From NCBI RefSeq assembly GCF_016595465.1, contig NZ_JAENIK010000012.1, positions 496,001 through 560,000 on the forward strand: a stretch of 64,000 nt of DNA. The letters run 5' to 3'. A program made the translations under genes and the position numbers. Of this stretch, positions 1-64,000 are shown piece by piece. This stretch comes from Luteolibacter yonseiensis. Lineage in GTDB: Bacteria > Verrucomicrobiota > Verrucomicrobiia > Verrucomicrobiales > Akkermansiaceae. The notes beneath the pieces were generated by a model. That model was not told the DNA's origin. It searched no databases and saw only the letters and a program-made list of their open reading frames with translations. Every line of letters starts with the position of its first letter. Within the stretch, counting starts at the first letter, position 1.

Positions 1-98
1 ACGCCGCTTCGCGATCGTTTCATTCCGGTGGTTGAACGAAAGCGAAATTTGACCCTTTTCGGCTTTCCCGCCTCATGTTATCAATTTGCCAGCAGCTT

Positions 99-833
99 AT
101 GTTTTCATTGAAAATTGTTACGAAAATCTGTGCCATCGCAGCCATTTCAACTTCGATATCGCTAGCTCAGAATGCCCGCAAGGTGGCGTTCAGAACCTTG
201 TGCCTCGAGCAGATTCCGGGGCTTGAAAAAGTCTCGCTTCCCGGGGTCAATCCGGGAGAACTCCAGGAGGTGAATCTCTACACCGATGTTTCACCGGTGG
301 TTGAGGGGGTCTTCAAGACCAGCGAAGCTGCTTTCTATTCGGCAGCTCCCGGCGCGGACGGCAAACCTGTCTTGAAGCCGGTCGGCAAGGCAACGCTTGG
401 AAAATCAGAGCGACAATTGTTCATCTTCGCTCCCGTGAAGGCGGCGGATGGCAAGCCGGCCTATGGCATCACCGTCTTCGACGACGATACCAAGACCTTT
501 CCAATGGGCCATATCCGTGCCATCAATCTCGCACCGGTGCCGATCAGGTTCCAATTGTCCGGCGAGCTGACTCCGCAAATCGCTCCCACGAAATTCGCGC
601 AATTTCCGCATTCCAAGAAGGTGAACGACTACAACATGTATCCCGTTCTCGTGCAGTTCCTCAGCGGCAACGGCGAATGGGTGAACGGCCAGTCGGTCAG
701 CTGGCGGGCTCTCGAGAACCGTCGCGAGATCGTCATCACGTCGGTGGATCTCCGCACCAAGCAGCCTACCGTGAACATGTTCGCGGACTTCCCGCCCTGG
801 ATGGAGAAACCCGCCTCTGCCTCCGGAAATTGA
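99..833 (+). CDS. Secreted protein of unknown function
   Basis: A 244-residue protein I do not recognise. Residues 1-25 form a clear signal peptide (basic start, hydrophobic stretch with many Ala, Ile and Ser, likely cleavage after an A-Q-N region), so it should be exported. The rest is rich in short polar and Pro/Gly segments of beta-protein type, with no catalytic motif seen. I chose the ATG at 99 because it starts the signal peptide cleanly; an in-frame ATG at 75 would add eight residues. It lies 64 bp upstream of a secreted protease gene on the same strand, and the three genes 99-3283 look like one host operon. Confidence 0.7.
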   Translation: MFSLKIVTKICAIAAISTSISLAQNARKVAFRTLCLEQIPGLEKVSLPGVNPGELQEVNLYTDVSPVVEGVFKTSEAAFYSAAPGADGKPVLKPVGKATLGKSERQLFIFAPVKAADGKPAYGITVFDDDTKTFPMGHIRAINLAPVPIRFQLSGELTPQIAPTKFAQFPHSKKVNDYNMYPVLVQFLSGNGEWVNGQSVSWRALENRREIVITSVDLRTKQPTVNMFADFPPWMEKPASASGN

Positions 834-897
834 TCCCACGGTAACTCTCGGAAATTTTTTCCTGCCGTTTTCCGATTTCCGGGGTTACCTGTGAATC

Positions 898-2514
898 ATG
901 CGCCGCCGCAATCTTTTCCTGACCCTTGGCTTCGCTTTCACGGCGATGCTCGGATACTGGCTTGCCGGGACGGCGACCCAGAAAGAGCCGGTCCGGCCAG
1001 TCTCGGTGGAAAGCGAGACCGCGCCGAAGCGGCCGGTCGTTGCCGACGAACCGGCACCCCAGTTCCGAAGAGGTGAGCGAGGCCCGGTTTTCCGGCGTGA
1101 CGATGAGGCATCGGAGGCGGGTGCGTTGCCGGGGCAGCGGGTCCTCGTTTTCAAGGACCGGGAGGCGCTTGAGGATTTCCTGAAAAGGGCGGGGGACAAG
1201 GTGCGCCTCATGGGGCGGCTTGACGCTCTCAACGCCCTTCGCATCGGTTTCGGCAATTATGATGATCTCGCATCCCTGCTTCGCGGAGATGAGGAATCCT
1301 CGCTGATTTTCCCCGTTGACGTGCCGACGCCGGGCGAGGGCACCGCCCAGGACGGCGCTGTCGCACTTGGCAAGGGTTTGCTCGAGTGGCTGGGCATCAC
1401 CGGAGACAATTCCGAGTGGGGGAGCGGTGTTCGCGTTGCCGTCCTCGATACGGGAGTGGCGACCAGCCCGGCCTTCCTGTCAAACATCTCCTGGTTGAAT
1501 CTCGTCGATCTGCCGGGGGACCTCTCCAAGCAGAACGGCCACGGCACCGCCGTGGCCTCAATGATCATCGGCCAGAACGCTCTCACCCCGGGCGTCGCTC
1601 CGGGTGCGGATATCATTTCCATCCGGATCGCAAACGATCTCGGCCAATCCGACAGTTATCTCCTGGCACAGGGAATCATCGCCGCCGTGGACGGCGGAGC
1701 CTCCCTCATCAATATCTCCATGGGCAGCTTCGGGGACAGCGGGCTTGTCCGGAACGCCATCGCCTATGCCCAGGCGGCGGGGGCGCTCATCATCGCGGCG
1801 GCGGGAAATAACGGAATCGATCGTCTCTCTTATCCCGCCGCGAACGATGGAGTGATCGCCGTGGGTGCGGTGGACGCGCTGGGAAATCATCTGGACTTTT
1901 CAAACACGGGAAACCAATTGGCAATTTCCGCACCCGGATTCGGGGTGAACGCGGCATGGACCGGCGACCAGGCCGCCAGCGTCAACGGGACTTCGTTCAG
2001 CAGTCCCATTGTTGCCGGTGCCATCGCCGCGCTCATGAGCCAGCCGGGAGCGGCGAAACTCACCGCCACCCAAGCGAGGAACCTTCTTTTCGCCTATCTC
2101 AATGACAGCGGCCAGGAAGGAACCGATTCCGCGTATGGCGCTGGCATGCCGGACCTGGGCCGGGCCCTCAACGCGAACACCCGCGGCATCTACGATGCGG
2201 CGGTGGCTTCCCAGCGGATACTTCCTCCTTCGGCAGCCTATCCGAACGGACAGGTGGAAGTCATGGTGCAGAACCGTGGCACGGAGACGTTGATCAATAC
2301 CGGAGTGACGATTTCCACGCCTCACGGGGTGGTGAATACGAACATCACCTCCCTGGGAGCGAACGCGGTGAAAACCATCCGCATCCCCATTTCGCAAGCC
2401 GCCACGACGGCGACCCGCTACGATTCCAGAGTCACCCTGTCGAATGGCGTCCGCGATTCGAAGCCGTCCAACGACCGTCGTTCCCAAAGCTATGCACCGG
2501 CTGGCGGCAAGTAG
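898..2514 (+). CDS. Subtilisin-like serine protease (peptidase S8)
   Basis: A 538-residue exported endopeptidase. Residues 5-24 form an N-terminal hydrophobic anchor or signal peptide, then come a propeptide-like or linker region to about residue 165 and the S8 catalytic domain. The triad is visible: Asp184 in VAVLDTGV, His215 in NGHGTAVAS and Ser366 in NGTSFSSP, with the oxyanion-hole Asn at about 304 in AAGNNG. After about residue 425 there is a beta-rich C-terminal region resembling a CARDB or adhesion-type domain. The next gene overlaps its 3' end by 23 bp, which suggests the two proteases are co-expressed. The substrate is unknown. It belongs to the host side of the phage junction. Confidence 0.93.
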   Translation: MRRRNLFLTLGFAFTAMLGYWLAGTATQKEPVRPVSVESETAPKRPVVADEPAPQFRRGERGPVFRRDDEASEAGALPGQRVLVFKDREALEDFLKRAGDKVRLMGRLDALNALRIGFGNYDDLASLLRGDEESSLIFPVDVPTPGEGTAQDGAVALGKGLLEWLGITGDNSEWGSGVRVAVLDTGVATSPAFLSNISWLNLVDLPGDLSKQNGHGTAVASMIIGQNALTPGVAPGADIISIRIANDLGQSDSYLLAQGIIAAVDGGASLINISMGSFGDSGLVRNAIAYAQAAGALIIAAAGNNGIDRLSYPAANDGVIAVGAVDALGNHLDFSNTGNQLAISAPGFGVNAAWTGDQAASVNGTSFSSPIVAGAIAALMSQPGAAKLTATQARNLLFAYLNDSGQEGTDSAYGAGMPDLGRALNANTRGIYDAAVASQRILPPSAAYPNGQVEVMVQNRGTETLINTGVTISTPHGVVNTNITSLGANAVKTIRIPISQAATTATRYDSRVTLSNGVRDSKPSNDRRSQSYAPAGGK

Positions 2515-3283
2515 CGTCTTCTTCGCACTCTGTCTTTCGGTCGTGGCCGCTTCGCCTTCCCGGGAGGCGCCGAATCCGCAGGCTGTGGCGGCGAACCAAC
2601 TCACTGTGGCGGGAAATGCCTGTGGCCCGACCGCGCTGTTGAATTCATTCCGTTTCGGAACAAAGAATTGGCAGCGTGCCTCGCTGGCGCTCGGCGGAGA
2701 GAATGACAAGCAGAGGATCCAGACCATCATCCGCCGCTATGGCATGCGTCCCTCCAATCACATCAACGGACGCGCCCGCTGGTCGAAAAAAGGTGTCAAT
2801 ATCGCGGACCTGGAGGACATCGCCAACGAGATGACTGTAGGCCAGGCGCTTCCAATCGTACGACAGGACGTTCTGTTCCTCAAGCAGGGGGAAAGTCAGG
2901 AAAAACTTCTCAAGCGGGTGCATTATCAGCTCAACACATCGCTGGCGAAAGGGCTTCCTCCCGTTCTCAGCATCAGACGCTACGCCAAGCGCGGCAAAGG
3001 CGGCGAGTGGATCGTGCTCGACGCGCACTTCGTCACCCTGACATCCATTCCGCGCAAGTTGGAGAAAGGTGCCCGTTCTTTTCCCGTCACCTATGTCGAT
3101 CCGTGGGGAGGGAAGACCTGCCAAGGCTCCATCGGGATTCCCGCCCGGGCGATCTTGTCCGACGCCCCTGTCACGTCCCCGTGCCTTGAAGCCGTTTTTC
3201 CCCAGGCGTCCGTGGGAAGGAAACTCGCCCGCCCGGGAGAACCGACGGCTCTCACACTGGCAGCCATGTTGGGCAGGTGGTGA
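2492..3283 (+). CDS. Secreted C39-like (papain-fold) cysteine peptidase
   Basis: A 263-residue protein. The ATG at 2492 is chosen because it gives a good signal peptide (about residues 1-20) and a short overlap with the upstream protease gene; an upstream in-frame ATG at 2444 would place that signal inside the protein. The C39-like signature is visible: Cys44 in NACGPTALLN, His179 in LDAHFVTLT and Asp203 in YVDPWGG. Members of this fold are often exported bacteriocin-processing or surface proteases, but here no ABC exporter is attached or adjacent, so the substrate is unknown. It is the last host gene before the split tRNA. Confidence 0.75.
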   Translation: MHRLAASSVFFALCLSVVAASPSREAPNPQAVAANQLTVAGNACGPTALLNSFRFGTKNWQRASLALGGENDKQRIQTIIRRYGMRPSNHINGRARWSKKGVNIADLEDIANEMTVGQALPIVRQDVLFLKQGESQEKLLKRVHYQLNTSLAKGLPPVLSIRRYAKRGKGGEWIVLDAHFVTLTSIPRKLEKGARSFPVTYVDPWGGKTCQGSIGIPARAILSDAPVTSPCLEAVFPQASVGRKLARPGEPTALTLAAMLGRW

Positions 3284-3372
3284 CTTTTTCAAATCAACAT
3301 TCGACAAGGCCCGGCAGAGCTGCGAATCCTCTCGCGCCGGAAGGCCCGCACTCACGCCGCTCCGGTTCAGAC

Positions 3373-3410
3373 GCCGCTGTGATGGAATGGTAGACATCGC
3401 AGACTTAAAA
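3373..3410 (+). tRNA. 5' half of tRNA-Leu(UAA), left attachment site
   Basis: The sequence reads as the 5' half of a leucine tRNA: acceptor strand GCCGCTG, T8, G9, the characteristic GATGGAATGGTAGACAT D-arm, anticodon stem GCAGA and loop CTTAAAA with anticodon UAA. It should continue with TCTGC, but from 3411 the sequence neither pairs nor contains a T-arm or CCA end. The break is exactly at the anticodon loop, a standard crossover point for tyrosine-integrase phages in tRNA genes. I infer that this is the host/phage junction, with the 3' half at the far end of the prophage outside the window. Confidence 0.75.
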
Positions 3411-3443
3411 GAGGCCGGAGCGTCCTTTTCGTTGATACTTCAA

Positions 3444-3527
3444 TGGTCACACTTTCCGGGGAGGTGGTTTTTCGCACCCATTTAAAGCCCCAGGTGGTCA
3501 ACGATGGTGGTCATTCGGCAGTGGTCA
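3444..3527 (+). repeat. TGGTCA repeats beside attachment site (possible integrase arm sites)
   Basis: Four direct copies of TGGTCA lie just inside the phage end, beginning at 3444, 3495, 3508 and 3522. Two are embedded in an identical 10-mer GTGGTCAACG (3494-3503 and 3521-3530), and the last three are spaced 13-14 bp apart. Short direct repeats next to a tRNA core site are typical of integrase arm-type or excisionase sites. This is inference from position; the third copy also contains the stop codon of the neighbouring minus-strand gene. Confidence 0.4.
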
Positions 3528-4203
3528 ACGGAACACCGAAGGTGTTCGCTTTAACAGGATGGTTCACGAGCTTCGGATTGATGATTACCTTGTGCTCGTG
3601 CGTCTTCATCGTTTGGGAATTCCAGTGCATCTGACGGCCGTTCACGTTCGCCATCGACATGCCTGCCCGCCGCATCACGCTGGCGACGGTGATCTCGGAA
3701 AGGCATTCGCGCATCTCCACCGCGCATCGCTGCATTTCGAGCACCGCCCGACGGGAGAGCCGGTAGCACGACATGAGTAGGTGTGCGTCCGCCCAGGCCG
3801 GTGTGCCTGGATCCTTCCACCAAACAATTTCCGGAGTGTTTGCCCGAAGCCGGAGCGGCTGGCAAACGCAGTCGGCATCGACACCTTCCCAGTCGGCAAA
3901 CAGCGCGGTCCAGCGGTCCTGCGAAGCGACAACGTCCGATTCGATGAACCAATATTGATCAGCCATAATCCGGTGTTCGATCACGGCCGCTGTGCCCATC
4001 GCTTCGGACTTCAGCCAGCACCTCCGGTCATAGGGCATCGAGGGATCTGCAGGGATCCAATCGGCTGGGATATGAATCGCCCGGGTGTGCGGATGTGGAT
4101 GGGTGATGGAAGAAAACGCGTGGACGTTCGGGTGGGCTGCTTGGAGAGCCTGCACCCGCAGCCGATAGCCGGCGGGATCCTGAACAATGACCGCGGTTCT
4201 CAT
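3511..4203 (-). CDS. Putative glycosyltransferase-like protein
   Basis: A 230-residue protein resembling a GT-A type glycosyltransferase: an N-terminal beta-alpha start (TAVIVQDPAGYR), then the acidic segment YWFIESDVVASQDRW at about residues 85-99, which looks like the metal/sugar-nucleotide Asp motif, and a later WWKDP...HLLMSCYRLSR segment like the acceptor half of such folds. It is the last gene of the leftward phage operon, next to the attachment site, a common place for conversion genes that alter host surface sugars. The start overlaps the stop of the upstream gene (ATGA at 4200-4206), indicating translational coupling. The family assignment is by pattern only. Confidence 0.45.
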   Translation of the reverse strand: MRTAVIVQDPAGYRLRVQALQAAHPNVHAFSSITHPHPHTRAIHIPADWIPADPSMPYDRRCWLKSEAMGTAAVIEHRIMADQYWFIESDVVASQDRWTALFADWEGVDADCVCQPLRLRANTPEIVWWKDPGTPAWADAHLLMSCYRLSRRAVLEMQRCAVEMRECLSEITVASVMRRAGMSMANVNGRQMHWNSQTMKTHEHKVIINPKLVNHPVKANTFGVPLTTAE

Positions 4204-4490
4204 CAGATTGAGGTGGAGTCGTCGCAGCCGCCCTCAACCTCCTGATCTCCCTCGGTGAGCACCTGACCATTCCGCCACTCCAGTTTGCCTACCTCCTGTC
4301 CGTCGCAGTCCTTGAACGTGATGGAGCCCGTCTTCCCGCCTGCTTCGCGCACCTCGCACTTCTGCGGCTGGACCTTCATGTTCGGACGCTCCGCATGGGA
4401 ACGAACCAGCGTCACCGCGGCTGTGCCGATCGATGTCGCTGCGATGACACGCGGTTGGAATGGAGTGCGGGGTGGAAATGGATCAACCAT
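4203..4490 (-). CDS. Small phage protein, unknown function
   Basis: A 95-residue protein not recognised. It has a polar, slightly basic N-terminal third and a C-terminal half with alternating beta-type segments (ITFKDCDGQEVGKLEW) and an acidic tail. It overlaps the upstream large virion gene by 8 bp and the downstream gene by an ATGA, so it is part of the late operon. Its position between tail protein and glycosyltransferase suggests a virion or host-interaction accessory, but nothing in the sequence shows this. Confidence 0.6.
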   Translation of the reverse strand: MVDPFPPRTPFQPRVIAATSIGTAAVTLVRSHAERPNMKVQPQKCEVREAGGKTGSITFKDCDGQEVGKLEWRNGQVLTEGDQEVEGGCDDSTSI

Positions 4491-7400
4491 AGGTGCTGTC
4501 GACGTTGTTGTATTGCTCCATGTATTCGTCCCGGATGAACGTCCGCCGTGCCTGGCGTCCGTCGAGCGCCGTGCATGTCACCTCCATGATGAGCGGGAGC
4601 TGGGCGAGGAATATGCTCCGCAACTGGGCATTGGTGGTGCCCTGCGGAGCGTTGTTTTCGAACATCATGGGCCCACGCCATGTCGAATCGATGATTCCGC
4701 TCGCACCGGAACGAGGAGCACCGGTCGCATATGGGAAATTGTTTTTGCTCACAGGCACATAGCCAGCGGCGGCCTGACCGGGGAAATTGATGAACGTTTC
4801 CGCCAGTGTCGTCCCCGGCGACGGCTCGATGAATACCAGGTATCCGTCCCGGGAGCTGTCGGGAGCCCGCCAGCGTTTCGCCGGTGCTTCCGTGACCGTA
4901 TCCAGCACGGTATTCCGGAATCTATCGAAGATTTCGATTCTTGGGGGTGCGAGGTCCACGACTGCGACGGTTTCATAGACGGGATCCGAGTCTCCCACCG
5001 CGTAACGGGCGAAAATCTCGTAGGTCTCGCCGTTCTGGCCGGGAAGCGTGAATGTGAAGTTCCGGGAAGGTGTGAGGATGGGAACATCGGTGAGAGAGCC
5101 TCCGGGACTTCTGATCTTGATGTGGGTCGCACCCACCGGTGCCTTCCCGTAGAAGTTCAGGATCTCGGACCACTGGTAGGATGGCTTCTCCAGGTCGAGA
5201 TCGTGCGCGTTGATGTAGATGGATGCCGATTGAATGGTGGGTGTGCCGGGATCCGTTGCTACCACGCGCACCAGTTCTCCACGCACGAGCGGGACTGGCA
5301 ACGTGATGTTGTAGACTCCGCCGCCGGCCGCCGTCGCACTGCCGACAAGCACGTCGTTCACGTATGCTTTCACGACGGACCCTGCGGACGCGTTGCCGGT
5401 GATCGAGTCGTAATCACCGCCGGGGAACGATGCGGAAGCGAGTGTCGGAGGCGTGGCCGAAGCTGTGACCGTGGTGGCCGGGGAGGTTCCGCCAGCATCG
5501 GTTGCGGTGACGGTGAGATTGTCGCCACTGGTAAGGACTGGCGAGAACGCGTGCGAGTATGCACCGGCACCGTTCGCGGTTGTCGTGAAAGGGATGCCGC
5601 CTGCCGTAGTATGCACCGAGGTCGATGTGATCAGCCCGGCACATGTGCCGTTGCTGAGGATCATCCCCAGGAGGTTGTCGTTCGGGCGGATGGCGTTTGC
5701 AGCGATGTTGAACGTGTTGGTGGAGCTGCCGCTGTTGAATTTGTCGTGAACGGTCGACGCTGCGAGCGCCGCCGCGGCTTTGGTTGCGACCTGCGACGGA
5801 GTATCGCCGGATGTGACGGCGAAGAGGAGGGTAAGCGGCGGGCTCGCGTGATCCACCCATGTGACCTCGAGCTGCGCGGTGCCGGTGGCGGTGACGGTCA
5901 CCGGGTCATTCCCGGGAGTTGTGTTGACGGAGGTGGCCGGGGTGATGCCGGTGGTATTCGGATCGGTCAGGTCCATTTCGGCGGTGCCGTCGTTCGCCGC
6001 GGTGACGCGCGCGGTGGCGATCAGGGATGCTCCGTTCTTCGTGAACTCCCAGTGTGCGTCCACCGTGCTGGCCGCTGCGATCCCGAGAGCCTTCTCCGCC
6101 TGCTGTGCCGGGGTGTCGCCGGTAAGTATTCCCACGGTGATAAGCTCGGTCACCAGTGCGGATGTGAACTGGATCTCGATGTCGCCATCCGCTGTGGCAT
6201 TGCCGACGAAAGTGAGGGTTTCGACTTGGGGACGGTTGGCGATGATGGTCAGCGTTTCGACCTGCGCGGCCGCGTTCACGAGAATGGCGATTGTTGCTCC
6301 CGGCTCGGATTGCCCGTTCACGGTCGACAGGTCCGTCGAAATCGTGGCGGAAGGCGCGAGCGGCGCCAGGTCGAATGTGGAGACGATTCGGGTGAGGGAA
6401 CCCACTCCGCTGCGACGGGCGCTCACCAGCATCTCGACAGCATCGGTGAAAAGCGGTGTCCTCAGCGGCATGACGTAGTTGCCGGTGGTGTCGGTCTGCG
6501 CGACGCCCCATTCGACGCTGCCGACTCGGGCCCGGACCTCGGTCATCGGGCTTGTCTTGCCCATGATCATGGAATTGTCCGCCGCCATCGTCGCCGTGGG
6601 CGTCAGCGGGGGAATGACCGTGTTGGAAACGTCACCTGCGCCGGTGGAGCCGCCCGATCCTCCGAATGGCACGGTCACGCCGTTGTAGAGGCCCGTGGTA
6701 TTGATCTGCGTGATTTCGGCGATGTAGAGGCCATATCCGACCTTCTGCGTTTCGTATCCCACCGTCATCTGGGTGAGGGCCGTGAAGGCTTCGAAATTTG
6801 GAGTTGCCGGCAGGGTATCGGTCCACTGGCCTTGGGCGAATCCGATCTGAGAATTGCCGATCTTGATTTCCCCGTGGATGCAGGCTGGGACCTCGAGCTG
6901 TCGCGCATCGGCGAACGTGGAGTTTCCCTTGGTGCTGGCGAGCCACCACGCGCGGGACTGCCCGATGGTCTCACGTTGGGTCACGACCTTCTGGATCGGG
7001 TAGGAACTCCTCAGGGAGTTCGGATCGGTGACGAGGAATCGGAGCACGCGCGCCTCATAGGGCCCGATGCTCGGTTCCTTCATGTCGTAGTAAATATAGA
7101 ACGACTCGGCGTAGGATGCCGCGGCGGTGGAACTATCTGCGAACGCCGCGCAGCCGACCCATGTGGCGGACTTCAGGAGGTCCGGGAACCGGTATGGAAC
7201 GTCCTTGATGAGTGTTGCGAGCTGCTTGGACGTGCCGAAGCCCTCGACAGTCTGCGTGATCCGGTAGTCGATGAATCGGTTACCTGGCTGGATCTCTACG
7301 GTTTCACCTCCGGAAGAACTCGCGGATCCAGTCTCGGCCGCGATGATCTCACGAGTCTCTGTGATATCGCAATCGATGTTGTCGTCGAAGAATTTCCGGG

Positions 7401-7899
7401 TGGTGACCTTTTTCAGCCACACCCGGGTGATGGCGACGAACAGGGAGTCGGGATCGGTGCCGATTCGGTCGACCGTTTCGCCGGTGTAGCAGTAGCCCAC
7501 ACCGCCGTAGAGTGCTGGTGCAATCAGCAGTTCAGCGATGGTGGGTGGCACCGTGTAGGTCTCGTTGTATCCAGCCAGATAGACCGCCCTGGGCATGACG
7601 TAGACACGGACGAGCTGGGTTCCGTCCTCCGCGAAATTGTAGGCCTCTTGGGCGGCGAAACTCACCGGCGCCGGCATGTGCTGGATCCACATGATGCGCA
7701 GCGATTTGTCCGGGACCAGTCCGCGGGCGATCACCACATGATTCGCGAAGGCATCACCCCACCCGGCTTCCACCGTGCTGCCGCGCTCCGGAAGCGGCAT
7801 CTCAGCGGGGACCGCGCGCTGCGTCCGGTAAAGCGTGATGAATCCCTGAAACTGGGAATCGTCCTGAGTGGTGGTCGGGGTGTAAGCGTCGGAAGCCAT
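4483..7899 (-). CDS. Large virion (tail) protein with tandem beta repeats and Ig-like domain
   Basis: A 1138-residue protein following the connector-like gene with no gap. Roughly the first 550 residues are a unique domain with many aromatic beta segments. Residues about 553-770 hold two tandem copies of a domain of about 105 residues with the shared core GDTP-[AS]-Q-x-A-x-KA and an ending T-x-SV-[NH]-TT-x-G. A bacterial Ig-like domain follows (about 775-900), then a C-terminal region that looks like another adhesive beta domain. Size, position and architecture fit a tail, baseplate or host-binding protein. A gtaacgggcga run inside it (5002-5012) is coding sequence and probably chance. Confidence 0.7.
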   Translation of the reverse strand: MASDAYTPTTTQDDSQFQGFITLYRTQRAVPAEMPLPERGSTVEAGWGDAFANHVVIARGLVPDKSLRIMWIQHMPAPVSFAAQEAYNFAEDGTQLVRVYVMPRAVYLAGYNETYTVPPTIAELLIAPALYGGVGYCYTGETVDRIGTDPDSLFVAITRVWLKKVTTRKFFDDNIDCDITETREIIAAETGSASSSGGETVEIQPGNRFIDYRITQTVEGFGTSKQLATLIKDVPYRFPDLLKSATWVGCAAFADSSTAAASYAESFYIYYDMKEPSIGPYEARVLRFLVTDPNSLRSSYPIQKVVTQRETIGQSRAWWLASTKGNSTFADARQLEVPACIHGEIKIGNSQIGFAQGQWTDTLPATPNFEAFTALTQMTVGYETQKVGYGLYIAEITQINTTGLYNGVTVPFGGSGGSTGAGDVSNTVIPPLTPTATMAADNSMIMGKTSPMTEVRARVGSVEWGVAQTDTTGNYVMPLRTPLFTDAVEMLVSARRSGVGSLTRIVSTFDLAPLAPSATISTDLSTVNGQSEPGATIAILVNAAAQVETLTIIANRPQVETLTFVGNATADGDIEIQFTSALVTELITVGILTGDTPAQQAEKALGIAAASTVDAHWEFTKNGASLIATARVTAANDGTAEMDLTDPNTTGITPATSVNTTPGNDPVTVTATGTAQLEVTWVDHASPPLTLLFAVTSGDTPSQVATKAAAALAASTVHDKFNSGSSTNTFNIAANAIRPNDNLLGMILSNGTCAGLITSTSVHTTAGGIPFTTTANGAGAYSHAFSPVLTSGDNLTVTATDAGGTSPATTVTASATPPTLASASFPGGDYDSITGNASAGSVVKAYVNDVLVGSATAAGGGVYNITLPVPLVRGELVRVVATDPGTPTIQSASIYINAHDLDLEKPSYQWSEILNFYGKAPVGATHIKIRSPGGSLTDVPILTPSRNFTFTLPGQNGETYEIFARYAVGDSDPVYETVAVVDLAPPRIEIFDRFRNTVLDTVTEAPAKRWRAPDSSRDGYLVFIEPSPGTTLAETFINFPGQAAAGYVPVSKNNFPYATGAPRSGASGIIDSTWRGPMMFENNAPQGTTNAQLRSIFLAQLPLIMEVTCTALDGRQARRTFIRDEYMEQYNNVDSTYG

Positions 7900-8817
7900 T
7901 TAGTAGGGAGGGATGAATCGAGGGCCGGGGTTCTTGTTCGGGTTCGCCTCGGCGAGAGACCGGCGCGCATCCGCTTCACCGGATGACACAGTGTCCTCGC
8001 CGACGATTCCCCGCCAGAATGGTGATTTCCGCAGCGCTGCCACAGCCATCGGCAGGAAGATGGATTCGGACTTCCCGAAAGGTATCGGCAGGGCATTCCC
8101 GCTGGAGAGATCGGAGACCACCGGTGGCGCGAGCATCACCGGATAGCCGACGAAGTGCTGTTGGTTCGGGGCTGGGAAGAATCGCATCCGAAGCCTCGGC
8201 GGGGTGAGGGCGTCCGGTGACCAGGTGTCGATGGCGTAGGCAACCGGCGTGCCTGCGGTGGCAGCCACACTCGTTGCGATCGCTGTCTCGTGCCGCCTGA
8301 AGTTGAAGTCCTCCGTCGGGTTCGTCCCGACGAGTGATTTCGCATCAGGCATCGGCGTGATCTGATGGTTGTCCAGCATCACGGGCTGATGGACCTCCGC
8401 CACGTCGATGTCCACCTCGATGGAGTCGTTGTAGACGGTGGCCGACTTGGATCCGCTCGTTCCCGAATAGGGATACTTCAGCACGGCGGAAGCGCTGTTG
8501 TTCCTGATCTGGTTGTCGATATCAGCCCCGTCGATGCGGATCGTGCAGCCCGCGAACCATGCTTGCCAGCCGGTGATGGTCGCCGCCTTCGACCCTGCAG
8601 TCACCGCGATGGTGATCTGGGCGGGCGCGTTCAGGACGTGCCCGCGTTCGTCTTTTTTCACCCACGCCCCACCTTCGCCGAAGAGTTCCTGGAGGGCGTG
8701 ATTCATCGCCTTCGCCACGGCTGCGTTCCTGCCGAGATATGGCGAGGCGTCGGGAATGGAACGCTCTTCGGGCGCGAAATAACCCAGCAGGATTTTGGCG
8801 GCTTCGTTGATGGTCAT
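7900..8817 (-). CDS. Putative head-tail connector/adaptor protein
   Basis: A 305-residue protein whose N-terminal 60 residues are helical (INEAAKILLGYF...) and whose remaining part is beta-rich, ending in a helical IFLPMAVAALRKSPFW segment. This resembles adaptor or tail-tubular-A-type proteins of podovirus-like phages, which join portal to tail. It sits between the capsid block and the large tail gene, as expected. It starts in an ATGA overlap with the upstream gene (8814-8817) and its stop abuts the start of the tail gene. The assignment comes from order and shape, not from a catalytic motif. Confidence 0.5.
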   Translation of the reverse strand: MTINEAAKILLGYFAPEERSIPDASPYLGRNAAVAKAMNHALQELFGEGGAWVKKDERGHVLNAPAQITIAVTAGSKAATITGWQAWFAGCTIRIDGADIDNQIRNNSASAVLKYPYSGTSGSKSATVYNDSIEVDIDVAEVHQPVMLDNHQITPMPDAKSLVGTNPTEDFNFRRHETAIATSVAATAGTPVAYAIDTWSPDALTPPRLRMRFFPAPNQQHFVGYPVMLAPPVVSDLSSGNALPIPFGKSESIFLPMAVAALRKSPFWRGIVGEDTVSSGEADARRSLAEANPNKNPGPRFIPPY

Positions 8818-9566
8818 GCCCGGGCAGGTTCAGGCTTGCGACGGCCGGTTTTCTTCGCCGCGACCTTAGAGGCGGCTTTCTTTTTGGCCTCACTCTTTCG
8901 GCCGCGCATCTTGCGCATACGCACTGCGGCAGGGTCCATGGACAGCTCCCTTTTCACCGGGGTCGCGAGAATGTTTGGAGCTGGGGACGAAGGGGCGGAG
9001 GGCTGTGATGCTTCGCCGGTCCGGCTCGCGGCTTCCACGATATCGTCTGTCGGAGGGCTGATGGCCTGAACGAATTCCGAGAACGCTTCCGGCCCGCGGT
9101 GTGCCAGGCATTCCAGTCCTTCGAAGACGATCGGAGGCGCGTCGAGTTTCGTGAAAAAGTTCCGGAGGAGTTCGAGCATCTGCGAACCTTCACCAGTCGC
9201 GGCCGTCGTGTCCGTATCTTGCGCGCCCTCGCCCCATGGGATGATGAGGAAGACCAGCGGGACTTTCACTCCCATGACCGTCTGCATGTCGTGGCAGAGG
9301 GAAAGGTTCTCCCGCCATGGACCGCGTGGGATGTCATGTTGCCAGAGCGATGCTGGGATGTCGAGAATGTGGGCACCGATGGTGTTGTTGCGCTCGAACA
9401 CGTATTGCCGCCGCTTGCCGCGGAGCCGGTAGGGTGAGGGATTCGGGACGGAAGCGCAGATGACACGGATGGCGGTTCTGTCTTGAGGAGATGCAAGCTC
9501 GTTGAGCACGCGCTGGTTGATTTCGATCGGCAGGTTCATGAGGTTCTGTGTTGAGGTGGCTGACAT
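8814..9566 (-). CDS. Phage structural or assembly protein, unknown, with basic tail
   Basis: A 250-residue protein. I chose the ATG at 9566 because the frame upstream is antisense or shadow sequence overlapping the DUF2829 gene; the start is then 25 nt after that gene's stop. Residues about 1-170 form a globular domain (LPIEINQRVLNEL... through a GVKVPLVFLIIPWG segment), followed by a Ser/Pro/Ala linker and a strongly basic C-terminus rich in Lys, Arg and Ala, suggesting nucleic-acid or capsid contact. It overlaps the connector gene by ATGA. No family recognised. Confidence 0.6.
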   Translation of the reverse strand: MSATSTQNLMNLPIEINQRVLNELASPQDRTAIRVICASVPNPSPYRLRGKRRQYVFERNNTIGAHILDIPASLWQHDIPRGPWRENLSLCHDMQTVMGVKVPLVFLIIPWGEGAQDTDTTAATGEGSQMLELLRNFFTKLDAPPIVFEGLECLAHRGPEAFSEFVQAISPPTDDIVEAASRTGEASQPSAPSSPAPNILATPVKRELSMDPAAVRMRKMRGRKSEAKKKAASKVAAKKTGRRKPEPARA

Positions 9567-9591
9567 CCGGTCTGCCAGCGGTTGAAGTGAC

Positions 9592-10083
9592 TTAGTCGAG
9601 GACCTGCCAATCTGTGGCCAGAGCGTCGTTGACACTGGGAACCCATGTGTTGACCGTGCCGTCCACTCCCTTGAGAGCGAGGTAGGCGTTGTATGGGACC
9701 ATCGCGTTCTCTCCAAAGTGTGCTTTGGCGACGCCGGTCTGGGCTGGGTATGAGTTCGCCGGGACATAATAGACGAACATGCCTTTGCCGTTCCATCCGT
9801 CGCGGGCAATACGTTTGCCGGACTTGGCGGCTTCGATAGCAGGCCCGAAGGTGAAGTGGCGGACTCCATTGAGTTCGTCGACTGAAAGGCCAAATGCCGC
9901 TATTCGTTCGGCCAGAATCTCAGAGTATTCCCCCATGCATGATTTCTGACGGACAAGACGTTCTTTTTCGTCGCTCGGAAGTCCGGCGAAGATCGGGGAT
10001 GACTCGATGAATTCTCCAAGTTTGGTGAGCTTTTCATCCAGGTCGGACTTTTCGTCCACTACACGTTGTTGATGTGGTTTCAT
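9592..10083 (-). CDS. Tad2-like (DUF2829) protein with crAss001_48-type N-terminal domain
   Basis: A 163-residue two-part protein. Residues 1-65 match the small helical phage domain of crAss001_48-related proteins (EKSDLDEKLTKLGEFIESS, then a GLPSDEKERL-x-QK-x-x-M-x-EYSEIL-x-ERI pattern). Residues about 75-163 carry the DUF2829 pattern: SGKRIARDGWNGKGMFVYY near the start, PYNAYLALK in the middle, a TWVPSVNDALATDW end. Known DUF2829 members (Tad2) bind and sequester the cyclic signalling nucleotide of Thoeris defence. It lies just behind the capsid terminator, so it may have its own promoter or rely on read-through. The family is recognised with good confidence; the anti-defence role here is inference. 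Confidence 0.75.
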   Translation of the reverse strand: MKPHQQRVVDEKSDLDEKLTKLGEFIESSPIFAGLPSDEKERLVRQKSCMGEYSEILAERIAAFGLSVDELNGVRHFTFGPAIEAAKSGKRIARDGWNGKGMFVYYVPANSYPAQTGVAKAHFGENAMVPYNAYLALKGVDGTVNTWVPSVNDALATDWQVLD

Positions 10084-10112
10084 AATTCAATTTTTGGGTC
10101 TGCGGAGGGAGA

Positions 10113-10147
10113 AATAAAAAGCGGGACGGCGGTATGCCGCCCCGCTT
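10113..10147 (-). terminator. Rho-independent terminator after major capsid gene
   Basis: On the coding (minus) strand a 12-bp stem (AAGCGGGGCGGC paired with GCCGTCCCGCTT, one A-C mismatch) with a 5-nt loop is followed by a TTTTTATTTC tract. It lies 21 nt after the capsid stop codon, ends the scaffold-capsid unit and separates it from the DUF2829 gene. Confidence 0.8.
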
Positions 10148-10167
10148 CTGGGTGGTTTGCAGGACGA

Positions 10168-11712
10168 TCAGATCTTGCTTGGGACGGGATAGCCCTCGTG
10201 CTCCACAGCGTGCTCGACCATCAGATAGCCAGTGGGGTTCTTGATGGTATTGCGGGTGACGCAGGTTCCGAAGATCATCTCAAATCCCTTGCCAATCGTG
10301 AATCCGTAGTCACGGATCTGTTCGATCGGAGACATCCGGATGCGGCCATCGGCGAAGCAGGCAGCCATTGCACCGAAGACGAACGAGCGGGCGTAAGGGA
10401 CGCCCTGTGCGTTCGCTTGGATGACGACGGCATCGGCGACGAAGATGTCGGTATAGTTCCAGGCTCCGTTCGTGCCCGTGACAGGCAGGGTGGAAGCACC
10501 CCCGGTCCAGACGTTCGTGGTTCCCGAGGTGGTGAGTTGACCGACAGTCGTGGCGCGCTTGCCGGCACCAGCCTTCGGCGAGAGCACGTTCTTGATCGTG
10601 ATCTTGTTGCCGTTGTTGCCGCTGCCGACATAGCTGACGAACCCGAGCGAACCGTCCGGGTTGATGACCCATGCATATTTGTCGCTGGAATCGACCGCGG
10701 GGAAGCCTGCGGTGGTTTCCTGACGGTTGAACGAGAACTGGTAACCGTCGAACCACTGGAAGTAGCGGCTGAGGGTATTGCTCGCGTTCGCGATGAGCTC
10801 GGGGGCCGCATCACTGCCTTGGAAGCCAACAGAGATGACTGCCCGGGCGATGAGGGGGCCGCCTTTGAAGTCATCCCAGTCCTGATCAGTGACCGGAAGC
10901 TCGTAGAAGCTCTGTCCCTGCCATTTGAGCAGTTCTCCAGTGAAGTTCGCATTGTTTGTGCCGCGCTCGTCTCCGTTGGCAATCGCGGTCTGGAACGAGG
11001 AATCGTTCCGGATCGGGAGCATGGCGGTGTCCGAGGCGAACAACATGAATCCATCGACCGGGGAACTGGTGGAGGATTGCAGCTTCCGTTCGAGGGGCTT
11101 GGCACCCATCCGACGGAGACGCGGCTTCGCGTTGTTCACCACGTCGAGCGAGAGCGTGTCGGTGGCGATCAGCGCGTCGGTCGACATCCGGTTGTTGGGC
11201 CGGTAGGTGTTCCAAGGGGTTGCCGATTTGATGAGGCGGGCGAACATGTGGTTCTGCTTCAGGATGCCCATTTTCTCGGACATCAGGTTGAGCACGGTCG
11301 CAACGAGGCTCTTTCCGGCGGCCAGGAATTCAATCATGTCGCGGCTCATTTCGAATCCGTCACGGACCCAGTCCACCGTCACCTGGTAGGTGCCGAGGCG
11401 CGCGTTCGACGTGCGACCGGTGAGTTCGGTGTCACCTTGGACTCCAGGACCGCCGGGGGTGCCGACGACGTGGAAATCCACCTGCGAGGCACCGCCTTTG
11501 GTCAGGTCGGTTTTTTTAGCAAAAACGGAGCCGACGCCTTTGCCGACCTTCGCGTTGGCAGGGATTTCGGACGTGAAGCGCTCGAGCGCGTTGTGTTGCA
11601 GAGAGGTCGTCTCAAGGTATTGGGAAATAGCCTTTTGACGGACATTGGGATCCATTGCCACTGCGTCCGCGAGGGCTTGGACGGTGGCATTGGCATTATA
11701 GGTTCCAGGCAT
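10168..11712 (-). CDS. Major capsid protein, N4-gp56 (DUF4043-like) family
   Basis: A 514-residue capsid subunit. The N4-gp56 pattern is visible: a helical N-terminus ending in a K-x-DLTKGGASQVDFHVVGTP segment, then GVQGDTELTGRTSNARLG, the strand VTVDWVRDGFEMSRD that pairs with MIEFLAAGKSL, and near the middle an ELPVTDQDWDDFKGGPLIARAVISVG segment typical of the family. Family members build icosahedral heads of podovirus-type phages. It directly follows the scaffold-like gene and is followed by a strong terminator, as expected for the most highly expressed late gene. It has no copy of the CTGCGCCCGTTAC motif of its own and should be transcribed with the scaffold. Confidence 0.85.
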   Translation of the reverse strand: MPGTYNANATVQALADAVAMDPNVRQKAISQYLETTSLQHNALERFTSEIPANAKVGKGVGSVFAKKTDLTKGGASQVDFHVVGTPGGPGVQGDTELTGRTSNARLGTYQVTVDWVRDGFEMSRDMIEFLAAGKSLVATVLNLMSEKMGILKQNHMFARLIKSATPWNTYRPNNRMSTDALIATDTLSLDVVNNAKPRLRRMGAKPLERKLQSSTSSPVDGFMLFASDTAMLPIRNDSSFQTAIANGDERGTNNANFTGELLKWQGQSFYELPVTDQDWDDFKGGPLIARAVISVGFQGSDAAPELIANASNTLSRYFQWFDGYQFSFNRQETTAGFPAVDSSDKYAWVINPDGSLGFVSYVGSGNNGNKITIKNVLSPKAGAGKRATTVGQLTTSGTTNVWTGGASTLPVTGTNGAWNYTDIFVADAVVIQANAQGVPYARSFVFGAMAACFADGRIRMSPIEQIRDYGFTIGKGFEMIFGTCVTRNTIKNPTGYLMVEHAVEHEGYPVPSKI

Positions 11713-11768
11713 GATAAAGGGACTTCTATTGAAGAGGTTTCAGTCCCGGTGATCGGCTTGAAGATCCG

Positions 11769-12815
11769 TTACAATTCATCGATAACGGCAAGCAGTTCAT
11801 CGGGCTTTGCGTTCTTGATGAGCGCGTCCGTTTCCACTGCGTTCAGGCGCGGCGCTGCCGTGTGGGCAGGCGCGACTTGCATCCCCATGCGTTGCTCCGG
11901 AACCGTGTCGGACTTGGGCGGAATCGGCCCGGGAGTCGTCGGTTTCGGATTCAGCGTTGCATCCAGTTTCTCTGCCATTTCCAGAATGAAGTCGGGGCGC
12001 TGCAACATAGGATCATTCCTGTGCTTCGCCGCGATGACCCGGTCATTGAGGATCTGGTAGAACTCCGAAGTTTCATCCAGCACTGCCGGAAAGCGTTCTT
12101 CCAACTGGTCGACTGCCTTGTCGTAGGCCGCCTGATAGGAAACAGCGGCCTGCTGTTGCTGTTCGGCGGTGATTTCGGCTCTGACCAGCAGGCGTTCCTG
12201 CACCCGGATTTCGGCTTCAAGTTGACGTGCGGTGTCACGGTCGTAGTCATCGTTCGCCTTGTCCCGCTGTTCGCTGAGTTCGGCGATTTTTGCTTCGATT
12301 GCCGCGACGTCAGGTGGTGTGGTCGACGTTGCTGGAGCGGTGGCGGGAGTTGCTTCCGGGGTCGACGTGGCGACAGGAGCGGTGCCTCTCAGAATCTGAA
12401 GGGCGGCTAGCATGTCGGGAGCGTCACCGTTGCGCACGAGGTCTCGCGCGTTGGCAATTTCCTGCTGTTGATCGGCTGGAAGTCCGTTGAAGGAAATCCG
12501 TTTGGATGATTTTGGTCCCTCGCCCGGAGATGGTGGAGCATCGTGCTCGACGGGCTGCTGTTCGCTTGCCGGAGGAGTTGATGCGGGTTCAGCAGCGGGA
12601 GTTTCCTCCACGGGTGCCGCGGTTGGGGCGGGGGTTGGTTCTGGAGCTGGGGATTCGAGCGGTGTGCCCTCGAGGATCTTCAAAAGATCAGAGGGGGCGA
12701 GCTCTGCGATGGCTGTGGAGTGGTCGGAGGGTGCCTGCTGTTCGCTGGCGGGTGTTTCGACCGGGGTGGTTGGTGCGACTGGCTGTTCGCCGAGAGGCTG
12801 TGTTGGATTGCTCAT
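11769..12815 (-). CDS. Putative scaffolding/capsid assembly protein
   Basis: A 348-residue acidic protein. Residues 1-110 are Pro/Ala/Glu/Thr-rich and low in complexity. About 165-260 is a long charged helix or coiled coil (AAIEAKIAELSEQRDKANDDY...), and the C-terminus ends in a short helical DELLAVIDEL. Composition and position immediately upstream of the capsid gene fit a head scaffold. I chose ATG 12815, since 33 nt upstream there is a CTGCGCCCGTTAC element at its usual distance and the longer reading to 12899 is out of keeping with the protein. Confidence 0.7.
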   Translation of the reverse strand: MSNPTQPLGEQPVAPTTPVETPASEQQAPSDHSTAIAELAPSDLLKILEGTPLESPAPEPTPAPTAAPVEETPAAEPASTPPASEQQPVEHDAPPSPGEGPKSSKRISFNGLPADQQQEIANARDLVRNGDAPDMLAALQILRGTAPVATSTPEATPATAPATSTTPPDVAAIEAKIAELSEQRDKANDDYDRDTARQLEAEIRVQERLLVRAEITAEQQQQAAVSYQAAYDKAVDQLEERFPAVLDETSEFYQILNDRVIAAKHRNDPMLQRPDFILEMAEKLDATLNPKPTTPGPIPPKSDTVPEQRMGMQVAPAHTAAPRLNAVETDALIKNAKPDELLAVIDEL

Positions 12816-12848
12816 CAGCCGCGACCGTAACGGACCGCGAACGATCAC

Positions 12849-12861
12849 GTAACGGGCGCAG
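12849..12861 (-). promoter_or_regulatory. Late motif copy A (scaffold-capsid unit)
   Basis: A perfect CTGCGCCCGTTAC on the coding strand, 33 nt upstream of the scaffold ATG and just after the stop of the upstream gene. It presumably drives scaffold plus capsid up to the terminator at 10113-10147. Confidence 0.65.
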
Positions 12862-12873
12862 ACTTTTGTGTCG

Positions 12874-13320
12874 TTACGGCAGGCGCAACCAGGTGGCAAC
12901 CGTTCCGGTCACCTGCACATACTGCCACTCGTAGGTGGTGTTCACCGCGGCCGCTGTGAGGGCAGCACCTGCAGTAACGCCGCTGCCATCCACGTTCACG
13001 GTGAGAGCCGTGATGATCTGTGAAGTGATCAGCCTGCGCTTTTGGCCAATGCGGGCGTTTGCGGCACTGGGAAGGGTGAACGTGAGGGCGGCCAGGGTGC
13101 CGGCGGGTGTGAGATAGATCGTCTCTTCCGAGACCATGGGCCTCGCGGAGATGATCGTGCCGGTGAGCGGAGACGCGAGGGTGACAACAGGCTCGACCGC
13201 AAGGTTGAAGAGCACGCCGAGGCGATCGCGGAACACGAGGAATCCGAGGTAGGTGCCGAGAATGACACGGTTGGCACGGACAGGGGGGAACTTGGAGGAA
13301 ATGAGGAATTCGCGGAACAT
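12874..13320 (-). CDS. Small beta-rich virion protein (possible decoration or fibre-like)
   Basis: A 148-residue protein with mostly beta-type sequence. Residues about 70-148 (ETIYLTPAGTLAALTFTLPS... to TWLRL) resemble the small beta domain found in phage fibre or head-decoration proteins. It lies between the lysis genes and the scaffold and has its own motif copy 52 nt upstream; an in-frame TAG in that leader rules out a longer start. Function unproven. Confidence 0.6.
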   Translation of the reverse strand: MFREFLISSKFPPVRANRVILGTYLGFLVFRDRLGVLFNLAVEPVVTLASPLTGTIISARPMVSEETIYLTPAGTLAALTFTLPSAANARIGQKRRLITSQIITALTVNVDGSGVTAGAALTAAAVNTTYEWQYVQVTGTVATWLRLP

Positions 13321-13372
13321 GGCGGATGCGGGGTTGGAGTTGTCAGGACACTACTGATCGTTGCCCGGTTCG

Positions 13373-13385
13373 GTAACGGGCGCAT
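13373..13385 (-). promoter_or_regulatory. Late motif copy B
   Basis: ATGCGCCCGTTAC on the coding strand (first base differs from consensus), 52 nt upstream of the ATG at 13320 and 7 nt after the stop of the upstream gene. The longer spacing than in other copies is noted. Confidence 0.55.
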
Positions 13386-13392
13386 GGGGCGC

Positions 13393-13755
13393 TCAGCGCG
13401 ATTCGAGGCGATCAAGGCGGCGGCTCACGCCTTCCAACTGCCTGTCCGTGTCCTTATGCTTGGCCTCCGATTCTGCGGATGAGCGGTCGAAGTCGCGCCT
13501 GAGATCGCGGGAATCTTTGGCGACTTCCGCGAGTGTCTTCAGGGCTTCGGTCTGAACGGCCTGCGTTCTCTCGATGTTCGCCGCCTGTCCGGCGACAGCG
13601 CTGACTTGCTGGTCCACCTGCGCCATTTTCTCCGGGACATTGAGCAGTGGTCCTCCCACCTTGATGGCCGTAAAAATGCCCCCTGCGGTGGCAAACAGGA
13701 TCAGCAGGGTGTTGAGGTTCATTCCTTTTTCTTCGAGCTTCTGGCGGGCGGTCAT
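13393..13755 (-). CDS. Membrane-anchored coiled-coil protein near lysis genes
   Basis: A 120-residue protein with one N-terminal membrane segment (about residues 14-34, TLLILFATAGGIFTAIK) followed by a long charged coiled coil with heptad character to the C-terminus. ATG 13755 gives 120 residues; an internal ATG at 13722 would start directly at the membrane segment and is also possible. Its place right after the endolysin suggests a lysis accessory such as an antiholin or second holin, but one-membrane coiled-coil proteins also occur in other roles. Confidence 0.6.
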   Translation of the reverse strand: MTARQKLEEKGMNLNTLLILFATAGGIFTAIKVGGPLLNVPEKMAQVDQQVSAVAGQAANIERTQAVQTEALKTLAEVAKDSRDLRRDFDRSSAESEAKHKDTDRQLEGVSRRLDRLESR

Positions 13756-13776
13756 GGGTGATAGATGGGGAGAGGA

Positions 13777-14424
13777 TTATAGCGATTTTTCGATGAGCAG
13801 GGCTTCCGCCTCGCGGCGGCGGATGAGGCCCGGGAGCCCTTTGTTCTGCCATAGGCGCTTCATGGAACGGATCTCGCCTGGTATGAACCGGATGCGGCTT
13901 GCGCTGACATGATCGCGGATGGTCCGCATTTCGGTTCGACTTGGGCCGCTCATGCTCGCACCGCGGTTGAAGACGATTGAGAGCAGAGATCCCTGAACGT
14001 GAGGATGGCTCGATGTTACGCCGGGAAATGCACTAGCTGTCATCGTGCCGAAGCGGGGCATCGTGTTGGTGATGAAAAGTGATTCTGCAGCGGACCAGGG
14101 GACGATGATCCACTTCAAGGCGGCGGCGCGGGGTTTGGCGGCGGCGCCCTTGATCCCGGCGGCGGAAGCCAGCGCGTTGCGGCTTCCTTCCGGAAGCGCT
14201 TTCCAGTCGGAAAGCACGGCCGCTCGGCTGTTGTAGCCGATGTCGTAGCCGATCCCCACCGTCACTCCGGAAGCGCCCCCAGGCCACGTAGGCCGTTGGA
14301 GGCGGGCGTCGTAGTATGATTTGCCGCCTGTTTCAAAGTCGACGACCAGAGCCTTCGACTCCGGTGAGATGCTCAAGGGGCCGGCGGGGATGGTCGCCGC
14401 AAGGAAGGTGAGGATCAATTTCAT
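13777..14424 (-). CDS. Endolysin, pesticin/T4-lysozyme-like
   Basis: A 215-residue muramidase candidate that cleaves peptidoglycan at the end of infection. The ATG at 14424 is chosen because it forms an ATGA overlap with the holin candidate and opens with a hydrophobic export or release signal (residues 2-18). The catalytic region follows at once: Glu31 in DFETGG, Asp39 in SYYDARL and Thr55 in SGVTVGIGYD, the E-D-T arrangement of T4 lysozyme and pesticin. The hydrophobic N-terminus may be a signal-arrest-release type or a cleaved signal; I cannot tell which. Confidence 0.75.
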   Translation of the reverse strand: MKLILTFLAATIPAGPLSISPESKALVVDFETGGKSYYDARLQRPTWPGGASGVTVGIGYDIGYNSRAAVLSDWKALPEGSRNALASAAGIKGAAAKPRAAALKWIIVPWSAAESLFITNTMPRFGTMTASAFPGVTSSHPHVQGSLLSIVFNRGASMSGPSRTEMRTIRDHVSASRIRFIPGEIRSMKRLWQNKGLPGLIRRREAEALLIEKSL

Positions 14425-14777
14425 GCGGATGCCAGGCAGAGAGCTGCGACGAGGACCAGAACGGCAACGGTGATCAGGGAAATGCGAGCCTTGCCGTCGT
14501 CGTTGAGATGGCTCCACCAGTTGTCGAAACGGATGGAAAGGATGAACCGGTTGGCCTCGGGGAAGGTCACAGCGAGAGCGAACCACGCCAGCGCGAGAGC
14601 GACGCCAAAGTGGCAGATGCCACCGAGGAGCGAGACGCCGACTGATACCGCTGTGGAGGCGGCGGAACTGGCGGCGATATTCGCATTGCCGAGGCTGATG
14701 AGGCCGATGATGAGGAGCGCGATCGTGACGATGACGGCGATGACTTCGCGCCAGTTGGATTGGATGAGTTTGATCAT
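14421..14777 (-). CDS. Holin candidate (three membrane segments)
   Basis: A 118-residue protein with three hydrophobic stretches: about residues 12-31 (VIAVIVTIALLIIGLISLG), 44-70 and 97-116, joined by short charged loops. It ends in an ATGA overlap with the endolysin start and follows the spanin gene by 24 nt. Size, topology and position fit a class I-like holin that permeabilises the inner membrane. Holins have no diagnostic motif, so this rests on context. Confidence 0.65.
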   Translation of the reverse strand: MIKLIQSNWREVIAVIVTIALLIIGLISLGNANIAASSAASTAVSVGVSLLGGICHFGVALALAWFALAVTFPEANRFILSIRFDNWWSHLNDDGKARISLITVAVLVLVAALCLASA

Positions 14778-14801
14778 GGGTGTGTGGGCTTGTGTTTGGC
14801 T

Positions 14802-15365
14802 TCAGAGGATCCTGAAGCGGGTTGCGATGTATAGGGCGATGGCGATGAAAATGACGACTGCGCCGATGACGATCCCGCGCTTCATCCAGCGACCGAGGGC
14901 GGCGTCACCTTCCTGCCGGACAATCTGGGTTTTCAGCTTTTCCACCCCCTTGTCGTTGGTGACGGCTGTTTTCTCCAGTTCCGCGAGCCGGGCATTCGCG
15001 GTCTCTCTCAGGAATCGTTGTTCGGCGGCGTTTTGCACCGCCTCGGTGGATTGGGTTTCGAGGAATAGATTGCGGGTCCGGATCCCCGTGAGTGCCTTCC
15101 ACTGTTTTTCCAATTCCGCAGGCGTGGCTGATCCTTGTTTACGAAGCCGATCAGCCTCTGTGGTTGCTTTGTTGATCTCCAGACCGAGTGATGAGATTCC
15201 GGTGTGGATGCTTCCCACGTTCTTCTCCAACCGTGCGGAGGACATGTTGGCGGCCTCCACGCTTGCGCGGGCTTTGGTGACGGCTGGAGCGACCGGCTCC
15301 ACGAGCACAGCGCGAGGCGCACAGCTCGCGACAAGCAGGAGAATGGCGACGAATACGGTTTTCAT
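14802..15365 (-). CDS. Unimolecular spanin (u-spanin) candidate
   Basis: A 187-residue protein with both features of a one-piece spanin: an N-terminal lipoprotein signal with lipobox V-A-S-C (Cys15) for outer-membrane anchoring, and a C-terminal membrane segment (about residues 162-182, IVIGAVVIFIAIALYIATRF) for the inner membrane. A periplasmic coiled-coil linker lies between, with many heptad-like Ala, Leu and Glu positions. Such proteins fuse inner and outer membrane in the last lysis step of Gram-negative hosts, as T1 gp11 does. It heads the spanin-holin-endolysin series. Confidence 0.75.
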   Translation of the reverse strand: MKTVFVAILLLVASCAPRAVLVEPVAPAVTKARASVEAANMSSARLEKNVGSIHTGISSLGLEINKATTEADRLRKQGSATPAELEKQWKALTGIRTRNLFLETQSTEAVQNAAEQRFLRETANARLAELEKTAVTNDKGVEKLKTQIVRQEGDAALGRWMKRGIVIGAVVIFIAIALYIATRFRIL

Positions 15366-15367
15366 TC

Positions 15368-16921
15368 TCAGTTTGGTTCGACATTCACGAAGATGGCCCG
15401 GGTGATAGCATCGTTCGCAGCTACGCCTTGCAGCTTGATCTGATGAGCCAGTGTGTTGTTCATACCGGTGGCTGCCGAGAGCGATCCGGTCACGATTCCG
15501 GCCGAATCTCGGAATTCGAAATCGAAATTCCAGTTATTGCTGGAAGATTTCCATATGTTCGCGACGAGTCGCCAAGTGCCGCCGTTGGTGGTGCGAGTTC
15601 CGCTGGTGAAGATGTCGCCGCCGATCCAGTTGTATTTCACAACCTTGTTGTTTCCGTTCGCTGCGAAGCTTCCGTAGATCTCCACTTTGTAGCGATCTCC
15701 GTTTTCGTTGATGACGTAGGGAGGTGAATTCCAAGAACCGCAGTTTGTGTCCCCGCTCCCCGCCGCATTACCGAGGTTGGGCTGGGAACTGGCGGCGTTG
15801 AGCCGACCGGAGGCTCGCATGATGCCGGCTCCTCCAGCAGCCCGGTTGAGGACAGTTTGCAGAGAGTCCGCCCGGACGTTGCCGGTGGACACGATCACAT
15901 CGCCCTTTTGAATGGTCCCACCGCGGTAGAAATTCAGTCCGCCGTCGGAGATGCTCTTCAGAAATCCGCTTGCGGGCATGGTCCGCTGGTCGCCCACATC
16001 TCCGGCGTGGCGACGGTCATTGGCCCAGATTTTGAGCATCCGCATGTCATCGTTGATTCCCCCTTCGTAGGATTCCCAGTATACCCACGTTCCGTTGACG
16101 GCGCCTATGCGGGCGTCAGTCACCGAGAGGATGGATGTTCCGTCACAGGTGAGCACCAGATTGTCTCCGGATATCTGCACCTCATAGATCGCTGTGGGAC
16201 CGTCCATCGCACGGTAGAATGGCGCTGTGGAGTAGTTGGTTCCTACCGTCGACGCGATCTCCACAAGACCGCCCGCGCCACCACTGGTCGCGACTTCCAC
16301 GTAACAGGCGAGACGGCTGATGCGGATGTGTATGAGGGAATTCAGCCACGCGCTGTCCGGTTTGATGATGAACGTGAGCTGCGTGAATAACTGGGGGCCA
16401 GTGGTCACCGGAGGGGTGAACCATTCCACCTCCGCACCCATGTTGAAACAAGGCTCGGAGAGCATGTTTCCGCCGAAGTAGTAAACTTCGCGGCTTTTCC
16501 CGACCAACTTATTGTTGAGGATCCGGACAGAGTTGCTGGAGGAATTGCCATAGCGGATGTCGTAGGTCTGACCTGTGGGAGGATTGGTTATGGTTCCGAA
16601 CGCGGTATCCGTCCGATGAAAGTCGTCCCACAGATCCGCGCGGCTTCCGGGTGACCGTGGGACCGGGGTTAAGCCGATGGCACTGGCGAGATCTTCCGAG
16701 GCGAGCAATTCTTCGAACGTGAAGGCTCTTCCATCTTCGGATACGATCCGGTGGGTAAAACGTGATACCGTGGCGGCCAGCGCCTCTTCGAGGTTTGCGT
16801 TTTTCGGACGCCAGAGCTTTGCCACCTCCGATAGCGGCTGCCTAGATTGCTCGGGGTTGTTCCGTCCGGCAGCGGTCGCGTGCGGCTCGGGGAACTTGTG
16901 GTAATCTTGCGGACTGGCCAT
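15368..16921 (-). CDS. Tail/receptor-binding protein with shared N-terminal module
   Basis: A 517-residue beta-rich virion protein. Residues 1-80 contain a module also present at the start of the protein at 20551-21537: DYHKFPEPHA, then KLWRPKNANLEEALAATVSR and a FTFEELLAS segment. The remainder has lectin-like beta stretches with many Gly, Asn and aromatic residues (for example TWVYWESYEGG), suggesting a surface-exposed binding domain. The shared N-terminus probably docks both proteins to the same virion structure. A motif copy lies 31 nt upstream of the ATG, inside the 3' end of the portal gene. Confidence 0.65.
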   Translation of the reverse strand: MASPQDYHKFPEPHATAAGRNNPEQSRQPLSEVAKLWRPKNANLEEALAATVSRFTHRIVSEDGRAFTFEELLASEDLASAIGLTPVPRSPGSRADLWDDFHRTDTAFGTITNPPTGQTYDIRYGNSSSNSVRILNNKLVGKSREVYYFGGNMLSEPCFNMGAEVEWFTPPVTTGPQLFTQLTFIIKPDSAWLNSLIHIRISRLACYVEVATSGGAGGLVEIASTVGTNYSTAPFYRAMDGPTAIYEVQISGDNLVLTCDGTSILSVTDARIGAVNGTWVYWESYEGGINDDMRMLKIWANDRRHAGDVGDQRTMPASGFLKSISDGGLNFYRGGTIQKGDVIVSTGNVRADSLQTVLNRAAGGAGIMRASGRLNAASSQPNLGNAAGSGDTNCGSWNSPPYVINENGDRYKVEIYGSFAANGNNKVVKYNWIGGDIFTSGTRTTNGGTWRLVANIWKSSSNNWNFDFEFRDSAGIVTGSLSAATGMNNTLAHQIKLQGVAANDAITRAIFVNVEPN

Positions 16922-16939
16922 GTCCGCAGACTGCCATGG

Positions 16940-19000
16940 TCAGGTGGCTTCGGTAACGGGCGCAGAATCCACATTGTCAAGCCCGGTAGCCGGGGCCATG
17001 ACACCAGCATCCGTAAGCGCCTGCGCCACGATGGGCGCGATCTCTGGAGGAAGCAGCGCGATGATGCCAGCGGGGTCCGCTATTGCTTGCCGGATGATGT
17101 CCTCTGCGTTGTTGTAACCGAGGGCGGTGATCTGGTCGATGAAGAGCGGACGCGCAGCCGCTTTTTCCATTTCGGGAAGCGCGATGTAACTGGCCAATGC
17201 CTGAGTGGCTGCCTGGGCGTTCGCGAGCTTCGACTGGTTCTGTGCCTGCACCAGTCGGAGGGAGACGTTCATCCGGAGTCCGCGGACATCGCCCGCCTTA
17301 ATGGTGAGCAGTTCGCTAGCCTCGCCGTCACCCCATGCGAACGTCTCGTCGCGATCCTGGTTGGCGTATACCAGATCGACGTTGAAACCCGCCACCCGTT
17401 CGATGTCGTCAGTGAGCTGTGTGATGGGGTCTTTCAGCAGGAGAGCGCCACGGGATGTGAGTTGGTTGACGCCGGTGGCCGTCGACGCGTTTGGAACCCC
17501 TTTCAGCTCCCCTTGGGCGGCTGAGGTGATACCGCTCCGCATCTGGGCCATCTGGAGCTGGGTGTTCATCAATTCGACCGCGCGGGAATTGGAATCCGGA
17601 ATGGTGGCGAACTGCACGAAGTCCTCAATTTTTTTATCCACTCCGAGGACCACGGGCTTGGAGGTGTCGAGCACGTAGTTTTTCGGCTCGGGATCAAGCA
17701 GTGCTGCGGGCTGCACGGCCGCAATCACTTCGGAGGCAAGCTTGTTCCTACGGGTGATCGAGTTGTGCTGGCGGTCCACGGAGTCGTTCGACATCTCGTA
17801 TTTCTCGAAATAACCCCGTCCAAGGATGCGTCCGGGGATCTTCGCCACGCGGACTGGGAACACCGGCAGCACGCCGTCGGGCGTTACATTTTTCAAGTAG
17901 TCCGCGCGGAAGAGGATCTGAAGTTCCGGAGCGAACACACAATGGATACGAACAGGTTTGCCCGTGCCGAGAGGATCCAACCGCATATATCCATCGATCA
18001 ATGAGATGGGTGGATTCGCCGAATCCTCGTCAATGCTGGCGGTGTCGGTGTTCGATTCGCCGCGCTCTGATCGGATTCCTTCGCCGTTCGTGGCACATGC
18101 GGCTTTGAGTTGGTTGAGGCGATCCGTCGGAATCTTGTAAAGGTCCATCACATCGAGCAATCCCATCCGGAACCTGCAGAAAACGTTCGTGAAGGCGAGA
18201 TCCAGGTGGGGTGCCGCGCTGTCGAATGCTATGTCCTTGAAGTCGATGCAGTTCGTCCGGGTGTTGTCGTAGTGCACCGTGGTCTCCTCGACGAGAGTTC
18301 GCCTCCACTCGAGATCGTTTCCGTCAAGCTTTGCCGCGGCGGCTTCCTCCTCGGACTTGATGAAGTCTTTCGTTTGAGGGTTTGTGAACGGAGCGTTCTT
18401 GGACTTGGAAATGGCGACGGTGACCAGTCTCTTGCTCGTTTCGACCTGCCGGTCCCACCGTGTCTTTACGAAAACCGTGCCGCCCCAGCACGCGATGGAG
18501 ATCGCGTCTCTCAGAGCGGGTTCGAGGTCGCTTTGATCAAGTTTCCATGTCGCGTGCTTGGTGATAAGGTCGGCAAGCGTTCCATCAGCCCGCCCGATCG
18601 GCCCGGCTTTGAGCCATGGCCAGGTTCCGAAGATATCGTCACGCCCCTGAGCGGTTGCGAAATCTACGAATCCTTCGCTCATCCCGATGGATTCATTCTG
18701 GACCGAGAACACGTCTTTCACGGACTCCGTGTTGTTCGGGTCTGGTCGCCCGACACGGTCGGAATAGTCCCCCTCCGACATGTGTTCCCACTTCGTCATC
18801 TTGCCCCTCCACGTGCTGAGGCTGCCGTAGCAGGAACTCCATTGATCGCACGCCTGCTGGAGCAGCCAATCTACCTGGCTGTCACTCAGTTCCATCATCA
18901 GCGCCGTATTCTTCGGACTGACATTTCGGGACGCTGGTGCGTCATCAACGAGGCGTGTGGTTTTTGCTGTCCGCTCGTCGAGGATGTGATGGGAACTCAT
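16940..19000 (-). CDS. Portal protein
   Basis: A 686-residue protein of portal type: long helical and alpha/beta body, a YCYGSLSTWRGK-like helical N-terminal part, the TRWDRQVETSKRLV stretch near the wing region, and a helical Gln/Ala-rich crown at the C-terminus. It forms the DNA entry ring of the capsid. I prefer the ATG at 19000 to that at 19012: it places the upstream motif copy at 32 nt, as in other units, while 19012 would place it at 20 nt. It lies upstream of scaffold and capsid, separated by the receptor-binding and lysis genes. Recognition is by length, order and general pattern. Confidence 0.7.
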   Translation of the reverse strand: MSSHHILDERTAKTTRLVDDAPASRNVSPKNTALMMELSDSQVDWLLQQACDQWSSCYGSLSTWRGKMTKWEHMSEGDYSDRVGRPDPNNTESVKDVFSVQNESIGMSEGFVDFATAQGRDDIFGTWPWLKAGPIGRADGTLADLITKHATWKLDQSDLEPALRDAISIACWGGTVFVKTRWDRQVETSKRLVTVAISKSKNAPFTNPQTKDFIKSEEEAAAAKLDGNDLEWRRTLVEETTVHYDNTRTNCIDFKDIAFDSAAPHLDLAFTNVFCRFRMGLLDVMDLYKIPTDRLNQLKAACATNGEGIRSERGESNTDTASIDEDSANPPISLIDGYMRLDPLGTGKPVRIHCVFAPELQILFRADYLKNVTPDGVLPVFPVRVAKIPGRILGRGYFEKYEMSNDSVDRQHNSITRRNKLASEVIAAVQPAALLDPEPKNYVLDTSKPVVLGVDKKIEDFVQFATIPDSNSRAVELMNTQLQMAQMRSGITSAAQGELKGVPNASTATGVNQLTSRGALLLKDPITQLTDDIERVAGFNVDLVYANQDRDETFAWGDGEASELLTIKAGDVRGLRMNVSLRLVQAQNQSKLANAQAATQALASYIALPEMEKAAARPLFIDQITALGYNNAEDIIRQAIADPAGIIALLPPEIAPIVAQALTDAGVMAPATGLDNVDSAPVTEAT
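16953..16965 (-). promoter_or_regulatory. Late motif copy C
   Basis: A perfect CTGCGCCCGTTAC on the coding strand, lying inside the last codons of the portal gene and 31 nt before the ATG of the receptor-binding protein at 16921. Its presence inside coding sequence at the standard spacing argues that the site is selected. Confidence 0.65.
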
Positions 19001-19032
19001 TTCGCGGATCATCCCGCAAATGAACCTCGCTC

Positions 19033-19045
19033 GTAACGGGCGCAG
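19033..19045 (-). promoter_or_regulatory. Late motif copy D
   Basis: A perfect CTGCGCCCGTTAC, 3 nt after the stop of the gene at 19049 and 32 nt before the preferred portal start at 19000. Confidence 0.65.
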
Positions 19046-19048
19046 CCG

Positions 19049-19345
19049 TCACTCATGATGGGAGAGAATCGCTTCTGGATTGAGATCGATGCGTGCATCG
19101 AGGCCTCCCAACTGCGAAATGAGTTCGGCAAACTCCGGGAAGTCTGCTGGGGTGAGATCTTCGCGCACCGGACAGGCGAGAACCGCGTCATCCGCAGGGA
19201 TGAAGTGATTCCCGACGTGCTCGCCAGTGATGACGGGGATGCCGAGAAGTAGCCAGACGACCGGCCAGCCCCGCGAGGTCTGGGCATCCGCGATGGCCGC
19301 GGTGAGGGAGGAGGAGACTCCGGGGGTGGTAATGAATCCAATCAT
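19049..19345 (-). CDS. Small phage protein, unknown function
   Basis: A 98-residue protein. ATG 19345 forms an ATGA overlap with the upstream gene; the longer reading to 19375 would overlap it more. It has an opening MIGFITTPGVSSSLT, a hydrophobic segment at about residues 28-43 (WPVVWLLLGIPVITG) and an acidic end. Third gene of the motif E unit, just before portal. No family recognised. Confidence 0.6.
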   Translation of the reverse strand: MIGFITTPGVSSSLTAAIADAQTSRGWPVVWLLLGIPVITGEHVGNHFIPADDAVLACPVREDLTPADFPEFAELISQLGGLDARIDLNPEAILSHHE

Positions 19346-20187
19346 GGCAGGGTGAGGCCGGTGCAGGTTTCCCAAAGGATTTTGATGGCGGCGGTGAACG
19401 AGTCGGCCTGGGCTTGGGTGAAGCCTGCGCCGAGGCCAAAGGCTCCGAAGCGCGCGGAGGAGTGCGTGATTGCCGCACTGTTGTTATTGTTCCGCGCGAG
19501 GAAGTAGACGTTGATGTTGTCGAGCGCCGTCGAGTCGAGAGCCGTGGAGGTTTGCAGGACGGACCATCCGGCAGTGGTGCGAACCGCCAGGTATCTCGAC
19601 GTCGACGACGTGGTTGCAGTGAAGAGAATACCGAGACGGGAATCCACGGCGTTGAGCTGGGATGCCACGTCCCCGATGGCGGCGACAAGGTCGAGGTTCG
19701 CGGCTTGCCCGAGCGAGAATCGCGCGGTCGACGCGCCGACGAGGCCGGACAAGGACGCCTGGGCCCGCGGATCGGCCAGTGGGTTGAGAACCCACATGGA
19801 GCCTGAACTCGTGGTCACGCCGAGCGCGCCCGGGGTCGATCCGACGTTGAAATACTGGGTGGTGCCGTTTCCCTGCACGTAGCCGGCTGCCTGGGTGGGG
19901 CTGTTGACCCATGTCCCGGTTGTTCCGGTGACGAGATCAATGGCATTCGCGGAGGCGTTGGCCCAAATCGGGAGATAGATCCGTTTGTGGATGCTCCATC
20001 GTCCCGCTGCCTTTTCAGTCCGGAAGAAGTTGTTGATGGCGGTCCGCTGCACCGATGTCACGGGTGAACCCTTCGTGGCCTCGATCTGCGCAATTCGCGC
20101 GGCCGCGTCCGAGTCAAATGATGCCCCGCTCACGGATGGACCTGATGTCGAGGCCGTGAGCGACGCGCGGATCGATGGTGAAATCAT
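19342..20187 (-). CDS. Virion protein, LamG-like/tail surface type, unknown function
   Basis: A 281-residue Ser/Thr/Ala-rich beta protein. The start at 20187 gives an ATGA overlap with the upstream gene; the longer frame to 20442 is antisense-like shadow. The middle (GYVQGNGTTQYFNVGSTPGAL through RYLAVRTTAGWSVL) resembles tail surface proteins with a lectin-like sandwich; the C-terminus is a short amphipathic helix with a Cys. It is encoded between two small genes in a unit opened by motif E. A role in the tail or capsid surface is inference. Confidence 0.55.
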   Translation of the reverse strand: MISPSIRASLTASTSGPSVSGASFDSDAAARIAQIEATKGSPVTSVQRTAINNFFRTEKAAGRWSIHKRIYLPIWANASANAIDLVTGTTGTWVNSPTQAAGYVQGNGTTQYFNVGSTPGALGVTTSSGSMWVLNPLADPRAQASLSGLVGASTARFSLGQAANLDLVAAIGDVASQLNAVDSRLGILFTATTSSTSRYLAVRTTAGWSVLQTSTALDSTALDNINVYFLARNNNNSAAITHSSARFGAFGLGAGFTQAQADSFTAAIKILWETCTGLTLP

Positions 20188-20501
20188 TTCCGGCGAGGTT
20201 TCACGGTTTGAGAAACAACCATGGCGAGGGAGCTTGCAGACGTGACCTTGACGCACACCTGGCCGCTGGCGGGGGTTTCGACAACGCAGCTTCCACCGCT
20301 CGCGGCAAAGACCGGCGCGACACCATCGAGGGGAAGTAGTTTGCGGAAGGCGCTCGTGAGTCCGATCACGCCAATCTCCACAGTGGCGGAGCCGCCCGTG
20401 ATGTCCCATTCGATGAGCTGGTCGGTGTCCGCCTTTGCCCATGGGAGGGCATACTCCTCATTGGCTGTAACGTTCGTCCGCTTGGTTGAGAGCTGAATCA
20501 T
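20184..20501 (-). CDS. Small beta protein (possible capsid decoration)
   Basis: A 105-residue protein with predicted beta strands throughout (WDITGGSATVEIGVIG, GGSCVVETPASGQVCVKVTSASSLAMVVS) and a basic C-terminal KPRRK. Size and fold type fit a head-decoration or tail accessory protein. It opens the motif E unit and overlaps the next gene by ATGA. Not assigned to a family. Confidence 0.6.
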   Translation of the reverse strand: MIQLSTKRTNVTANEEYALPWAKADTDQLIEWDITGGSATVEIGVIGLTSAFRKLLPLDGVAPVFAASGGSCVVETPASGQVCVKVTSASSLAMVVSQTVKPRRK

Positions 20502-20532
20502 GCCCTGAATGTGCCAGAGAACTCGCCAGGGG

Positions 20533-20545
20533 ATAACGGGCGCAG
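20533..20545 (-). promoter_or_regulatory. Late motif copy E
   Basis: CTGCGCCCGTTAT on the coding strand (last base differs), 31 nt before the ATG at 20501 and 5 nt after the stop of the gene at 20551. Confidence 0.6.
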
Positions 20546-20550
20546 GTATT

Positions 20551-21537
20551 TCAGGACAACGGGATCGCCGCGCTTCGGACCACCCCGTCGTTTCCTTTAT
20601 ATTTCACCGTGAGCGAGGTGTTCGAGGTGGCCTGGAATACGAGTCCTCCATTGCTTCCGGGTGTCACGGTGCTGCTGAGACCCAATTCAACTTTTCCAGA
20701 AAAATGGGTGTTCGAGGTGAACACAGTTGCTCCGTTGAAGATGGCGTTGTCTCGGAATTCCGCCCTGTCGTTGAAGATAGTTTCATTGAGGAGGGTGGCG
20801 TGGACGACGGTCAATGATTCGGCGTAAATCCTCTGTCCTGAACCGGCGAGCTGGAGCCATTGGACGGGGGACAGCCGGGTGCAGGCATAGAGCTGATCAC
20901 CTCCGTTGACCACGGCCATTTGGAGCAGGTATTGCGCTGGGGTGCCGATAAGTTCGATCGTGGCGACACCGCTGATGGGAACGGGCCCGAAATTTAGCGG
21001 ATAGTATTCCTCCACGAGCTCCGGTGAGTCGACATCCGTGCCATACCAGACGGCAAGGTTCTCGCCTCCCACGACTCGCCGGATGTTCCAGCGGAATGAT
21101 ATGGTGTCGTAGTCGACAATCCAGCCGTCGACGATCTCATCTGCCGGTTCGCCGGTGTCGGTCCACTCGGGCGTCTCACCGCCGGTGGGTATGAGGTCTG
21201 GCAGTGTCACTAGATCGCCATCGATGGTGAGGGATCCGAGGATGCGGAGCCCTGCGTCGAGGGGCGGGGAATCACGTTCCAGGACTGTGCCGGCTGCCAC
21301 GCTCGCAAGAATCTTCGCTTCAAATTCGTCCGCCGAGTAGCTTTTGCCAGTAACGCGGTCGATCAGCCGCAGGGTCGCCCTCGCCAGAGTGCTCAGGGTT
21401 TCCTCAAGGTTGCATCCTCTGGGACGCCACGCTCCCGCCATCCGCCGCGCATCGGTCGTGTTCGGCACCATCCGTATGATTGAGGAGGTTTCTCCGTCAG
21501 GCTGTGGAAATTCGTGGTAATTGCGAGGCGCTCCCAT
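20551..21537 (-). CDS. Tail/receptor-binding protein, paralogue of 15368-16921 at N-terminus
   Basis: A 328-residue protein. Residues 1-80 repeat the docking module of the protein at 15368-16921: NYHEFPQPDG, AWRPRGCNLEETL and a YSADEFEAK segment. Residues about 90-250 form a separate beta domain, and residues about 250-328 read like a short beta-helical fibre end (TIFNDRAEFRDNAIFNGAT then TVFTSNTHFSGKVELG), with repeated N-x-A-x-F-type strands. Probably a short tail fibre or its chaperone-free adaptor. Motif copy F lies 31 nt upstream. Confidence 0.6.
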   Translation of the reverse strand: MGAPRNYHEFPQPDGETSSIIRMVPNTTDARRMAGAWRPRGCNLEETLSTLARATLRLIDRVTGKSYSADEFEAKILASVAAGTVLERDSPPLDAGLRILGSLTIDGDLVTLPDLIPTGGETPEWTDTGEPADEIVDGWIVDYDTISFRWNIRRVVGGENLAVWYGTDVDSPELVEEYYPLNFGPVPISGVATIELIGTPAQYLLQMAVVNGGDQLYACTRLSPVQWLQLAGSGQRIYAESLTVVHATLLNETIFNDRAEFRDNAIFNGATVFTSNTHFSGKVELGLSSTVTPGSNGGLVFQATSNTSLTVKYKGNDGVVRSAAIPLS

Positions 21538-21568
21538 TGCCGGAGGATGTCACCTGAGAACATCGCGC

Positions 21569-21581
21569 GTAACGGGCGCAG
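21569..21581 (-). promoter_or_regulatory. Late motif copy F
   Basis: A perfect CTGCGCCCGTTAC, 31 nt before the ATG at 21537, in the intergenic space shared with the divergent cargo genes that start at 21621. Confidence 0.65.
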
Positions 21582-21620
21582 ATCTTGCCAAGAACGGTGA
21601 AATCGCTTAATACCGTGGCC

Positions 21621-22136
21621 ATGGAAAAGCCGATCCATCGGAAAATGACGAAAGCGCTCGCACGGGAGTGCCGTGTGCTCGTCTATCGGACGGCGGAAAA
21701 GTATTCCATTCCGGCTGTGTTCATCACGGCTCATGTGCGATCGCGGATTGCCGATCGTGCGCGGCTGGAGGTGTGGCGGACCATGATCGGGGACATGGGG
21801 ATGACCCGACAGCTCGTCGCAGACTGTTTCGGGCGCGATCGCCGTCGCCTTCGGGCTAGTGTCCTTGAACGGTCCGCGCTCATCCTGCACGAGCCGCTTC
21901 CGAGGGCGGAAAAGCCGAGATCAAAGGTGAAACGTCGTCCGCTCGCCCCGTTCCAGCCGGTGGGGAATCAGTTCGTCTGGAACTTTGCCGTTCCACTGGA
22001 AATCGGGCCGGTCCCCACGATTGAGCGGTTCATGAAGCTTGTCCCGTCGAAGGTGAAAGTCGCCCTGGAGGGTGATGACCGTGTCCGGCTTGCCCGGCTC
22101 TACGAGCGGGAGGCTCGGATGCTCAGGAAGTGCTGA
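21621..22136 (+). CDS. DnaA C-terminal-like DNA-binding protein
   Basis: A 171-residue protein on the strand opposite to the late genes. Residues about 15-75 resemble DnaA domain IV, the helix-turn-helix that reads DnaA boxes: a helix ending RARLEVWRTM, then MGMTRQLVADCFGRDRRRLRASV, comparable to the IG-x-x-FG-x-RDH signature. The AAA+ domain is absent, so it cannot be a full initiator. The remainder is basic. It may be a phage replication or regulatory protein. I use ATG 21621; a TTG at 21585 is in frame. It lies 6 nt upstream of the SRAP gene. Confidence 0.5.
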   Translation: MEKPIHRKMTKALARECRVLVYRTAEKYSIPAVFITAHVRSRIADRARLEVWRTMIGDMGMTRQLVADCFGRDRRRLRASVLERSALILHEPLPRAEKPRSKVKRRPLAPFQPVGNQFVWNFAVPLEIGPVPTIERFMKLVPSKVKVALEGDDRVRLARLYEREARMLRKC

Positions 22137-22142
22137 TCGGAT

Positions 22143-22787
22143 ATGTGCACCGCCTACGAACTCGGAAGCAAGAAGCGCGGCAGTTCACCGGGCTACCTCG
22201 ACGCTCGGGCGGTTCAACGACTTTTGGAAATTTCAGAAACACGGATCATCCGTCCCACGCACATCGCTCCTGTCATCATGCCGGATGGCTCCTTGCGGGA
22301 AATGCGCTGGGGGATCCCGACGCAAGTGAGGTCGGCCAGGCCGGGAGCAAAGCCGCTGATCAAGAATGTCGTCAATTCCCGCGAGAACAAACTGAAGGGG
22401 TGGCCGTGGCGCGACGCATTTCAGAAACGCCGTTGCCTCATTCCCGCGTCGGCATTTTACGAGTGGGTGGAGTTGGACGGCAAAAAGATCCCTCTGCGCT
22501 TCGTTCGGCCGGATCTCGACACGATCTGGATCGCCGGGATCTGGGAGGATGGCCAGCACGGAGAATGCTACTCGATGATCACGACCGATCCGAATGAAGT
22601 GATGGAGCCGGTCCACGATCGGATGCCCGCCGTTCTTCAAGAATCTCAGATCCCGCCCTACTTGGCTGGGGAACTCCACGAGTTCGGTCCGTCTGCCGTT
22701 GGCTTGGCTTTCACGGAGGCAGAGAATTTCCTGAAGGGCAGAAAAGAGCCGCCCCCGCCGCCAGCCCAAGGAGATCTGTTTTCCTGA
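22143..22787 (+). CDS. SRAP (HMCES/YedK) domain protein
   Basis: A 214-residue SOS-response-associated peptidase family protein. These shield abasic sites in single-stranded DNA by a covalent link to Cys2. The key features are present: Met-Cys at the start (Cys2), the NSREN segment near residue 78, CLIPASAFYEW (about 98-108) and the HDRMP motif (about 160-164). The C-terminus ends QGDLFS, which fits a sliding-clamp binding peptide. Such a protein could protect phage DNA during replication or against host base-excision defence. It is translated with the DnaA-like gene. Confidence 0.88.
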   Translation: MCTAYELGSKKRGSSPGYLDARAVQRLLEISETRIIRPTHIAPVIMPDGSLREMRWGIPTQVRSARPGAKPLIKNVVNSRENKLKGWPWRDAFQKRRCLIPASAFYEWVELDGKKIPLRFVRPDLDTIWIAGIWEDGQHGECYSMITTDPNEVMEPVHDRMPAVLQESQIPPYLAGELHEFGPSAVGLAFTEAENFLKGRKEPPPPPAQGDLFS

Positions 22788-22805
22788 ACTCGATCTATAG
22801 TCGCC

Positions 22806-23357
22806 GTGGGGTTTGTACTTGTGCCGGGCGAATCGAAGTGTTCGGCTGAACGCATGTTGCAACAATACCCGAAACTGGGAGAGTGGGGATGGGCTGTGAA
22901 CGTGATGCCATACGAGCTGCCTGTAGGACTCGCGGACCGCTCCCGCGTAAAGGTGATCGAGATCAGGGACTCCAACGACTACGTCGTCGAAGACGAGCAG
23001 GGCCGGAGGTGGGATCTGACCAGGATTCACCTCGATGGGGGGATAATTTACTACCTCGACGGAAAACCCTACTACGAATCCCATCCCGTCGCGGTCCACT
23101 ACCTTCGTCACTATTTATTGGAGCTTGAGGACCGGATCGCGAGACGTGACGGCTACAGCATCTACGAAATGCAGGAAAATAGAGACGATATGCGCTGGCA
23201 TCTCGCACGCCATGGGATCGATCCTGACGGGCCGATGCCGCCCGGGCCGCCGCCGGCGTTCACCGGCGCCCCACGAAGGGGGCCGTCATCCAACCCGAGG
23301 GCTCCGCAGAGCTTCCGGCCTGAGACGGAAGAACCGGTCAGACGGATGAACTCGTGA
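22806..23357 (+). CDS. Hypothetical cargo protein with Pro-rich tail
   Basis: A 183-residue protein, not recognised. It begins at GTG 22806 (an ATG at 22854 is also possible). The first 110 residues look folded, with a beta segment VKVIEIRDSNDYVVEDEQ and a helical LRHYLLELEDRIARRD; the last 60 residues are disordered, rich in Pro, Gly and Arg. Third gene of the plus-strand cargo set, 19 bp after the SRAP gene. Confidence 0.6.
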   Translation: MGFVLVPGESKCSAERMLQQYPKLGEWGWAVNVMPYELPVGLADRSRVKVIEIRDSNDYVVEDEQGRRWDLTRIHLDGGIIYYLDGKPYYESHPVAVHYLRHYLLELEDRIARRDGYSIYEMQENRDDMRWHLARHGIDPDGPMPPGPPPAFTGAPRRGPSSNPRAPQSFRPETEEPVRRMNS

Positions 23358-23380
23358 GAGGGTTGGTATCTGCCGAGAAT

Positions 23381-23752
23381 CTAGGGTGCCCCGGGGTGGT
23401 CCAATCCGATGTTCATTCCGCCAATTACATCGAAGAAATCTTGCGGCAGCTTTCCATGCTCCCGGTGCAGCCAGCACGTCACGCAATCGAGAAGATCCTT
23501 CAGGTGCTGTCCGGTAACCCACTCCTTCATGTGAACCTGAAGCAGAAAGTCTAGAAATCCCGCGCCACTCAGGATCCTGTCTGCGTTTATGTCGTAGGTT
23601 CCGTCACATTCCGCACCCTGGTAAATCTTGAAAGCGTTCTGCACTGCATCGAAGTGAACGAGTCCCATCTCGATGTCACCCGCTGGGGGGTATGGGTCGT
23701 AAAGCGAAGAAGATTTTGGGAGATTCAACCACTGCTGGACGGTCTTGCGCAT
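23381..23752 (-). CDS. Hypothetical phage protein
   Basis: A 123-residue soluble protein with mixed helices and several Cys residues near a CDGTYDINADRILSGAGFLDF core and an LLDCVTCWLHREHG helix. No family recognised; the Cys and His may bind metal. It lies convergent with the plus-strand gene before it and divergent from the membrane protein at 23842, sharing with that gene an 89-bp regulatory region that contains an inverted repeat. Confidence 0.6.
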   Translation of the reverse strand: MRKTVQQWLNLPKSSSLYDPYPPAGDIEMGLVHFDAVQNAFKIYQGAECDGTYDINADRILSGAGFLDFLLQVHMKEWVTGQHLKDLLDCVTCWLHREHGKLPQDFFDVIGGMNIGLDHPGAP

Positions 23753-23791
23753 GGAGTCGGCTACACGAACGGTCTCATCACGGCAAGTCGA

Positions 23792-23819
23792 TTCCGGGAA
23801 GCGTGCTTGCGTCCCGGAA
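23792..23819. promoter_or_regulatory. Inverted repeat between divergent cargo genes (possible operator)
   Basis: TTCCGGGA and TCCCGGAA form perfect 8-bp arms separated by 12 bp, one helical turn plus. The repeat lies in the region between the divergent genes at 23752 and 23842, the place expected for an operator controlling one or both. Confidence 0.4.
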
Positions 23820-23841
23820 ATGTACGTGCTGGGATTCTCGG

Positions 23842-24294
23842 ATGAAGGAGCTTATGGCACAATTTTCGTCCCCTGTCTTCTGGGTAACCACAGTTGTTCT
23901 TGGGATCACTCTCAACATGGGATCGTCGCTTTTGTTGCGCATGCTCGATAGAAAGGTTCCTGAGTGGAACGAGAAGAGAAAGAATCGTCTCGAAGAGCGA
24001 GATAAAGCCTTCAGTGCGGAGATAAAAAATTGTAAGGAAGAACCCACTCGCCTGTTGTATTTTCAGTGCTTGTTTACAAAACTCAACATAATCATTTGCA
24101 CTCTTATCATCTGTTCTCTCATGTGTGTGATCTCTTCTAATTCTCAGCATCGCGAGACAGCGATCTTGTTACAGGTAGTCAGCGTTGGATTTGCTATGGC
24201 GGCCTTTCAAATGATTCTTCGTTCTCATCGCCTCTCGCTCCTCATCAGACGGGCAGCAATCGGAGAGGGAAAACGTCCTTATTGGACCCCCTAG
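23842..24294 (+). CDS. Two-segment membrane protein, unknown function
   Basis: A 150-residue protein. The ATG at 23842 is chosen because it starts just before the first membrane segment (about residues 8-30, VFWVTTVVLGITLNMGSSLLL). A charged cytoplasmic helix follows (ERDKAFSAEIKNCKEE), a second hydrophobic block at about 80-125, and a basic end. The local sequence is AT-richer than its neighbours, a sign of separate origin. It converges on the giant gene so closely that their stop codons share CTAG (24291-24294). Superinfection exclusion or host interference is possible but unproven. Confidence 0.65.
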   Translation: MKELMAQFSSPVFWVTTVVLGITLNMGSSLLLRMLDRKVPEWNEKRKNRLEERDKAFSAEIKNCKEEPTRLLYFQCLFTKLNIIICTLIICSLMCVISSNSQHRETAILLQVVSVGFAMAAFQMILRSHRLSLLIRRAAIGEGKRPYWTP

Positions 24295-27200
24295 TGACCG
24301 GGGCCATGTTTAAGCACGGTTATGATCTTCTCGTTGCGGATACGGGTGCGCTCTGATTGCTGGGCATGTCTCACCACATGGTTGATCCTTTCCGCCTGGA
24401 GAGGTTCAAGCGGCATAGTTTCCCATCCGTCGCCGAGAATCGCCCGAGCTGCTTTTCCCGCCGTTCGGTTTGCGGCGTGTTGTTCCTCCACGGTGAGCGC
24501 GAATTGCCGAGATTTCTTCTCGCCGGGAACGGTTCCGGAAACAGCGTCCGAAATCGGCTGGATGGCGATACGATCCTCGCTGTTGGCCGCCTGTTGATTC
24601 CACCGGTAGATCCACACATCGATTGGATCGGGTTTCGACCCGAAGGTCGCGTTGGTGGGATCGAGGATCCGGAAAAGCATGTCGGTGGGCCGGATGCCGC
24701 CGATCAGCACTCCACGGTTCGACGAAATGTCGTTGCCCCAAACGTCCATCTTCTCGGGCGCGGACTGGGGAGCAATCGAGAACCCGACCCTCTTGCTCAC
24801 CGCGGTCATGAAACCATCGTCAGCCCGGGGATTGTTGTCCCTGATCTGCGAGTCAGCCTCCCGGATCGGCTGGCGGATGAGGTTCGGGACGAAACCGGTG
24901 GCGATATTCGCGGTGAGCCGCTCTGCGAAGCGATCGGGATCCTCCACGGCATTGATGAGGTCGGAGATCCCCTGCAGAAACGTTTTGTCCTTCACCTGAT
25001 CCTTGAACCGTCCCAGCCACTGCGACATCACCTCGGGCTTGAATCCGCCGTGACGGTTCATTTCGACCAGCAGGTCGACGGTGGACGCCAGGAAGGTGGC
25101 GAAGGGTTCCACCCGGGCATAACTGAACTGCAGGTCCCCGATGCGGATCGTCTGAGGCGGGAGGACAGCGTAGGCATTGTCCCGCTCGCCTCGCTTCGTC
25201 GATTTGTAGGGGGCGGTGCCGGTGATCACGGGGAGTTCGTCCTCATCGCCCTCGACGAGGCCTTGCAGCGCGAGGATGACGATGACACCCATCGTCTGGT
25301 TGGTGAGATCCTGAACGAATCTCGCGCGATCGTAGATCCGGTCCGCTTCGGCCTTCGCTTCCTGCGGACTGAGGTTCCCACGGAACACCCGGCGGCGCAG
25401 TGCCCGGATGCCGTCGATCACCGCGAGCGTCCCGCCGATCGGCGACATCTCCACGGCCTGCTTGAAAACGTTCAGAGGGGTGTCGATGAACGGCAGGAAG
25501 AACGTCAAGGGACGCCCGATCCACGGCATGTTGCGGCCCTTTTTCGCTAGTTCCGCGAGTTGGTCGAGGCGAGCGATCGAGCGCGGGTTGGTGCCGTCGA
25601 TTTCTTGCTGGAAGGTGATGCGCTTTGCCTCGTCGATCGCGCGGATCCACGCTGCACTGCCTGGCACCATGAGTTCGTTCAGGCGCTTTTCGTAGGCGTC
25701 TCCGGTGAGCTTTTCCTCCACGGCGGCGATTCGGTGGGCTTGCGCGGCCGCTTCCATCTGGGCGTAGAGCGATTTCATGAACTCATCCACCGCGGTCATT
25801 GGCCGGAATGAGATGGAATGCATGATTTTCCCAAGCGGGCCCTTCAAGGCCGGCGGAATATGTTCGCTCCCGACACCGGTGAACTCGAATTGTAGTGGCT
25901 TCGCGTTGGCGTAGGCTTCGAACGTGCGTTCCTGTAGGTTCCAGGAATTCAGCGCCATTCTCGCGGCAAGCTGGAATCCGGCCCGGAGATTGCGAGCCAT
26001 GGGCACGAATTCGGCGAACGTCGCGGATCGTGCATTTCCCTGTCCGACCGTTCCGAGGAGCGAGTTGATTGCCGCTTCCGCTGCTCGTTTCGGGATAAGG
26101 TTGAAGGCTGCGTTGAGCAAGTTGGATCCCGCATTCACGATGTGGGTCTGAGGCCCGGAAAGAATAGACGCCCGCCAATATTCCATGAGTGCGTCCATCT
26201 TTGATCCTCGTGCGATCGCGTATGCGTCGAGCACTGCTTTCACAGCGCGAGGGTCGTTCATATTGAAGGTGCCGGTGGTTTCGTTGACGGATTCCCGCAT
26301 GAGTTCTCCCTGACCGGAGAACGGCCGTGTCTCATTCCAGTCGCCCTTCTGCTCGTTGATCGGCTCGGGGAACAGCATCTCCTGACGGTTGATCTTTTCC
26401 GCGTTCGAGGGCTTGGAAATCCAGTCGTCGAACGAGATGCGCGCCGCAGGGGTGGCGACGCCCTCCATTTCGGTCTGCCAGCGATCACGCCAGGGTTTCA
26501 TGGCCTCGCCCTTGAATTCCTCGAAAGCGACTTGCCCGATCATCGGGGTGAGATTCTTCGCCTCGGTCTGCCAGAACGTCGACCAGGTGGACGGATCCGC
26601 TTCCTTGAACCGCTCGAAGGCCTCGTCGAGGGCGGTCTGCTGCTCCGGAGTGAGATCCGGACGCTTCGGTGCCGGCGTCGGTGCTGGCTTCCGGGGGCGC
26701 TGTGGTTTCCGGAGTTCCGGAGGAACATATCCCGGAACGGTATCGTCGAAATCCTCCAGCGTCTGCCAGCCGAGGTCGGCTAGGATGCTGTCCATCATGT
26801 CCGAGGGTGACGCGGCGAGGCTGTTCGCCATGTATCGCTTCGCCCGGGCCGCCATCGCCTTCCGGATATCGGAGTCGAACTGGTTGCGGATCTGCAGGAT
26901 GTCGCTTTTCGACATTTGCGTGGAGTCCATGACCGCCGACATCCGCGCGCCCTGCCGGATCATGGTGATGACGGCCTTCTCCCGTTTGGTGAGCTTCCGG
27001 AACTCATCCTCGATTGCCGCGGTTGCGCGGGGGCTGTCGGCGGAGGACTGTTTCGCGGCGTCCTGACTGGCCTTGAACGCGGCGAGTGATGCGTCGATAT
27101 CGATGCCCTCGGAGAGGAGTTCGGCCTTGATGGCGTCGACTCTTGCCATCCAGCCGGAGAGGATGTCTTCCTGTTGCCCTTTCTTCGCCTCCCGCAACCG

Positions 27201-30200
27201 CTTCCGGGTCTCAGCATCGGGCGTGAACAAAGCCTCGGCAATGTATTGGGCGTGCCTTTCCGCCGGAGACATCGAGGGATCTCGTCGTATTGCGAGACGC
27301 CGCGCGGCCTCGGTTCCAATGTCTCTGTAGCCATGAATCAACAGCGCAATTTTCACCCGATCTGCGGAAGAACGGATATTTCCCGCGAGGGTTTCTCTCG
27401 CGATGATTTTCTTGGCCGCCGCAATCTCTACCGTGCTCATCTGATCCACGTCAGACGCTTTCTTGAAGAGCGCATTGTAGGTCCCCTGATAGTCGTCAGA
27501 CAGTTGCTTTTCGGCGCGATCGTTTATTTCGTCCCAAGCCTCCACGTCCGGAATGTCCGATTCATTCCGGATCTGATCGATGGCGGCGACGGTCTTGTTC
27601 GTGGACAAAGCGAGATCCGGCCGCCCGCCGTCGAACTTTCCATCTTTCATCACGGGAACGAGTCCCTCCGCCGATGCTGCACCCATCGCGGCCGTGATCT
27701 TCGATCGCACGCTGTTCAGGATATTCTTCACCTTGATTTCGTTCAGATTGAACTTCGAGAAGACCTGCGCCGGTGTGTCGCCGGCACTCACGGAGGCGAA
27801 GACGTCCCGGTAGATGGGCGGCATTGCTGCCAACGCGGCTTGCACGGCGGCGGACTGGTCGGGGGAAGGGGAGGAGAAGAGCGTGCCTTGGGCTGCGTCC
27901 TGGCTCGCCTTCGCGGCTTCTGCGGCACGTTTTGCCGCGGTGACCTTTTCGCCGTCTACCGTCTTCTCGCCGGTGAGCTGGAACCCGCCGTCGTCGGGGA
28001 AGAGTTCCTTTGAATCGGCGTTGCGGGTGTCCATTTTCGAGGATGGAGCGCCCGCCGCAGTGGTCGAGCTGGGCATTTCCTTGATCATCGGAAGCAACTC
28101 GGCGATGGGGGCCTTCAGGCGGATCACCGGCATCGGTTCTTTCGGTGCGTCAGCTAGTTTCACCATCCACTGATGATGCCCGTCGACGACGTGATGATCT
28201 GCGCTGACGAGGATGGAACGGTTCCCGCCATCGAACTCACGAGCCCGGCGCACCTTGGAAGGGGAGTATTCCGCCTGCGTGGGTTTCAGCGTGCCAGGGA
28301 GCACCTCCTCCGCCTCGTAATCGACACCGCGGGCGCGGAGGTATTGCACCAAAGCACTGCGGTTGTCCGCTTTCACCTGTGGCATCTCTGCCCGGGGCAC
28401 GCCGAGGGTTCCCGAACGCGGATTGTAGAGGCTCCACTCGGAATCGACTTTCGCGCCGGCCACCGTGCTCTGATTGTTCTTCGCTGGCTCGAAGTCGAAT
28501 GTGCGTTGATTCGACGGAGAAGCGGCTAGCGGGGAATCGGCTTGTCCCTCATCGATCGCATCCACTCCATCGCCTCTTTCGATTCCTTCCTTAGTGATTC
28601 GCTCTCGGACTCGGTCAACGGGACCAAACTTGACGAGGGTGCGGGCTTCGGATTCGGTGAGGCTTTCGAATCCGTGACCGGTAGCGCGCTTGAAGGTGTC
28701 TTCAAGGTCGCCGAGGCGGTTCCGGAGTTGTGCGAGGAGTGGCTCACTGAGGCGGAGAGTGGCACTGTATTGCTTTCCGGTCAAGGCAACTGCTCCGACC
28801 ACCTTCCCGCCGTTGCGAGCGATGTGGTCCGCCAGAGCGGCGAACGTGCCGCCCTGGGTGAGGGTGTCGTCCACGAGGAGGTAGGATTCCCCGGCTTTGA
28901 CAGGGCCGCTGAAGGATGGCTGTGCAAAAACTCGATCCAGCGCGGTCTTTTCGGAGCGATGCGCCTTCACCGATTGGATGATATCCGTGGTCGATTGGAG
29001 TCCGAGCGATTCTTCAATCCTGATCGCAACACCGTGCGGGATCTTGTTGTTGCCGCCGGCTTCCATCGCGATCACCGGCACGATGACCGGCTTGCTGTCG
29101 CCGATGAGCACGGCAACGTCGTTCCGCATCTGCTTCGTGACGAGGTCACGGGCCAGACGCAGGGCAGCGCGCGGGTCACCGGCCTTGGCGGCGGCGTAAT
29201 CTGGGTGTTTCGCCGCCTTGCCGAGATCATGGGCGACGATCGCATTCGGAATGTCCACCGGCGCCGCACGTCCACGGGGAGCCGACGGTGAGGAAAACAG
29301 AGCCTCCTCATCCACTTCGGCGGAGTAGGCGGGAGCGTCCGGATTCTCCAGGTATATCACGTCGCCACCGTCGAGGATCTGCCTCCCAAACCGAAGGTGA
29401 TCGTCGAGGATCACGGATTCCACCTCGATACCGAGGCTGTCCATCTCGACCGCGGTGATCCGCATTTCCTCTCCGTCGACGGTGACCGTGCTTCCGACGT
29501 GCTCGGGCGTGAAGTCCTCCACGGCGAATGGTTCGCCATTGTCCGGGGTGTTGGCATGGTCGAATGCCTCACGCTGAACTTTTTCCAAACTGGAAACTGT
29601 TGGTTTCGCCAGCTCCGCGGCGATATCCTCGTCGCTGAAATCCCGGTTGGGATCCTCGCCGTCGAGTTGGGTGCCGTTGGCGATCGCGTTCAGCTCCTTC
29701 CACAGTTCTCCCCACATGTCGGAGGCTGTCATCCCGTCCCGAACGTATCCGGCAACCACGTCGGGACGCGATCCCTCACCCTGGCGGGCGGTGATGAGGC
29801 TCAGGATCTCGCGTGCGACCTTGCCCTTGCCGCTGTTCGCGAATTGGTTCTGGAATAGCGCGCCATCGTATTCCGGATTGTTCTGAACCAGTTCGATTTC
29901 CCTGTTGGATAGCTTTCCGCCGGACTTCCGCTTCGCGAGCACGAGGGAAATCAGGTTTGGCCGTGGCGCGAGCTTCGTCCCGCTCTGGAAGATCTTGGAG
30001 AGGGCTGGATAGCTGTCCGAATTGAGAATCTTGTATGCTTCCCGCCGGGCAGGTGAATCGATGCTGCGGGCCTTCTTCTCCTTGGCAGGAGGGAGCGAGT
30101 CCAACCACTCATTGATGGCATTGTCGGTAAACTCGCGGCGTTGCTCGGGCGGCAGGGTTTCGAGCAAGTCCCAAATCTCATCCATGGCGAAGTCCAAGTC

Positions 30201-33200
30201 CCGCTTCCGGGCCGGGGTGAGCCGGCTGTCGCGGTCCACGGCGTCCCGGATCGCCTCGCCGGTAACACGCATCGGGGAGAATTGGTCAGAGGCCGTCTCA
30301 GGCAAGATTTCCGCTACTTGGGTGTCAGATTGACCGGTTTGGACATCCAACTTTGCTTCAGATTGACGGTTTGCGTCTGTGGGGGCGTCCGAAGTGCTGT
30401 ATTCCGCGAGGATTGATTCGATCCCGTCGATCGCGTCCTTCACGCGCTGGGACAGCTCGTCACCGGCGACGACGCTCTTCAGGAACTCGACGGCACGCCT
30501 GAGCATTTCCACAAGTCGGGCTGGCATGTCCTTCGAGAATGCCTTGGTCAACTCGGTGACCTGTCCATCGGCTCGCTGTTGCACGAGCATACGGACTGTC
30601 TCTGCCGCCTTCGCCCACGATTCCTTGTTCTCGAACGATGCCTGGTAGGTGTGGGCGGCTGCGGTCTGCTGTTCCGGGGTGAATTCGTCCCACAACTGGC
30701 CGTAGAATTCCTGCACGTCTTCACCGATGTTTCGGACGGCTTCGAACTGGGCGAGGTGAATGATTTCCTCGTCAATGATGGCATCAACGCGTGAATCCTG
30801 ATTGTCGGGCGAGAAACCGGAAAGTTCCCTCTCCAAATCGCCGCTGTTGATGACAATCGCACCGGAAGGGGTGGCGTAGGCACCGCCGGTCTGTCCGGTG
30901 GGCCCGGACTCGTCGAGTAAGAACAGGCCGCGCAGGCTGGGGTAGCGTGCGCTGGCCCGCTGGACAGCCGCTGCCGCCTTTTGGACGGTTTCTGATGGCT
31001 GGGTCGGCTCCTCTTGGGCGGTGGGGCTCTCATCGCCGGGAACTACTTTTTCTTGCGAAATTATTCCGGAATTATTCTGAGGCTCTGGAACCGGCGGAGT
31101 CAGCAGGTGGCCGCGCCGGGTATATCCCTCGGGCATTTCGATGCCGGCTGCTTTGGCCATTGAGACCGAAACGGGGCGGCGAGCTGTCAAGGATTGCTTG
31201 ACGACTGACGGGATGTCCGGAAGCGAGGGATCGGTCTGGCGCGCGGCTTCGTATTCGGCGGCGTCCAGCTCGGCAAAGTTCACCTGGCTTTGCGCCGGTG
31301 CTTCTTGGGATGGTCGAAGCGGAGCATTCCCGTCGACATCAAAGCCTGCGTTTCCTTCAGCGTCCGGGCCTGTTTCCATGCCTTCCGGCGTTGGCGCAGG
31401 GATCGAATTGCTTTCAAGGTTTTCGGACGCTTGCGGGTTCGACTCATAGGATGGTTGGGTTGTGGGTTGGGAAAGGGCGTCGTAAATCGCATCGCTCTCG
31501 GTGGTCCTGACCAGGTTGCCGACCGCGGGCATATCGACTCGCAGGAATGCTCGTGCATCGTCCGTGAGCACGGTGGCGACCATGCCGTCAGACTGTGGGA
31601 TCTCCGCGAACAGAGGCTTCCCGTCGGGAGTGGTGCCGCCTTGGATCGCTGACCGTTCGGCGGACGTGAGAGCTGCCTCGTTCCCGGTGGCAACCTTCGC
31701 GATGCCCTGGAAGTAGGTTCGCTGTTCCGGATCCTCAATGCCGTAGATCTCGTTTACGGCCGCGATACCTTCTTGGGTCTGCGTGGCCAGGTCGGTGACG
31801 GAGCGGTCGAGCATCTGCCGGGCTTGTCCCTTCACGGTTTCGAGGTCTTCCGGCGTGATCCCGTCTATTCCTTCGCCGGTGAACGCTTCGAGTTTCTGGC
31901 GGTTTTCCTCGATGGCCGCGGCGGTCTGTTCAAAGCGGGCTGGATCCACGAATGCCCGAGCGAGCATGGCCTGTTCGGGAGAGATGGCCTTGAAGCCGGG
32001 CAGGTCCGCCATGGATGCGTTGTAGTCGCGGGTCCACTTGGCGTTCAGAGCGTCACGGCGGGCGGTTTGGGCCCGTTCGGGGATTCCCGCCACCGCTTGG
32101 CCTCCGAAGTGCGCGATTGGGACCAACGCAACTGCGCCGATCGTGCCGGAGGCGAACGCTCCTGGTAAATTCGGTGAGTCCGCGCCGATCTCCGATAGAA
32201 CCTCTTCGAATCCTTCGCCCACTGCGGAACCGGCTGCAGTTTTGCCGAAACCTACGACACCGTTCATGGCTCGCTCGGTGCGGGTGAGGGGATTCACAAG
32301 AGATTCGGCCTTGATGCCAGCCCTTGCCACGTCGTCGAGCAACGCTCCCGCACGTTCGCCGATTCTCGCGATCATGCTCGCTTTGGATGCCATGCCGACG
32401 CCTTTCAGCCCGGCTTGAACCGCCTTCGAGCCGCCTGCGGTGACGAGCATGCCGGCGTCGGCAACCATCTCCGTGGCCACCTCTTGCCATCCCGCGTGCA
32501 TGCCTCCGATGACCGAGCCGCCAAACTTGCCCATCCCAGCGGTTTTCTTCTCCATCTCCGCGCTGAACTGGCGGCGCCCGTTGCTCATGAGCAGACGTTC
32601 CTTGAAAAGCTCCATTTCTCGCGGGTCGGCGGTCTGAGCATACCGGACCAAGGCAGAGGCAAGGGCGGGATCCTTGTTGGCGTCGAGAGAATCAGCGGTG
32701 ATCGGCCAGGACGGGTCGGGGGAGAGGCCGTGGAGAGCGAGCGCGGCTTGGATCACCGCCTGATTCGCCGCATCTACCTTGCCTTGGTCCGGAGCGGGCT
32801 TCTCGAACTCTTCGTCGATCGTGCGCTTGAAGTTCCGGACGGCATTGTTGAGCTGACCGCTGATCTGCGCTCCTTCCTTGGTGGTCCAGATCTTGGCATT
32901 CCGCTTCGCGCCTTCGACCCAGTTGGCTGTGTCGCGGTTGGTGGAAGTCAGCAGTTCGTTGAACACCCGCTTGCCGTCCTCAGAGCCGAACAGCGAGGCC
33001 TCAGCCGCCCCCAGTCCGACTGCGAACTTGCCCGCCAGTCCGATCATGGATCCCGCCACGTCGTCACGTATCATGCGTCCACCGGTCTTCAGTGCGGACT
33101 GGATGCGCTCGCCGGTCGTGGCCTCATCCGCGACATCCTTCCCGTAGAGCTTCTGAATTGACGCCCGGGTGACACCTGGCTTGCCGCGGTTCTCGGAAAA

Positions 33201-35186
33201 CCAGTCGCGTAGGTATTCCCGCTTCACCTCCTGCCGGTCGGCGAGGTTGGTCCGGTTCGACCAACGGGATTGCACGGTTTCTGCGGCCGGTTTGCCCCGT
33301 AGGGCGATGCTGGCGTCGTTTTCCGCCTTGGACCTGTCTTGCAGCCATTTCCCGAAAGACTGGGGCGTGGAGAGCGGGGTGGGTTTCAGCGTGTCGCTGT
33401 AAAGTTCCTGCATGAGGGCTTCACCGCTTTGGATGGAAAGCTCCCCGGCGTTCACCTTGGCCTTGATGGAGGCCTTGTCCGCACCCAGTTGGGCAATGCG
33501 AGCGGACATTTGTCTTGGACTGGTCACCGTCGGGTCCAGTCGCGTCTGGAATACGCTTGCGAGGTATTGCGCCTCCTTGGCGATGTCCTTCTTTTGACCG
33601 TCGTCGCGGAGATACACCGGTGCGCCGCTGGTGACACCGAGGGCGACGGTCTTGTTGATCTCGTCGTCGGTGCGGGCGTCATCACGGAGCACGATGACCT
33701 TCTGGCCGTCCGCGCCGCCGTCCTGTATGGTGCCGATCCATTTCCCGCCCCGATTGATGAAGCTGCCGGCGGCGGATGGCTCCAGCGTCATGCCTTCCAC
33801 GCCCTGCAAGCCGGAGAATGCCTTGAGCACTGCGTCAGGGTTCCGCGTGTCCGGAGCGATGACTGGTTTCGGCTGGGCAGTTTCTGTTCGGTTTTCGGGA
33901 GAGTCTTCCACCGATGGGACAGCGCCTGCATTTGCCCCCGCAGTAGCAGGGATTCCGTTTGTCCCGGATGTGGAAGAAATGTCGGGAGGCAGGACAGCGG
34001 AGAGGTTCTCCTGGTCGGGATCCACGGTGTCCGGTTCGCTTCTGGCCAGCAGTTCGGTGGCCTCCGGGCCGATCCCGGGCAGTTCGTGGGCGATCTGTTC
34101 CGCGCGGAGCTTCAGATGCTCGAGCTTCGTGTTTTCCTCCGCTCGGTTGAGGGATTCCGCATAGGGGGAGAGCTTGTCGTGGGCGGTCTTGGCGGCCGCG
34201 TATCTATTTGCCAGGTCGCGCTGGTCCTGCTGCCACTTCGCAAGCTCGTAAGAATCATAGGGAATCGGCTGCTTGTAACGATCTCGGGCCGCGAAACCTG
34301 TGTCCGGATCATACTTTTCCATCGCCCCGGTATTCGGATTGAGGACGAATTTCGGAGAGGTTGTGGACTTTTCCAGTTCCCGCGTGACGTCGTCGAACTC
34401 GCCCTTGGCCTTCTTCCACGGTTCATCGAAGCGCATCCGCTGCTGGGCGATGCCGTTCGCTTTGAGAGCGAGCTGGTCCCTCCGCTGCTGGAACTCCGCA
34501 TCCCGCATGGCCTTGGCCTCGGCCACCGGATCCACGCCGGTCGCGGTCTGCTGCGGCCTGCCGAACTCGTCATCGGTGGTGACGCGGGTTTCGCCCGTCT
34601 TCGCATCGGTCTTGGATGGCAGGGGAGCGGTGAGAAGAGATCCGCGGTCATTCCGGTAGGTCTGAGCTGCCTGGGTGGCAACTGCGGTTTGATCACCAGC
34701 AGGGCGGTTGAGCTGTGCAATGCCCCCGACACCCGGGACGGTGGAGACTTGCTCGGCGGGAGTCGGCTGGATGGTGGGAGTTCCAACCTTCCCGGTATCG
34801 TAGACCGGCGCACCGTCGTTGTGACGTGCGATCGTGCGTTCACCCGTGGCGATATCCGTAACGTTTTTTTGACCGGCTGCGGCACCAGCGCGAACGTCCA
34901 TCGCACGCGCCTGCTTGTCCGTGGATGCCTGCTCATTCGCAGCTCGGCGTGCCTCCGCCTCGCTCCTGCGCTGCTGCATCTGGCCTTGGCGGATCGCATC
35001 CTCGCGCTGCCGCTCATCCTCCCGCAGCATGGCGTTTCCCACGCGCTGGGCATCAGGGTTGTTCGCACTGCGCGTCAGCGTTTGCGCCTTGGGAATGTCG
35101 ATCGCTGGCCGGTCTGGAGCTACCTGAACCTCGTCGAGGGCTGCTTGAACGTCGGCACGGAAACGGGAGCGTTGCGGAAGGGGCAT
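24291..35186 (-). CDS. Giant polyvalent protein (3631 residues) with zincin-like, PRTase, ParB-like and HTH regions
   Basis: A single 3631-residue ORF, by far the largest gene here. Recognisable parts in order: a Gln/Ala/Arg-rich helical N-terminus (1-400); a hydrophobic Gly/Ala stretch near 1010-1030; a degenerate zincin motif DEEIIHLAQFE near 1470 with Glu in place of the first His; a phosphoribosyltransferase domain with PRPP loop YLLVDDTLTQGGT near 2103-2115; a ParB-like segment ADHHVVDGHHQWM near 2330; helix-turn-helix-like regions near 2455-2500 (MPPIYRDVFASVSAG) and 2725-2775 (LTKREKAVITMIRQG); and a conserved C-terminal region from about 2995 opening with WRASILSGPQTHIVNAGSN. This matches the described polyvalent proteins that phages inject with their DNA. 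Motif G lies 31 nt upstream. Confidence 0.8.
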   Translation of the reverse strand: MPLPQRSRFRADVQAALDEVQVAPDRPAIDIPKAQTLTRSANNPDAQRVGNAMLREDERQREDAIRQGQMQQRRSEAEARRAANEQASTDKQARAMDVRAGAAAGQKNVTDIATGERTIARHNDGAPVYDTGKVGTPTIQPTPAEQVSTVPGVGGIAQLNRPAGDQTAVATQAAQTYRNDRGSLLTAPLPSKTDAKTGETRVTTDDEFGRPQQTATGVDPVAEAKAMRDAEFQQRRDQLALKANGIAQQRMRFDEPWKKAKGEFDDVTRELEKSTTSPKFVLNPNTGAMEKYDPDTGFAARDRYKQPIPYDSYELAKWQQDQRDLANRYAAAKTAHDKLSPYAESLNRAEENTKLEHLKLRAEQIAHELPGIGPEATELLARSEPDTVDPDQENLSAVLPPDISSTSGTNGIPATAGANAGAVPSVEDSPENRTETAQPKPVIAPDTRNPDAVLKAFSGLQGVEGMTLEPSAAGSFINRGGKWIGTIQDGGADGQKVIVLRDDARTDDEINKTVALGVTSGAPVYLRDDGQKKDIAKEAQYLASVFQTRLDPTVTSPRQMSARIAQLGADKASIKAKVNAGELSIQSGEALMQELYSDTLKPTPLSTPQSFGKWLQDRSKAENDASIALRGKPAAETVQSRWSNRTNLADRQEVKREYLRDWFSENRGKPGVTRASIQKLYGKDVADEATTGERIQSALKTGGRMIRDDVAGSMIGLAGKFAVGLGAAEASLFGSEDGKRVFNELLTSTNRDTANWVEGAKRNAKIWTTKEGAQISGQLNNAVRNFKRTIDEEFEKPAPDQGKVDAANQAVIQAALALHGLSPDPSWPITADSLDANKDPALASALVRYAQTADPREMELFKERLLMSNGRRQFSAEMEKKTAGMGKFGGSVIGGMHAGWQEVATEMVADAGMLVTAGGSKAVQAGLKGVGMASKASMIARIGERAGALLDDVARAGIKAESLVNPLTRTERAMNGVVGFGKTAAGSAVGEGFEEVLSEIGADSPNLPGAFASGTIGAVALVPIAHFGGQAVAGIPERAQTARRDALNAKWTRDYNASMADLPGFKAISPEQAMLARAFVDPARFEQTAAAIEENRQKLEAFTGEGIDGITPEDLETVKGQARQMLDRSVTDLATQTQEGIAAVNEIYGIEDPEQRTYFQGIAKVATGNEAALTSAERSAIQGGTTPDGKPLFAEIPQSDGMVATVLTDDARAFLRVDMPAVGNLVRTTESDAIYDALSQPTTQPSYESNPQASENLESNSIPAPTPEGMETGPDAEGNAGFDVDGNAPLRPSQEAPAQSQVNFAELDAAEYEAARQTDPSLPDIPSVVKQSLTARRPVSVSMAKAAGIEMPEGYTRRGHLLTPPVPEPQNNSGIISQEKVVPGDESPTAQEEPTQPSETVQKAAAAVQRASARYPSLRGLFLLDESGPTGQTGGAYATPSGAIVINSGDLERELSGFSPDNQDSRVDAIIDEEIIHLAQFEAVRNIGEDVQEFYGQLWDEFTPEQQTAAAHTYQASFENKESWAKAAETVRMLVQQRADGQVTELTKAFSKDMPARLVEMLRRAVEFLKSVVAGDELSQRVKDAIDGIESILAEYSTSDAPTDANRQSEAKLDVQTGQSDTQVAEILPETASDQFSPMRVTGEAIRDAVDRDSRLTPARKRDLDFAMDEIWDLLETLPPEQRREFTDNAINEWLDSLPPAKEKKARSIDSPARREAYKILNSDSYPALSKIFQSGTKLAPRPNLISLVLAKRKSGGKLSNREIELVQNNPEYDGALFQNQFANSGKGKVAREILSLITARQGEGSRPDVVAGYVRDGMTASDMWGELWKELNAIANGTQLDGEDPNRDFSDEDIAAELAKPTVSSLEKVQREAFDHANTPDNGEPFAVEDFTPEHVGSTVTVDGEEMRITAVEMDSLGIEVESVILDDHLRFGRQILDGGDVIYLENPDAPAYSAEVDEEALFSSPSAPRGRAAPVDIPNAIVAHDLGKAAKHPDYAAAKAGDPRAALRLARDLVTKQMRNDVAVLIGDSKPVIVPVIAMEAGGNNKIPHGVAIRIEESLGLQSTTDIIQSVKAHRSEKTALDRVFAQPSFSGPVKAGESYLLVDDTLTQGGTFAALADHIARNGGKVVGAVALTGKQYSATLRLSEPLLAQLRNRLGDLEDTFKRATGHGFESLTESEARTLVKFGPVDRVRERITKEGIERGDGVDAIDEGQADSPLAASPSNQRTFDFEPAKNNQSTVAGAKVDSEWSLYNPRSGTLGVPRAEMPQVKADNRSALVQYLRARGVDYEAEEVLPGTLKPTQAEYSPSKVRRAREFDGGNRSILVSADHHVVDGHHQWMVKLADAPKEPMPVIRLKAPIAELLPMIKEMPSSTTAAGAPSSKMDTRNADSKELFPDDGGFQLTGEKTVDGEKVTAAKRAAEAAKASQDAAQGTLFSSPSPDQSAAVQAALAAMPPIYRDVFASVSAGDTPAQVFSKFNLNEIKVKNILNSVRSKITAAMGAASAEGLVPVMKDGKFDGGRPDLALSTNKTVAAIDQIRNESDIPDVEAWDEINDRAEKQLSDDYQGTYNALFKKASDVDQMSTVEIAAAKKIIARETLAGNIRSSADRVKIALLIHGYRDIGTEAARRLAIRRDPSMSPAERHAQYIAEALFTPDAETRKRLREAKKGQQEDILSGWMARVDAIKAELLSEGIDIDASLAAFKASQDAAKQSSADSPRATAAIEDEFRKLTKREKAVITMIRQGARMSAVMDSTQMSKSDILQIRNQFDSDIRKAMAARAKRYMANSLAASPSDMMDSILADLGWQTLEDFDDTVPGYVPPELRKPQRPRKPAPTPAPKRPDLTPEQQTALDEAFERFKEADPSTWSTFWQTEAKNLTPMIGQVAFEEFKGEAMKPWRDRWQTEMEGVATPAARISFDDWISKPSNAEKINRQEMLFPEPINEQKGDWNETRPFSGQGELMRESVNETTGTFNMNDPRAVKAVLDAYAIARGSKMDALMEYWRASILSGPQTHIVNAGSNLLNAAFNLIPKRAAEAAINSLLGTVGQGNARSATFAEFVPMARNLRAGFQLAARMALNSWNLQERTFEAYANAKPLQFEFTGVGSEHIPPALKGPLGKIMHSISFRPMTAVDEFMKSLYAQMEAAAQAHRIAAVEEKLTGDAYEKRLNELMVPGSAAWIRAIDEAKRITFQQEIDGTNPRSIARLDQLAELAKKGRNMPWIGRPLTFFLPFIDTPLNVFKQAVEMSPIGGTLAVIDGIRALRRRVFRGNLSPQEAKAEADRIYDRARFVQDLTNQTMGVIVILALQGLVEGDEDELPVITGTAPYKSTKRGERDNAYAVLPPQTIRIGDLQFSYARVEPFATFLASTVDLLVEMNRHGGFKPEVMSQWLGRFKDQVKDKTFLQGISDLINAVEDPDRFAERLTANIATGFVPNLIRQPIREADSQIRDNNPRADDGFMTAVSKRVGFSIAPQSAPEKMDVWGNDISSNRGVLIGGIRPTDMLFRILDPTNATFGSKPDPIDVWIYRWNQQAANSEDRIAIQPISDAVSGTVPGEKKSRQFALTVEEQHAANRTAGKAARAILGDGWETMPLEPLQAERINHVVRHAQQSERTRIRNEKIITVLKHGPGH

Positions 35187-35217
35187 GAACGCATCCTGTC
35201 ACGCACTCTGAGGAGGC

Positions 35218-35230
35218 GTAACGGGCGCAG
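35218..35230 (-). promoter_or_regulatory. Late motif copy G (polyvalent protein)
   Basis: A perfect CTGCGCCCGTTAC, 2 nt after the stop of the gene at 35233 and 31 nt before the ATG of the giant gene. It gives that gene its own transcript although it sits in a co-oriented series. Confidence 0.65.
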
Positions 35231-35232
35231 GT

Positions 35233-35760
35233 CTATGCCGTCCGCTTGAAAACGAAGGCGCGTGGACCGACTGCGACACGCTCGAAGCGGGCTGTCACGA
35301 TCTCAACCGCTGCCGTGAATCCACGATAGCTTTCGGAAGGGTCATCATTGCGATGCCATTGCCTGAGGAATGATCTGGCGTCCCGTGTTTCTGCAGGTGC
35401 ATCCGAATACGCGATCAAATCGCCGATGGCGCAGTCCTGACAGTTCGATTTCAGTTTCCCACGGAAGTCCTCAGGGATGTAGTTCGGAATGCTGAACTCG
35501 ATCACTCTCTTGTTCCAAGGGCGGCTCTGTTCGAAACCGTGCTTCGAGCACCACGCTTCGATCTGCTCATCCTGGGTTGGTTCTTCCGGCGGTGGAGGCA
35601 CGTTGTGCTCAATGGCGGCATGGATCATCGCGCTCATCTCCAGTATTCCGAATCGCTTGGGGTGGGGGAATGCTTCCTCGATTTGCCATAGGTCCACCTC
35701 GATGTATCCCGTGTGAAACAAGTCCTTCGCGAACGCGTCCTGCAATGATGTCTTATCCAT
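35233..35760 (-). CDS. Hypothetical phage protein between terminase and polyvalent gene
   Basis: A 175-residue soluble protein from ATG 35760, or 190 residues from an in-frame ATG at 35805. It has an amphipathic N-terminal part, a Pro-rich PPPPEEPTQDEQ linker near residue 55 and a C-terminal domain with paired Cys (NCQDCAIGDLIAYSD). No family recognised. Both possible start codons lie in the arms of a 10-bp inverted repeat, which may control translation. Confidence 0.6.
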   Translation of the reverse strand: MDKTSLQDAFAKDLFHTGYIEVDLWQIEEAFPHPKRFGILEMSAMIHAAIEHNVPPPPEEPTQDEQIEAWCSKHGFEQSRPWNKRVIEFSIPNYIPEDFRGKLKSNCQDCAIGDLIAYSDAPAETRDARSFLRQWHRNDDPSESYRGFTAAVEIVTARFERVAVGPRAFVFKRTA

Positions 35761-35806
35761 GGCTGGTTGGAAAGTTCTCCGCATCTCCCCACGGACACCA
35801 GCCATG
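35758..35806 (-). promoter_or_regulatory. Inverted repeat enclosing two candidate start codons
   Basis: CATGGCTGGT and ACCAGCCATG are perfect 10-bp arms 29 nt apart. On the coding strand each arm contains an in-frame ATG (35805 and 35760) of the same gene, so the RNA hairpin would bury both starts. The arms could also be a protein-binding site. Confidence 0.35.
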
Positions 35807-35883
35807 ATGACGTGAGGAGAGCGGAGCGGTCGATAAACCTGCTCGCATTTCGAACACCCGGAATCGCCTTGGCAAGCCGTCTT

Positions 35884-37674
35884 TTACCACTTCCCGGTCA
35901 CATTCCGCCAGGTGTGGCGGTCGGGCGGGTCCACGTGCTTGGCCACCATCATCTTGAACTCATGGGCGCTCGGCAGGGTTTCCCACGCGATCGCATCGGC
36001 AATGACATCATCGTCGTGCGCACCGGGTGCGGCCTCGGCGCGGCCCTTGTGGTTCACGATGAACATTTTGTATTCCGCGAGTGCGTGAAGGTCGAGAACC
36101 TCGACATCCCCATTGCGGATGGCCGATGCGAAACCTTCGATCAGAGCGTTCCGCTCCTCCTTGTCGCCCATCTTGAATCCGTATTGCTCCACCACCTGCC
36201 CGATGCGAGGGGAGAACGGACGGCGCTTGTAGATCGGAATGCCGGCCGTTTGGAGGAGGCGGAGGATGTCCATGCCCTTGTTCACCTCGAGGCTGACCAT
36301 GGCGAGGCCATACCACTTGCTCAGCCGTGCCACGTGACCGGCGACATCTTCACCGAGGCCTCGGAAGGGCGGGCGTAGGCGGGCAACCTTTTTCGCGGGC
36401 CGCCACCGGTCATGCAACTGATCGTGGTAGGCGGCTCGCCACACGGATACGGAGTTGGCATCGGGATCCATGCCGATCGTCTGCGTGATGTCCTCCGCCG
36501 GGTCGCAGGTGACGATGTAGCGCAGGCCGGTCTTCGGCGGCTCCCACACGTAGATATCTCCGCTCCCGTCCCGCACCGGCTGGAATGAAACCTTGGTGTT
36601 GTCCTGGGTGACGAGATAGCCGGTATCGAAGGTCGCACCGCGGGCGATGTTCTCCATCTCGGTGATGCGTCCAAGGTCGAAGCGAGGCGTTCCACCGGCG
36701 AGCCAGCAGGATACCTCGTCCTCGGGGTAGTAGAAATCGAAGATCTTCTCGTCGCCGTTACAGACGCTCTTGATAATTTCCCGGCGCCACGCGACCTGCT
36801 CCCAGTCCCAGCCGTATTTCTCGATGCCGTTCCTCTCGCGCTCGGTCAGAGTCCGGCGGATCTGGTCGATCTCCGCTTCCTGAACCGGGTTGGCGCGGCG
36901 GTTGTCGGCGAATTCGAACCATGCGGCGAACACCTTCACCCACACCTCTTCGGGGCAGATGCCTGCCTCGTGCATGGCAATGAACTGGTCAAGCGTCACA
37001 GCCTCCTGCCAGGTGGTGTATTGCCATCCCGCTGCGCGTTCCGGTGTGGATTCCGCGATCGCCACTGTCTCCGATCCGGAAAGGGAGGGGAGAACCGCGG
37101 CCATTGTCTTCTTGTCGTTCCTGGTGGCTGTCTGCGGCCATTTGGACACCTCGGAGAAGAAACCGCATTGGCGAGTGCCACCGACGCCGGCGTCAGGGTT
37201 CTCAGCGGAATCCACGGTCCACTTGGTCCCGTTATCCCAAGCAATGCTCTGGTTTGGATCCTTGATCACCGCGTGGCCCCACGGGAATGAATCTACCCGC
37301 GAGTATGCCTTGATCTTGTCGAGCATCTCGGTGGAGTGCTCTTTCACGTCGGAAATTGCGATTCCTTCGATCGGCCTTCGCATCCCGTGGTGGTAGACGA
37401 TGTGCGTTCCAAACGTGGAACATCCGGCCCGACGAGGTTTCGTGGCGATGATCCGGATCTTCACCTTCATGGCCCACATCGTCTCGTAGGCTTCTGACAT
37501 GCGGAGCTGGAGGACGTTGGGGACCGGGATGATGACCTCGTTATTCTTGTCCCGGATGGTGACAAAGCAGGCAAAGTGGACGGCGGGAGAGGTGAGAGCC
37601 ATCAATTGCAGCTCGTCCGCTGTCTTGCCCCTCAGGCTCTCGGCAAATCGTTCACTGATCGAATCGGCTTCCAT
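35884..37674 (-). CDS. terL: Terminase large subunit
   Basis: A 596-residue DNA-packaging ATPase/nuclease. The ATPase part shows a terminase-type Walker A (ATKPRRAGCST, residues 77-87) and Walker B-like strand GFFSEVSKW (about 168-177). The RNase H-like nuclease part shows VTCDPAEDI with the first catalytic Asp (about residue 390), a middle acidic segment VSLEVNKGMDI and the final DDDVIADAIAWE near 555. It packages the genome through the portal into the prohead. Motif H lies 35 nt upstream. A plus-strand gene separates it from the small subunit. Confidence 0.9.
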   Translation of the reverse strand: MEADSISERFAESLRGKTADELQLMALTSPAVHFACFVTIRDKNNEVIIPVPNVLQLRMSEAYETMWAMKVKIRIIATKPRRAGCSTFGTHIVYHHGMRRPIEGIAISDVKEHSTEMLDKIKAYSRVDSFPWGHAVIKDPNQSIAWDNGTKWTVDSAENPDAGVGGTRQCGFFSEVSKWPQTATRNDKKTMAAVLPSLSGSETVAIAESTPERAAGWQYTTWQEAVTLDQFIAMHEAGICPEEVWVKVFAAWFEFADNRRANPVQEAEIDQIRRTLTERERNGIEKYGWDWEQVAWRREIIKSVCNGDEKIFDFYYPEDEVSCWLAGGTPRFDLGRITEMENIARGATFDTGYLVTQDNTKVSFQPVRDGSGDIYVWEPPKTGLRYIVTCDPAEDITQTIGMDPDANSVSVWRAAYHDQLHDRWRPAKKVARLRPPFRGLGEDVAGHVARLSKWYGLAMVSLEVNKGMDILRLLQTAGIPIYKRRPFSPRIGQVVEQYGFKMGDKEERNALIEGFASAIRNGDVEVLDLHALAEYKMFIVNHKGRAEAAPGAHDDDVIADAIAWETLPSAHEFKMMVAKHVDPPDRHTWRNVTGKW

Positions 37675-37709
37675 TCAGGCTGGAGCATGCCTGAGAGAAG
37701 TCCGGTGGC

Positions 37710-37722
37710 GTAACGGGCGCAA
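37710..37722 (-). promoter_or_regulatory. Late motif copy H (terL)
   Basis: TTGCGCCCGTTAC on the coding strand (first base differs), 35 nt before the terL ATG, in the 91-bp space shared with a divergent cargo gene. Confidence 0.6.
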
Positions 37723-37765
37723 AGATCATGCTTGTTCTGACCGTCAATTCGACCAGTTTCGAAGA

Positions 37766-38467
37766 ATGGACTGTGGCGAAGTGTTCTTTAAAATCGTTGA
37801 AATCGGGATCAATATCCTGACCTTAGGAGCGGCGGGATGGGCGGCATGGGCCGCAGCAGGTGCGTTCCGGAAGCAGTCTGACCAGACTCAGATCGCCGAA
37901 AAACAGTATGAGCATTTCACCCGAGAGCTTGAGAGGTCAAATCGTGCCAAAACCCCCTTGTTCGCGTCATATGGCGAGGGCGAATTTCCTCATGGGATCA
38001 GCTTTAATCGTGTTCAGGCGATAGACGTCATTGGTGTTGGCCGGAGAAACCTCACATTGGCAGAACATTTCGACGGCGAAGATCCGCGGATGGTATACTT
38101 GCCTCTCAGAAATATCAGGGATTCTGTCACGATTTTAAATCTGACCGCCATGGATCCTACAACGGGCAAGGCGGCCAAGATTCCGTTTGAGATTTTTGCA
38201 GAGGCGAGTGGAACGCACCCAGGCTTTTCGAATCTCTATATGCTCGGCTACCCGATGAATTCGAGAATGCGGCTGGAAAGGCCAGCGTTGGATGTGCGGA
38301 TCATTTTCGAAACAGGCGACGGGATCGTAGAATATCACGATTATGTCACGATGCCAGGCACGCGAATCTTTGAGCGTTCGAATCCGCCAGGATTCAACTT
38401 TCTGGTGGAAGATATGAAACGCCCAACTTGTAACAACACACAGAATGCCGAGTCCGTTTCCTTGTAG
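37766..38467 (+). CDS. Membrane-anchored cargo protein between terminase genes
   Basis: A 233-residue protein transcribed against the late genes. I use ATG 37766, directly before the single membrane segment (about residues 12-35, VEIGINILTLGAAGWAAWAAAG), followed by a coiled-coil linker (QIAEKQYEHFTRELERS) and a C-terminal beta domain. Upstream in-frame sequence is antisense to terL. No family recognised. Its position and opposite strand are those of a moron or defence gene expressed in the lysogen. Confidence 0.65.
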   Translation: MDCGEVFFKIVEIGINILTLGAAGWAAWAAAGAFRKQSDQTQIAEKQYEHFTRELERSNRAKTPLFASYGEGEFPHGISFNRVQAIDVIGVGRRNLTLAEHFDGEDPRMVYLPLRNIRDSVTILNLTAMDPTTGKAAKIPFEIFAEASGTHPGFSNLYMLGYPMNSRMRLERPALDVRIIFETGDGIVEYHDYVTMPGTRIFERSNPPGFNFLVEDMKRPTCNNTQNAESVSL

Positions 38468-38550
38468 GTATCAGGAAAATGGGGCAGGGGAGGTGATGTG
38501 CCAAAAATCGCACAATCGCACTACCACATCTTGTGGGTGAACAGTGCCTT

Positions 38551-38658
38551 TCAGTTGCTCGGGTAGACGAGCCTGGCGAGAAGTCGCAAGACGACAATGG
38601 TCAGTATCGTGCCCACGATCCAAAGCGCTGGCTCAGGGATGGAGATGGAGACGTTCAT
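38551..38658 (-). CDS. 35-residue membrane microprotein after terS
   Basis: A short ORF: MNVSISIPEPALWIVG followed by a hydrophobic segment (TILTIVVLRLLARLVY) and stop. Its ATG overlaps the terminase small-subunit stop as ATGA (38655-38658), the coupling used throughout this phage, which supports translation. One membrane span, basic at the C-terminal side. The proline-glutamate-proline before the span recalls PEP-type sorting tails but the rest is too short to claim that. Confidence 0.5.
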   Translation of the reverse strand: MNVSISIPEPALWIVGTILTIVVLRLLARLVYPSN

Positions 38659-39092
38659 TTCTGCCTCCTCCGATCCAGCGCGGACACCACTTCCTTTGCC
38701 CTGGCTTCGAGCGCATCCAGCGTCTTCGGCCCGGTCTCCACGACCACTTGGTCCGGCTCGAAGTCTCCGGCCAGCTTCGCATCCACCTCGATGGCGCGGA
38801 TCCTCGCGAGCAGTCCGGACTTCGGATCTTCGGCAATTCCAGCCAGGATCTGACGCTTCCGATCCTTCGTCATGAGTGCCGCGGCGGTCTGCGGGGCGCG
38901 GAGTTCTGCCACTCTTGCCCTGATTGCAGCGTTTTCCAGCAGCCTTGGCCCGTTGGTTCCGGCACTCTTCACGGTCACCTTGTAGCCCGCTTGGATGTAT
39001 GCTTCGGTTGCGCTGAGGCCTGAGACCACCAGTTCCGCGAATCGCTCTTGCCTGACGTTCAGAGGCTTCCGCCCATCTTGTAACGGTTTCAT
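38655..39092 (-). CDS. terS: Terminase small subunit
   Basis: A 145-residue DNA-recognition subunit of the packaging motor. It carries the Terminase_2 pattern: LNVRQERFAELVVSGLSATE, then AYIQAGYKVTVKSAG and PRLLENAAIRARVAEL, an N-terminal helix-turn-helix that binds the pac or cos site, followed by a coiled-coil oligomerisation region and basic tail. Large subunit is downstream at 35884-37674. A diverged motif copy lies 65 nt upstream. Confidence 0.85.
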   Translation of the reverse strand: MKPLQDGRKPLNVRQERFAELVVSGLSATEAYIQAGYKVTVKSAGTNGPRLLENAAIRARVAELRAPQTAAALMTKDRKRQILAGIAEDPKSGLLARIRAIEVDAKLAGDFEPDQVVVETGPKTLDALEARAKEVVSALDRRRQK

Positions 39093-39157
39093 AAGGATCG
39101 GGACGCGTTGTTCACGGCGTCGTCTGAAATCAGGGTAAGCAGAAGCGTCGAGCTTTT

Positions 39158-39170
39158 TATACGGGCGCAG
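39158..39170 (-). promoter_or_regulatory. Late motif copy I, diverged (terS)
   Basis: CTGCGCCCGTATA on the coding strand: the 10-base core CTGCGCCCGT is intact, while the TTAC end is replaced by a TATAAAAA run. It lies 65 nt before the terS ATG. The different end could reflect mixed host-type promoter character or chance. Confidence 0.45.
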
Positions 39171-39177
39171 AGTCGTT

Positions 39178-39498
39178 ATGGGTAGCAGTCGGGGGCGAGA
39201 GACGAATGTTTTGCCTTTTCAACGAAGAAATTTCCCTCAACCTATTAGGACTATGGAATCTGAATGTTCTGATTTTGAAGATCTGCCGAAAAGTGCTGAG
39301 GAAGCCGATCGTTCGGGGCTTAGGCGCGCGACACCGGACGAGATAGCGGAGGAGAAGGCGAAAAATCGAGGAAATGAAGCTTCTGAGAGGAGACCTGGGA
39401 TATGTTACCTTGGTCCGTGCGATAGAGGGGAGCGTATGGTCTGCTATTTCACAATCGAGGGCTGCTGGGACGCATGTTGGTGGTCACCCTGCCGATAA
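39178..39498 (+). CDS. Possible small plus-strand gene (uncertain)
   Basis: A 106-codon ORF starting 8 nt after motif copy I. Its first 80 residues (TMESECSDFEDLPKSAEEADR, acidic) look plausible as protein, but the last 20 overlap the 3' end of the minus-strand gene at 39444. The interval 39093-39443 otherwise contains no convincing gene on either strand, only the motif copy and the terS leader. Confidence 0.3.
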   Translation: MGSSRGRETNVLPFQRRNFPQPIRTMESECSDFEDLPKSAEEADRSGLRRATPDEIAEEKAKNRGNEASERRPGICYLGPCDRGERMVCYFTIEGCWDACWWSPCR

Positions 39499-39743
39499 CT
39501 GGCCACGGTGCGCTTCGTAATCTTCCGCTCCAGCGCCTCCTTCATCGGCTGCAGATCCTCAGCGCGGAGGATGAGGCCTACGGTGTCCTTCCGGTGGGAG
39601 TTGCTGCACGGGACGCGTCTGGTGGCGAGTCCGAAGGGTATCTTGGCGGCCCGGGCGGTGGCCATGAGGAGCTTTCCCTCCAGGAGCGCGTAGCCCGGGG
39701 GAACTGCCTCATTGTCGAGGTCGATGTCGGGGTTTCGGTTCAT
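39444..39743 (-). CDS. Small phage protein, unknown function
   Basis: A 99-residue protein starting at ATG 39743, 11 nt after the stop of the gene before it. The longer frame to 39878 is antisense-like. Acidic N-terminus, then a LLEGKLLMATARAAK helix and a basic end with KRTVASYRQGDHQH. Last gene of the early operon before the terminase region. No family recognised. Confidence 0.5.
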   Translation of the reverse strand: MNRNPDIDLDNEAVPPGYALLEGKLLMATARAAKIPFGLATRRVPCSNSHRKDTVGLILRAEDLQPMKEALERKITKRTVASYRQGDHQHASQQPSIVK

Positions 39744-39754
39744 ATCGGTGAGAT

Positions 39755-40114
39755 TTACCAGAGGGCTTCGTAGATGTATCGGAAACCGCGGAAGCCTTTC
39801 ATTTTGATTTCGCGGGGCGGGAACTCTGGATCGACTGAGACAACCCAGAAATTGGAGCGGACGGATCCATCCCAGCATTTCTTTGAGCCGCTCTCGTAGC
39901 CCGCGATCAGGAAGCGGGATAGCACTCTGCCGCCGCTCACGATGTAGATGTGAAGCAGTTCGTGCTTGGGCTTTCGACCGATAGACCAGTTGACCCCGGA
40001 GTAATCTCCGGTTTTGATCTTAGCAAGGGATTGGAGATACCCGTCACGGCACTCTCCCGGCTTGGTCAACGCGGGAATCGTGATGGCGATGGCAATGGGC
40101 GGTAGGTCTTTCAT
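39755..40114 (-). CDS. Small phage protein, unknown function
   Basis: A 119-residue protein from ATG 40114, which overlaps the upstream 50-residue gene as ATGA. Mixed beta sequence with HELLHIYIVSGGRVLSRFLI in the middle and several aromatic residues near the end (FRGFRYIYEAL). It resembles no family I know. Confidence 0.6.
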   Translation of the reverse strand: MKDLPPIAIAITIPALTKPGECRDGYLQSLAKIKTGDYSGVNWSIGRKPKHELLHIYIVSGGRVLSRFLIAGYESGSKKCWDGSVRSNFWVVSVDPEFPPREIKMKGFRGFRYIYEALW

Positions 40115-40263
40115 ATTTTCAGATTGTGAATTCGAGCGAGGTCCTCCAGATGTTCGAGATACTCGCGGTGGATGGTGCTGATCCACGCCAGACGGCGGGC
40201 GATCGCGAGGTTGTCGCGAATGAAATTCAGAACTTCTGCGGAGGGTGGAGGAGGGATGTTCAT
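40111..40263 (-). CDS. 50-residue helical microprotein
   Basis: A short protein, MNIPPPPSAEVLNFIRDNL then a helical AIARRLAWISTIHREYL segment ending in a basic tail. Both ends form ATGA overlaps with neighbouring genes (40260-40263 and 40111-40114), which supports it. Function unknown. Confidence 0.55.
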   Translation of the reverse strand: MNIPPPPSAEVLNFIRDNLAIARRLAWISTIHREYLEHLEDLARIHNLKI

Positions 40264-40622
40264 GCTGCTGGGATCCCGTTTTTGAACCGGTCCATCATCG
40301 GCACGGTCACATGGAGGTGGTGATAGTCCCACGCAGCGCGCAGGTGCTTGCACTCGCTGACGCCCTGCCTCTTCGGAGCGTAGGGAATCCACGAGCCGTG
40401 CCGGCGGTAGTTGGGATCCGCGACGGTCTGGAAGTGGATGCAGGAGCAGCGGCCGTGGCCGTTGCGGGCGGTGAGGTCGACGAGATACCAGAGATCCGGC
40501 ATGCTCTTGCTCTCCACACGGTAGCGGAAGGGAGCGCTGCCGTCCGGTTCCACCCACGGAGGGTCGTATTCGGTCCACCGGTCGTTGACCTTGGCTCGTT
40601 TGCTCGCTGTTTCTGCTGCCAT
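40260..40622 (-). CDS. SWIM-type zinc finger-like protein
   Basis: A 120-residue protein with a putative SWIM-type zinc site: CSC near residue 59 (GHGRCSCIHF) and a later Cys-x-His (SECKHLRAAWDYHHL) about 35 residues on. SWIM domains mediate nucleic-acid or protein contacts. It lies upstream of the 50-residue gene and downstream of a perfect hairpin at 40635-40660. Role in phage DNA metabolism is inferred from position. Confidence 0.6.
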   Translation of the reverse strand: MAAETASKRAKVNDRWTEYDPPWVEPDGSAPFRYRVESKSMPDLWYLVDLTARNGHGRCSCIHFQTVADPNYRRHGSWIPYAPKRQGVSECKHLRAAWDYHHLHVTVPMMDRFKNGIPAA

Positions 40623-40634
40623 CTCGTTGTGAGA

Positions 40635-40660
40635 GCCCGCCGCCGGTGAAGGCGGCGGGC
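40635..40660. other. Perfect 10-bp hairpin in intergenic region
   Basis: GCCCGCCGCC and GGCGGCGGGC are perfect complements with a 6-nt loop, in the 50-bp space between the genes at 40673 and 40622. No T-run follows on either strand, so it is not a standard terminator. It could attenuate, protect a processed end or stall ribosomes. Confidence 0.5.
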
Positions 40661-40672
40661 CGTGGTTGGAGT

Positions 40673-41338
40673 TCAGATGTAGTCTTCGACCGAATCCTTT
40701 TTCTCGTCGGACTGATCGCTGCCGGCCTGCTCAGGTCCACTCGAATCACCGCTCGAAGTGGATTCCCCTTGATCGGAGGAAGTGCCGGAATCCGCTCCTT
40801 CGGGACTTGAGGAGGATTCGGTGGGCCCGTTTCCCTCGCCGAGCGTGCCGATGCCGGTTCCAAAGGTATCGCCGGAAACTCCAGTGCCAGGTTGTCCAGC
40901 TTGGAATTGTCCGAAGTCGCCGTTGCCTGGCTGGAAGTTGGCGGATGGGTCGCATGCTCCAGTAAGCGGGCCGTTGTCGGTGGGAACCTCCTTCGCGGCC
41001 TGCTGCTTCTGGTATTCCATCCAGTGCCAGCTGCCGGGCGACTTGTCATCATCCTCGAAACGGCTGGTGGCCCAGAACGTATCGTTTCCGTCCAGCTTCA
41101 CCTGAAGGTTGATCGGAGGATTATCGCTCTCGGGATTGAACACGCGGACAACATCTGCGGGGTAGATGTCGCCTTCGGTTGCGACGTTACCCTGACGGAT
41201 GAACGCTCCACTCGGGGCGGTGGACGAGTCCTGTTGCGGGTAGGCGAACATGCGCTGACGGGCATCGTTGATGGCGACGGCATCGGCCGCGCTGAGGACA
41301 TAGAGGACGATTCGTCCGATGGTAGGTATCAGTTTCAT
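40673..41338 (-). CDS. Phage protein with disordered acidic tail, unknown function
   Basis: A 221-residue protein. Residues 1-110 form a compact domain with MKLIPTIGRIVLYVLSAADA at the start, VNLQVKLDG-like strands and DTFWATSRFEDD then PGSWHWMEY, a pattern seen in many phage early regions with no known function. The remaining half is a Gly/Ser/Glu-rich disordered tail, probably a flexible linker or interaction region. It lies 334 bp before (3' of) the DnaB helicase gene region: 147 bp between this gene and the DnaB stop contain no gene that I can see. Confidence 0.6.
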   Translation of the reverse strand: MKLIPTIGRIVLYVLSAADAVAINDARQRMFAYPQQDSSTAPSGAFIRQGNVATEGDIYPADVVRVFNPESDNPPINLQVKLDGNDTFWATSRFEDDDKSPGSWHWMEYQKQQAAKEVPTDNGPLTGACDPSANFQPGNGDFGQFQAGQPGTGVSGDTFGTGIGTLGEGNGPTESSSSPEGADSGTSSDQGESTSSGDSSGPEQAGSDQSDEKKDSVEDYI

Positions 41339-41485
41339 ATCTTGTGGGGTATGTGTTTGTTGTTTTTGGGGGAAAGGGGTTCCGGCGCGACTGCTGGCAA
41401 TTACTCTGTGATGATTTCTTGAGTAAGCAGCCGCACCGGGTTCTCGGAAGTTCCAGCCGCCCCTTGGCGACCGGCCGAAAGTCTG

Positions 41486-42964
41486 TCAGTCGTCGAATCG
41501 GCTTCGTGGTGGCTTCGGAGCGAACATCTCGACCTGCTCCTCTTGGGCCGGTGGTCCTGATTCGAAGCGCATCAGTTCGGCGATGAATGTGAGCGGGATG
41601 ACGCCGGTCTGACCGTTGCGGTTTTTCGCGAGGTCGAGCTGCGCGCGGCCAGCGTTCGCTTCCTTTTCCTCGTTCGATTCCGCATAGTATGCGTCCCGGT
41701 AAAGCAGACCGACCATGTCGGCGTCCTGCTCGATGGATCCGGACTCGCGAAGGTCGGACATGCGTGGTTTACCGGTGCCTCTGCTTCCCCCGCGCTCCTC
41801 AGCCTTCCGGCCAAGTTGGGCGAGGATCATAATCGGGATCCCCAGCTCTTTCGCCAGTCCCTTGATGCCGGCGGATATCTCCGAGATTTCGCGTTCCCGC
41901 GATGATGCCGCCTGCTTGGAAAGCGACTTGCAGAGCTGGAGATAGTCGAGGGCGATGAATTCGATCTTGTGCTCTCGCTTGTAACGTCTCGCCACGGCTC
42001 GGATGAAATTGACGGACGGGCCGGGCGAGTCGTCGACGAAGAGTTTCGCGGCCGCTGTCTCAAGGGCTGATCTCTGGATTCGCTGGAGGTCTCCCTTTAC
42101 CGGCGTCTGGCCGGGAAAATGCTGGCTGAGGGAGAACTTCGCCCGGGAGAACACCAGCCTGTCGATCACCTGATCGCGCGACATTTCCGCGGAGAAGACG
42201 AGGCATGGCTTCCCTTCTGTGATGCAGACGTGCTCGACCACGTTCATCATGAAGGATGTCTTTCCCATCGAGGGGCGCGCACCGACGACGAACATGTCAC
42301 CTGGTTTCATCCCGTTGCACATTCGGTCCAGCTCTTCGAATCCGGTGGTGATACCGCGGCTGTCACGCTCTCCGGCGCATCGACGCTGGAAATTCTCGAT
42401 CACCCGGTTCACTGCTTCCTTCGTCGTAGGCGTGCGCTGGATCACGGCTCCTTCTCGGATTGCCATGATCTTCGCCTCCACCGTATCCAGAAGCTCCTCG
42501 ACCTGCTCCGGCGAGTCGTAGGCCTCGGCGATTGCTTCGTTCGAATTCTGGATGATGGAGCGCAGGACGAATTTATCCTTCACGTGCTTCATGTGATACC
42601 GGAAGTGACCGGGACTGGGCGCGTAGGTGTAGAGGTCCGTCAGAACGGCCGGCCCGCCAACGCGATTGAGTAAACCCCTGTCGAGGAGGCGTTGCACCAG
42701 CGAGACCAGCTCGATCTCTTGCCCGGCATTGAACAACTCGACGAGGAATCCAAACAAAGCGGAGTGCGAGGGCTGGTAGAAGTGGTCTGCGGTGAGCTTC
42801 TCCTCCACTGCGATGCCGATGAATTCCTGCGGCTCCTGGAGCATGGATGAGAGCAGCGACTTCTCCGGGCCGATGGCGTGGGGTAGGGCGCGGGTCACGT
42901 CGTCCGGATCGCGTTGGGGCGGAGCCTGCAGATCCGGGCCGGGGTATTCGTTGGGAGTGTTCAT
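41486..42964 (-). CDS. dnaB: Replicative DNA helicase, DnaB-like
   Basis: A 492-residue hexameric helicase for phage DNA replication. The N-terminal DnaB domain (about residues 25-120, AIGPEKSLLSSMLQEP) is followed by a RecA-like ATPase with Walker A GARPSMGKT (228-236), Walker B-like IALDYLQL and an AQLGRKAEERG-type hairpin near residue 395, then an end with PLTFIAELMRF typical of the family. The ATG at 42964 forms an ATGA with the upstream DndC-like gene. Partner initiator candidate at 46586-47467. Confidence 0.93.
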   Translation of the reverse strand: MNTPNEYPGPDLQAPPQRDPDDVTRALPHAIGPEKSLLSSMLQEPQEFIGIAVEEKLTADHFYQPSHSALFGFLVELFNAGQEIELVSLVQRLLDRGLLNRVGGPAVLTDLYTYAPSPGHFRYHMKHVKDKFVLRSIIQNSNEAIAEAYDSPEQVEELLDTVEAKIMAIREGAVIQRTPTTKEAVNRVIENFQRRCAGERDSRGITTGFEELDRMCNGMKPGDMFVVGARPSMGKTSFMMNVVEHVCITEGKPCLVFSAEMSRDQVIDRLVFSRAKFSLSQHFPGQTPVKGDLQRIQRSALETAAAKLFVDDSPGPSVNFIRAVARRYKREHKIEFIALDYLQLCKSLSKQAASSREREISEISAGIKGLAKELGIPIMILAQLGRKAEERGGSRGTGKPRMSDLRESGSIEQDADMVGLLYRDAYYAESNEEKEANAGRAQLDLAKNRNGQTGVIPLTFIAELMRFESGPPAQEEQVEMFAPKPPRSRFDD

Positions 42965-44139
42965 AGAATTCCCTCCAGGTTGGGTTGGACAGAACCGTCC
43001 GGGTTCACGTTGGCGAAGGGGATTGATGCAAGTTGTTCGGATCCCTTCCATCCGCGCGGCCATGTCTGGGCGGCTATGAGTTCGCGGATCCGGACTTCCT
43101 CGACAGAATTGATCAGATCGACAGAGGCCCGCTTTTGAATGCTGAGGAGTCGATCCAAGAATTCCATCCGAGCTTCGAGCGTGAGAGGACTCATGCGGCA
43201 TGGTTTCGAAACGAGGGTGCCGTCTCTTCTGGCTTCGGTGCCATCCTTGCGCAGCCGGTTCTTCGGCAACTTCATTTCGGCATAGAGAGGACGCAGCTCC
43301 ATCAATGGCTGCAAGTGCTTCCACTGCGGATATTGCAATACTCGCTCAAGGGCTACGTCGCGGGAAGCGAGATTGCATCCGACACATCCAGTGCGTGCGT
43401 TGATTTCGACGGCTTCGTCACCGCCGTAGCAGTGCGCGACGAGTTTCGTGGAAAAATGAAATCCGAACTTGTCGGTGAGATCTGCCTCCATCAGCCAATC
43501 CCACACCAGGCAGACCCTCCAGTGGAGGATCGGGGCAAGGGTGTCAGCGACAGACTCTGGTGTTGCCTCCTGAAACCAGCCTTGCCCGCATTCGGCTCCA
43601 TTCTTCGAGCACGACAATGCGATACGGGCATCCCGGACAGCGGATTCACCAAGGCGCACACCGGTCAACATCAGGAACTTCTCACCAGCTTCATCCCGCA
43701 ACGATTTGAGGGCGGCGAGCATCGGCTCGATTTTTATCTGAGCGGTGCACCATCGGAAGGTGTTGGATGGAGGTGGAACTCCGCGGCCGAGCATGTATAC
43801 AAAAAACCTATCGTCCAATTCCGGGAGAACGATCCGCGTCTCCACCCCAAGGGCGCGAACCTCCTCCAACAGAATCATCGCCGTCGCATGAAGCGGCGGT
43901 AGCTCCATCCGCGTGTCGGCATAAAGGACAATCAGTTTTTTCGGCCTCGGCACCCGCCCCGACGCGATCAGGTATGCCACAACCGTGAGCAGAGCGGAAG
44001 AGTCTTTGCCGCCAGAGAATGCGATCGCCCAATAGTTATAGCGTTCGGCATAGGCGCGAAGGCTGTTCGCAGTGATCTCTATCGCGTCAGATAGATCCAT
44101 GCGGTCACCGTCGAAGAGTGTGGGTTGGGAGGGCTTCAC
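42961..44139 (-). CDS. DndC/PAPS-reductase-like ATP-pyrophosphatase
   Basis: A 392-residue protein of the adenosine-phosphosulfate reductase superfamily. The PP-loop SGGKDS is at residues 42-47 and a CVGCNLASRD segment in the second half with further Cys (RWCTAQIK) suggests an iron-sulfur cluster, as in DndC. Family members reduce PAPS or insert sulfur into DNA or RNA. Start: GTG 44139 gives the GTGA overlap with the methyltransferase gene, adding SQPTLF near the N-terminus; ATG 44100 is the alternative. No dndDE genes are here, so DNA sulfuration is speculation. Confidence 0.8.
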   Translation of the reverse strand: MKPSQPTLFDGDRMDLSDAIEITANSLRAYAERYNYWAIAFSGGKDSSALLTVVAYLIASGRVPRPKKLIVLYADTRMELPPLHATAMILLEEVRALGVETRIVLPELDDRFFVYMLGRGVPPPSNTFRWCTAQIKIEPMLAALKSLRDEAGEKFLMLTGVRLGESAVRDARIALSCSKNGAECGQGWFQEATPESVADTLAPILHWRVCLVWDWLMEADLTDKFGFHFSTKLVAHCYGGDEAVEINARTGCVGCNLASRDVALERVLQYPQWKHLQPLMELRPLYAEMKLPKNRLRKDGTEARRDGTLVSKPCRMSPLTLEARMEFLDRLLSIQKRASVDLINSVEEVRIRELIAAQTWPRGWKGSEQLASIPFANVNPDGSVQPNLEGIL

Positions 44140-46589
44140 GCCGCCCCCCTTTCGATATCCCGAGCTTCCTCGGCATCCACGAGTGCGGACACGTCCGGAT
44201 TCTGGGAAGCAACGGCGGCGACGATAGCACGCGCGAGCCTGCGGGGCACGGCGTTGCCAATTTGTTTTACCTGGTCCGTTTTCGTGCCGGTGAATTTGTA
44301 GTCGTGCCGGAAGCCTTGGGCCAGAGCGAGCTCGTGGGGCTGGAGCATCCGGAAGCGGATGTCCAACCGGTATCGCTGTCCGTCGATCTCGACGATCGGT
44401 CGGACCAGTCCGAATCGGTCTTTGCATGTAACTGTCGGCGCAGGATCGGCGATATCATGAGGCTGGCCGTTTCCGTAATAACTGATGAGGAACGGCTCCA
44501 CGAAAGCGATCGCACCGGAGGTGGCAACAGTCGGGCATGGCTCGCTCACCGGGCGCAGCCGCCCATCGCTCTGTTGGGGCAAGAGATGAGGTTCGATCAG
44601 TGCGAGATCGTTCGAGCACGTAACTGTCGGAGCGGGATCCTCGATGTCCTTCGCGCGAGTTCCTTCCCCGGCACGGCTCACACCGTTGGCCGTTTTGACA
44701 AGGAACGGCTGCACCAATGCCCTGTGATCTCGGGTGAGGATCGTGCCGATGGGGAGGTCCACCGTCCGCGCCGCGCATTCGGGGCCGCCCGCGCTCATCA
44801 CGAATGGAACGATCAGGGCCATATCACCGCGGTTTCCGCACACAACCGGCATCGGCGAGTCGATGGATTTCACACGGGACGATTCCGACGTGCCGGCACC
44901 GTGCGCGACCTGGATGAGATATGGTTCCGCCATATAGAGGTGTGGTGCGCTGGCCGTGATGGTCGGGGCGGGCAGATCGATATCCGCTGCGGTGCTCTGC
45001 CCCTTCATGTTCACTAGGAACGGCTCCGCAAGACCGAGGTGAGTGCCATTTGCCGTGACGGTTCCGCAGGGCAGGTCCAAGCTTCCGTGGGATGTGGCGA
45101 TGTTGCTGGGAGACGCTCCACGCAGAGTCACGAGGAATGGCTGGGCGACACCGTGGCGGGCCTTCGTGACGACCGTGGACAGGGGAGCATCGACTGATGC
45201 CAGTCCGCCGCATGGGCCGCCGCTGGTTTGATCCCAGGCGACGATGAATGGCTCCACAAGGCCCTTCTCGGTGGCACCAGTCACAGTTCCCAGCGGGGCA
45301 TTGAGAGAGTGTGCATTCCAGTTGGCTGCATTCTTCTTTCCAGAGTTGCCGTGCGAGGTGGTGATGAGGAACGGCTGCACCAGTCCGACTCCGCGACTGG
45401 TCGTGGTCACTGTTGGAGCAGGAGCATCAACGGACCGGGGCCCGTTACTCGAATGCTGGGGGATCAGGAAAGGCTCCACCAGTTTCGGACCGCTGCCCAC
45501 GGCCAATACCGTGCAGAGTGGCTCATCCACGCTCTTCGGGGTGGGACTTGAGCATTGGGGGATGATATAGGGTTGAACGAATGCTCCGGCACCGTGGCTC
45601 GTCACCGCTGGTGATGGCTCGTCGATGTCGTGCGTTCGTGGGACCTGACCTTCACGCTCTCCGAATTGGGGAACGATGAAGCCCTTCAAACCATACTTTT
45701 CCAGTCCGGCGAAGATCCTGGCCATGGTCTTCGGTGAAAGCGGGCGGGTCCGTTCGTAGATGGATTGTCCTTCCAGAGTCCAGTCGATGATGTCCCGTGC
45801 CGGCGTCCAGCGACGCGGCGTCATGAGATCCGGCTCCTTGGAGTGGGTCGGATGCGGCCATACGATCTTCTTCCGCTTACCGAAAACAGCTTGGACGAAA
45901 AGCCTCGTGCGGGTTGTCGGGTCTCCGTAATCGGCGGCGCACAGAAGGCGGTAGTCGACCTTGTAGCCGATGGACTCGAGGGTTGCGATCCACGCGCGGA
46001 AGATCTCGCCCTTCCGTTTGGGATCAGGAACCCAGACGAGTTTTTGAACTTCCCGTTCCTGATGGTTGACCGAATCCCACCAGAATGCCCGTGAGAGTTC
46101 CTTCCGATTGGTCACACCGTGGGCGATCTGCTCGCGCCTCCATTTGCGGTATGGAATCGCTGGCACCTGAATTTTTACGGTTTGACGCTTCCGTATCAGC
46201 GGACCCCACGTCTGGAATTCGGGAACGTTTTCGACGAGGATCACCGGGGGAAGGAGAGCTTCCGCCCACCGGATCACGCACCAGGCGGTTGCCCGTGACT
46301 GATCGTTGATCGGTTTGCCCCCGCGAGCGATCGAGTGGTGTGTGCACTCCGGAGACGCCCACAGGAGGTTCAGCTCGCCCTCCTTGAAGAGGTCCCGAGG
46401 ATTTACTGCATCGACACCAGTGCAGAGCGATCGCGCTTCCGGATGATTGGTCTCGTGCGTGTCGATGGCAACCGGCCAGTGGTTCACGGCCGTGAGTCGC
46501 GGCGTATGCCCCAGGAATTTGGCGGCCTCCATCGCGCCGTCCGAAGTGCCACCGGCGCCGCAGAAAAGATCGGCGATGTTGTAGATCAC
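44136..46589 (-). CDS. C5 cytosine DNA methyltransferase with 12 internal repeats
   Basis: An 817-residue enzyme using S-adenosylmethionine to methylate cytosine in DNA. Motif I DLFCGAGGTS is at the start, the catalytic Cys82 lies in WASPECTHHS (Pro-Glu-Cys in place of the usual Pro-Cys), ENV is at 120-122, TTRTRLF is the QxRxR-type motif, and the end carries LALAQGFRHDYKF and GNAVPRRLARAI (motifs IX-X). Between about residues 315 and 740 lie 12 copies of a unit of about 37 residues with core D-x-P-x-x-TVT...LV-x-PFL. Start is GTG 46589 in a GTGA overlap. It probably protects phage DNA from restriction. Confidence 0.9.
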   Translation of the reverse strand: MIYNIADLFCGAGGTSDGAMEAAKFLGHTPRLTAVNHWPVAIDTHETNHPEARSLCTGVDAVNPRDLFKEGELNLLWASPECTHHSIARGGKPINDQSRATAWCVIRWAEALLPPVILVENVPEFQTWGPLIRKRQTVKIQVPAIPYRKWRREQIAHGVTNRKELSRAFWWDSVNHQEREVQKLVWVPDPKRKGEIFRAWIATLESIGYKVDYRLLCAADYGDPTTRTRLFVQAVFGKRKKIVWPHPTHSKEPDLMTPRRWTPARDIIDWTLEGQSIYERTRPLSPKTMARIFAGLEKYGLKGFIVPQFGEREGQVPRTHDIDEPSPAVTSHGAGAFVQPYIIPQCSSPTPKSVDEPLCTVLAVGSGPKLVEPFLIPQHSSNGPRSVDAPAPTVTTTSRGVGLVQPFLITTSHGNSGKKNAANWNAHSLNAPLGTVTGATEKGLVEPFIVAWDQTSGGPCGGLASVDAPLSTVVTKARHGVAQPFLVTLRGASPSNIATSHGSLDLPCGTVTANGTHLGLAEPFLVNMKGQSTAADIDLPAPTITASAPHLYMAEPYLIQVAHGAGTSESSRVKSIDSPMPVVCGNRGDMALIVPFVMSAGGPECAARTVDLPIGTILTRDHRALVQPFLVKTANGVSRAGEGTRAKDIEDPAPTVTCSNDLALIEPHLLPQQSDGRLRPVSEPCPTVATSGAIAFVEPFLISYYGNGQPHDIADPAPTVTCKDRFGLVRPIVEIDGQRYRLDIRFRMLQPHELALAQGFRHDYKFTGTKTDQVKQIGNAVPRRLARAIVAAVASQNPDVSALVDAEEARDIERGAA
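44390..45640 (-). repeat. Twelve protein-level repeats in the methyltransferase
   Basis: Twelve units of about 100-110 bp encode the pattern [SD]-[VIL]-D-x-P-x-x-T-[VI]-[TVL]-x(6-9)-L-[VA]-x-P-[FY]-[LIV]. Examples are SVDAPLSTVV and VAQPFLV in unit 5, and SLDLPCGTVT and LAEPFLV in unit 6. The DNA of the units is diverged, so this is not a CRISPR array. They occupy the space where C5 methyltransferases keep the target-recognition region. Confidence 0.8.
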
Positions 46590-47467
46590 GCTGCACCTCC
46601 TTCGAGACCGGTGGCGACGCCCCGGCGTTTGCTCTCCCGTTTCCAGCGGTCGGCATGTCCGAGGACATCTGTGACGCTCTTGAGCAGCACGCTACGGTTG
46701 TCCGGCTGCCAGAACTTGGGGGACCAGCTTTCAGGGATCTCCACGGCCATGTAGGCGGAGAGGAGCGCCCAATCCTGATCCTTCAGGTCGAAGAAGATCC
46801 GGGAGTTCGCGAATAGCTCGTCCTGCTCGATGCGGCTGAAGTGAGGGCGCTTTCTCCAGCTTGGATGGAGCGCGTTGATTCGGCTCTGGAGCTTGTCGAA
46901 GTCCCGCGCTTGCTCGGTTGGCATGCGATTGGACCAGCCGTCGGGTTGGTGCTCGGAAGTCGGCGAGGCCGAATTCTTGGGAGCGAGCGCAGGCGCGTCT
47001 TGCTCTCTCTCTTCTCCTTCTAATTCCTTTCCTTTCTCTTTCCTTTCTATGGGTTCCGCGTGGGTTTCTTGCTCGGTTCCGTTGGGTTTATCCGTTGGCT
47101 GGATAGTTGGCCTCCCGCCCTTTGCGCCGTTGGTTCTCGCGGCGGCTTTTTTAGCTTCCGACGTTTGCTTTCCGATGCTACGGAGGTGCTTCACTTCAGC
47201 CTCCTTTTCCTCGGGGTAAAACCTAACAACAAGGTCTTCACCTTCCCAGTTCCAAAGGTCGCAGTCAGTCGAGATCTCCTTTGATGTGACGCGGACGACC
47301 TGCTGCCATTTCCGGTCCTTCCACTGTTTGGCCTGATGCATACGACCGCCGTTTTCTTGCCCAACGCAGTATCGGAGGAGGCAGAGCCATGTGGCCCGTT
47401 CGGTAGGTTCGGCTCCGAGAAACTCTTCCGAGTCCAGCACGGTGACATTGATATTGATCCAGTTCAT
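46586..47467 (-). CDS. Replication initiation/helicase-loader-like protein
   Basis: A 293-residue protein. The first 110 residues look like the winged-helix N-terminal domain of phage replication proteins (MNWININVTVLDSEEFLG, then RATWLCLLRYCVGQENGG and WQQVVRVTSKEIST). A disordered Lys/Glu-rich linker (about 140-195) follows, and a C-terminal helical domain with DLKDQDWALLSAYMAVEIPE. This arrangement matches O- or DnaD-like initiators that recruit DnaB, which is encoded downstream. The ATG at 47467 is the first in the protein-like frame. Confidence 0.55.
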   Translation of the reverse strand: MNWININVTVLDSEEFLGAEPTERATWLCLLRYCVGQENGGRMHQAKQWKDRKWQQVVRVTSKEISTDCDLWNWEGEDLVVRFYPEEKEAEVKHLRSIGKQTSEAKKAAARTNGAKGGRPTIQPTDKPNGTEQETHAEPIERKEKGKELEGEEREQDAPALAPKNSASPTSEHQPDGWSNRMPTEQARDFDKLQSRINALHPSWRKRPHFSRIEQDELFANSRIFFDLKDQDWALLSAYMAVEIPESWSPKFWQPDNRSVLLKSVTDVLGHADRWKRESKRRGVATGLEGGAA

Positions 47468-47492
47468 TGATTGGTATGAGGGGAAAGTTGAT

Positions 47493-50042
47493 TCAGGCGG
47501 CGGAGTCGTCCTGGAGGCGGTCGAAGAGATCCGGGATGGCCATCTTGTTGGCGGCAGCCGCGCAGTGGGCCGCGCCATCGAGGAAGTATGGCGTGCTGAG
47601 TTCGATGCCGATCGCCTTGCGTCCCTTGAGGATGGCTCGGTAGGGCACTGTCATCAGGCCGCCGAAAGGGTCGCAGACGGTCTCCCCGGGCATGCTGAGC
47701 TGCTCAATCACACGGTCGGCCAGGTCGAACTGCATCGGGCAGAGGTGCATTTCCTTTCCTTTCGCGCTCTGCGCTCCGTTCAGCGTGAGCATGCGGGTGA
47801 TGTCGGTCCAAACGTCCTCGTGCCAGCTCTGCGGTTGCAGGAGCATAAAGTCGGTGGGAAGGCGTCCGCTCAGCTCAAGTTCCTCCCCGACGCGCACGTG
47901 GTGCTCGAAGTCGTAGATGTTGCTCAGTGAATGGTCGCGGAAGAGGCGGAAAATCTGCTGGTGGTTGAGGGTTTGCAGTTCCTCGGGAGTCATGAGGCGA
48001 TTGCCGGAGGATCTCGTGAATCCATGGGCATCGACCTGCCAACGGGAGCGGGTATATCTCTCCTTGCTTTTCTTCACCGGCAGGTCCGCGTAGCTCTTCT
48101 CCGTGCTCGTCTGAGGCTTCCGGAAATAGAGGAGGTATTCCGGCATCCCGACGCCCATCTTGGTGGCGTCTTTGCATTGTTCGCTCCATCCGAGGCGGTA
48201 GGTCTGACTGTTCTCCCTGACCACATCCGTCACGATGGTCTTCATTCCCATATATCCGAAGCCGTGCTTCGTGTAGTGCTCGATGCACTTCATGTGGAAA
48301 GGATAGACCGTCTGAAAGCCGAGGCCTGTCATGCCCCCAGGCACGATCCGGTCCTTCACGTGGATGGCGAGGATCCTGCCGGGCATCATCACTCGGAGCA
48401 GTTCCGGGGTGAGGAAGTCCATTTGCTGGAAAAACTCGTCATTGCCTTCGCTGTGGCCGAAGTCCGCGTAGTTCGGGGAGTATTCGTATTGGGTAGCAAA
48501 CGGGATTGATGTGAGCCCGAGGTGCACGCTGTCGGAGTCCATCCGGCGCAACTCCAGCACGTTGTCGTTGTTCACAATCCGATATCCCTCGCCGATGATC
48601 TCGACGCGATCGACACCGAGCTTGCGGGTCAGATGCTTCGCCATCGCGCTGTGGGAAAGCCCGTATTCTTTGATGATAGCCGTCATTTTTGAAACCATGT
48701 CGTTGTGTTGTTTCCACTTCCTCTCCAGCTGCTTCCGGACTCCCGCCTCGGCCTCGGTGTAGATGATGTCGATCCTCACCTGGCCGGTCTGGAGGAAGCG
48801 GAGGAGTCGGTGGATGGATTGGATGAAATCGTTGAATTTGAAACCGATCCCGAGATAGACCGCCCACCTGCAGTGCCGTTGGAAATTGCAGCCGCTTCCG
48901 AGCATGCAGGGCTTGCCCGCCATCTCGGCGATGTCGCCTTCTGAGAATCCGATGATGGAGGTTTCCTTGTGATCGTCGGTGTCGGCGCCACGCACGGTGA
49001 CGAGACCTGGAATGCTGTCTGCGAGAGCTGCCCGCTCGATCTCGAGGTCGTGCCAATAAATGCGGTGGGCTGCGGGATCCTCGCCGCGGATCTCCATCAG
49101 TTTCGCCATGCGGGCGGCGAGGCTGCTTTTCTTCTCGGCTGCTGCGTCCTGAACTCCGATGGCGGCATCACGGAACAGCTTGCCTTGGCCGCTTTTCTCC
49201 GTGCCGGCATTGGCGTGGTTGCTGGGGACCTCGTGCCAGCGGAGGTCGAGCGGTGGCAGTTCGTAACCTTCATCCGAGAATCCGAGGTCGGATGGCTTCT
49301 GGACAAAGAGCGCCCATGAGGAAACCCACAGCCAGAATTCCTTCACCTTGTGGGGGTGGATGGTGAGAACATCCGCCTTTGTCGAATCACGCTTGAAGAA
49401 CCGGGTCTTGGCCTGGCTGACATCCATGATGCCAAGGAATGCCGCGTAGCTCAGCAGCTCGATGTAGTCGTTCGGGGATGGGGTGGCGGTGGCGACGAAC
49501 CGATGGGGGACGCGTGACACATCGTTGCGCTTGGCCATCGGCCCCGCATCGCCGGTGAACAACCGCATGAATTCCCGGAAGGTCTTGGTTCCTCCAAGTC
49601 CTCGAAGCACGCTGGCCTCGTCGAGGGATGCCACGGTGAACAGTGCCGGATCGAGCTTGCCGTCGCGGATCGTCTCGTAGTTCGTCAGGTAGATGGTTGA
49701 GCTGTCCTCCACTTCCTCGAAGCGCTTGATGAACTTCACCCTCACGCCAAGCTTGGCGGCGTCCTGGGCGAACTCGTGGCGCACACCGAGGGGAAGGACG
49801 ATCAATCCCAATCCGCCGGCCCGGGTGATTGTGAGGCGCACCGTTTCGATCTGGATGAACGTCTTTCCGAGGCCGAATGCGAGGAACCCTGCCCGGCGTC
49901 CGCCCGCCACGAGCCATTGCACCGTGGCACGCTGGTGGGGCTTTAGAAGTGGATGGATCACGTCGTCGGAGATGTCAAAGCCCCACGTTTCAGCGAGCTT
50001 CACCTTCGATTCGAGGAATTGGATATATGGGTCGGGGGACAT
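47493..50042 (-). CDS. SNF2/DEAD-type helicase fused to N6/N4 DNA methyltransferase
   Basis: An 849-residue fusion. The N-terminal half is a superfamily 2 helicase: FGLGKT (residues 56-61), DEAS near 140, ATATPSPND near 190 and a QSIHRLLRF-type motif VI near 425. The C-terminal half is an N6-adenine/N4-cytosine methyltransferase: LTSIPFATQ near 540 stands where the catalytic TSPPY-type motif should be, and CDPFGGLMTVPYRAILKGRKAIGIEL near 790 is the SAM-binding motif (FxGxG-type region). The Ile in place of the first catalytic Pro may weaken or alter catalysis. The start overlaps the upstream stop as TGATG. Confidence 0.8.
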   Translation of the reverse strand: MSPDPYIQFLESKVKLAETWGFDISDDVIHPLLKPHQRATVQWLVAGGRRAGFLAFGLGKTFIQIETVRLTITRAGGLGLIVLPLGVRHEFAQDAAKLGVRVKFIKRFEEVEDSSTIYLTNYETIRDGKLDPALFTVASLDEASVLRGLGGTKTFREFMRLFTGDAGPMAKRNDVSRVPHRFVATATPSPNDYIELLSYAAFLGIMDVSQAKTRFFKRDSTKADVLTIHPHKVKEFWLWVSSWALFVQKPSDLGFSDEGYELPPLDLRWHEVPSNHANAGTEKSGQGKLFRDAAIGVQDAAAEKKSSLAARMAKLMEIRGEDPAAHRIYWHDLEIERAALADSIPGLVTVRGADTDDHKETSIIGFSEGDIAEMAGKPCMLGSGCNFQRHCRWAVYLGIGFKFNDFIQSIHRLLRFLQTGQVRIDIIYTEAEAGVRKQLERKWKQHNDMVSKMTAIIKEYGLSHSAMAKHLTRKLGVDRVEIIGEGYRIVNNDNVLELRRMDSDSVHLGLTSIPFATQYEYSPNYADFGHSEGNDEFFQQMDFLTPELLRVMMPGRILAIHVKDRIVPGGMTGLGFQTVYPFHMKCIEHYTKHGFGYMGMKTIVTDVVRENSQTYRLGWSEQCKDATKMGVGMPEYLLYFRKPQTSTEKSYADLPVKKSKERYTRSRWQVDAHGFTRSSGNRLMTPEELQTLNHQQIFRLFRDHSLSNIYDFEHHVRVGEELELSGRLPTDFMLLQPQSWHEDVWTDITRMLTLNGAQSAKGKEMHLCPMQFDLADRVIEQLSMPGETVCDPFGGLMTVPYRAILKGRKAIGIELSTPYFLDGAAHCAAAANKMAIPDLFDRLQDDSAA

Positions 50043-50689
50043 CAGAATAAAGTGGGTTGCTCGCTGTCTGGAGCGGGTGTTTCGGTGGAATCCGGAACGA
50101 GGAACGACATCAGGTCGGGGAGGGCCTTGCGGCAGCCTTTCGGGATCCGCCAAGGAACGAGCTGGCCCCATTCCTGGGCGATGTCCCGGGTGATGCTTCC
50201 CTGCGGCTTCACCTTCTGTTTGAGTCTCCGAGCGATCGCATAGGCGTCGACGTAGTCCTGCCATGCGCGGCGGGAGTTGTTCACCGGGATGGCCACGGTG
50301 ATGGCCGGATAGAAGAAGTTCTGGCCGCGGCGTTCGGCGAAATGGATGACGAGGAAGCAGGGAACTCCGAATGCGGAACGTTCCAGCATGTGCTCGACCT
50401 GCTTGGGTTTGATCGACTCCTTCCGCATGTCGAACGCGGTTTGCTGGCAGTGCTTCGCCTCGATGATGAACTGCCGCCCATCATACAACACACCCTCAAA
50501 GTCGGGGAGCGACGGAATGAGAACCGTCTTGGTGCGTTTCCCAGAGGGATCGCTGTCGTCCTTGATGGTGACGCCATTGGTGCCGTAGCGGCCCATGGTC
50601 ATCCGCTTCGCGCGACGTTCGCGGTCTGCGGCATCCATCAGGAGTTGTTCGAACTCCTTTCCTTTGAGGGTGGTTGGAACGGGGGACAT
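50042..50689 (-). CDS. RecU-like Holliday-junction resolvase/nuclease
   Basis: A 215-residue nuclease candidate of the RecU/PD-(D/E)xK type. It starts with a GKEFEQLLMDAADRERRAKR helix, followed by PDFEGVLYDGRQFIIEAKHC, where Asp, Glu and the Glu-x-Lys triad typical of the family are visible (about residues 63-80). It would resolve recombination or replication junctions before packaging. The C-terminus ends QPTLF, fitting a sliding-clamp binding peptide. Confidence 0.75.
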   Translation of the reverse strand: MSPVPTTLKGKEFEQLLMDAADRERRAKRMTMGRYGTNGVTIKDDSDPSGKRTKTVLIPSLPDFEGVLYDGRQFIIEAKHCQQTAFDMRKESIKPKQVEHMLERSAFGVPCFLVIHFAERRGQNFFYPAITVAIPVNNSRRAWQDYVDAYAIARRLKQKVKPQGSITRDIAQEWGQLVPWRIPKGCRKALPDLMSFLVPDSTETPAPDSEQPTLF

Positions 50690-50692
50690 GGC

Positions 50693-51229
50693 TCAGCTTC
50701 CGAATCCGAGTTGTGATTGCCCTTGATCGGCGAGTGCCTGGAGACCGGCTCTCCCTTCGTTGAAGTTGAGAAGCTTTTGGGACCGCTTTCCGCCCGCGTA
50801 GTTTTCCGCCTCCTTGATGGCCTTGTTCAGCGCCTTCAGCATCTTGGGATCCTTCAACTGCACGTCTCCGGATTCGCCGTCCGCAGGCTTGTCGATCTGG
50901 ATCATCGGCGAGCTCATCGGGTGCAGGAAGTCCGTGCGGGTTTCCAACTGCTTCTTCGCATGGAGCTTCACCGACCTGGTGCCCTGTTTGGTGTGGGAGA
51001 TGGTGAAGCCTGTGACGCTCAGGCCGGTGGCGTATTCGGCGGGCAGTTCCATGATCTCGCAGAAGACCGGCGGGAGTTTGCCGAATGCTGCGGGCAATTC
51101 CGGCAAGGGCTCCTCATGGGCGGTGACGTTGCGCTCTTCGGTGGCGACGTTCTCGTCCTTGCTCTCGGGGTTGAGAACGACGGCGAACTTGATGGCTTTC
51201 GAGCCAATCGTGAATTTCTTGAGTTCCAT
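50693..51229 (-). CDS. Phage protein, unknown function
   Basis: A 178-residue protein starting at ATG 51229. First half is beta-rich (MELKKFTIGSKAIKFAVVLN), followed by an acidic linker and LPAEYATGLSVTGFTISH; second half is helical and basic (GGKRSQKLLNFNEGRAGLQAL). Ends QSQLGFGS. It is next to recombination genes and may be a single-stranded DNA- or nuclease-associated factor, but no family is recognised. Confidence 0.6.
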   Translation of the reverse strand: MELKKFTIGSKAIKFAVVLNPESKDENVATEERNVTAHEEPLPELPAAFGKLPPVFCEIMELPAEYATGLSVTGFTISHTKQGTRSVKLHAKKQLETRTDFLHPMSSPMIQIDKPADGESGDVQLKDPKMLKALNKAIKEAENYAGGKRSQKLLNFNEGRAGLQALADQGQSQLGFGS

Positions 51230-51260
51230 ATCTGTGTTGTGGGTGTCTGGGGTTGTGGTT

Positions 51261-51431
51261 TCAGCAGAGTGTTCGGGTCGACATGCGGCGCGGCTTCTTC
51301 TTCCGATGGGCATCACGGCGGTCGTGCTTGGCCTCGTGGTGCCCATCGAGCATGTGCTGGTGGCGCTTGTGACGGTGTTCCAGATCGGCGAGTTGCGTTG
51401 CAATGTTGGGTGGCAGGTGGTCTTGGCTCAT
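51261..51431 (-). CDS. His/Arg/Lys-rich 56-residue microprotein
   Basis: A short ORF, MSQDHLPPNIATQLADLEHR then a His-rich helix (KRHQHMLDGHHEAKHDRRDA) and a very basic tail. Starts at ATG 51431 and ends at 51261, filling the gap between two genes at standard spacing. Its charge suggests DNA or RNA binding. Confidence 0.45.
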   Translation of the reverse strand: MSQDHLPPNIATQLADLEHRHKRHQHMLDGHHEAKHDRRDAHRKKKPRRMSTRTLC

Positions 51432-51443
51432 GGGTGTGGGTGG

Positions 51444-51557
51444 TTATTCACGGAAGAAAATGAGGAGGAATCCGAGGATTAGAACGACCGCGAGGGCTTC
51501 GCCTGCGACCTCGGGCCAGGTGGTGGCGGCCAGCGTGTTGATGTGGTTGGTGATCAT
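51444..51557 (-). CDS. 37-residue membrane microprotein
   Basis: MITNHINTLAATTWPEVAG followed by a hydrophobic span (EALAVVLILGFLLIFF) and stop. Its ATG forms an ATGA overlap with the stop of the upstream gene (51554-51557), which supports translation. Function unknown. Confidence 0.5.
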   Translation of the reverse strand: MITNHINTLAATTWPEVAGEALAVVLILGFLLIFFRE

Positions 51558-52267
51558 GGGAGTTTGCGGAAATGGATGCTCCAGACCCACGGGTTGGCCT
51601 TCCATGAGATGTCGGGTTTGTTGGGGCGGGGTGTGCCGTTGATGGAATCCCATATCTCCCGGTAACTATGGATCGGGGAGTTGTTCGGCACGATAGAGTG
51701 CGGATGTGGCTTTCCTTTGTGCGGTCCCGTCAGGATCATCTCGTAGGATTTCCACCCGTTTCCTTCCCGTTCCACACCCTCAGCGATCGCGTCGACTTCG
51801 GATATGTCCTGCAGCCGTTGGATCTCGACCTTCGTGATCTCCAGCTTGATTCGCCAGGCGCTCATCGGGAGATAGATGGACGGCCGTTTGTGGTAGCCAA
51901 CAGAAGACCGCTCGATCTTCTTCAGGTCATGTTTGTCGGCGTCGTAAACGATGGGATGTTCCGCATCCGTTAGGTTGTTCCATTCTCCTTTGAGCTTGCC
52001 GCCATCAGCGACCTGGATCTTCCAGTGTCCCCAGCACCAGAAGGTTTCCTTGATGGCGAGGATGTCGCCGACAGTGCCGTAGGGGCTTTCCTTCATTAGT
52101 GCAGCCTGGCATTCCTCGCTGGTGTCGTGCAGGCAGCCGCCGGTTAGGCAAGCGTGGGATTGGAGCCAGTTTCCCGGCCCCGCGAGAACCCTCCGGGTGT
52201 TGGTCTTCAGATCCTGCTGGATCAGCCGGACGTTGCCGCCGGTCATGAGGAGGGGGGTGGTTTTCAT
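51554..52267 (-). CDS. ASCH/PUA-like phage protein
   Basis: A 237-residue protein with the phage pattern of ASCH-fold proteins: LMTGGNVRLIQQDLKTNTRR at the start, GDILAIKETFWCWG, then PSIYLPMSAWRIKLEITKVE, and the end EIWDSINGTPRPNKPDISW with VWSIHFRKL. ASCH domains are thought to bind RNA or modified nucleobases. A role in the phage's DNA-modification programme is possible. Overlaps the next gene by ATGA. Confidence 0.65.
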   Translation of the reverse strand: MKTTPLLMTGGNVRLIQQDLKTNTRRVLAGPGNWLQSHACLTGGCLHDTSEECQAALMKESPYGTVGDILAIKETFWCWGHWKIQVADGGKLKGEWNNLTDAEHPIVYDADKHDLKKIERSSVGYHKRPSIYLPMSAWRIKLEITKVEIQRLQDISEVDAIAEGVEREGNGWKSYEMILTGPHKGKPHPHSIVPNNSPIHSYREIWDSINGTPRPNKPDISWKANPWVWSIHFRKLP

Positions 52268-52866
52268 CGTGTCGCCTCCTCGTATGCTGCATTGATCTCA
52301 GCCATTCGCTCATGGCTGCCGCCGTTGTCGGGATGGCATCGTTTGGCAGCCATTTTGTAGCAGTCGCGGATGTGTGCGTAGGTGGAGTCTTTCTCGCACC
52401 CGAGCACCACCCACCACGGTTTCCTTTCCGGTGCCGGCAGGGCGGCAAATCCGGTGAATGCACGGTCGAGCATGTCGGAGGATCCCCACCGTTCGATGCC
52501 CCTCAGAGCGTCGATCGTCTTCTGGATTGCCCGCATGTTCTTCCAAACGCGGTCATATTTGTCGCAGGCGAAGCAGACCTTCTTGCCCTTGCGCTCGAAG
52601 TAAACAGCGACACCTGGGTCTGATGGCTCGGTGCGGTTGGCCATTGGGAAGCCATCGCGGCGAAGCGGGACGTTCGTGGAAATGATGACTTTTTCTCGGA
52701 CAGTGTAAGTGCGGGATGAAGCGCCCAGCGCAAGCCGGTCGATCTCCGCGAGCAGCTCGTCCTGAACATTGCGCGGAGTTCCTGTGAACGATCCACGCTC
52801 GCGAGTGCCGCGATGTCGGGGCCAACCTTCGGGCCAGGAGAGGGGAAATGCGTCGATGTTTTCCAT
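52264..52866 (-). CDS. J-domain (DnaJ-like) phage protein
   Basis: A 200-residue protein ending in a J-domain (about 145-200): a helix with DSTYAHIRDCYKMAAKRCHPDNGG, where HPD is the essential Hsp70-activating loop, and a final helix. The first 140 residues are a phage-specific domain that begins FPLSWPEGWPRHRG and has CFACDKYDRVWKNMRAI in the middle. It may recruit host DnaK to a phage replication or assembly complex, as lambda uses DnaJ. Confidence 0.8.
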   Translation of the reverse strand: MENIDAFPLSWPEGWPRHRGTRERGSFTGTPRNVQDELLAEIDRLALGASSRTYTVREKVIISTNVPLRRDGFPMANRTEPSDPGVAVYFERKGKKVCFACDKYDRVWKNMRAIQKTIDALRGIERWGSSDMLDRAFTGFAALPAPERKPWWVVLGCEKDSTYAHIRDCYKMAAKRCHPDNGGSHERMAEINAAYEEATR

Positions 52867-52869
52867 AAT

Positions 52870-53571
52870 TCAAACGGTGGTTCGGTCGTATTCGCCGTGC
52901 TCGCAGTAAGTGCACGGACAGGGGTAGGGAGGGAGATGGCACTGGCACTGGAGGGGATCGAAGGGAGCAAGTTTCTCCGCTGCGTCCCGGGCTTCCCGCT
53001 CGGCCACGAGTTCGACCTCGAGCATGCCGTTGTAGCAGACGGCGGAGCGCGGCTTCACCACCGCGGCCATTTCCGGCTCGCTCCAGTTGTTGAGGAAGTC
53101 GGCGATGCGCCAGACGGTTGGCGTGGTCCGTTCGATGATGTCCTCGAAGCGGACCTTGAGGATGGGCGCGCCGTGGAGAGATATGGCACCGATGGCCTCG
53201 GCTTCTTCGATGGCGATGTTGTTTCGCATCGCTTCCATCGTTTGGCCCGAGATGGGTCCGGGGCGAACCGACTGGGTCAGGCGCATCATTTTCACCATCG
53301 AAATCGACTGCTGACGGCGGGATCGCGTCATCATGATGAACCGGTAGTTTTTCCCCGTGGGCAGGGAATGGAGGTGAGGATCCAGCAACTTGAACGCGCC
53401 TCCGACATTCGATTCGATGAACTCCGAGGTGACACCGGTAAGCAGTTCGGCAGGCTCGAAGGCGGGATACTCGCCCGCGCAACGGATGCCGGCGGCGTCG
53501 AGGATCTGCATCATCAGGCTCGTTCCTGACCGGGGGAGTCCGCAGACGATGGTGATTGGTTCCAGGCTCAT
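52870..53571 (-). CDS. Sulfotransferase family protein
   Basis: A 233-residue protein with the PAPS-binding P-loop CGLPRSGTSLM (residues 10-20) near the N-terminus and a 3'-phosphate binding segment NYRFIMMTRSRRQQSISM. The C-terminus has five Cys within 15 residues (CQCHLPPYPCPCTYC), perhaps a metal site added to the fold. These enzymes transfer sulfate from PAPS to a hydroxyl or amine; the phage substrate is unknown. ATG 53571 forms an ATGA with the gene upstream. Confidence 0.75.
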   Translation of the reverse strand: MSLEPITIVCGLPRSGTSLMMQILDAAGIRCAGEYPAFEPAELLTGVTSEFIESNVGGAFKLLDPHLHSLPTGKNYRFIMMTRSRRQQSISMVKMMRLTQSVRPGPISGQTMEAMRNNIAIEEAEAIGAISLHGAPILKVRFEDIIERTTPTVWRIADFLNNWSEPEMAAVVKPRSAVCYNGMLEVELVAEREARDAAEKLAPFDPLQCQCHLPPYPCPCTYCEHGEYDRTTV

Positions 53572-54647
53572 GCGTTCACCTCCACCGTTGGGAATTCGTT
53601 CCACTCGCGTCCGTCGAGGAGGCGGCCGGCTTTCTTTTTGCCGATCTTCACCATGATCTCGGTAGAGGCGGTGTGGCGGTCAATCGTCCAATCGGAACTG
53701 TCTGTTCCGTCCAATTCCACCTGGCGTGAATCCCCATCGTAGCAGTTTCCAATGGTTGCGGTCACGTGCTCGCCCCACTGTTTGAACAGGAACGGCACGT
53801 CGGCGGCCTGGCATTGGTCGCGGAGGCTCCGTGCCCAGTCCGGGTGCATGGGCCTTGCCTTGGGACCGGACTCGCCGCCGGCGATGACCCAGTGGATGCC
53901 GTCGAGGTCGGAGAACGTCGATTCAACCCGGCAGGCTTGCTCGTCCGTCAGACCCTCGCTCATCAGACCTGCCCGCCGTGCTGCAACCAATGGCGCCACG
54001 AGATCCACCGGACCCAGCAGGGGCTCGCACGAGAGGAAACGGACTTTCGCCGGGATGGAGAGGAGCAGAGGGATGCGCTTGTCCGCCATCTCCTGATTCT
54101 CGACGGTGGTGCCTACCCACACGTTTTGAGGTGCAGGACGGTCGGCGCGGGCTATCCATGAGTGCGCGAATCCGTGGAGTTCCATGTCGTCGCGCTCCAG
54201 CGCCACGTCGCGAACTCCTGCGACTCGGGCAAACCAGTTCTCCGGCCTTTTGGTGAGCAACAGCCAGTCGAGGTTCGGCGTCAACCGGACTAGGGCGAGG
54301 AGATCGGCCAGCCACTCGATGGGCACCTCGTCATCCAGCCAGTCCGCGAGGCTGGCGCAGAACACGCGGGGGCGGGCGAGCTCTGTCATCCCCGCTCCTG
54401 AAGCTACACCGGTATTGTAGTTTTCCAGAGAGAGGGCGGCTTCGCGATTCCATTTGATCGGTTCCCTCCATGTCTGGGTGCGCGATCGGGGTGCACCCTT
54501 CCCCCACGTCTCATGTCCGGCGGCACGAAGGACGCGGGCACGTGTGGAGTTGGCGGCGTAGCAATGGGCACAGCCGGGGGATACTCTGGTGCATCCGATC
54601 CACGGGTTAAAGGTGTGGTCACACCATTCGATTTTGGAAGACTTCAT
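53568..54647 (-). CDS. Phage Gp37/Gp68 (DUF5131) family protein
   Basis: A 359-residue protein with the family signature near the N-terminus: IEWCDHTFNPWIGCTRVSPG then CAHCYA, giving a Cys-rich cluster that resembles radical-SAM-like motifs, an RPRVFCASLADWLDDEVP segment, DWLLLTKRPE, and WVGTTVENQEMADKR, then SCEPLLGPVDL and GGESGPKARPM. Many phages and some bacteria carry it; the biochemical role is unsettled. ATG 54647 follows the upstream gene's stop by 4 nt. Confidence 0.85.
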   Translation of the reverse strand: MKSSKIEWCDHTFNPWIGCTRVSPGCAHCYAANSTRARVLRAAGHETWGKGAPRSRTQTWREPIKWNREAALSLENYNTGVASGAGMTELARPRVFCASLADWLDDEVPIEWLADLLALVRLTPNLDWLLLTKRPENWFARVAGVRDVALERDDMELHGFAHSWIARADRPAPQNVWVGTTVENQEMADKRIPLLLSIPAKVRFLSCEPLLGPVDLVAPLVAARRAGLMSEGLTDEQACRVESTFSDLDGIHWVIAGGESGPKARPMHPDWARSLRDQCQAADVPFLFKQWGEHVTATIGNCYDGDSRQVELDGTDSSDWTIDRHTASTEIMVKIGKKKAGRLLDGREWNEFPTVEVNA

Positions 54648-54651
54648 GACC

Positions 54652-55482
54652 TTATGCGGCGAGGTGTTCGAGCCATGCCTTCTGGCGAAGGAACTCGGCG
54701 GCGAGCTCCTCCAATCCTTGGCGGAGCTGTTCCGTGAACTCGTCACGGTGGGTCCGGATGTAGAAGCTCGGGATCTTCCCGGCCTCCCAATAGTCTGCCA
54801 CCCACATGTCACGGGTTTTCGTCCACTGCGTCACATGTGGGCAGAAGCTGAAGAAGTCCCACCAGTCGGCACCTGTCACAGCCATGCAGTGATGCACCTG
54901 GTGAAGATATTCGTCGGGAAGGACGCCTTCGCGGAGGTATCGGATCTGAGTGTGCCAGGCGGGAGCCTTGATTTCGGCACCGCCGATCATGAGCGCGCCG
55001 ATCTCGGCAGGGTCCGCGTCTTCGTCGAGATCCTCGGACAGCACCACGTCGTCCGGCGAGCAACCGATGGGGAGGGAGTCATGAGAAATGAATCCCACCT
55101 CGATACATGGCAGCCCGAGCATCGTGCGGTATTGCTGCCTCGCGATCGGTTCCAGCGCGTTGCCGCGTTTCATGTCGTCCGTCTGGAAGTCGTTCCTCTG
55201 TTCGCCAGCCCATTCCGCGAGCTTACGGTCGATGGCGGACTGTGCGCCGTCCTTGAGGGTGAGATACTGCTCCGGATTCGGCAGCAGGCTGAGGAGGTCC
55301 GCACGTTTCCCGTTCTTCTTATGAGGGATGCCGGCGAGGTCGAGCTGATCGCAGATGTTGGGGACGCTCAGGGAGATCTCGAACGGAGGGGCGCAGAACG
55401 GGCCAGATTCCGACGCTGTGAACTTTCCGGCACGGGCGGCGTGCCACTCGGTTGAGCGTTGAACGCATTGGTGAACGATCAC
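54652..55482 (-). CDS. YqaJ/lambda-exonuclease-type recombinase nuclease
   Basis: A 276-residue 5'-3' exonuclease candidate. It shows the family's order: QRSTEWHAARAGKFTASESG, MKRGNALEPIARQQYR, IGCSPDDVV with the catalytic Asp, and GGAEIKAPAW with the Glu-x-Lys pair, then LREGVLPDEYLHQVHHCM. It would prepare ends for the RecT protein encoded just upstream. Start is GTG 55482 in a GTGA overlap with the gene before it. Confidence 0.85.
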   Translation of the reverse strand: MIVHQCVQRSTEWHAARAGKFTASESGPFCAPPFEISLSVPNICDQLDLAGIPHKKNGKRADLLSLLPNPEQYLTLKDGAQSAIDRKLAEWAGEQRNDFQTDDMKRGNALEPIARQQYRTMLGLPCIEVGFISHDSLPIGCSPDDVVLSEDLDEDADPAEIGALMIGGAEIKAPAWHTQIRYLREGVLPDEYLHQVHHCMAVTGADWWDFFSFCPHVTQWTKTRDMWVADYWEAGKIPSFYIRTHRDEFTEQLRQGLEELAAEFLRQKAWLEHLAA

Positions 55483-55772
55483 TGGCCACCTCCCTCGTTG
55501 GGGGTTTGAGCATCGCATTTGCGGGCTGCTATCATCGCGTCGGCGAGTTGATAGCAATACTTCGCATCTGCTTCGCGCCACTTAGCGCTCTTCTCTTCCA
55601 CCTGCTCACGGGGGCATGTCCGCTCGTCTGTCTGCGCTGAGATGCCCGCTAGAGCTTGGCCTGCGGACCAGTCACGGAGGGTCATGCCTTGTGGAGCGTT
55701 CGCCAGTTTGCTTGGAAGCGGGTTTGTGTGGCATGGAAATGCCGGACCGCCGTCGGTATTTGATGCGTTCAC
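55479..55772 (-). CDS. Small phage protein, DGGPAFP type
   Basis: A 97-residue protein with the widespread phage pattern TDGGPAFPCHTNPLPSKLAN then GMTLRDWSAGQALAG, followed by a helical Lys/Glu part. The function is unknown; it is often found beside replication or recombination genes. Overlaps both neighbours by ATGA or GTGA. Confidence 0.7.
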   Translation of the reverse strand: MNASNTDGGPAFPCHTNPLPSKLANAPQGMTLRDWSAGQALAGISAQTDERTCPREQVEEKSAKWREADAKYCYQLADAMIAARKCDAQTPNEGGGQ

Positions 55773-56962
55773 GCTTCACCTCCCGCGTTCGGAGCAAGCT
55801 CCATGGTTTTGATGTTATCGCCCTTCTCACCCGGCTCCACGGAGAGGAGGAGGCTTTCTCCGCCTTCCAGCTTGTCGAGGAACTCGCCGAAGGTGCTGGA
55901 GAACGTCGTGGCCTCCCTGGGCTCTTCTTCGCCTGCCAGGGTGTAGCGGAGCTTGTAGAGCGTCCATGGCTTCGTTGCTTCCGCCGGGGAGTTGTGGACG
56001 GCGTGGTTCTCGTAGAACACATTAATGATGGGAGGATCGACTGGGGCAGGGAAGAGCGTTTCGATCTTGGAATAGATCGCGAAAAGTTCGGTATCATTCG
56101 TGCCCTGGAAGGTTTGACCATGCTTGAGAAGGCCATGTTCGCGGCATCGCGTTTCCGCCGCAGGCTGGCCGAGTTTCGCGGTTTTCATCGCCACTTTGAT
56201 GGCTTTGGTCATCACCTCGCGTGGCGGGTATTGCTGGCCGTCCGCTGCCACGGCCTCAGCTTCGACAGCGGGAGGGGCTTCCTTCTGCTTGGCGGACCTT
56301 CCACCAGTGATGACCTTCGGTGGGGTGGCATCTGCGCGTGGCGTAGCATCGCGCATTTCGCTGTGATCCAGGTCATCGTCGATAAGGATTCCGAGGAGGA
56401 TTTCCGGACACCAACGACGCGCCCATTTCGTAGCCCCGGTGTAGCAAAGCTTTTGCTCCGGATCCTTGCGCCACATCAGGTTGTCCGTCTTGGCTTGGCC
56501 GACGGAGACTTCGACGGTGACCGGTGCTTTCGCGCCACGGAACTTCCCAGAAACGATGACCGTGAAATCGTCCTGTCCTTTCGTTCCCTTGAACTCGTAG
56601 GAAAGGCGCTCTTCCAAGTCGGCCATCGAGTTCACGAGTCCGGCGATGAGCTTGCCCTGATAGCCGAGCTTGCCTCCTACCACGTAGGTTTCCGGCATGA
56701 CCGCGAATGGATCCATTCCCCAGCGGAAGGACTGGTTTACGATGAGGAAGCAGTTGGCGCGGACCTCATCCGGCGTGAACCAGTCCATGTTTTGTCCTTT
56801 CTTCCTGCCGAGCAGATGCTCAGGGATCAGCGATGCGCTCGCCATGGTCTGTGCGATGATCATCATGCGGCTGAACCGCTGTTCGTTCATCAGATTTGCG
56901 ACGATGATTGGGTCCTGATATTGTTGCGGTTCGGCGTTCGCCGGGTTGAGTAGTGAGTTCAT
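55769..56962 (-). CDS. RecT-family single-strand annealing protein
   Basis: A 397-residue protein that pairs complementary DNA strands in phage recombination. N-terminal part carries the RecT pattern (ANCFLIVNQSFRWGMDPFAV, then PETYVVGGKLGYQGKLIAGL and LCYTGATKWARRWCPEILLG); the remaining part after an acidic, Pro/Ala-rich linker is a phage-specific domain ending with PGEKGDNIKTMEL. It pairs with the YqaJ-type nuclease two genes downstream. Confidence 0.8.
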   Translation of the reverse strand: MNSLLNPANAEPQQYQDPIIVANLMNEQRFSRMMIIAQTMASASLIPEHLLGRKKGQNMDWFTPDEVRANCFLIVNQSFRWGMDPFAVMPETYVVGGKLGYQGKLIAGLVNSMADLEERLSYEFKGTKGQDDFTVIVSGKFRGAKAPVTVEVSVGQAKTDNLMWRKDPEQKLCYTGATKWARRWCPEILLGILIDDDLDHSEMRDATPRADATPPKVITGGRSAKQKEAPPAVEAEAVAADGQQYPPREVMTKAIKVAMKTAKLGQPAAETRCREHGLLKHGQTFQGTNDTELFAIYSKIETLFPAPVDPPIINVFYENHAVHNSPAEATKPWTLYKLRYTLAGEEEPREATTFSSTFGEFLDKLEGGESLLLSVEPGEKGDNIKTMELAPNAGGEA

Positions 56963-57054
56963 AATTCTGTCTTTGAGTGTGGAAAGTGGTTCCCTCCCGC
57001 GCCGTCGACCGTTTCCCCCCGGATCGGTGTTCGGCTTGCGGGAAGGGAAGGGGG

Positions 57055-57861
57055 TTACCGGACCTGCGGGACGAGTTTGATTTTCAGTCCGGGGATCTGT
57101 GGGAGGTCATCGCCAATTCGACCGCGCGCGATCGCTTCGAGGATCTCCATGCGGCGAGGTGTCAGAGTGACCAGGCCGGCGTTGTGGCGGTAGAGAGCAT
57201 CGATGTCGGTGACTTCATATTCTGGCACCATCTTCACGCCCCTCGGAACGGGAGGTGCGAAGGTGACAACGCTCGTGTTCACCGGAGGGCGGACGGTGGC
57301 GGTCAGTTCGCTGGTTTCGGCTTTCACCTTCTCCATGGCCACCGCTGCGGCGGCTTCCTCCTCCGGGCTATCCGCTTCCCACAGCGCCTGCTCTGCGGCG
57401 ATGCGTCCGTCCTCCAGCTTCTGCGCGGCTTCCTGTTCTTCTCGCAGTTGCCTTCCCTCTTCTTGCCGCCTCTCCTCCAGTTCGCGGATCACCCGATTCC
57501 GTTCCTGGAGCACCTTCTCCGCATAGGAACCGCGGGCTTTCTTCAGGCGGCCTTCCTCGGCGATGACTTCGGCGATGAAGCTCTTCGCGATCTGGTCGAC
57601 TTTCAGACCGAAATCGAGCGCGGGCTTCTTCACTGAGGCCCGGGTTTTCTCCAATCCGATCCGCATCGCAGCGAGCGCCTTCAACTGGGTGTCGGCGGCC
57701 GCATCGCCCACGGGATCGGTGACTTCCACGATGAGCTTGGAGTTTTTGAGAAGCGTGGCCTTCGCTGTTTCCGCAGCGGTGCCGATGATGAGGCCGTATC
57801 CTTCTCCGGTGAGAATGAGAGGATCAGTGGTTTCAGGTGGATCGATGGTGGCTGGTGTCAT
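57055..57861 (-). CDS. Coiled-coil phage protein beside RecT
   Basis: A 268-residue protein with an extended coiled coil at about residues 85-185 (EEGRLKKARGSYAEKVLQE and an Arg/Glu-rich series) between a folded N-terminal part and a small C-terminal domain (EYEVTDIDALYRHNAGLV then LTPRRMEILEAIARG). DUF1351-like proteins with this shape commonly accompany RecT genes, but the match is by shape and place only. Confidence 0.6.
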   Translation of the reverse strand: MTPATIDPPETTDPLILTGEGYGLIIGTAAETAKATLLKNSKLIVEVTDPVGDAAADTQLKALAAMRIGLEKTRASVKKPALDFGLKVDQIAKSFIAEVIAEEGRLKKARGSYAEKVLQERNRVIRELEERRQEEGRQLREEQEAAQKLEDGRIAAEQALWEADSPEEEAAAAVAMEKVKAETSELTATVRPPVNTSVVTFAPPVPRGVKMVPEYEVTDIDALYRHNAGLVTLTPRRMEILEAIARGRIGDDLPQIPGLKIKLVPQVR

Positions 57862-57903
57862 GATGGTGGATATCTGGGTTGGAAAGGAGGTGGGATTGCC
57901 GGG

Positions 57904-58059
57904 TCACTCGTTGGCCAGGCATTCGCGGCCGTGGAGGGTTGCCAGCCACCAGAAGAACAGGGCGAGGTAGGTCAACAGGGCGGCTGGGAGATAGGCGGCG
58001 GAGAGCGCGAGCAGGCAGGCTCCGGAGGTCGTATGGGCGGCGATGATCACGCACGCCAT
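57904..58059 (-). CDS. 51-residue membrane microprotein
   Basis: Two hydrophobic stretches, IIAAHTTSGACLLALSAAYL and ALLTYLALFFWWLATL, separated by a short turn. ATG 58059 is the first start in the frame after the stop of the upstream gene, 19 nt away. Function unknown. Confidence 0.5.
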   Translation of the reverse strand: MACVIIAAHTTSGACLLALSAAYLPAALLTYLALFFWWLATLHGRECLANE

Positions 58060-58078
58060 CGTCCGCAGGAACGCGCTC

Positions 58079-58303
58079 TCAGCGTTTGGGGTTGGGGAAC
58101 GGCCAGCACCGGCGTTCACGCTTCCACACGCTGTATTTGTCATTGGGCGCGGAGACGACGATGACAATGCTCCCAGCGCTCCGTTGATCATGGTAAAACC
58201 CGATCGCTTGAGGCAGATCGTCCGAAAAATCGGCGACTGGCTCCCAGCCGATGCGGACATCAGCTTGTGGTATGATTCTCGGATTTTCATCGGGCTCAGG
58301 CAT
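58079..58303 (-). CDS. 74-residue phage protein, unknown function
   Basis: A small protein with a Pro-rich acidic start (MPEPDENPRIIPQADVRIG), a hydrophobic beta segment AGSIVIVVSAPNDKY and a basic end with one Cys. The start overlaps the upstream HTH gene by 8 bp. No family recognised. Confidence 0.5.
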   Translation of the reverse strand: MPEPDENPRIIPQADVRIGWEPVADFSDDLPQAIGFYHDQRSAGSIVIVVSAPNDKYSVWKRERRCWPFPNPKR

Positions 58304-58550
58304 CAGTGTTTGGCTCGACGAGGCGGTCGATGAAGGCGGCGGGGATGCGGACGCTGCGCATGTTCGGCACCCGAGGATAAAGTTTGGCCTGGATGCGTCG
58401 GTTCACGGTCTTGATGCTGACACCGAGGACTTTCGCGGCCTCCTTCACCGAGTAGGTGTCGGCCTTGCCCGCGCGGATCTTGGCGGCGACCCTGTTGGCG
58501 ATCTTTTCCAGATCGTCGTCGGAGAGTTGGACTACGAAAGTGAGTGACAT
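58296..58550 (-). CDS. Excisionase-like helix-turn-helix protein
   Basis: An 84-residue DNA-binding protein of the excisionase/HTH_17 type: TYSVKEAAKVLGVSIKTVNR is the helix-turn-helix (residues about 32-51) followed by a basic RIQAKLYPRVP wing. Such proteins act as excisionases or small regulators. If it is the excisionase, the integrase lies outside the window. It could also control the late motif. Confidence 0.7.
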   Translation of the reverse strand: MSLTFVVQLSDDDLEKIANRVAAKIRAGKADTYSVKEAAKVLGVSIKTVNRRIQAKLYPRVPNMRSVRIPAAFIDRLVEPNTDA

Positions 58551-58553
58551 GGT

Positions 58554-58619
58554 TCAGCGGCGTTTGAGAATTCGGAGGAAAGCCCGGATGACGTAACCAG
58601 GCGGCAGGAGGACTGACAT
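58554..58619 (-). CDS. Possible 21-residue leader peptide
   Basis: A 22-codon frame (MSVLLPPGYVIRAFL then a basic end) that fits exactly between the neighbours: 4 nt after the stop at 58624 and 3 nt before the start at 58550. The tight fit is suggestive, but the length gives little statistical support. Confidence 0.25.
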   Translation of the reverse strand: MSVLLPPGYVIRAFLRILKRR

Positions 58620-58623
58620 CGGA

Positions 58624-58806
58624 TCAGGCGGCGGCTTTGCGGCGATCGCGCTCGGCCTTGAGGAAGGCCAGACGCTCGATTTCCCATTCGCCGGGGTTCT
58701 TGACCTGCGACAGTTGGGAGATCGCGAGAGTGAGCATCTCTTCGCTGTATCCGGCGACGATCCGGGGATCGTTTGGAGGGGTGGGGAAGGTGAGGAGCTT
58801 TTTCAT
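58624..58806 (-). CDS. 60-residue phage protein, unknown function
   Basis: A small helical protein: MKKLLTFPTPPNDPRIVAG then YSEEMLTLAISQLSQVKNPG and a Lys/Arg end. Overlaps the upstream RHH-like gene by ATGA. No function known. Confidence 0.55.
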   Translation of the reverse strand: MKKLLTFPTPPNDPRIVAGYSEEMLTLAISQLSQVKNPGEWEIERLAFLKAERDRRKAAA

Positions 58807-59198
58807 GGTGGGGATACAGATGGGTTTTGGTTCGGGGTGGTTGCGGACTTGAGGAGCTGGGCTTCGATGGCCTCCTCAACCCAGTGGTTGAGGCTTTCGC
58901 CCCTGCTGGATGAGGCGCGCTTGGCGGCTTCGATCAGTGGGATCGGAACGGTGACGCTGAGCTTTTCTCGTTGTGCTTTGCGGGCGCGGCTGGCCTTGGT
59001 CGGGATGGAGTCATCCGCCGTGGATAGCCGGGTTTGGATCGACCGGGTAACCCACTGGGAAAGGCTCTCGTTGCTGGCGAAGGCTTCGGCGGCGGCCGCT
59101 TTGAGAAGCGCTGGCAGCACCACTGCGGAGAGCTTTAAGCGTTTCTTGCCGGTGGCGGGTCGTCCGCGCTTTCGGGGTTCGGTGGATTGGTCGATCAT
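58803..59198 (-). CDS. Ribbon-helix-helix-like DNA-binding protein, tandem domains
   Basis: A 131-residue protein opening with an AT-hook-like basic stretch (RKRGRPATGKKRLKLSAVVL), then two similar Arc/CopG-type segments: residues about 19-55 (PALLKAAAAEAFASNESLSQW) and about 80-115 (IPLIEAAKRASSSRGESLNHW), each with strand, helix and a final W-V helix. A tandem RHH could bind DNA as a monomer-based dimer and regulate phage genes. ATG 59198 is chosen since the longer frame is unlike protein. Confidence 0.65.
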   Translation of the reverse strand: MIDQSTEPRKRGRPATGKKRLKLSAVVLPALLKAAAAEAFASNESLSQWVTRSIQTRLSTADDSIPTKASRARKAQREKLSVTVPIPLIEAAKRASSSRGESLNHWVEEAIEAQLLKSATTPNQNPSVSPP

Positions 59199-59211
59199 GG
59201 TATGAAGTGGG

Positions 59212-59382
59212 TTAGCGTTCCTCTTCATCGGGATCCTCGAGAGTCTCCTCACCGTGGGCGTCGAAGATGCCGACCCCGCCTTCGAACCCACGCTGGATGG
59301 CGCGGCAGATGAATCCGACGGGAACGCAGCATCCCATGAGCAGGATGGTCAGGATCGCGATGATGGCTTTCAGGAACTTCAC
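59212..59382 (-). CDS. 56-residue membrane microprotein (GTG start)
   Basis: Starting at GTG 59382, which overlaps the upstream stop as GTGA, the frame gives a hydrophobic span (FLKAIIAILTILLMGCCVPVG) with two Cys and an acidic C-terminus. The longer ATG reading would run into the neighbouring gene. Function unknown; a lipobox-like MGCC could permit lipidation. Confidence 0.45.
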   Translation of the reverse strand: MKFLKAIIAILTILLMGCCVPVGFICRAIQRGFEGGVGIFDAHGEETLEDPDEEER

Positions 59383-60221
59383 TGCGCACCTCCCGTGTTG
59401 CCGGAGTCGGCAGGTTTCGAGGGGGACCACGCCTTCGCCGTTAAAAATCGGTCAATGAAAGCATGTTTCCCGCATCCATCGCGGGAGGATTGCATCTCGT
59501 CCACCTCCCGTTGGATGCGACTCACCCACTCGAATAAGGTTTTGATGTCGTGTGGAACTTGTTCCGGAGTGGGCAGGAAGAATATTGGGTCCTGTGTTGT
59601 TGTCCGGTGATGATCGTTGACGGAGCGCCGGAGAGAGAAATACTCCATTTCGGCGATGGAATCCAAGGGTGCGGGTGATGGCTTGCCAACGCTGTCGGGT
59701 GTTTGCAGGCTCTCGCCATGTTCATTCACACTGATGGAATCCCAGCGGCCGATCGTGTGCTTTGCGCAGTGATATGGAAGGGGAGGCGGTGGCGGTGCAT
59801 CGGCAGGTATCGCAACATCGAGAACTGCGTGAGAATCATCGATTTTACGCAATACGGCCTGCCGGGTCTGGATACGGAGCATGGTTTGCACCGCCTTGAG
59901 TTCCCGGCTGCGGGCCTCACGATTGTTCCAGATCCATCGGGCGAAACGGCATGGATATGCGAGGACGTGCTGGACGCCGATGAAGCGGTTCGCAAGTGAG
60001 ATTTGAGCAATGACGTGGTCGACCCGGTGTGAGGAAATAGCCTGCACGGCTTGCGGCAGTGACAGGGCGTAGACCGTGTTGACGTTGACCCTCACGCTGT
60101 TGATGGGTTTCCCGTCGACGACTTCGAATCCAAGGGTGCTGACCATATAGGGGACGCGACCGCGGACGGCGTGCTTGAGGTCCTGACCTAGGAGGTCGAG
60201 ATAGAAACCGAAGTCGCTCAC
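59379..60221 (-). CDS. Hypothetical early phage protein
   Basis: A 280-residue protein not recognised. The N-terminal half is a mixed domain (YMVSTLGFEVVDGKPINSV, SLPQAVQAISSHRVDHVI), followed by a helical basic region and a Pro-rich linker. The C-terminus (SPSKPADSGNTGGAQ) resembles the end of the protein at 60218-60439. It overlaps that gene by ATGA and is near the start of the leftward operon. Confidence 0.6.
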   Translation of the reverse strand: MSDFGFYLDLLGQDLKHAVRGRVPYMVSTLGFEVVDGKPINSVRVNVNTVYALSLPQAVQAISSHRVDHVIAQISLANRFIGVQHVLAYPCRFARWIWNNREARSRELKAVQTMLRIQTRQAVLRKIDDSHAVLDVAIPADAPPPPPLPYHCAKHTIGRWDSISVNEHGESLQTPDSVGKPSPAPLDSIAEMEYFSLRRSVNDHHRTTTQDPIFFLPTPEQVPHDIKTLFEWVSRIQREVDEMQSSRDGCGKHAFIDRFLTAKAWSPSKPADSGNTGGAQ

Positions 60222-60439
60222 TGCGCGTCTCCTTTCTTCGGAGCGCGCTCCGCAGGTTTCGAGGGCGAGGACGCCAGCATGGGGCCGGGAGCGAAGCCGT
60301 CGGCTTCGGCGGCGCTCACGAGTAGGTCATGGGCGAGGCGGCGCGGGTCGATGCCACGTGAGGCGGATTGGGTGATAATCCACGACTTGGTTTCAGAAGG
60401 GAGATCCTCCAGAGCGATTGGAAGGGTGAGTCCGGACAT
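60218..60439 (-). CDS. Small early phage protein, first in leftward operon
   Basis: A 73-residue protein from ATG 60439, just after a plus-strand/minus-strand overlap zone. It has a helical N-terminal part (LPSETKSWIITQSASRGIDP, then RRLAHDLLVSAAEAD) and a basic disordered C-terminus (SPSKPAERAPKKGDAQ). A DNA-binding early regulator is possible but not shown. Confidence 0.55.
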   Translation of the reverse strand: MSGLTLPIALEDLPSETKSWIITQSASRGIDPRRLAHDLLVSAAEADGFAPGPMLASSPSKPAERAPKKGDAQ

Positions 60440-60467
60440 GGTGGTGATCTGGTTTTGGGTTGAAGGT

Positions 60468-60953
60468 TCAGAGGCTTCCGTTAGAGATCGGGGATGCTGA
60501 GTCCACACCTACGAGCAACGATGGATAACTGGTCGGATGAGAAACTGAGGCAGGCGGCTCTGGAGCATGGGGATGGTCCGACTGGCCGGTATGCGTCTCA
60601 GGTTCTTGCGGAGCGGAAGGATGATCAGCGTCACTCCGAGACTCTGTCCGTGGATAAGCAGGCGCGGAATCTTGCGCGGTGGGCTTTGATTGTGGCAGTG
60701 TTGGCACTGCTGGTTGCGATTGGGTCGCTTGTCCGCGATATCCTCGATTGGACCGCACCACATCACCGGCCAAGCTCAGAACTTGGCAAGCCAGCAGAAC
60801 CGAAGACAGAGCCAGCACCGTCTTCCCCTGGATCTTCTGGGCAGCATTCAGGGCAGTGATTTCACGAGAGAGTGAGCGGATCTCGGAGAAGAGAAATTTG
60901 CTGTCACTTTCGAGGCCTTGTATCCTCTGTTGGGTTGCTCGTGTCGTGAACAT
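60468..60953 (-). CDS. Antisense-overlapping coiled-coil membrane ORF
   Basis: A 161-residue ORF that would be the first leftward gene from the operator region. Residues 1-45 look like a coiled coil (IQGLESDSKFLFSEIRSLSR), residues 46-65 a membrane span (TVLALSSVLLACQVLSLAGD), and the rest is Pro/Ser/His-rich and low in complexity, as expected for a shadow of the opposite gene. The start lies at the operator cluster. Real N-terminal part with a fortuitous tail, or a true overlapping gene; evidence is divided. Confidence 0.4.
   Translation of the reverse strand: MFTTRATQQRIQGLESDSKFLFSEIRSLSREITALNAAQKIQGKTVLALSSVLLACQVLSLAGDVVRSNRGYRGQATQSQPAVPTLPQSKPTAQDSAPAYPRTESRSDADHPSAPQEPETHTGQSDHPHAPEPPASVSHPTSYPSLLVGVDSASPISNGSL
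60521..60859 (+). CDS. Small membrane protein near repressor (possible superinfection exclusion)
   Basis: A 112-residue protein. ATG 60521 is preferred over 60494 as it starts the clear N-terminal helix (MDNWSDEKLRQAALEHG). One membrane span follows (about 68-90, WALIVAVLALLVAIGSLV), then a Pro/Ser-rich tail. Type and place next to the repressor fit phage exclusion or immunity proteins. It lies wholly within the minus-strand ORF at 60468-60953, and both have plausible protein features. Confidence 0.5.
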   Translation: MDNWSDEKLRQAALEHGDGPTGRYASQVLAERKDDQRHSETLSVDKQARNLARWALIVAVLALLVAIGSLVRDILDWTAPHHRPSSELGKPAEPKTEPAPSSPGSSGQHSGQ

Positions 60954-61056
60954 GCATTAGGAATGCATGAAATAATGCGCATGACAACACAATAATGCAT
61001 TATGGCGTGAAATTGCTTTGAAAAGCGCATGGAATCAGGTATTCCAAGGCATGCAT
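60952..61056. promoter_or_regulatory. Operator cluster (ATGCAT sites) between repressor and early operon
   Basis: Five related sites: ATGCAT at 60952-60957 and 60963-60968, ATGCGCAT at 60975-60982, the 12-bp palindrome ATAATGCATTAT at 60992-61003, and ATGCAT at 61051-61056, which includes the repressor start codon. They lie between the divergent genes, where the repressor would control leftward transcription and its own expression. Confidence 0.6.
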
Positions 61057-61896
61057 CCCACCAAAGAGGAGATTAAAGAGTGGCTCAAACGAGAGAGTCA
61101 TAGTCGTGAATGGTTGGGCGAACAGTGCGGTGGCACCAAGCGGAGGACTGTAGATAACTGGCTCTCCAGCCCTCAGGAAATTCCGGATGGAATGCTAACC
61201 TTGATCGCGCGTCTTATGGCTGATGATGCAGCCGCTGCTGCGGCGCGCGATAAGTCGGAATCCACTGATCTGGAACGATTTAGTGTAGAGCTAACAACGG
61301 AGGAATTCGATCACATCAACTCGGCAGCAAGCTCCCGTCAGCTCTTGGTGAGGCAGTGGGCGTTAGAGGTTTTGAAGGAGGCTGCTCGGCGCGATATGGA
61401 GGCGGTTTCCGCGAAAGAGAAGGTAATGGAAGTGCCTCTGCGGATGGCACCTTCTGGCGAGAACGTCAGTGCATTCCCCGAGGTCCCACTGTTCCACGCC
61501 GCCGCCGGTGAGCCTTTCTCTGCAGATTGCGACACGCATATTCCGACCCGCGCGTATGGCCCCGGCCGGTTTGCCGTCCAACTCCACGGCGACAGCATGA
61601 GCCCCAAGTATCCTGACTGTTCGATCGTCGTTCTCCGTGAACGGAACAGCCTCAAGAAGCCCGTCCTCAAGAAGGGCGAGATCTACCTCTTCGACATCAA
61701 CGGTGAGAAGACTCTGAAGATTTACGCATCACGTGTCGCGAAAAAGAAGGAGATCGAGCAGGGGCATTCCTACGTGTCTCAGGCAGACGGAAAAACGAAG
61801 GTCCGGATTTTGAAGGCTCTCAATCCAGCATTCCCGGAGATTGTGGTGACGGAGGAGCTGACTTGGCTGGGATGGCTTGATAAGACCGACAACTGA
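61051..61896 (+). CDS. LexA/CI-type phage repressor (S24 family)
   Basis: A 281-residue repressor. ATG 61051 is chosen over TTG 61018, which would add eleven residues before the domain. N-terminal region (about 5-45) is a helix-turn-helix-like domain with SREWLGEQCGGTKRRTVDNW. The linker leads to the autocleavage site Ala152-Gly153 (HAAAGEP) and the S24 serine/lysine peptidase fold: Ser182 in HGDSMSP and Lys in TLKIYA (223, or 220). RecA-stimulated cleavage would induce the prophage, as in lambda. Divergent from the early operon across the ATGCAT sites; one of these overlaps its own start codon. Confidence 0.85.
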   Translation: MHPTKEEIKEWLKRESHSREWLGEQCGGTKRRTVDNWLSSPQEIPDGMLTLIARLMADDAAAAAARDKSESTDLERFSVELTTEEFDHINSAASSRQLLVRQWALEVLKEAARRDMEAVSAKEKVMEVPLRMAPSGENVSAFPEVPLFHAAAGEPFSADCDTHIPTRAYGPGRFAVQLHGDSMSPKYPDCSIVVLRERNSLKKPVLKKGEIYLFDINGEKTLKIYASRVAKKKEIEQGHSYVSQADGKTKVRILKALNPAFPEIVVTEELTWLGWLDKTDN

Positions 61897-61910
61897 TACC
61901 TCGAGCGGAT

Positions 61911-62141
61911 CTATTTCGGATCGGGCAGCACGTGGGGCGGCTTGAAAACGTGGAGGCCGCCGCGCCGCCTTGCTCCGTCGAACATTTTCAAACCCTCGGC
62001 GTGCTCTTCAAGCACCCGCTTGCTCCATGCCTCAAGGGAGAGTCCTTCAGCCTGGGCGAACTTCTCTAGCCTGCGGTGCAGTTTGGTTTCGAGCGATACA
62101 TTCAGGACTGTCTTGTCCTCGTCGGTGCCGTTGGTGTTCAT
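61911..62141 (-). CDS. Ribbon-helix-helix (Arc/CopG-like) small protein
   Basis: A 76-residue protein with strand TVLNVSLETKLHRRLEKF then a helix ending EAWSKRVLEEHAEGL, the RHH pattern of antitoxins and small repressors. C-terminus is basic and Pro-rich. It lies between the repressor and a small gene on the opposite strand. It could be an antitoxin, but no toxin neighbour is evident. Confidence 0.6.
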   Translation of the reverse strand: MNTNGTDEDKTVLNVSLETKLHRRLEKFAQAEGLSLEAWSKRVLEEHAEGLKMFDGARRRGGLHVFKPPHVLPDPK

Positions 62142-62144
62142 GAT

Positions 62145-62345
62145 TCAACCTGCTGCGCTCAGCCATTCCTCGGGTGCCCAGTTGTCCCAGCTTCCATCGG
62201 GAATCTCCTCGTCCGGAAGCGAGATCTGGTAGATCCACCGGCTATCACGCCACTCCAATTTGACGACGTATCCGGTGCATGGTTCCTCGTCGCTGGGGAA
62301 CTTCACCAGGACCTTTGCCAGTTCTTGGAATTTGGGTTCGTTCAT
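62145..62345 (-). CDS. 66-residue phage protein, unknown function
   Basis: A small protein (KFQELAKVLVKFPSDEEP, then GYVVKLEWRDSRWIYQISLP). ATG 62345 is preferred to 62360 since it overlaps the 35-residue gene's stop as ATGA (62342-62345). Mixed strands, several Trp; function unknown. Confidence 0.55.
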   Translation of the reverse strand: MNEPKFQELAKVLVKFPSDEEPCTGYVVKLEWRDSRWIYQISLPDEEIPDGSWDNWAPEEWLSAAG

Positions 62346-62449
62346 GGGGTTTTGATCCATCCAAGTTGTTCAAGAATCCAGTGAATGACGACGGCGATCG
62401 CAAGGATGGCGACGGTGATTCTCATCCCTTCGTAGGAGCGTGGCCACAT
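62342..62449 (-). CDS. 35-residue membrane microprotein
   Basis: MWPRSYEGMRITVAILAIA continuing into a hydrophobic span (VVIHWILEQLG) and a basic end. Both ends are tied to neighbours: the start overlaps the upstream stop by one base (TAATG at 62447-62451) and the stop forms an ATGA with the next gene. These double overlaps make it credible despite its size. Confidence 0.55.
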   Translation of the reverse strand: MWPRSYEGMRITVAILAIAVVIHWILEQLGWIKTP

Positions 62450-63216
62450 TAGCGTCCACGGTTCATTATCTCTCGGTTTTTCCGCTCCTGCTCTGCGGTC
62501 TCCAACTGCCATTGTAATCGTTGAGATTCCTCGAGCATTTGTCTTCGTAATTCTTCTTGTTCTCGCCTCAGCTCTCGCAACTGATACGAAGGGTCATTCA
62601 GAACTGCGGTTTCTGCCTGACGGCGTGCCTTGTCATTATCCAGCACACTCTGAACTTCAGACCTGTATCGTTCTCTTTGGCTTAACTGCACCGCTCTCGA
62701 CGGCGTTGGGATATCTGTCGGGTTCGCAAGTCTGGCCAGAGGTAGAGGTGCCGTGGGCACCTGTTTCGTCGCGATAATCACACCATCTTTGGCGATGTTG
62801 ACATTATACCCTTCGGCGATGAGCGACACGGCCACTTCGTTTGCCACTATGAAGGTCCTGTTCGGATCATGCATAACGGGATCGTTCGCGGATCTTAATG
62901 CGCTCAGCTTGGCCTGGAGTCGATTTCTGAAAGTTGAGTTTTCAACTGTTATGTCCGGATATCTTTGGCAAGCCGCGGCCACTGAATCTTGCTCCTTTTC
63001 GCTGAAGGTTTTTTCAGCCGGCTTTTCGCTGGCTTCTTTCGCCGCGAGTTTCGCCAATTCATCTTTCAGATACAGCGCCCGGCCTGCCTCACTTGTCACT
63101 CCGTCCCGGGCTGCGGCACTTTCGGCAGCAGCTCGGGCAACCTGTTGTTGCGCGCTTTCTTCTGCCCAAAGAGGGAGGCCTGAGGCCACAAAGATCCCGC
63201 AGATGATCGCTTTCAT
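62449..63216 (-). CDS. Exported coiled-coil protein, unknown function
   Basis: A 255-residue protein from ATG 63216, which starts a signal peptide (residues 1-18, KAIICGIFVASGLPLWA). The mature part is helical, with Ala/Glu/Lys-rich segments and a long coiled coil at about 195-250 (LRELRREQEELRRQMLEESQ). It resembles periplasmic or tail-associated helical proteins. It belongs to the phage-like block right of the repressor; function unknown. Confidence 0.6.
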   Translation of the reverse strand: MKAIICGIFVASGLPLWAEESAQQQVARAAAESAAARDGVTSEAGRALYLKDELAKLAAKEASEKPAEKTFSEKEQDSVAAACQRYPDITVENSTFRNRLQAKLSALRSANDPVMHDPNRTFIVANEVAVSLIAEGYNVNIAKDGVIIATKQVPTAPLPLARLANPTDIPTPSRAVQLSQRERYRSEVQSVLDNDKARRQAETAVLNDPSYQLRELRREQEELRRQMLEESQRLQWQLETAEQERKNREIMNRGR

Positions 63217-63283
63217 ATCCGGGCGTTCTATCAGACGCGGTGGACGGTGCAATCGGATTCTCTGGGGCCTGTCCGCTGGCGAA

Positions 63284-64000
63284 TCAATAGCTGTGGCCGG
63301 AGAAGAACGTGCGGAGCGACTTGTAGGATTTGTTCAACACCGAGTTTGGATCCGCCACTGGCAGGTTCGGCGTCTGGTTCCACGCAGCGTTGTAGGCCTT
63401 CCGCTTCGCCCCGCGTTGAGCCTCGATCTCCTGCTCTCGCGCGACACTCCGTGTGTTGGGTGCGGTGAACGCGGGTCCACCCGCGGGGAGGGCTGGCGGC
63501 GTCCTGTAGGCTGGTTGGGGCTTCGCGGGCTGTGGTTTGGCGGAGGCCGGAGGCCCCATGACCGCGGGCGGCGTGGTGAGCTGTCGGAAGGTTGAACCGG
63601 GAGTCAGCGATGGAGTCGCGGCTTTGGGGGGCGCGGCGGGCCCGGGCTGAGGCCCGCCAACGGGCTGCGGATTGCTCACTGCAGGTAAGGCGAAATCCTT
63701 CACGCGGTAGATTGGCAACCCGGCGGCGCTTCGGAATCCATGGATGTTGAGCGGGGAAGGGGATATTCCCATTTTAGGAGGCTGAACCGCCGCCCGGAAT
63801 GCAGATCGTTTTGCTGAATCTGCTTCGATCTTTCTGTGGGCAACCAAGAGATCCGCGGATGCTTGCGCCGTCTTCGCCATGTCCGACTGTGGCGGTTTCG
63901 AGGCAACCTGCGGCGCGGCGGTGCTGGTGTCGCCAGGGGTGTAGCCGAATGGCCTGCCGGTGAGCCGGTTGATACGCTGTGCACCGGATGCGGCGGCAGG
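63284..64000 (-). CDS. Pro/Ala-rich virion-like protein, 5' end beyond window
   Basis: The frame is open to the window edge with protein-like sequence (RINRLTGRPFGYTPGDTSTA ahead of an internal ATG at 63880), so the gene starts outside; 238 residues are visible. The middle is low-complexity Pro/Ala, and the C-terminus is basic and Tyr-rich (REQEIEAQRGAKRKAYNAAW). This style matches internal or tail-associated virion proteins. No family recognised. Confidence 0.55.
   Translation of the reverse strand, partial: PAAASGAQRINRLTGRPFGYTPGDTSTAAPQVASKPPQSDMAKTAQASADLLVAHRKIEADSAKRSAFRAAVQPPKMGISPSPLNIHGFRSAAGLPIYRVKDFALPAVSNPQPVGGPQPGPAAPPKAATPSLTPGSTFRQLTTPPAVMGPPASAKPQPAKPQPAYRTPPALPAGGPAFTAPNTRSVAREQEIEAQRGAKRKAYNAAWNQTPNLPVADPNSVLNKSYKSLRTFFSGHSY

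What the first reader, a model, noticed from the sequence alone, without database searches (positions are those of the whole stretch)
12849..39170. A 13-bp motif (CTGCGCCCGTTAC) precedes nine late genes at a set distance
Read on the coding strand, copies lie at 12849, 13373, 16953, 19033, 20533, 21569, 35218, 37710 and 39158 (plus-strand left ends). Five are identical, three differ at one end base, one keeps a 10-base core. Four lie 31 nt from the ATG, with others at 32, 33 and 35; two are farther (52, 65). One lies within the portal coding sequence and still keeps its spacing. They are absent from the early genes. The pattern divides the late genes into units and suggests a phage-specific late promoter or activator site, possibly a new transcription switch.
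Basis: partly seen in the sequence, partly recalled or inferred. Interest (0 to 1): 0.9.

Follow-up and report, generated by a model that had tools for sequence, protein, structure and literature searches.

The report
Phage promoters that likely make leaderless mRNAs
A temperate phage in a Verrucomicrobiales bacterium, and a family of related phages, put the same two-part switch in front of blocks of virion genes, placed so that RNA should begin almost exactly at the start codon; this looks like a phage-specific promoter set giving messengers without a leader, though no RNA has been measured.

Summary
The host genome has 11 copies of the core GCGCCCGTTA; nine lie in this prophage. The start codon usually follows 5-8 nt later, so the predicted RNA start is at or near the ATG: leaderless mRNA. 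Sites with distant start codons keep the -10, which argues for transcription, not translation. The architecture recurs before orthologous genes in a prophage 43-55% identical in protein, and in 8 of 11 new loci fetched by terminase alone. The first box drifts between phages while the -10 stays, suggesting a phage-specific recognition factor. Best reading: a phage promoter class in which an upstream box replaces the -35 element and recruits host RNA polymerase. The factor is not identified; a conserved CxC...CxH protein encoded near the terminase genes is a weak candidate.

The parts
12849..12861 (-). upstream box, exact; -10 TACGGT at 12824-12829; gene 11769-12815
   Evidence: orthologous G108 site has the same 33-nt gap
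13373..13385 (-). upstream box, 1 mismatch; -10 TAGTGT at 13348-13353; start codon 52 nt away (gene 12874-13320)
16953..16965 (-). upstream box, exact, inside the portal ORF; -10 CAGTCT at 16928-16933; gene 15368-16921
19033..19045 (-). upstream box, exact; -10-like GATGAT at 19008-19013; portal start 32 nt away
   Evidence: G108 portal site has a 33-nt gap
20533..20545 (-). upstream box, 1 mismatch; -10 CACATT at 20508-20513; gene 20184-20501
21569..21581 (-). upstream box, exact; -10 CATCCT at 21544-21549; gene 20551-21537
35218..35230 (-). upstream box, exact; -10 CAGGAT at 35193-35198; giant virion protein gene 24291-35186
   Evidence: G108 site has the same 31-nt gap
37710..37722 (-). upstream box, 1 mismatch; -10 CATGCT at 37684-37689; TerL gene 35884-37674
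   Evidence: G108 site has the same 35-nt gap if TTG is the start
39158..39170 (-). upstream box with degenerate end; -10 TACCCT at 39132-39137; TerS gene 38655-39092, start 65 nt away
   Evidence: TerS sites of several relatives have a TAAAAT-like hexamer
40260..40622 (-). 120-aa conserved CxC...CxH protein, weak candidate for the recognition factor
   Evidence: absent from the whole genomes of G108 and G079

Best explanation
Each copy is the upstream half of a two-part phage promoter. The 13-bp box (about -44 to -32 if RNA starts at the ATG) stands where the -35 element would be and is bound by a phage-specified factor, probably a DNA-binding activator placed like a class II activator (recalled term). 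19-20 nt downstream lies a sigma70-type -10 hexamer (commonest form CATGAT; A and T conserved; often G two bases before it, as in extended -10 elements), read by host RNA polymerase. RNA should start at or within a few bases of the start codon, so most units would give leaderless mRNAs. Shown by sequence: both boxes, their spacing, phage-limited occurrence, conservation at orthologous genes, drift of the upstream box between phages. Inferred: the RNA start, leaderlessness, timing and the factor.
For: 18 of 18 exact cores in the own and G108 regions are on the coding strand; 16 of 18 have YANNNT starting at position 20 or 21 (background 1.4-1.6% per position; P 2e-22), and 14 of 18 have an ATG opening an ORF of 60 codons or more at positions 30-36 (background 0.5-0.7% per position). 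54 full sites in 20 motif-phage sequences against 2 in the same sequences reversed and 2 in 13 other sequences. Orthologous gaps agree: giant 31/31, 11769-12815 gene 33/33, portal 32/33, TerL 35/35 with TTG. De novo 9-mers upstream of ORFs rank this motif (variant in G079) first in own, G108 and G079. Leaderless genes in Deinococcus have a -10 motif about 6-7 bp before the ORF (PMC12340547, passages).
Against: No RNA ends. The commonest first base of the hexamer is C, not T (34 of 47). No activator or sigma factor found. The host itself shows only a slight TANNNT excess at -12 (6 of 258 ORFs; 0-4 of 258 at other positions). 11 of 14 genomes with a TerL match and fetched DNA lack it. Own and G108 sites share ancestry, so P overstates independence. 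The terminator-like scan gave fewer sites than shuffles.
Confidence: 0.62

Rival explanations
1. A phage-encoded (or host alternative) sigma factor reads both boxes itself; the upstream box is its -35 element and CATGAT its -10.
For: Both boxes keep near-fixed spacing, and C at the first -10 position is unusual for a primary sigma factor (inference).
Against: No sigma factor seen by PHROGs in 30 window proteins, nor among the 25 of 51 Pfam families displayed for 105 early ORFs (an HTH_17 and a MarR protein were there). The 19-nt gap is long for a -35/-10 pair (recalled). TerS sites pair a degenerate box with a near-consensus TAAAAT hexamer. Only 2 core copies in the host outside the prophage, neither with the -10, so a host sigma is unlikely.
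Confidence: 0.2
2. The motif is an RNA element in the 5' leader that promotes or regulates translation of the next gene.
For: Position is set relative to the start codon at most sites.
Against: Sites with start codons 52 and 65 nt away (13373, 39158) and G108 103228 and 119634 still carry a -10-like hexamer at 20-22 nt; box-to-hexamer spacing is tighter than hexamer-to-start.
Confidence: 0.06
3. A phage RNA polymerase inside the giant injected virion protein reads the box.
For: A giant protein relative is found in most motif phages compared, and most of it is unassigned.
Against: No polymerase domain in three giant proteins (one of them partial) by Pfam or in 30 window proteins by PHROGs; the second box has the A, T and preceding G of a sigma70 -10.
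Confidence: 0.05
4. Operator, recombination linker or other DNA site unrelated to transcription initiation.
For: Some gene boundaries in phages carry short shared linkers (recalled).
Against: Coding-strand bias 18 of 18 and the second box; flanks of the copies are otherwise unrelated.
Confidence: 0.04

Closest known systems
Phage T4 middle promoters (MotA box plus sigma70 -10; sigma appropriation)
   Same: A phage box replaces the -35 element upstream of a sigma70 -10, about half with TGn; host polymerase is used (PMC2988021, passages).
   Different: MotA box (a/t)(a/t)(a/t)TGCTTtA is centred at -30 and 12 +/- 1 bp from an excellent TAtaaT; here another box, 19-20 nt away, centred near -38, with a poorer hexamer; MotA/AsiA homologues were not specifically sought.
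Phage P1 Lpa-dependent late promoters
   Same: Late genes need a phage factor that acts on host RNA polymerase (PMC8201110, passages).
   Different: P1 promoter anatomy was not seen in any call, so sequence and spacing were not compared.
Leaderless genes with an ORF-adjacent -10 motif (Deinococcus-Thermus)
   Same: -10 hexamer about 6-7 bp before the ORF, no leader (PMC12340547, passages).
   Different: Cellular genes, described there with a -10 motif; here phage genes with a conserved phage box upstream.
AR9 / phiKZ late promoters
   Same: Short conserved late promoters spread over a phage genome (PMC5312081, passages).
   Different: AACA-N6-TA/G or TATG read by phage multisubunit polymerases; AR9 5' UTRs are 26-491 nt.

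Membership tests
Promoters with a sigma70 -10 and a phage box in place of -35 | sigma70-type -10 at fixed spacing from the box | tested here: met
   16 of 18 unbiased sites
Promoters with a sigma70 -10 and a phage box in place of -35 | phage-encoded binder of the box | tested here: inconclusive
   candidates only
T4 MotA-dependent middle promoters | MotA box sequence, 12 +/- 1 bp from the -10 | tested here: not met
   box CTGCGCCCGTTAC, spacing 18-20
Leaderless gene promoters | -10 about 6-7 bp before the start codon | tested here: met
   5-8 nt (3, 20, 11 and 13 of 47), within a search range of 4-8
Leaderless gene promoters | RNA 5' end at the start codon | not testable with these tools
   no RNA data
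AR9/phiKZ-type late promoters | AACA-N6-TA/G or TATG consensus | tested here: not met
   alignment
Promoters of a phage RNA polymerase | phage-encoded RNA polymerase gene | tested here: inconclusive
   none seen in 30 window proteins by PHROGs, three giant proteins by Pfam, 105 early ORFs by Pfam with 25 of 51 families displayed
P1 Lpa late promoters | Lpa-type activator and its promoter element | not tested
   promoter anatomy not seen in any call

The most novel reading that the evidence does not exclude
An uncharacterised phage family, with named prophage hosts in Verrucomicrobiota, uses a dedicated recognition factor, new in kind, that pairs a -44/-32 box with a C-12 hexamer and sets RNA starts on the AUG, so that the virion genes are expressed as leaderless mRNAs in a host with little Shine-Dalgarno usage; the factor and its box co-evolve phage by phage.
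Probability: 0.3. Interest if true: 0.75.

Novelty: new variant of a known kind. Interest (0 to 1): 0.62.

Why it matters
It gives a readable, phage-specific promoter code for a phage family of a phylum with few studied phages, allows transcription units to be annotated from sequence alone, and predicts leaderless virion mRNAs in a host without a visible Shine-Dalgarno signal. The drift of the box between phages offers a natural experiment for finding the factor that reads it.

Tried and rejected
Chance: rejected (18 of 18 strand bias and second box). Coding repeats or recombination linkers: rejected, since spacing to a second box is near-fixed and flanks are unrelated. Translation element: unlikely (see rivals). 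Missing Shine-Dalgarno as proof of leaderlessness: dropped, because 258 host ORFs from 400 kb show no SD peak. CxC...CxH protein as the obligate factor: weakened; absent from the whole genomes of G108 and G079, which carry the motif or its variant, and not seen in L132, L134 or L137, whose DNA reaches only about 3-5 kb upstream of TerL. A shared small DNA-binding protein between G108/G079 and the others: none found at E 1e-6. Other motifs in the 11 TerL-matched genomes without this one: no convincing one; for G247, G072, G282 and G291 only 18-26 kb was held, and 9 of the 23 genomes with a TerL match were not fetched beyond their small locus. Promoter/terminator scan: no excess over shuffles. 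PDB fold search of the candidate: 107 matches at E 10, none at 0.001. Portal used as probe: nothing in viral or genome contigs by pattern nor in phages or plasmids by tblastn.
Full report
Observation. The core GCGCCCGTTA occurs 11 times in the 5.73-Mb host genome: eight in this window, one just beyond it (window 64616), two elsewhere without the -10. The region is a prophage: TerS, TerL, a 3631-aa virion-type protein, portal and major head protein, with RecT, RecE, helicase, methyltransferase and DnaB genes upstream and an integrase ORF at window 65527-66576.

Host. A terminase relative on a 51,942-base contig is from Haloferula sp. BvORR071; G079:C15 has the same length and match, and G079 is in the window genome's family. 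NCBI places Haloferula in Verrucomicrobiales. The window's own genus was not named. One other relative is in a MAG called Verrucomicrobia, one in a MAG called Hyphomonadaceae.

Second box. Aligned on the motif end, 20 own and G108 sites show conserved positions 18 (G), 20 (C/T), 21 (A) and 25 (T). On the 18 exact-core sites, chosen without regard to this, YANNNT starts at position 20 in 12 and at 21 in 4; every other offset from 5 to 44 has at most 1 (P 2e-22). An ATG opening an ORF of 60 codons or more lies at positions 30-36 in 14 of 18. Orthologous sites share ancestry, so P overstates independence, but the TerL and portal proteins are only 55% and 43-44% identical. Counting seven nt from the end of the -10 to the RNA start (recalled rule) puts the start at position 32, the A of the ATG at the 31-nt sites. 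In Deinococcus a -10 motif about 6-7 bp before the ORF gives leaderless mRNA (PMC12340547, passages).

Why transcription. Sites with distant start codons (13373, 39158; G108 103228, 119634) keep a -10-like hexamer at 20-22 nt. TerS promoters of several phages carry TAAAAT-like hexamers with a degenerate box and a more distant start codon. A few sites follow directly on a hairpin with a T run; T runs are seen at 16 of 49 sites against 10% of background segments, while mean folding energy hardly differs (-16.8 against -15.3 kcal/mol).

Relatives. The G108 prophage has nine of its genome's 11 core copies, and gaps match at orthologous genes: giant 31/31, gene 11769-12815 33/33, portal 32/33, TerL 35/35 if G108 uses TTG. 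A scan of viral contigs for the two-box pattern gave 39 stretches; of 11 records chosen by eye, nine encode TerL relatives, with boxes before TerL, the giant gene, portal and others. These are biased by selection, and some are near-copies of each other (V419/V421, V420/V427, V422/V426). Not selected by motif: of 11 new loci fetched by terminase (L132-L137, L139, L140, L142; L143, L144), eight carry the architecture (L132-L137, L143, L144); L139 and L140 do not, and L142, a 26% terminase hit, showed none in the scan. Of 14 genomes with a TerL match whose DNA was fetched, own, G108 and G079 carry it; 11 do not, apart from one stray hit each in G026 and G247 with GTG or TTG starts. Over 20 motif-phage sequences (566,605 bases) there are 54 hits (47 distinct), 2 after reversal, 2 in 13 other sequences (490,005 bases); 104 permuted cores average 2.3, the maximum (43) being the shifted motif itself.

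Drift. The box differs between phages: TCCGCCCGTT in L135, L136 and L144; CGTTTC or CGTATC ends in L134; CCCGCCCGT in L133; CGTAT in L137 (one site); TGCGCCCGTG in five full sites of G079:C15. Numbers per phage are small. G079 is mixed: contig C16, which may hold the rest of the same prophage because a giant-protein match runs to its end, has two canonical copies. The -10 and start geometry stay. The pattern fits a trans factor that changes with its phage and argues against a host regulator.

Factor. Not found. No sigma factor or polymerase was recognised in what was scanned. The 120-aa CxC...CxH protein (40260-40622) is 54-64% identical to five relatives and was found in eight phages counted once each (own, V419/V421, V422, V423, V425, V427, L133, L143), but in none of 11 other whole genomes tested, which include the motif-bearing G108 and G079, and not in the shorter upstream DNA of L132, L134 and L137. 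Its model (mean pLDDT 83.8) has no PDB match at E 0.001. The 'SWIM-like' label used in my notes is recalled and comes from no call.

Known systems. T4 middle promoters are nearest in logic but differ in box, spacing and hexamer quality (PMC2988021, passages). P1 late genes need a phage factor, Lpa, acting on host polymerase (PMC8201110, passages). A text search for CGCCCGTTAC found 7 papers; the titles and abstracts of the six listed concern other matters. Listings for Verrucomicrobia with prophage (15 of 344 seen), Verrucomicrobi with phage and leaderless (5 of 5) and leaderless with phage and late promoter (4 of 4) showed no such promoter by title or abstract start. Akkermansia is reported SD-scarce (PMC10783764, passages), in line.

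Noticed in passing
24291-35186; L123:5200-16296: Giant protein after TerL (3631 and 3698 aa, longer in some relatives) with a conserved phrog_22413 region; the L123 one also has an InPase (PF18823) domain and a DarB-like antirestriction match.
   Followed up: partly
alignment A4 (105 early ORFs of six phages): One ORF matches the Acb2/Tad1 hairpin domain (1.1e-6) and one the Lar restriction-alleviation family (3e-8); which ORFs was not resolved.
   Followed up: no
L118-L120 (IMG/VR 3300048583_000219): The giant gene is split over the two contig ends with a slight overlap in matched residues, so this 59.6-kb contig may be a complete circular phage genome.
   Followed up: no
L116, L119, L121 upstream of TerS: The stretch between the TerS -10 and the TerS start codon shows similar bases in several relatives (for example cgacgacgcgaacagc), a possible leader element.
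   Followed up: no
52870-53604: Sulfotransferase-like gene in the early region (Pfam E 7e-10).
   Followed up: no
L147-L166 (host, 400 kb): 258 host ORFs show no Shine-Dalgarno peak upstream of the first ATG of the ORF.
   Followed up: partly
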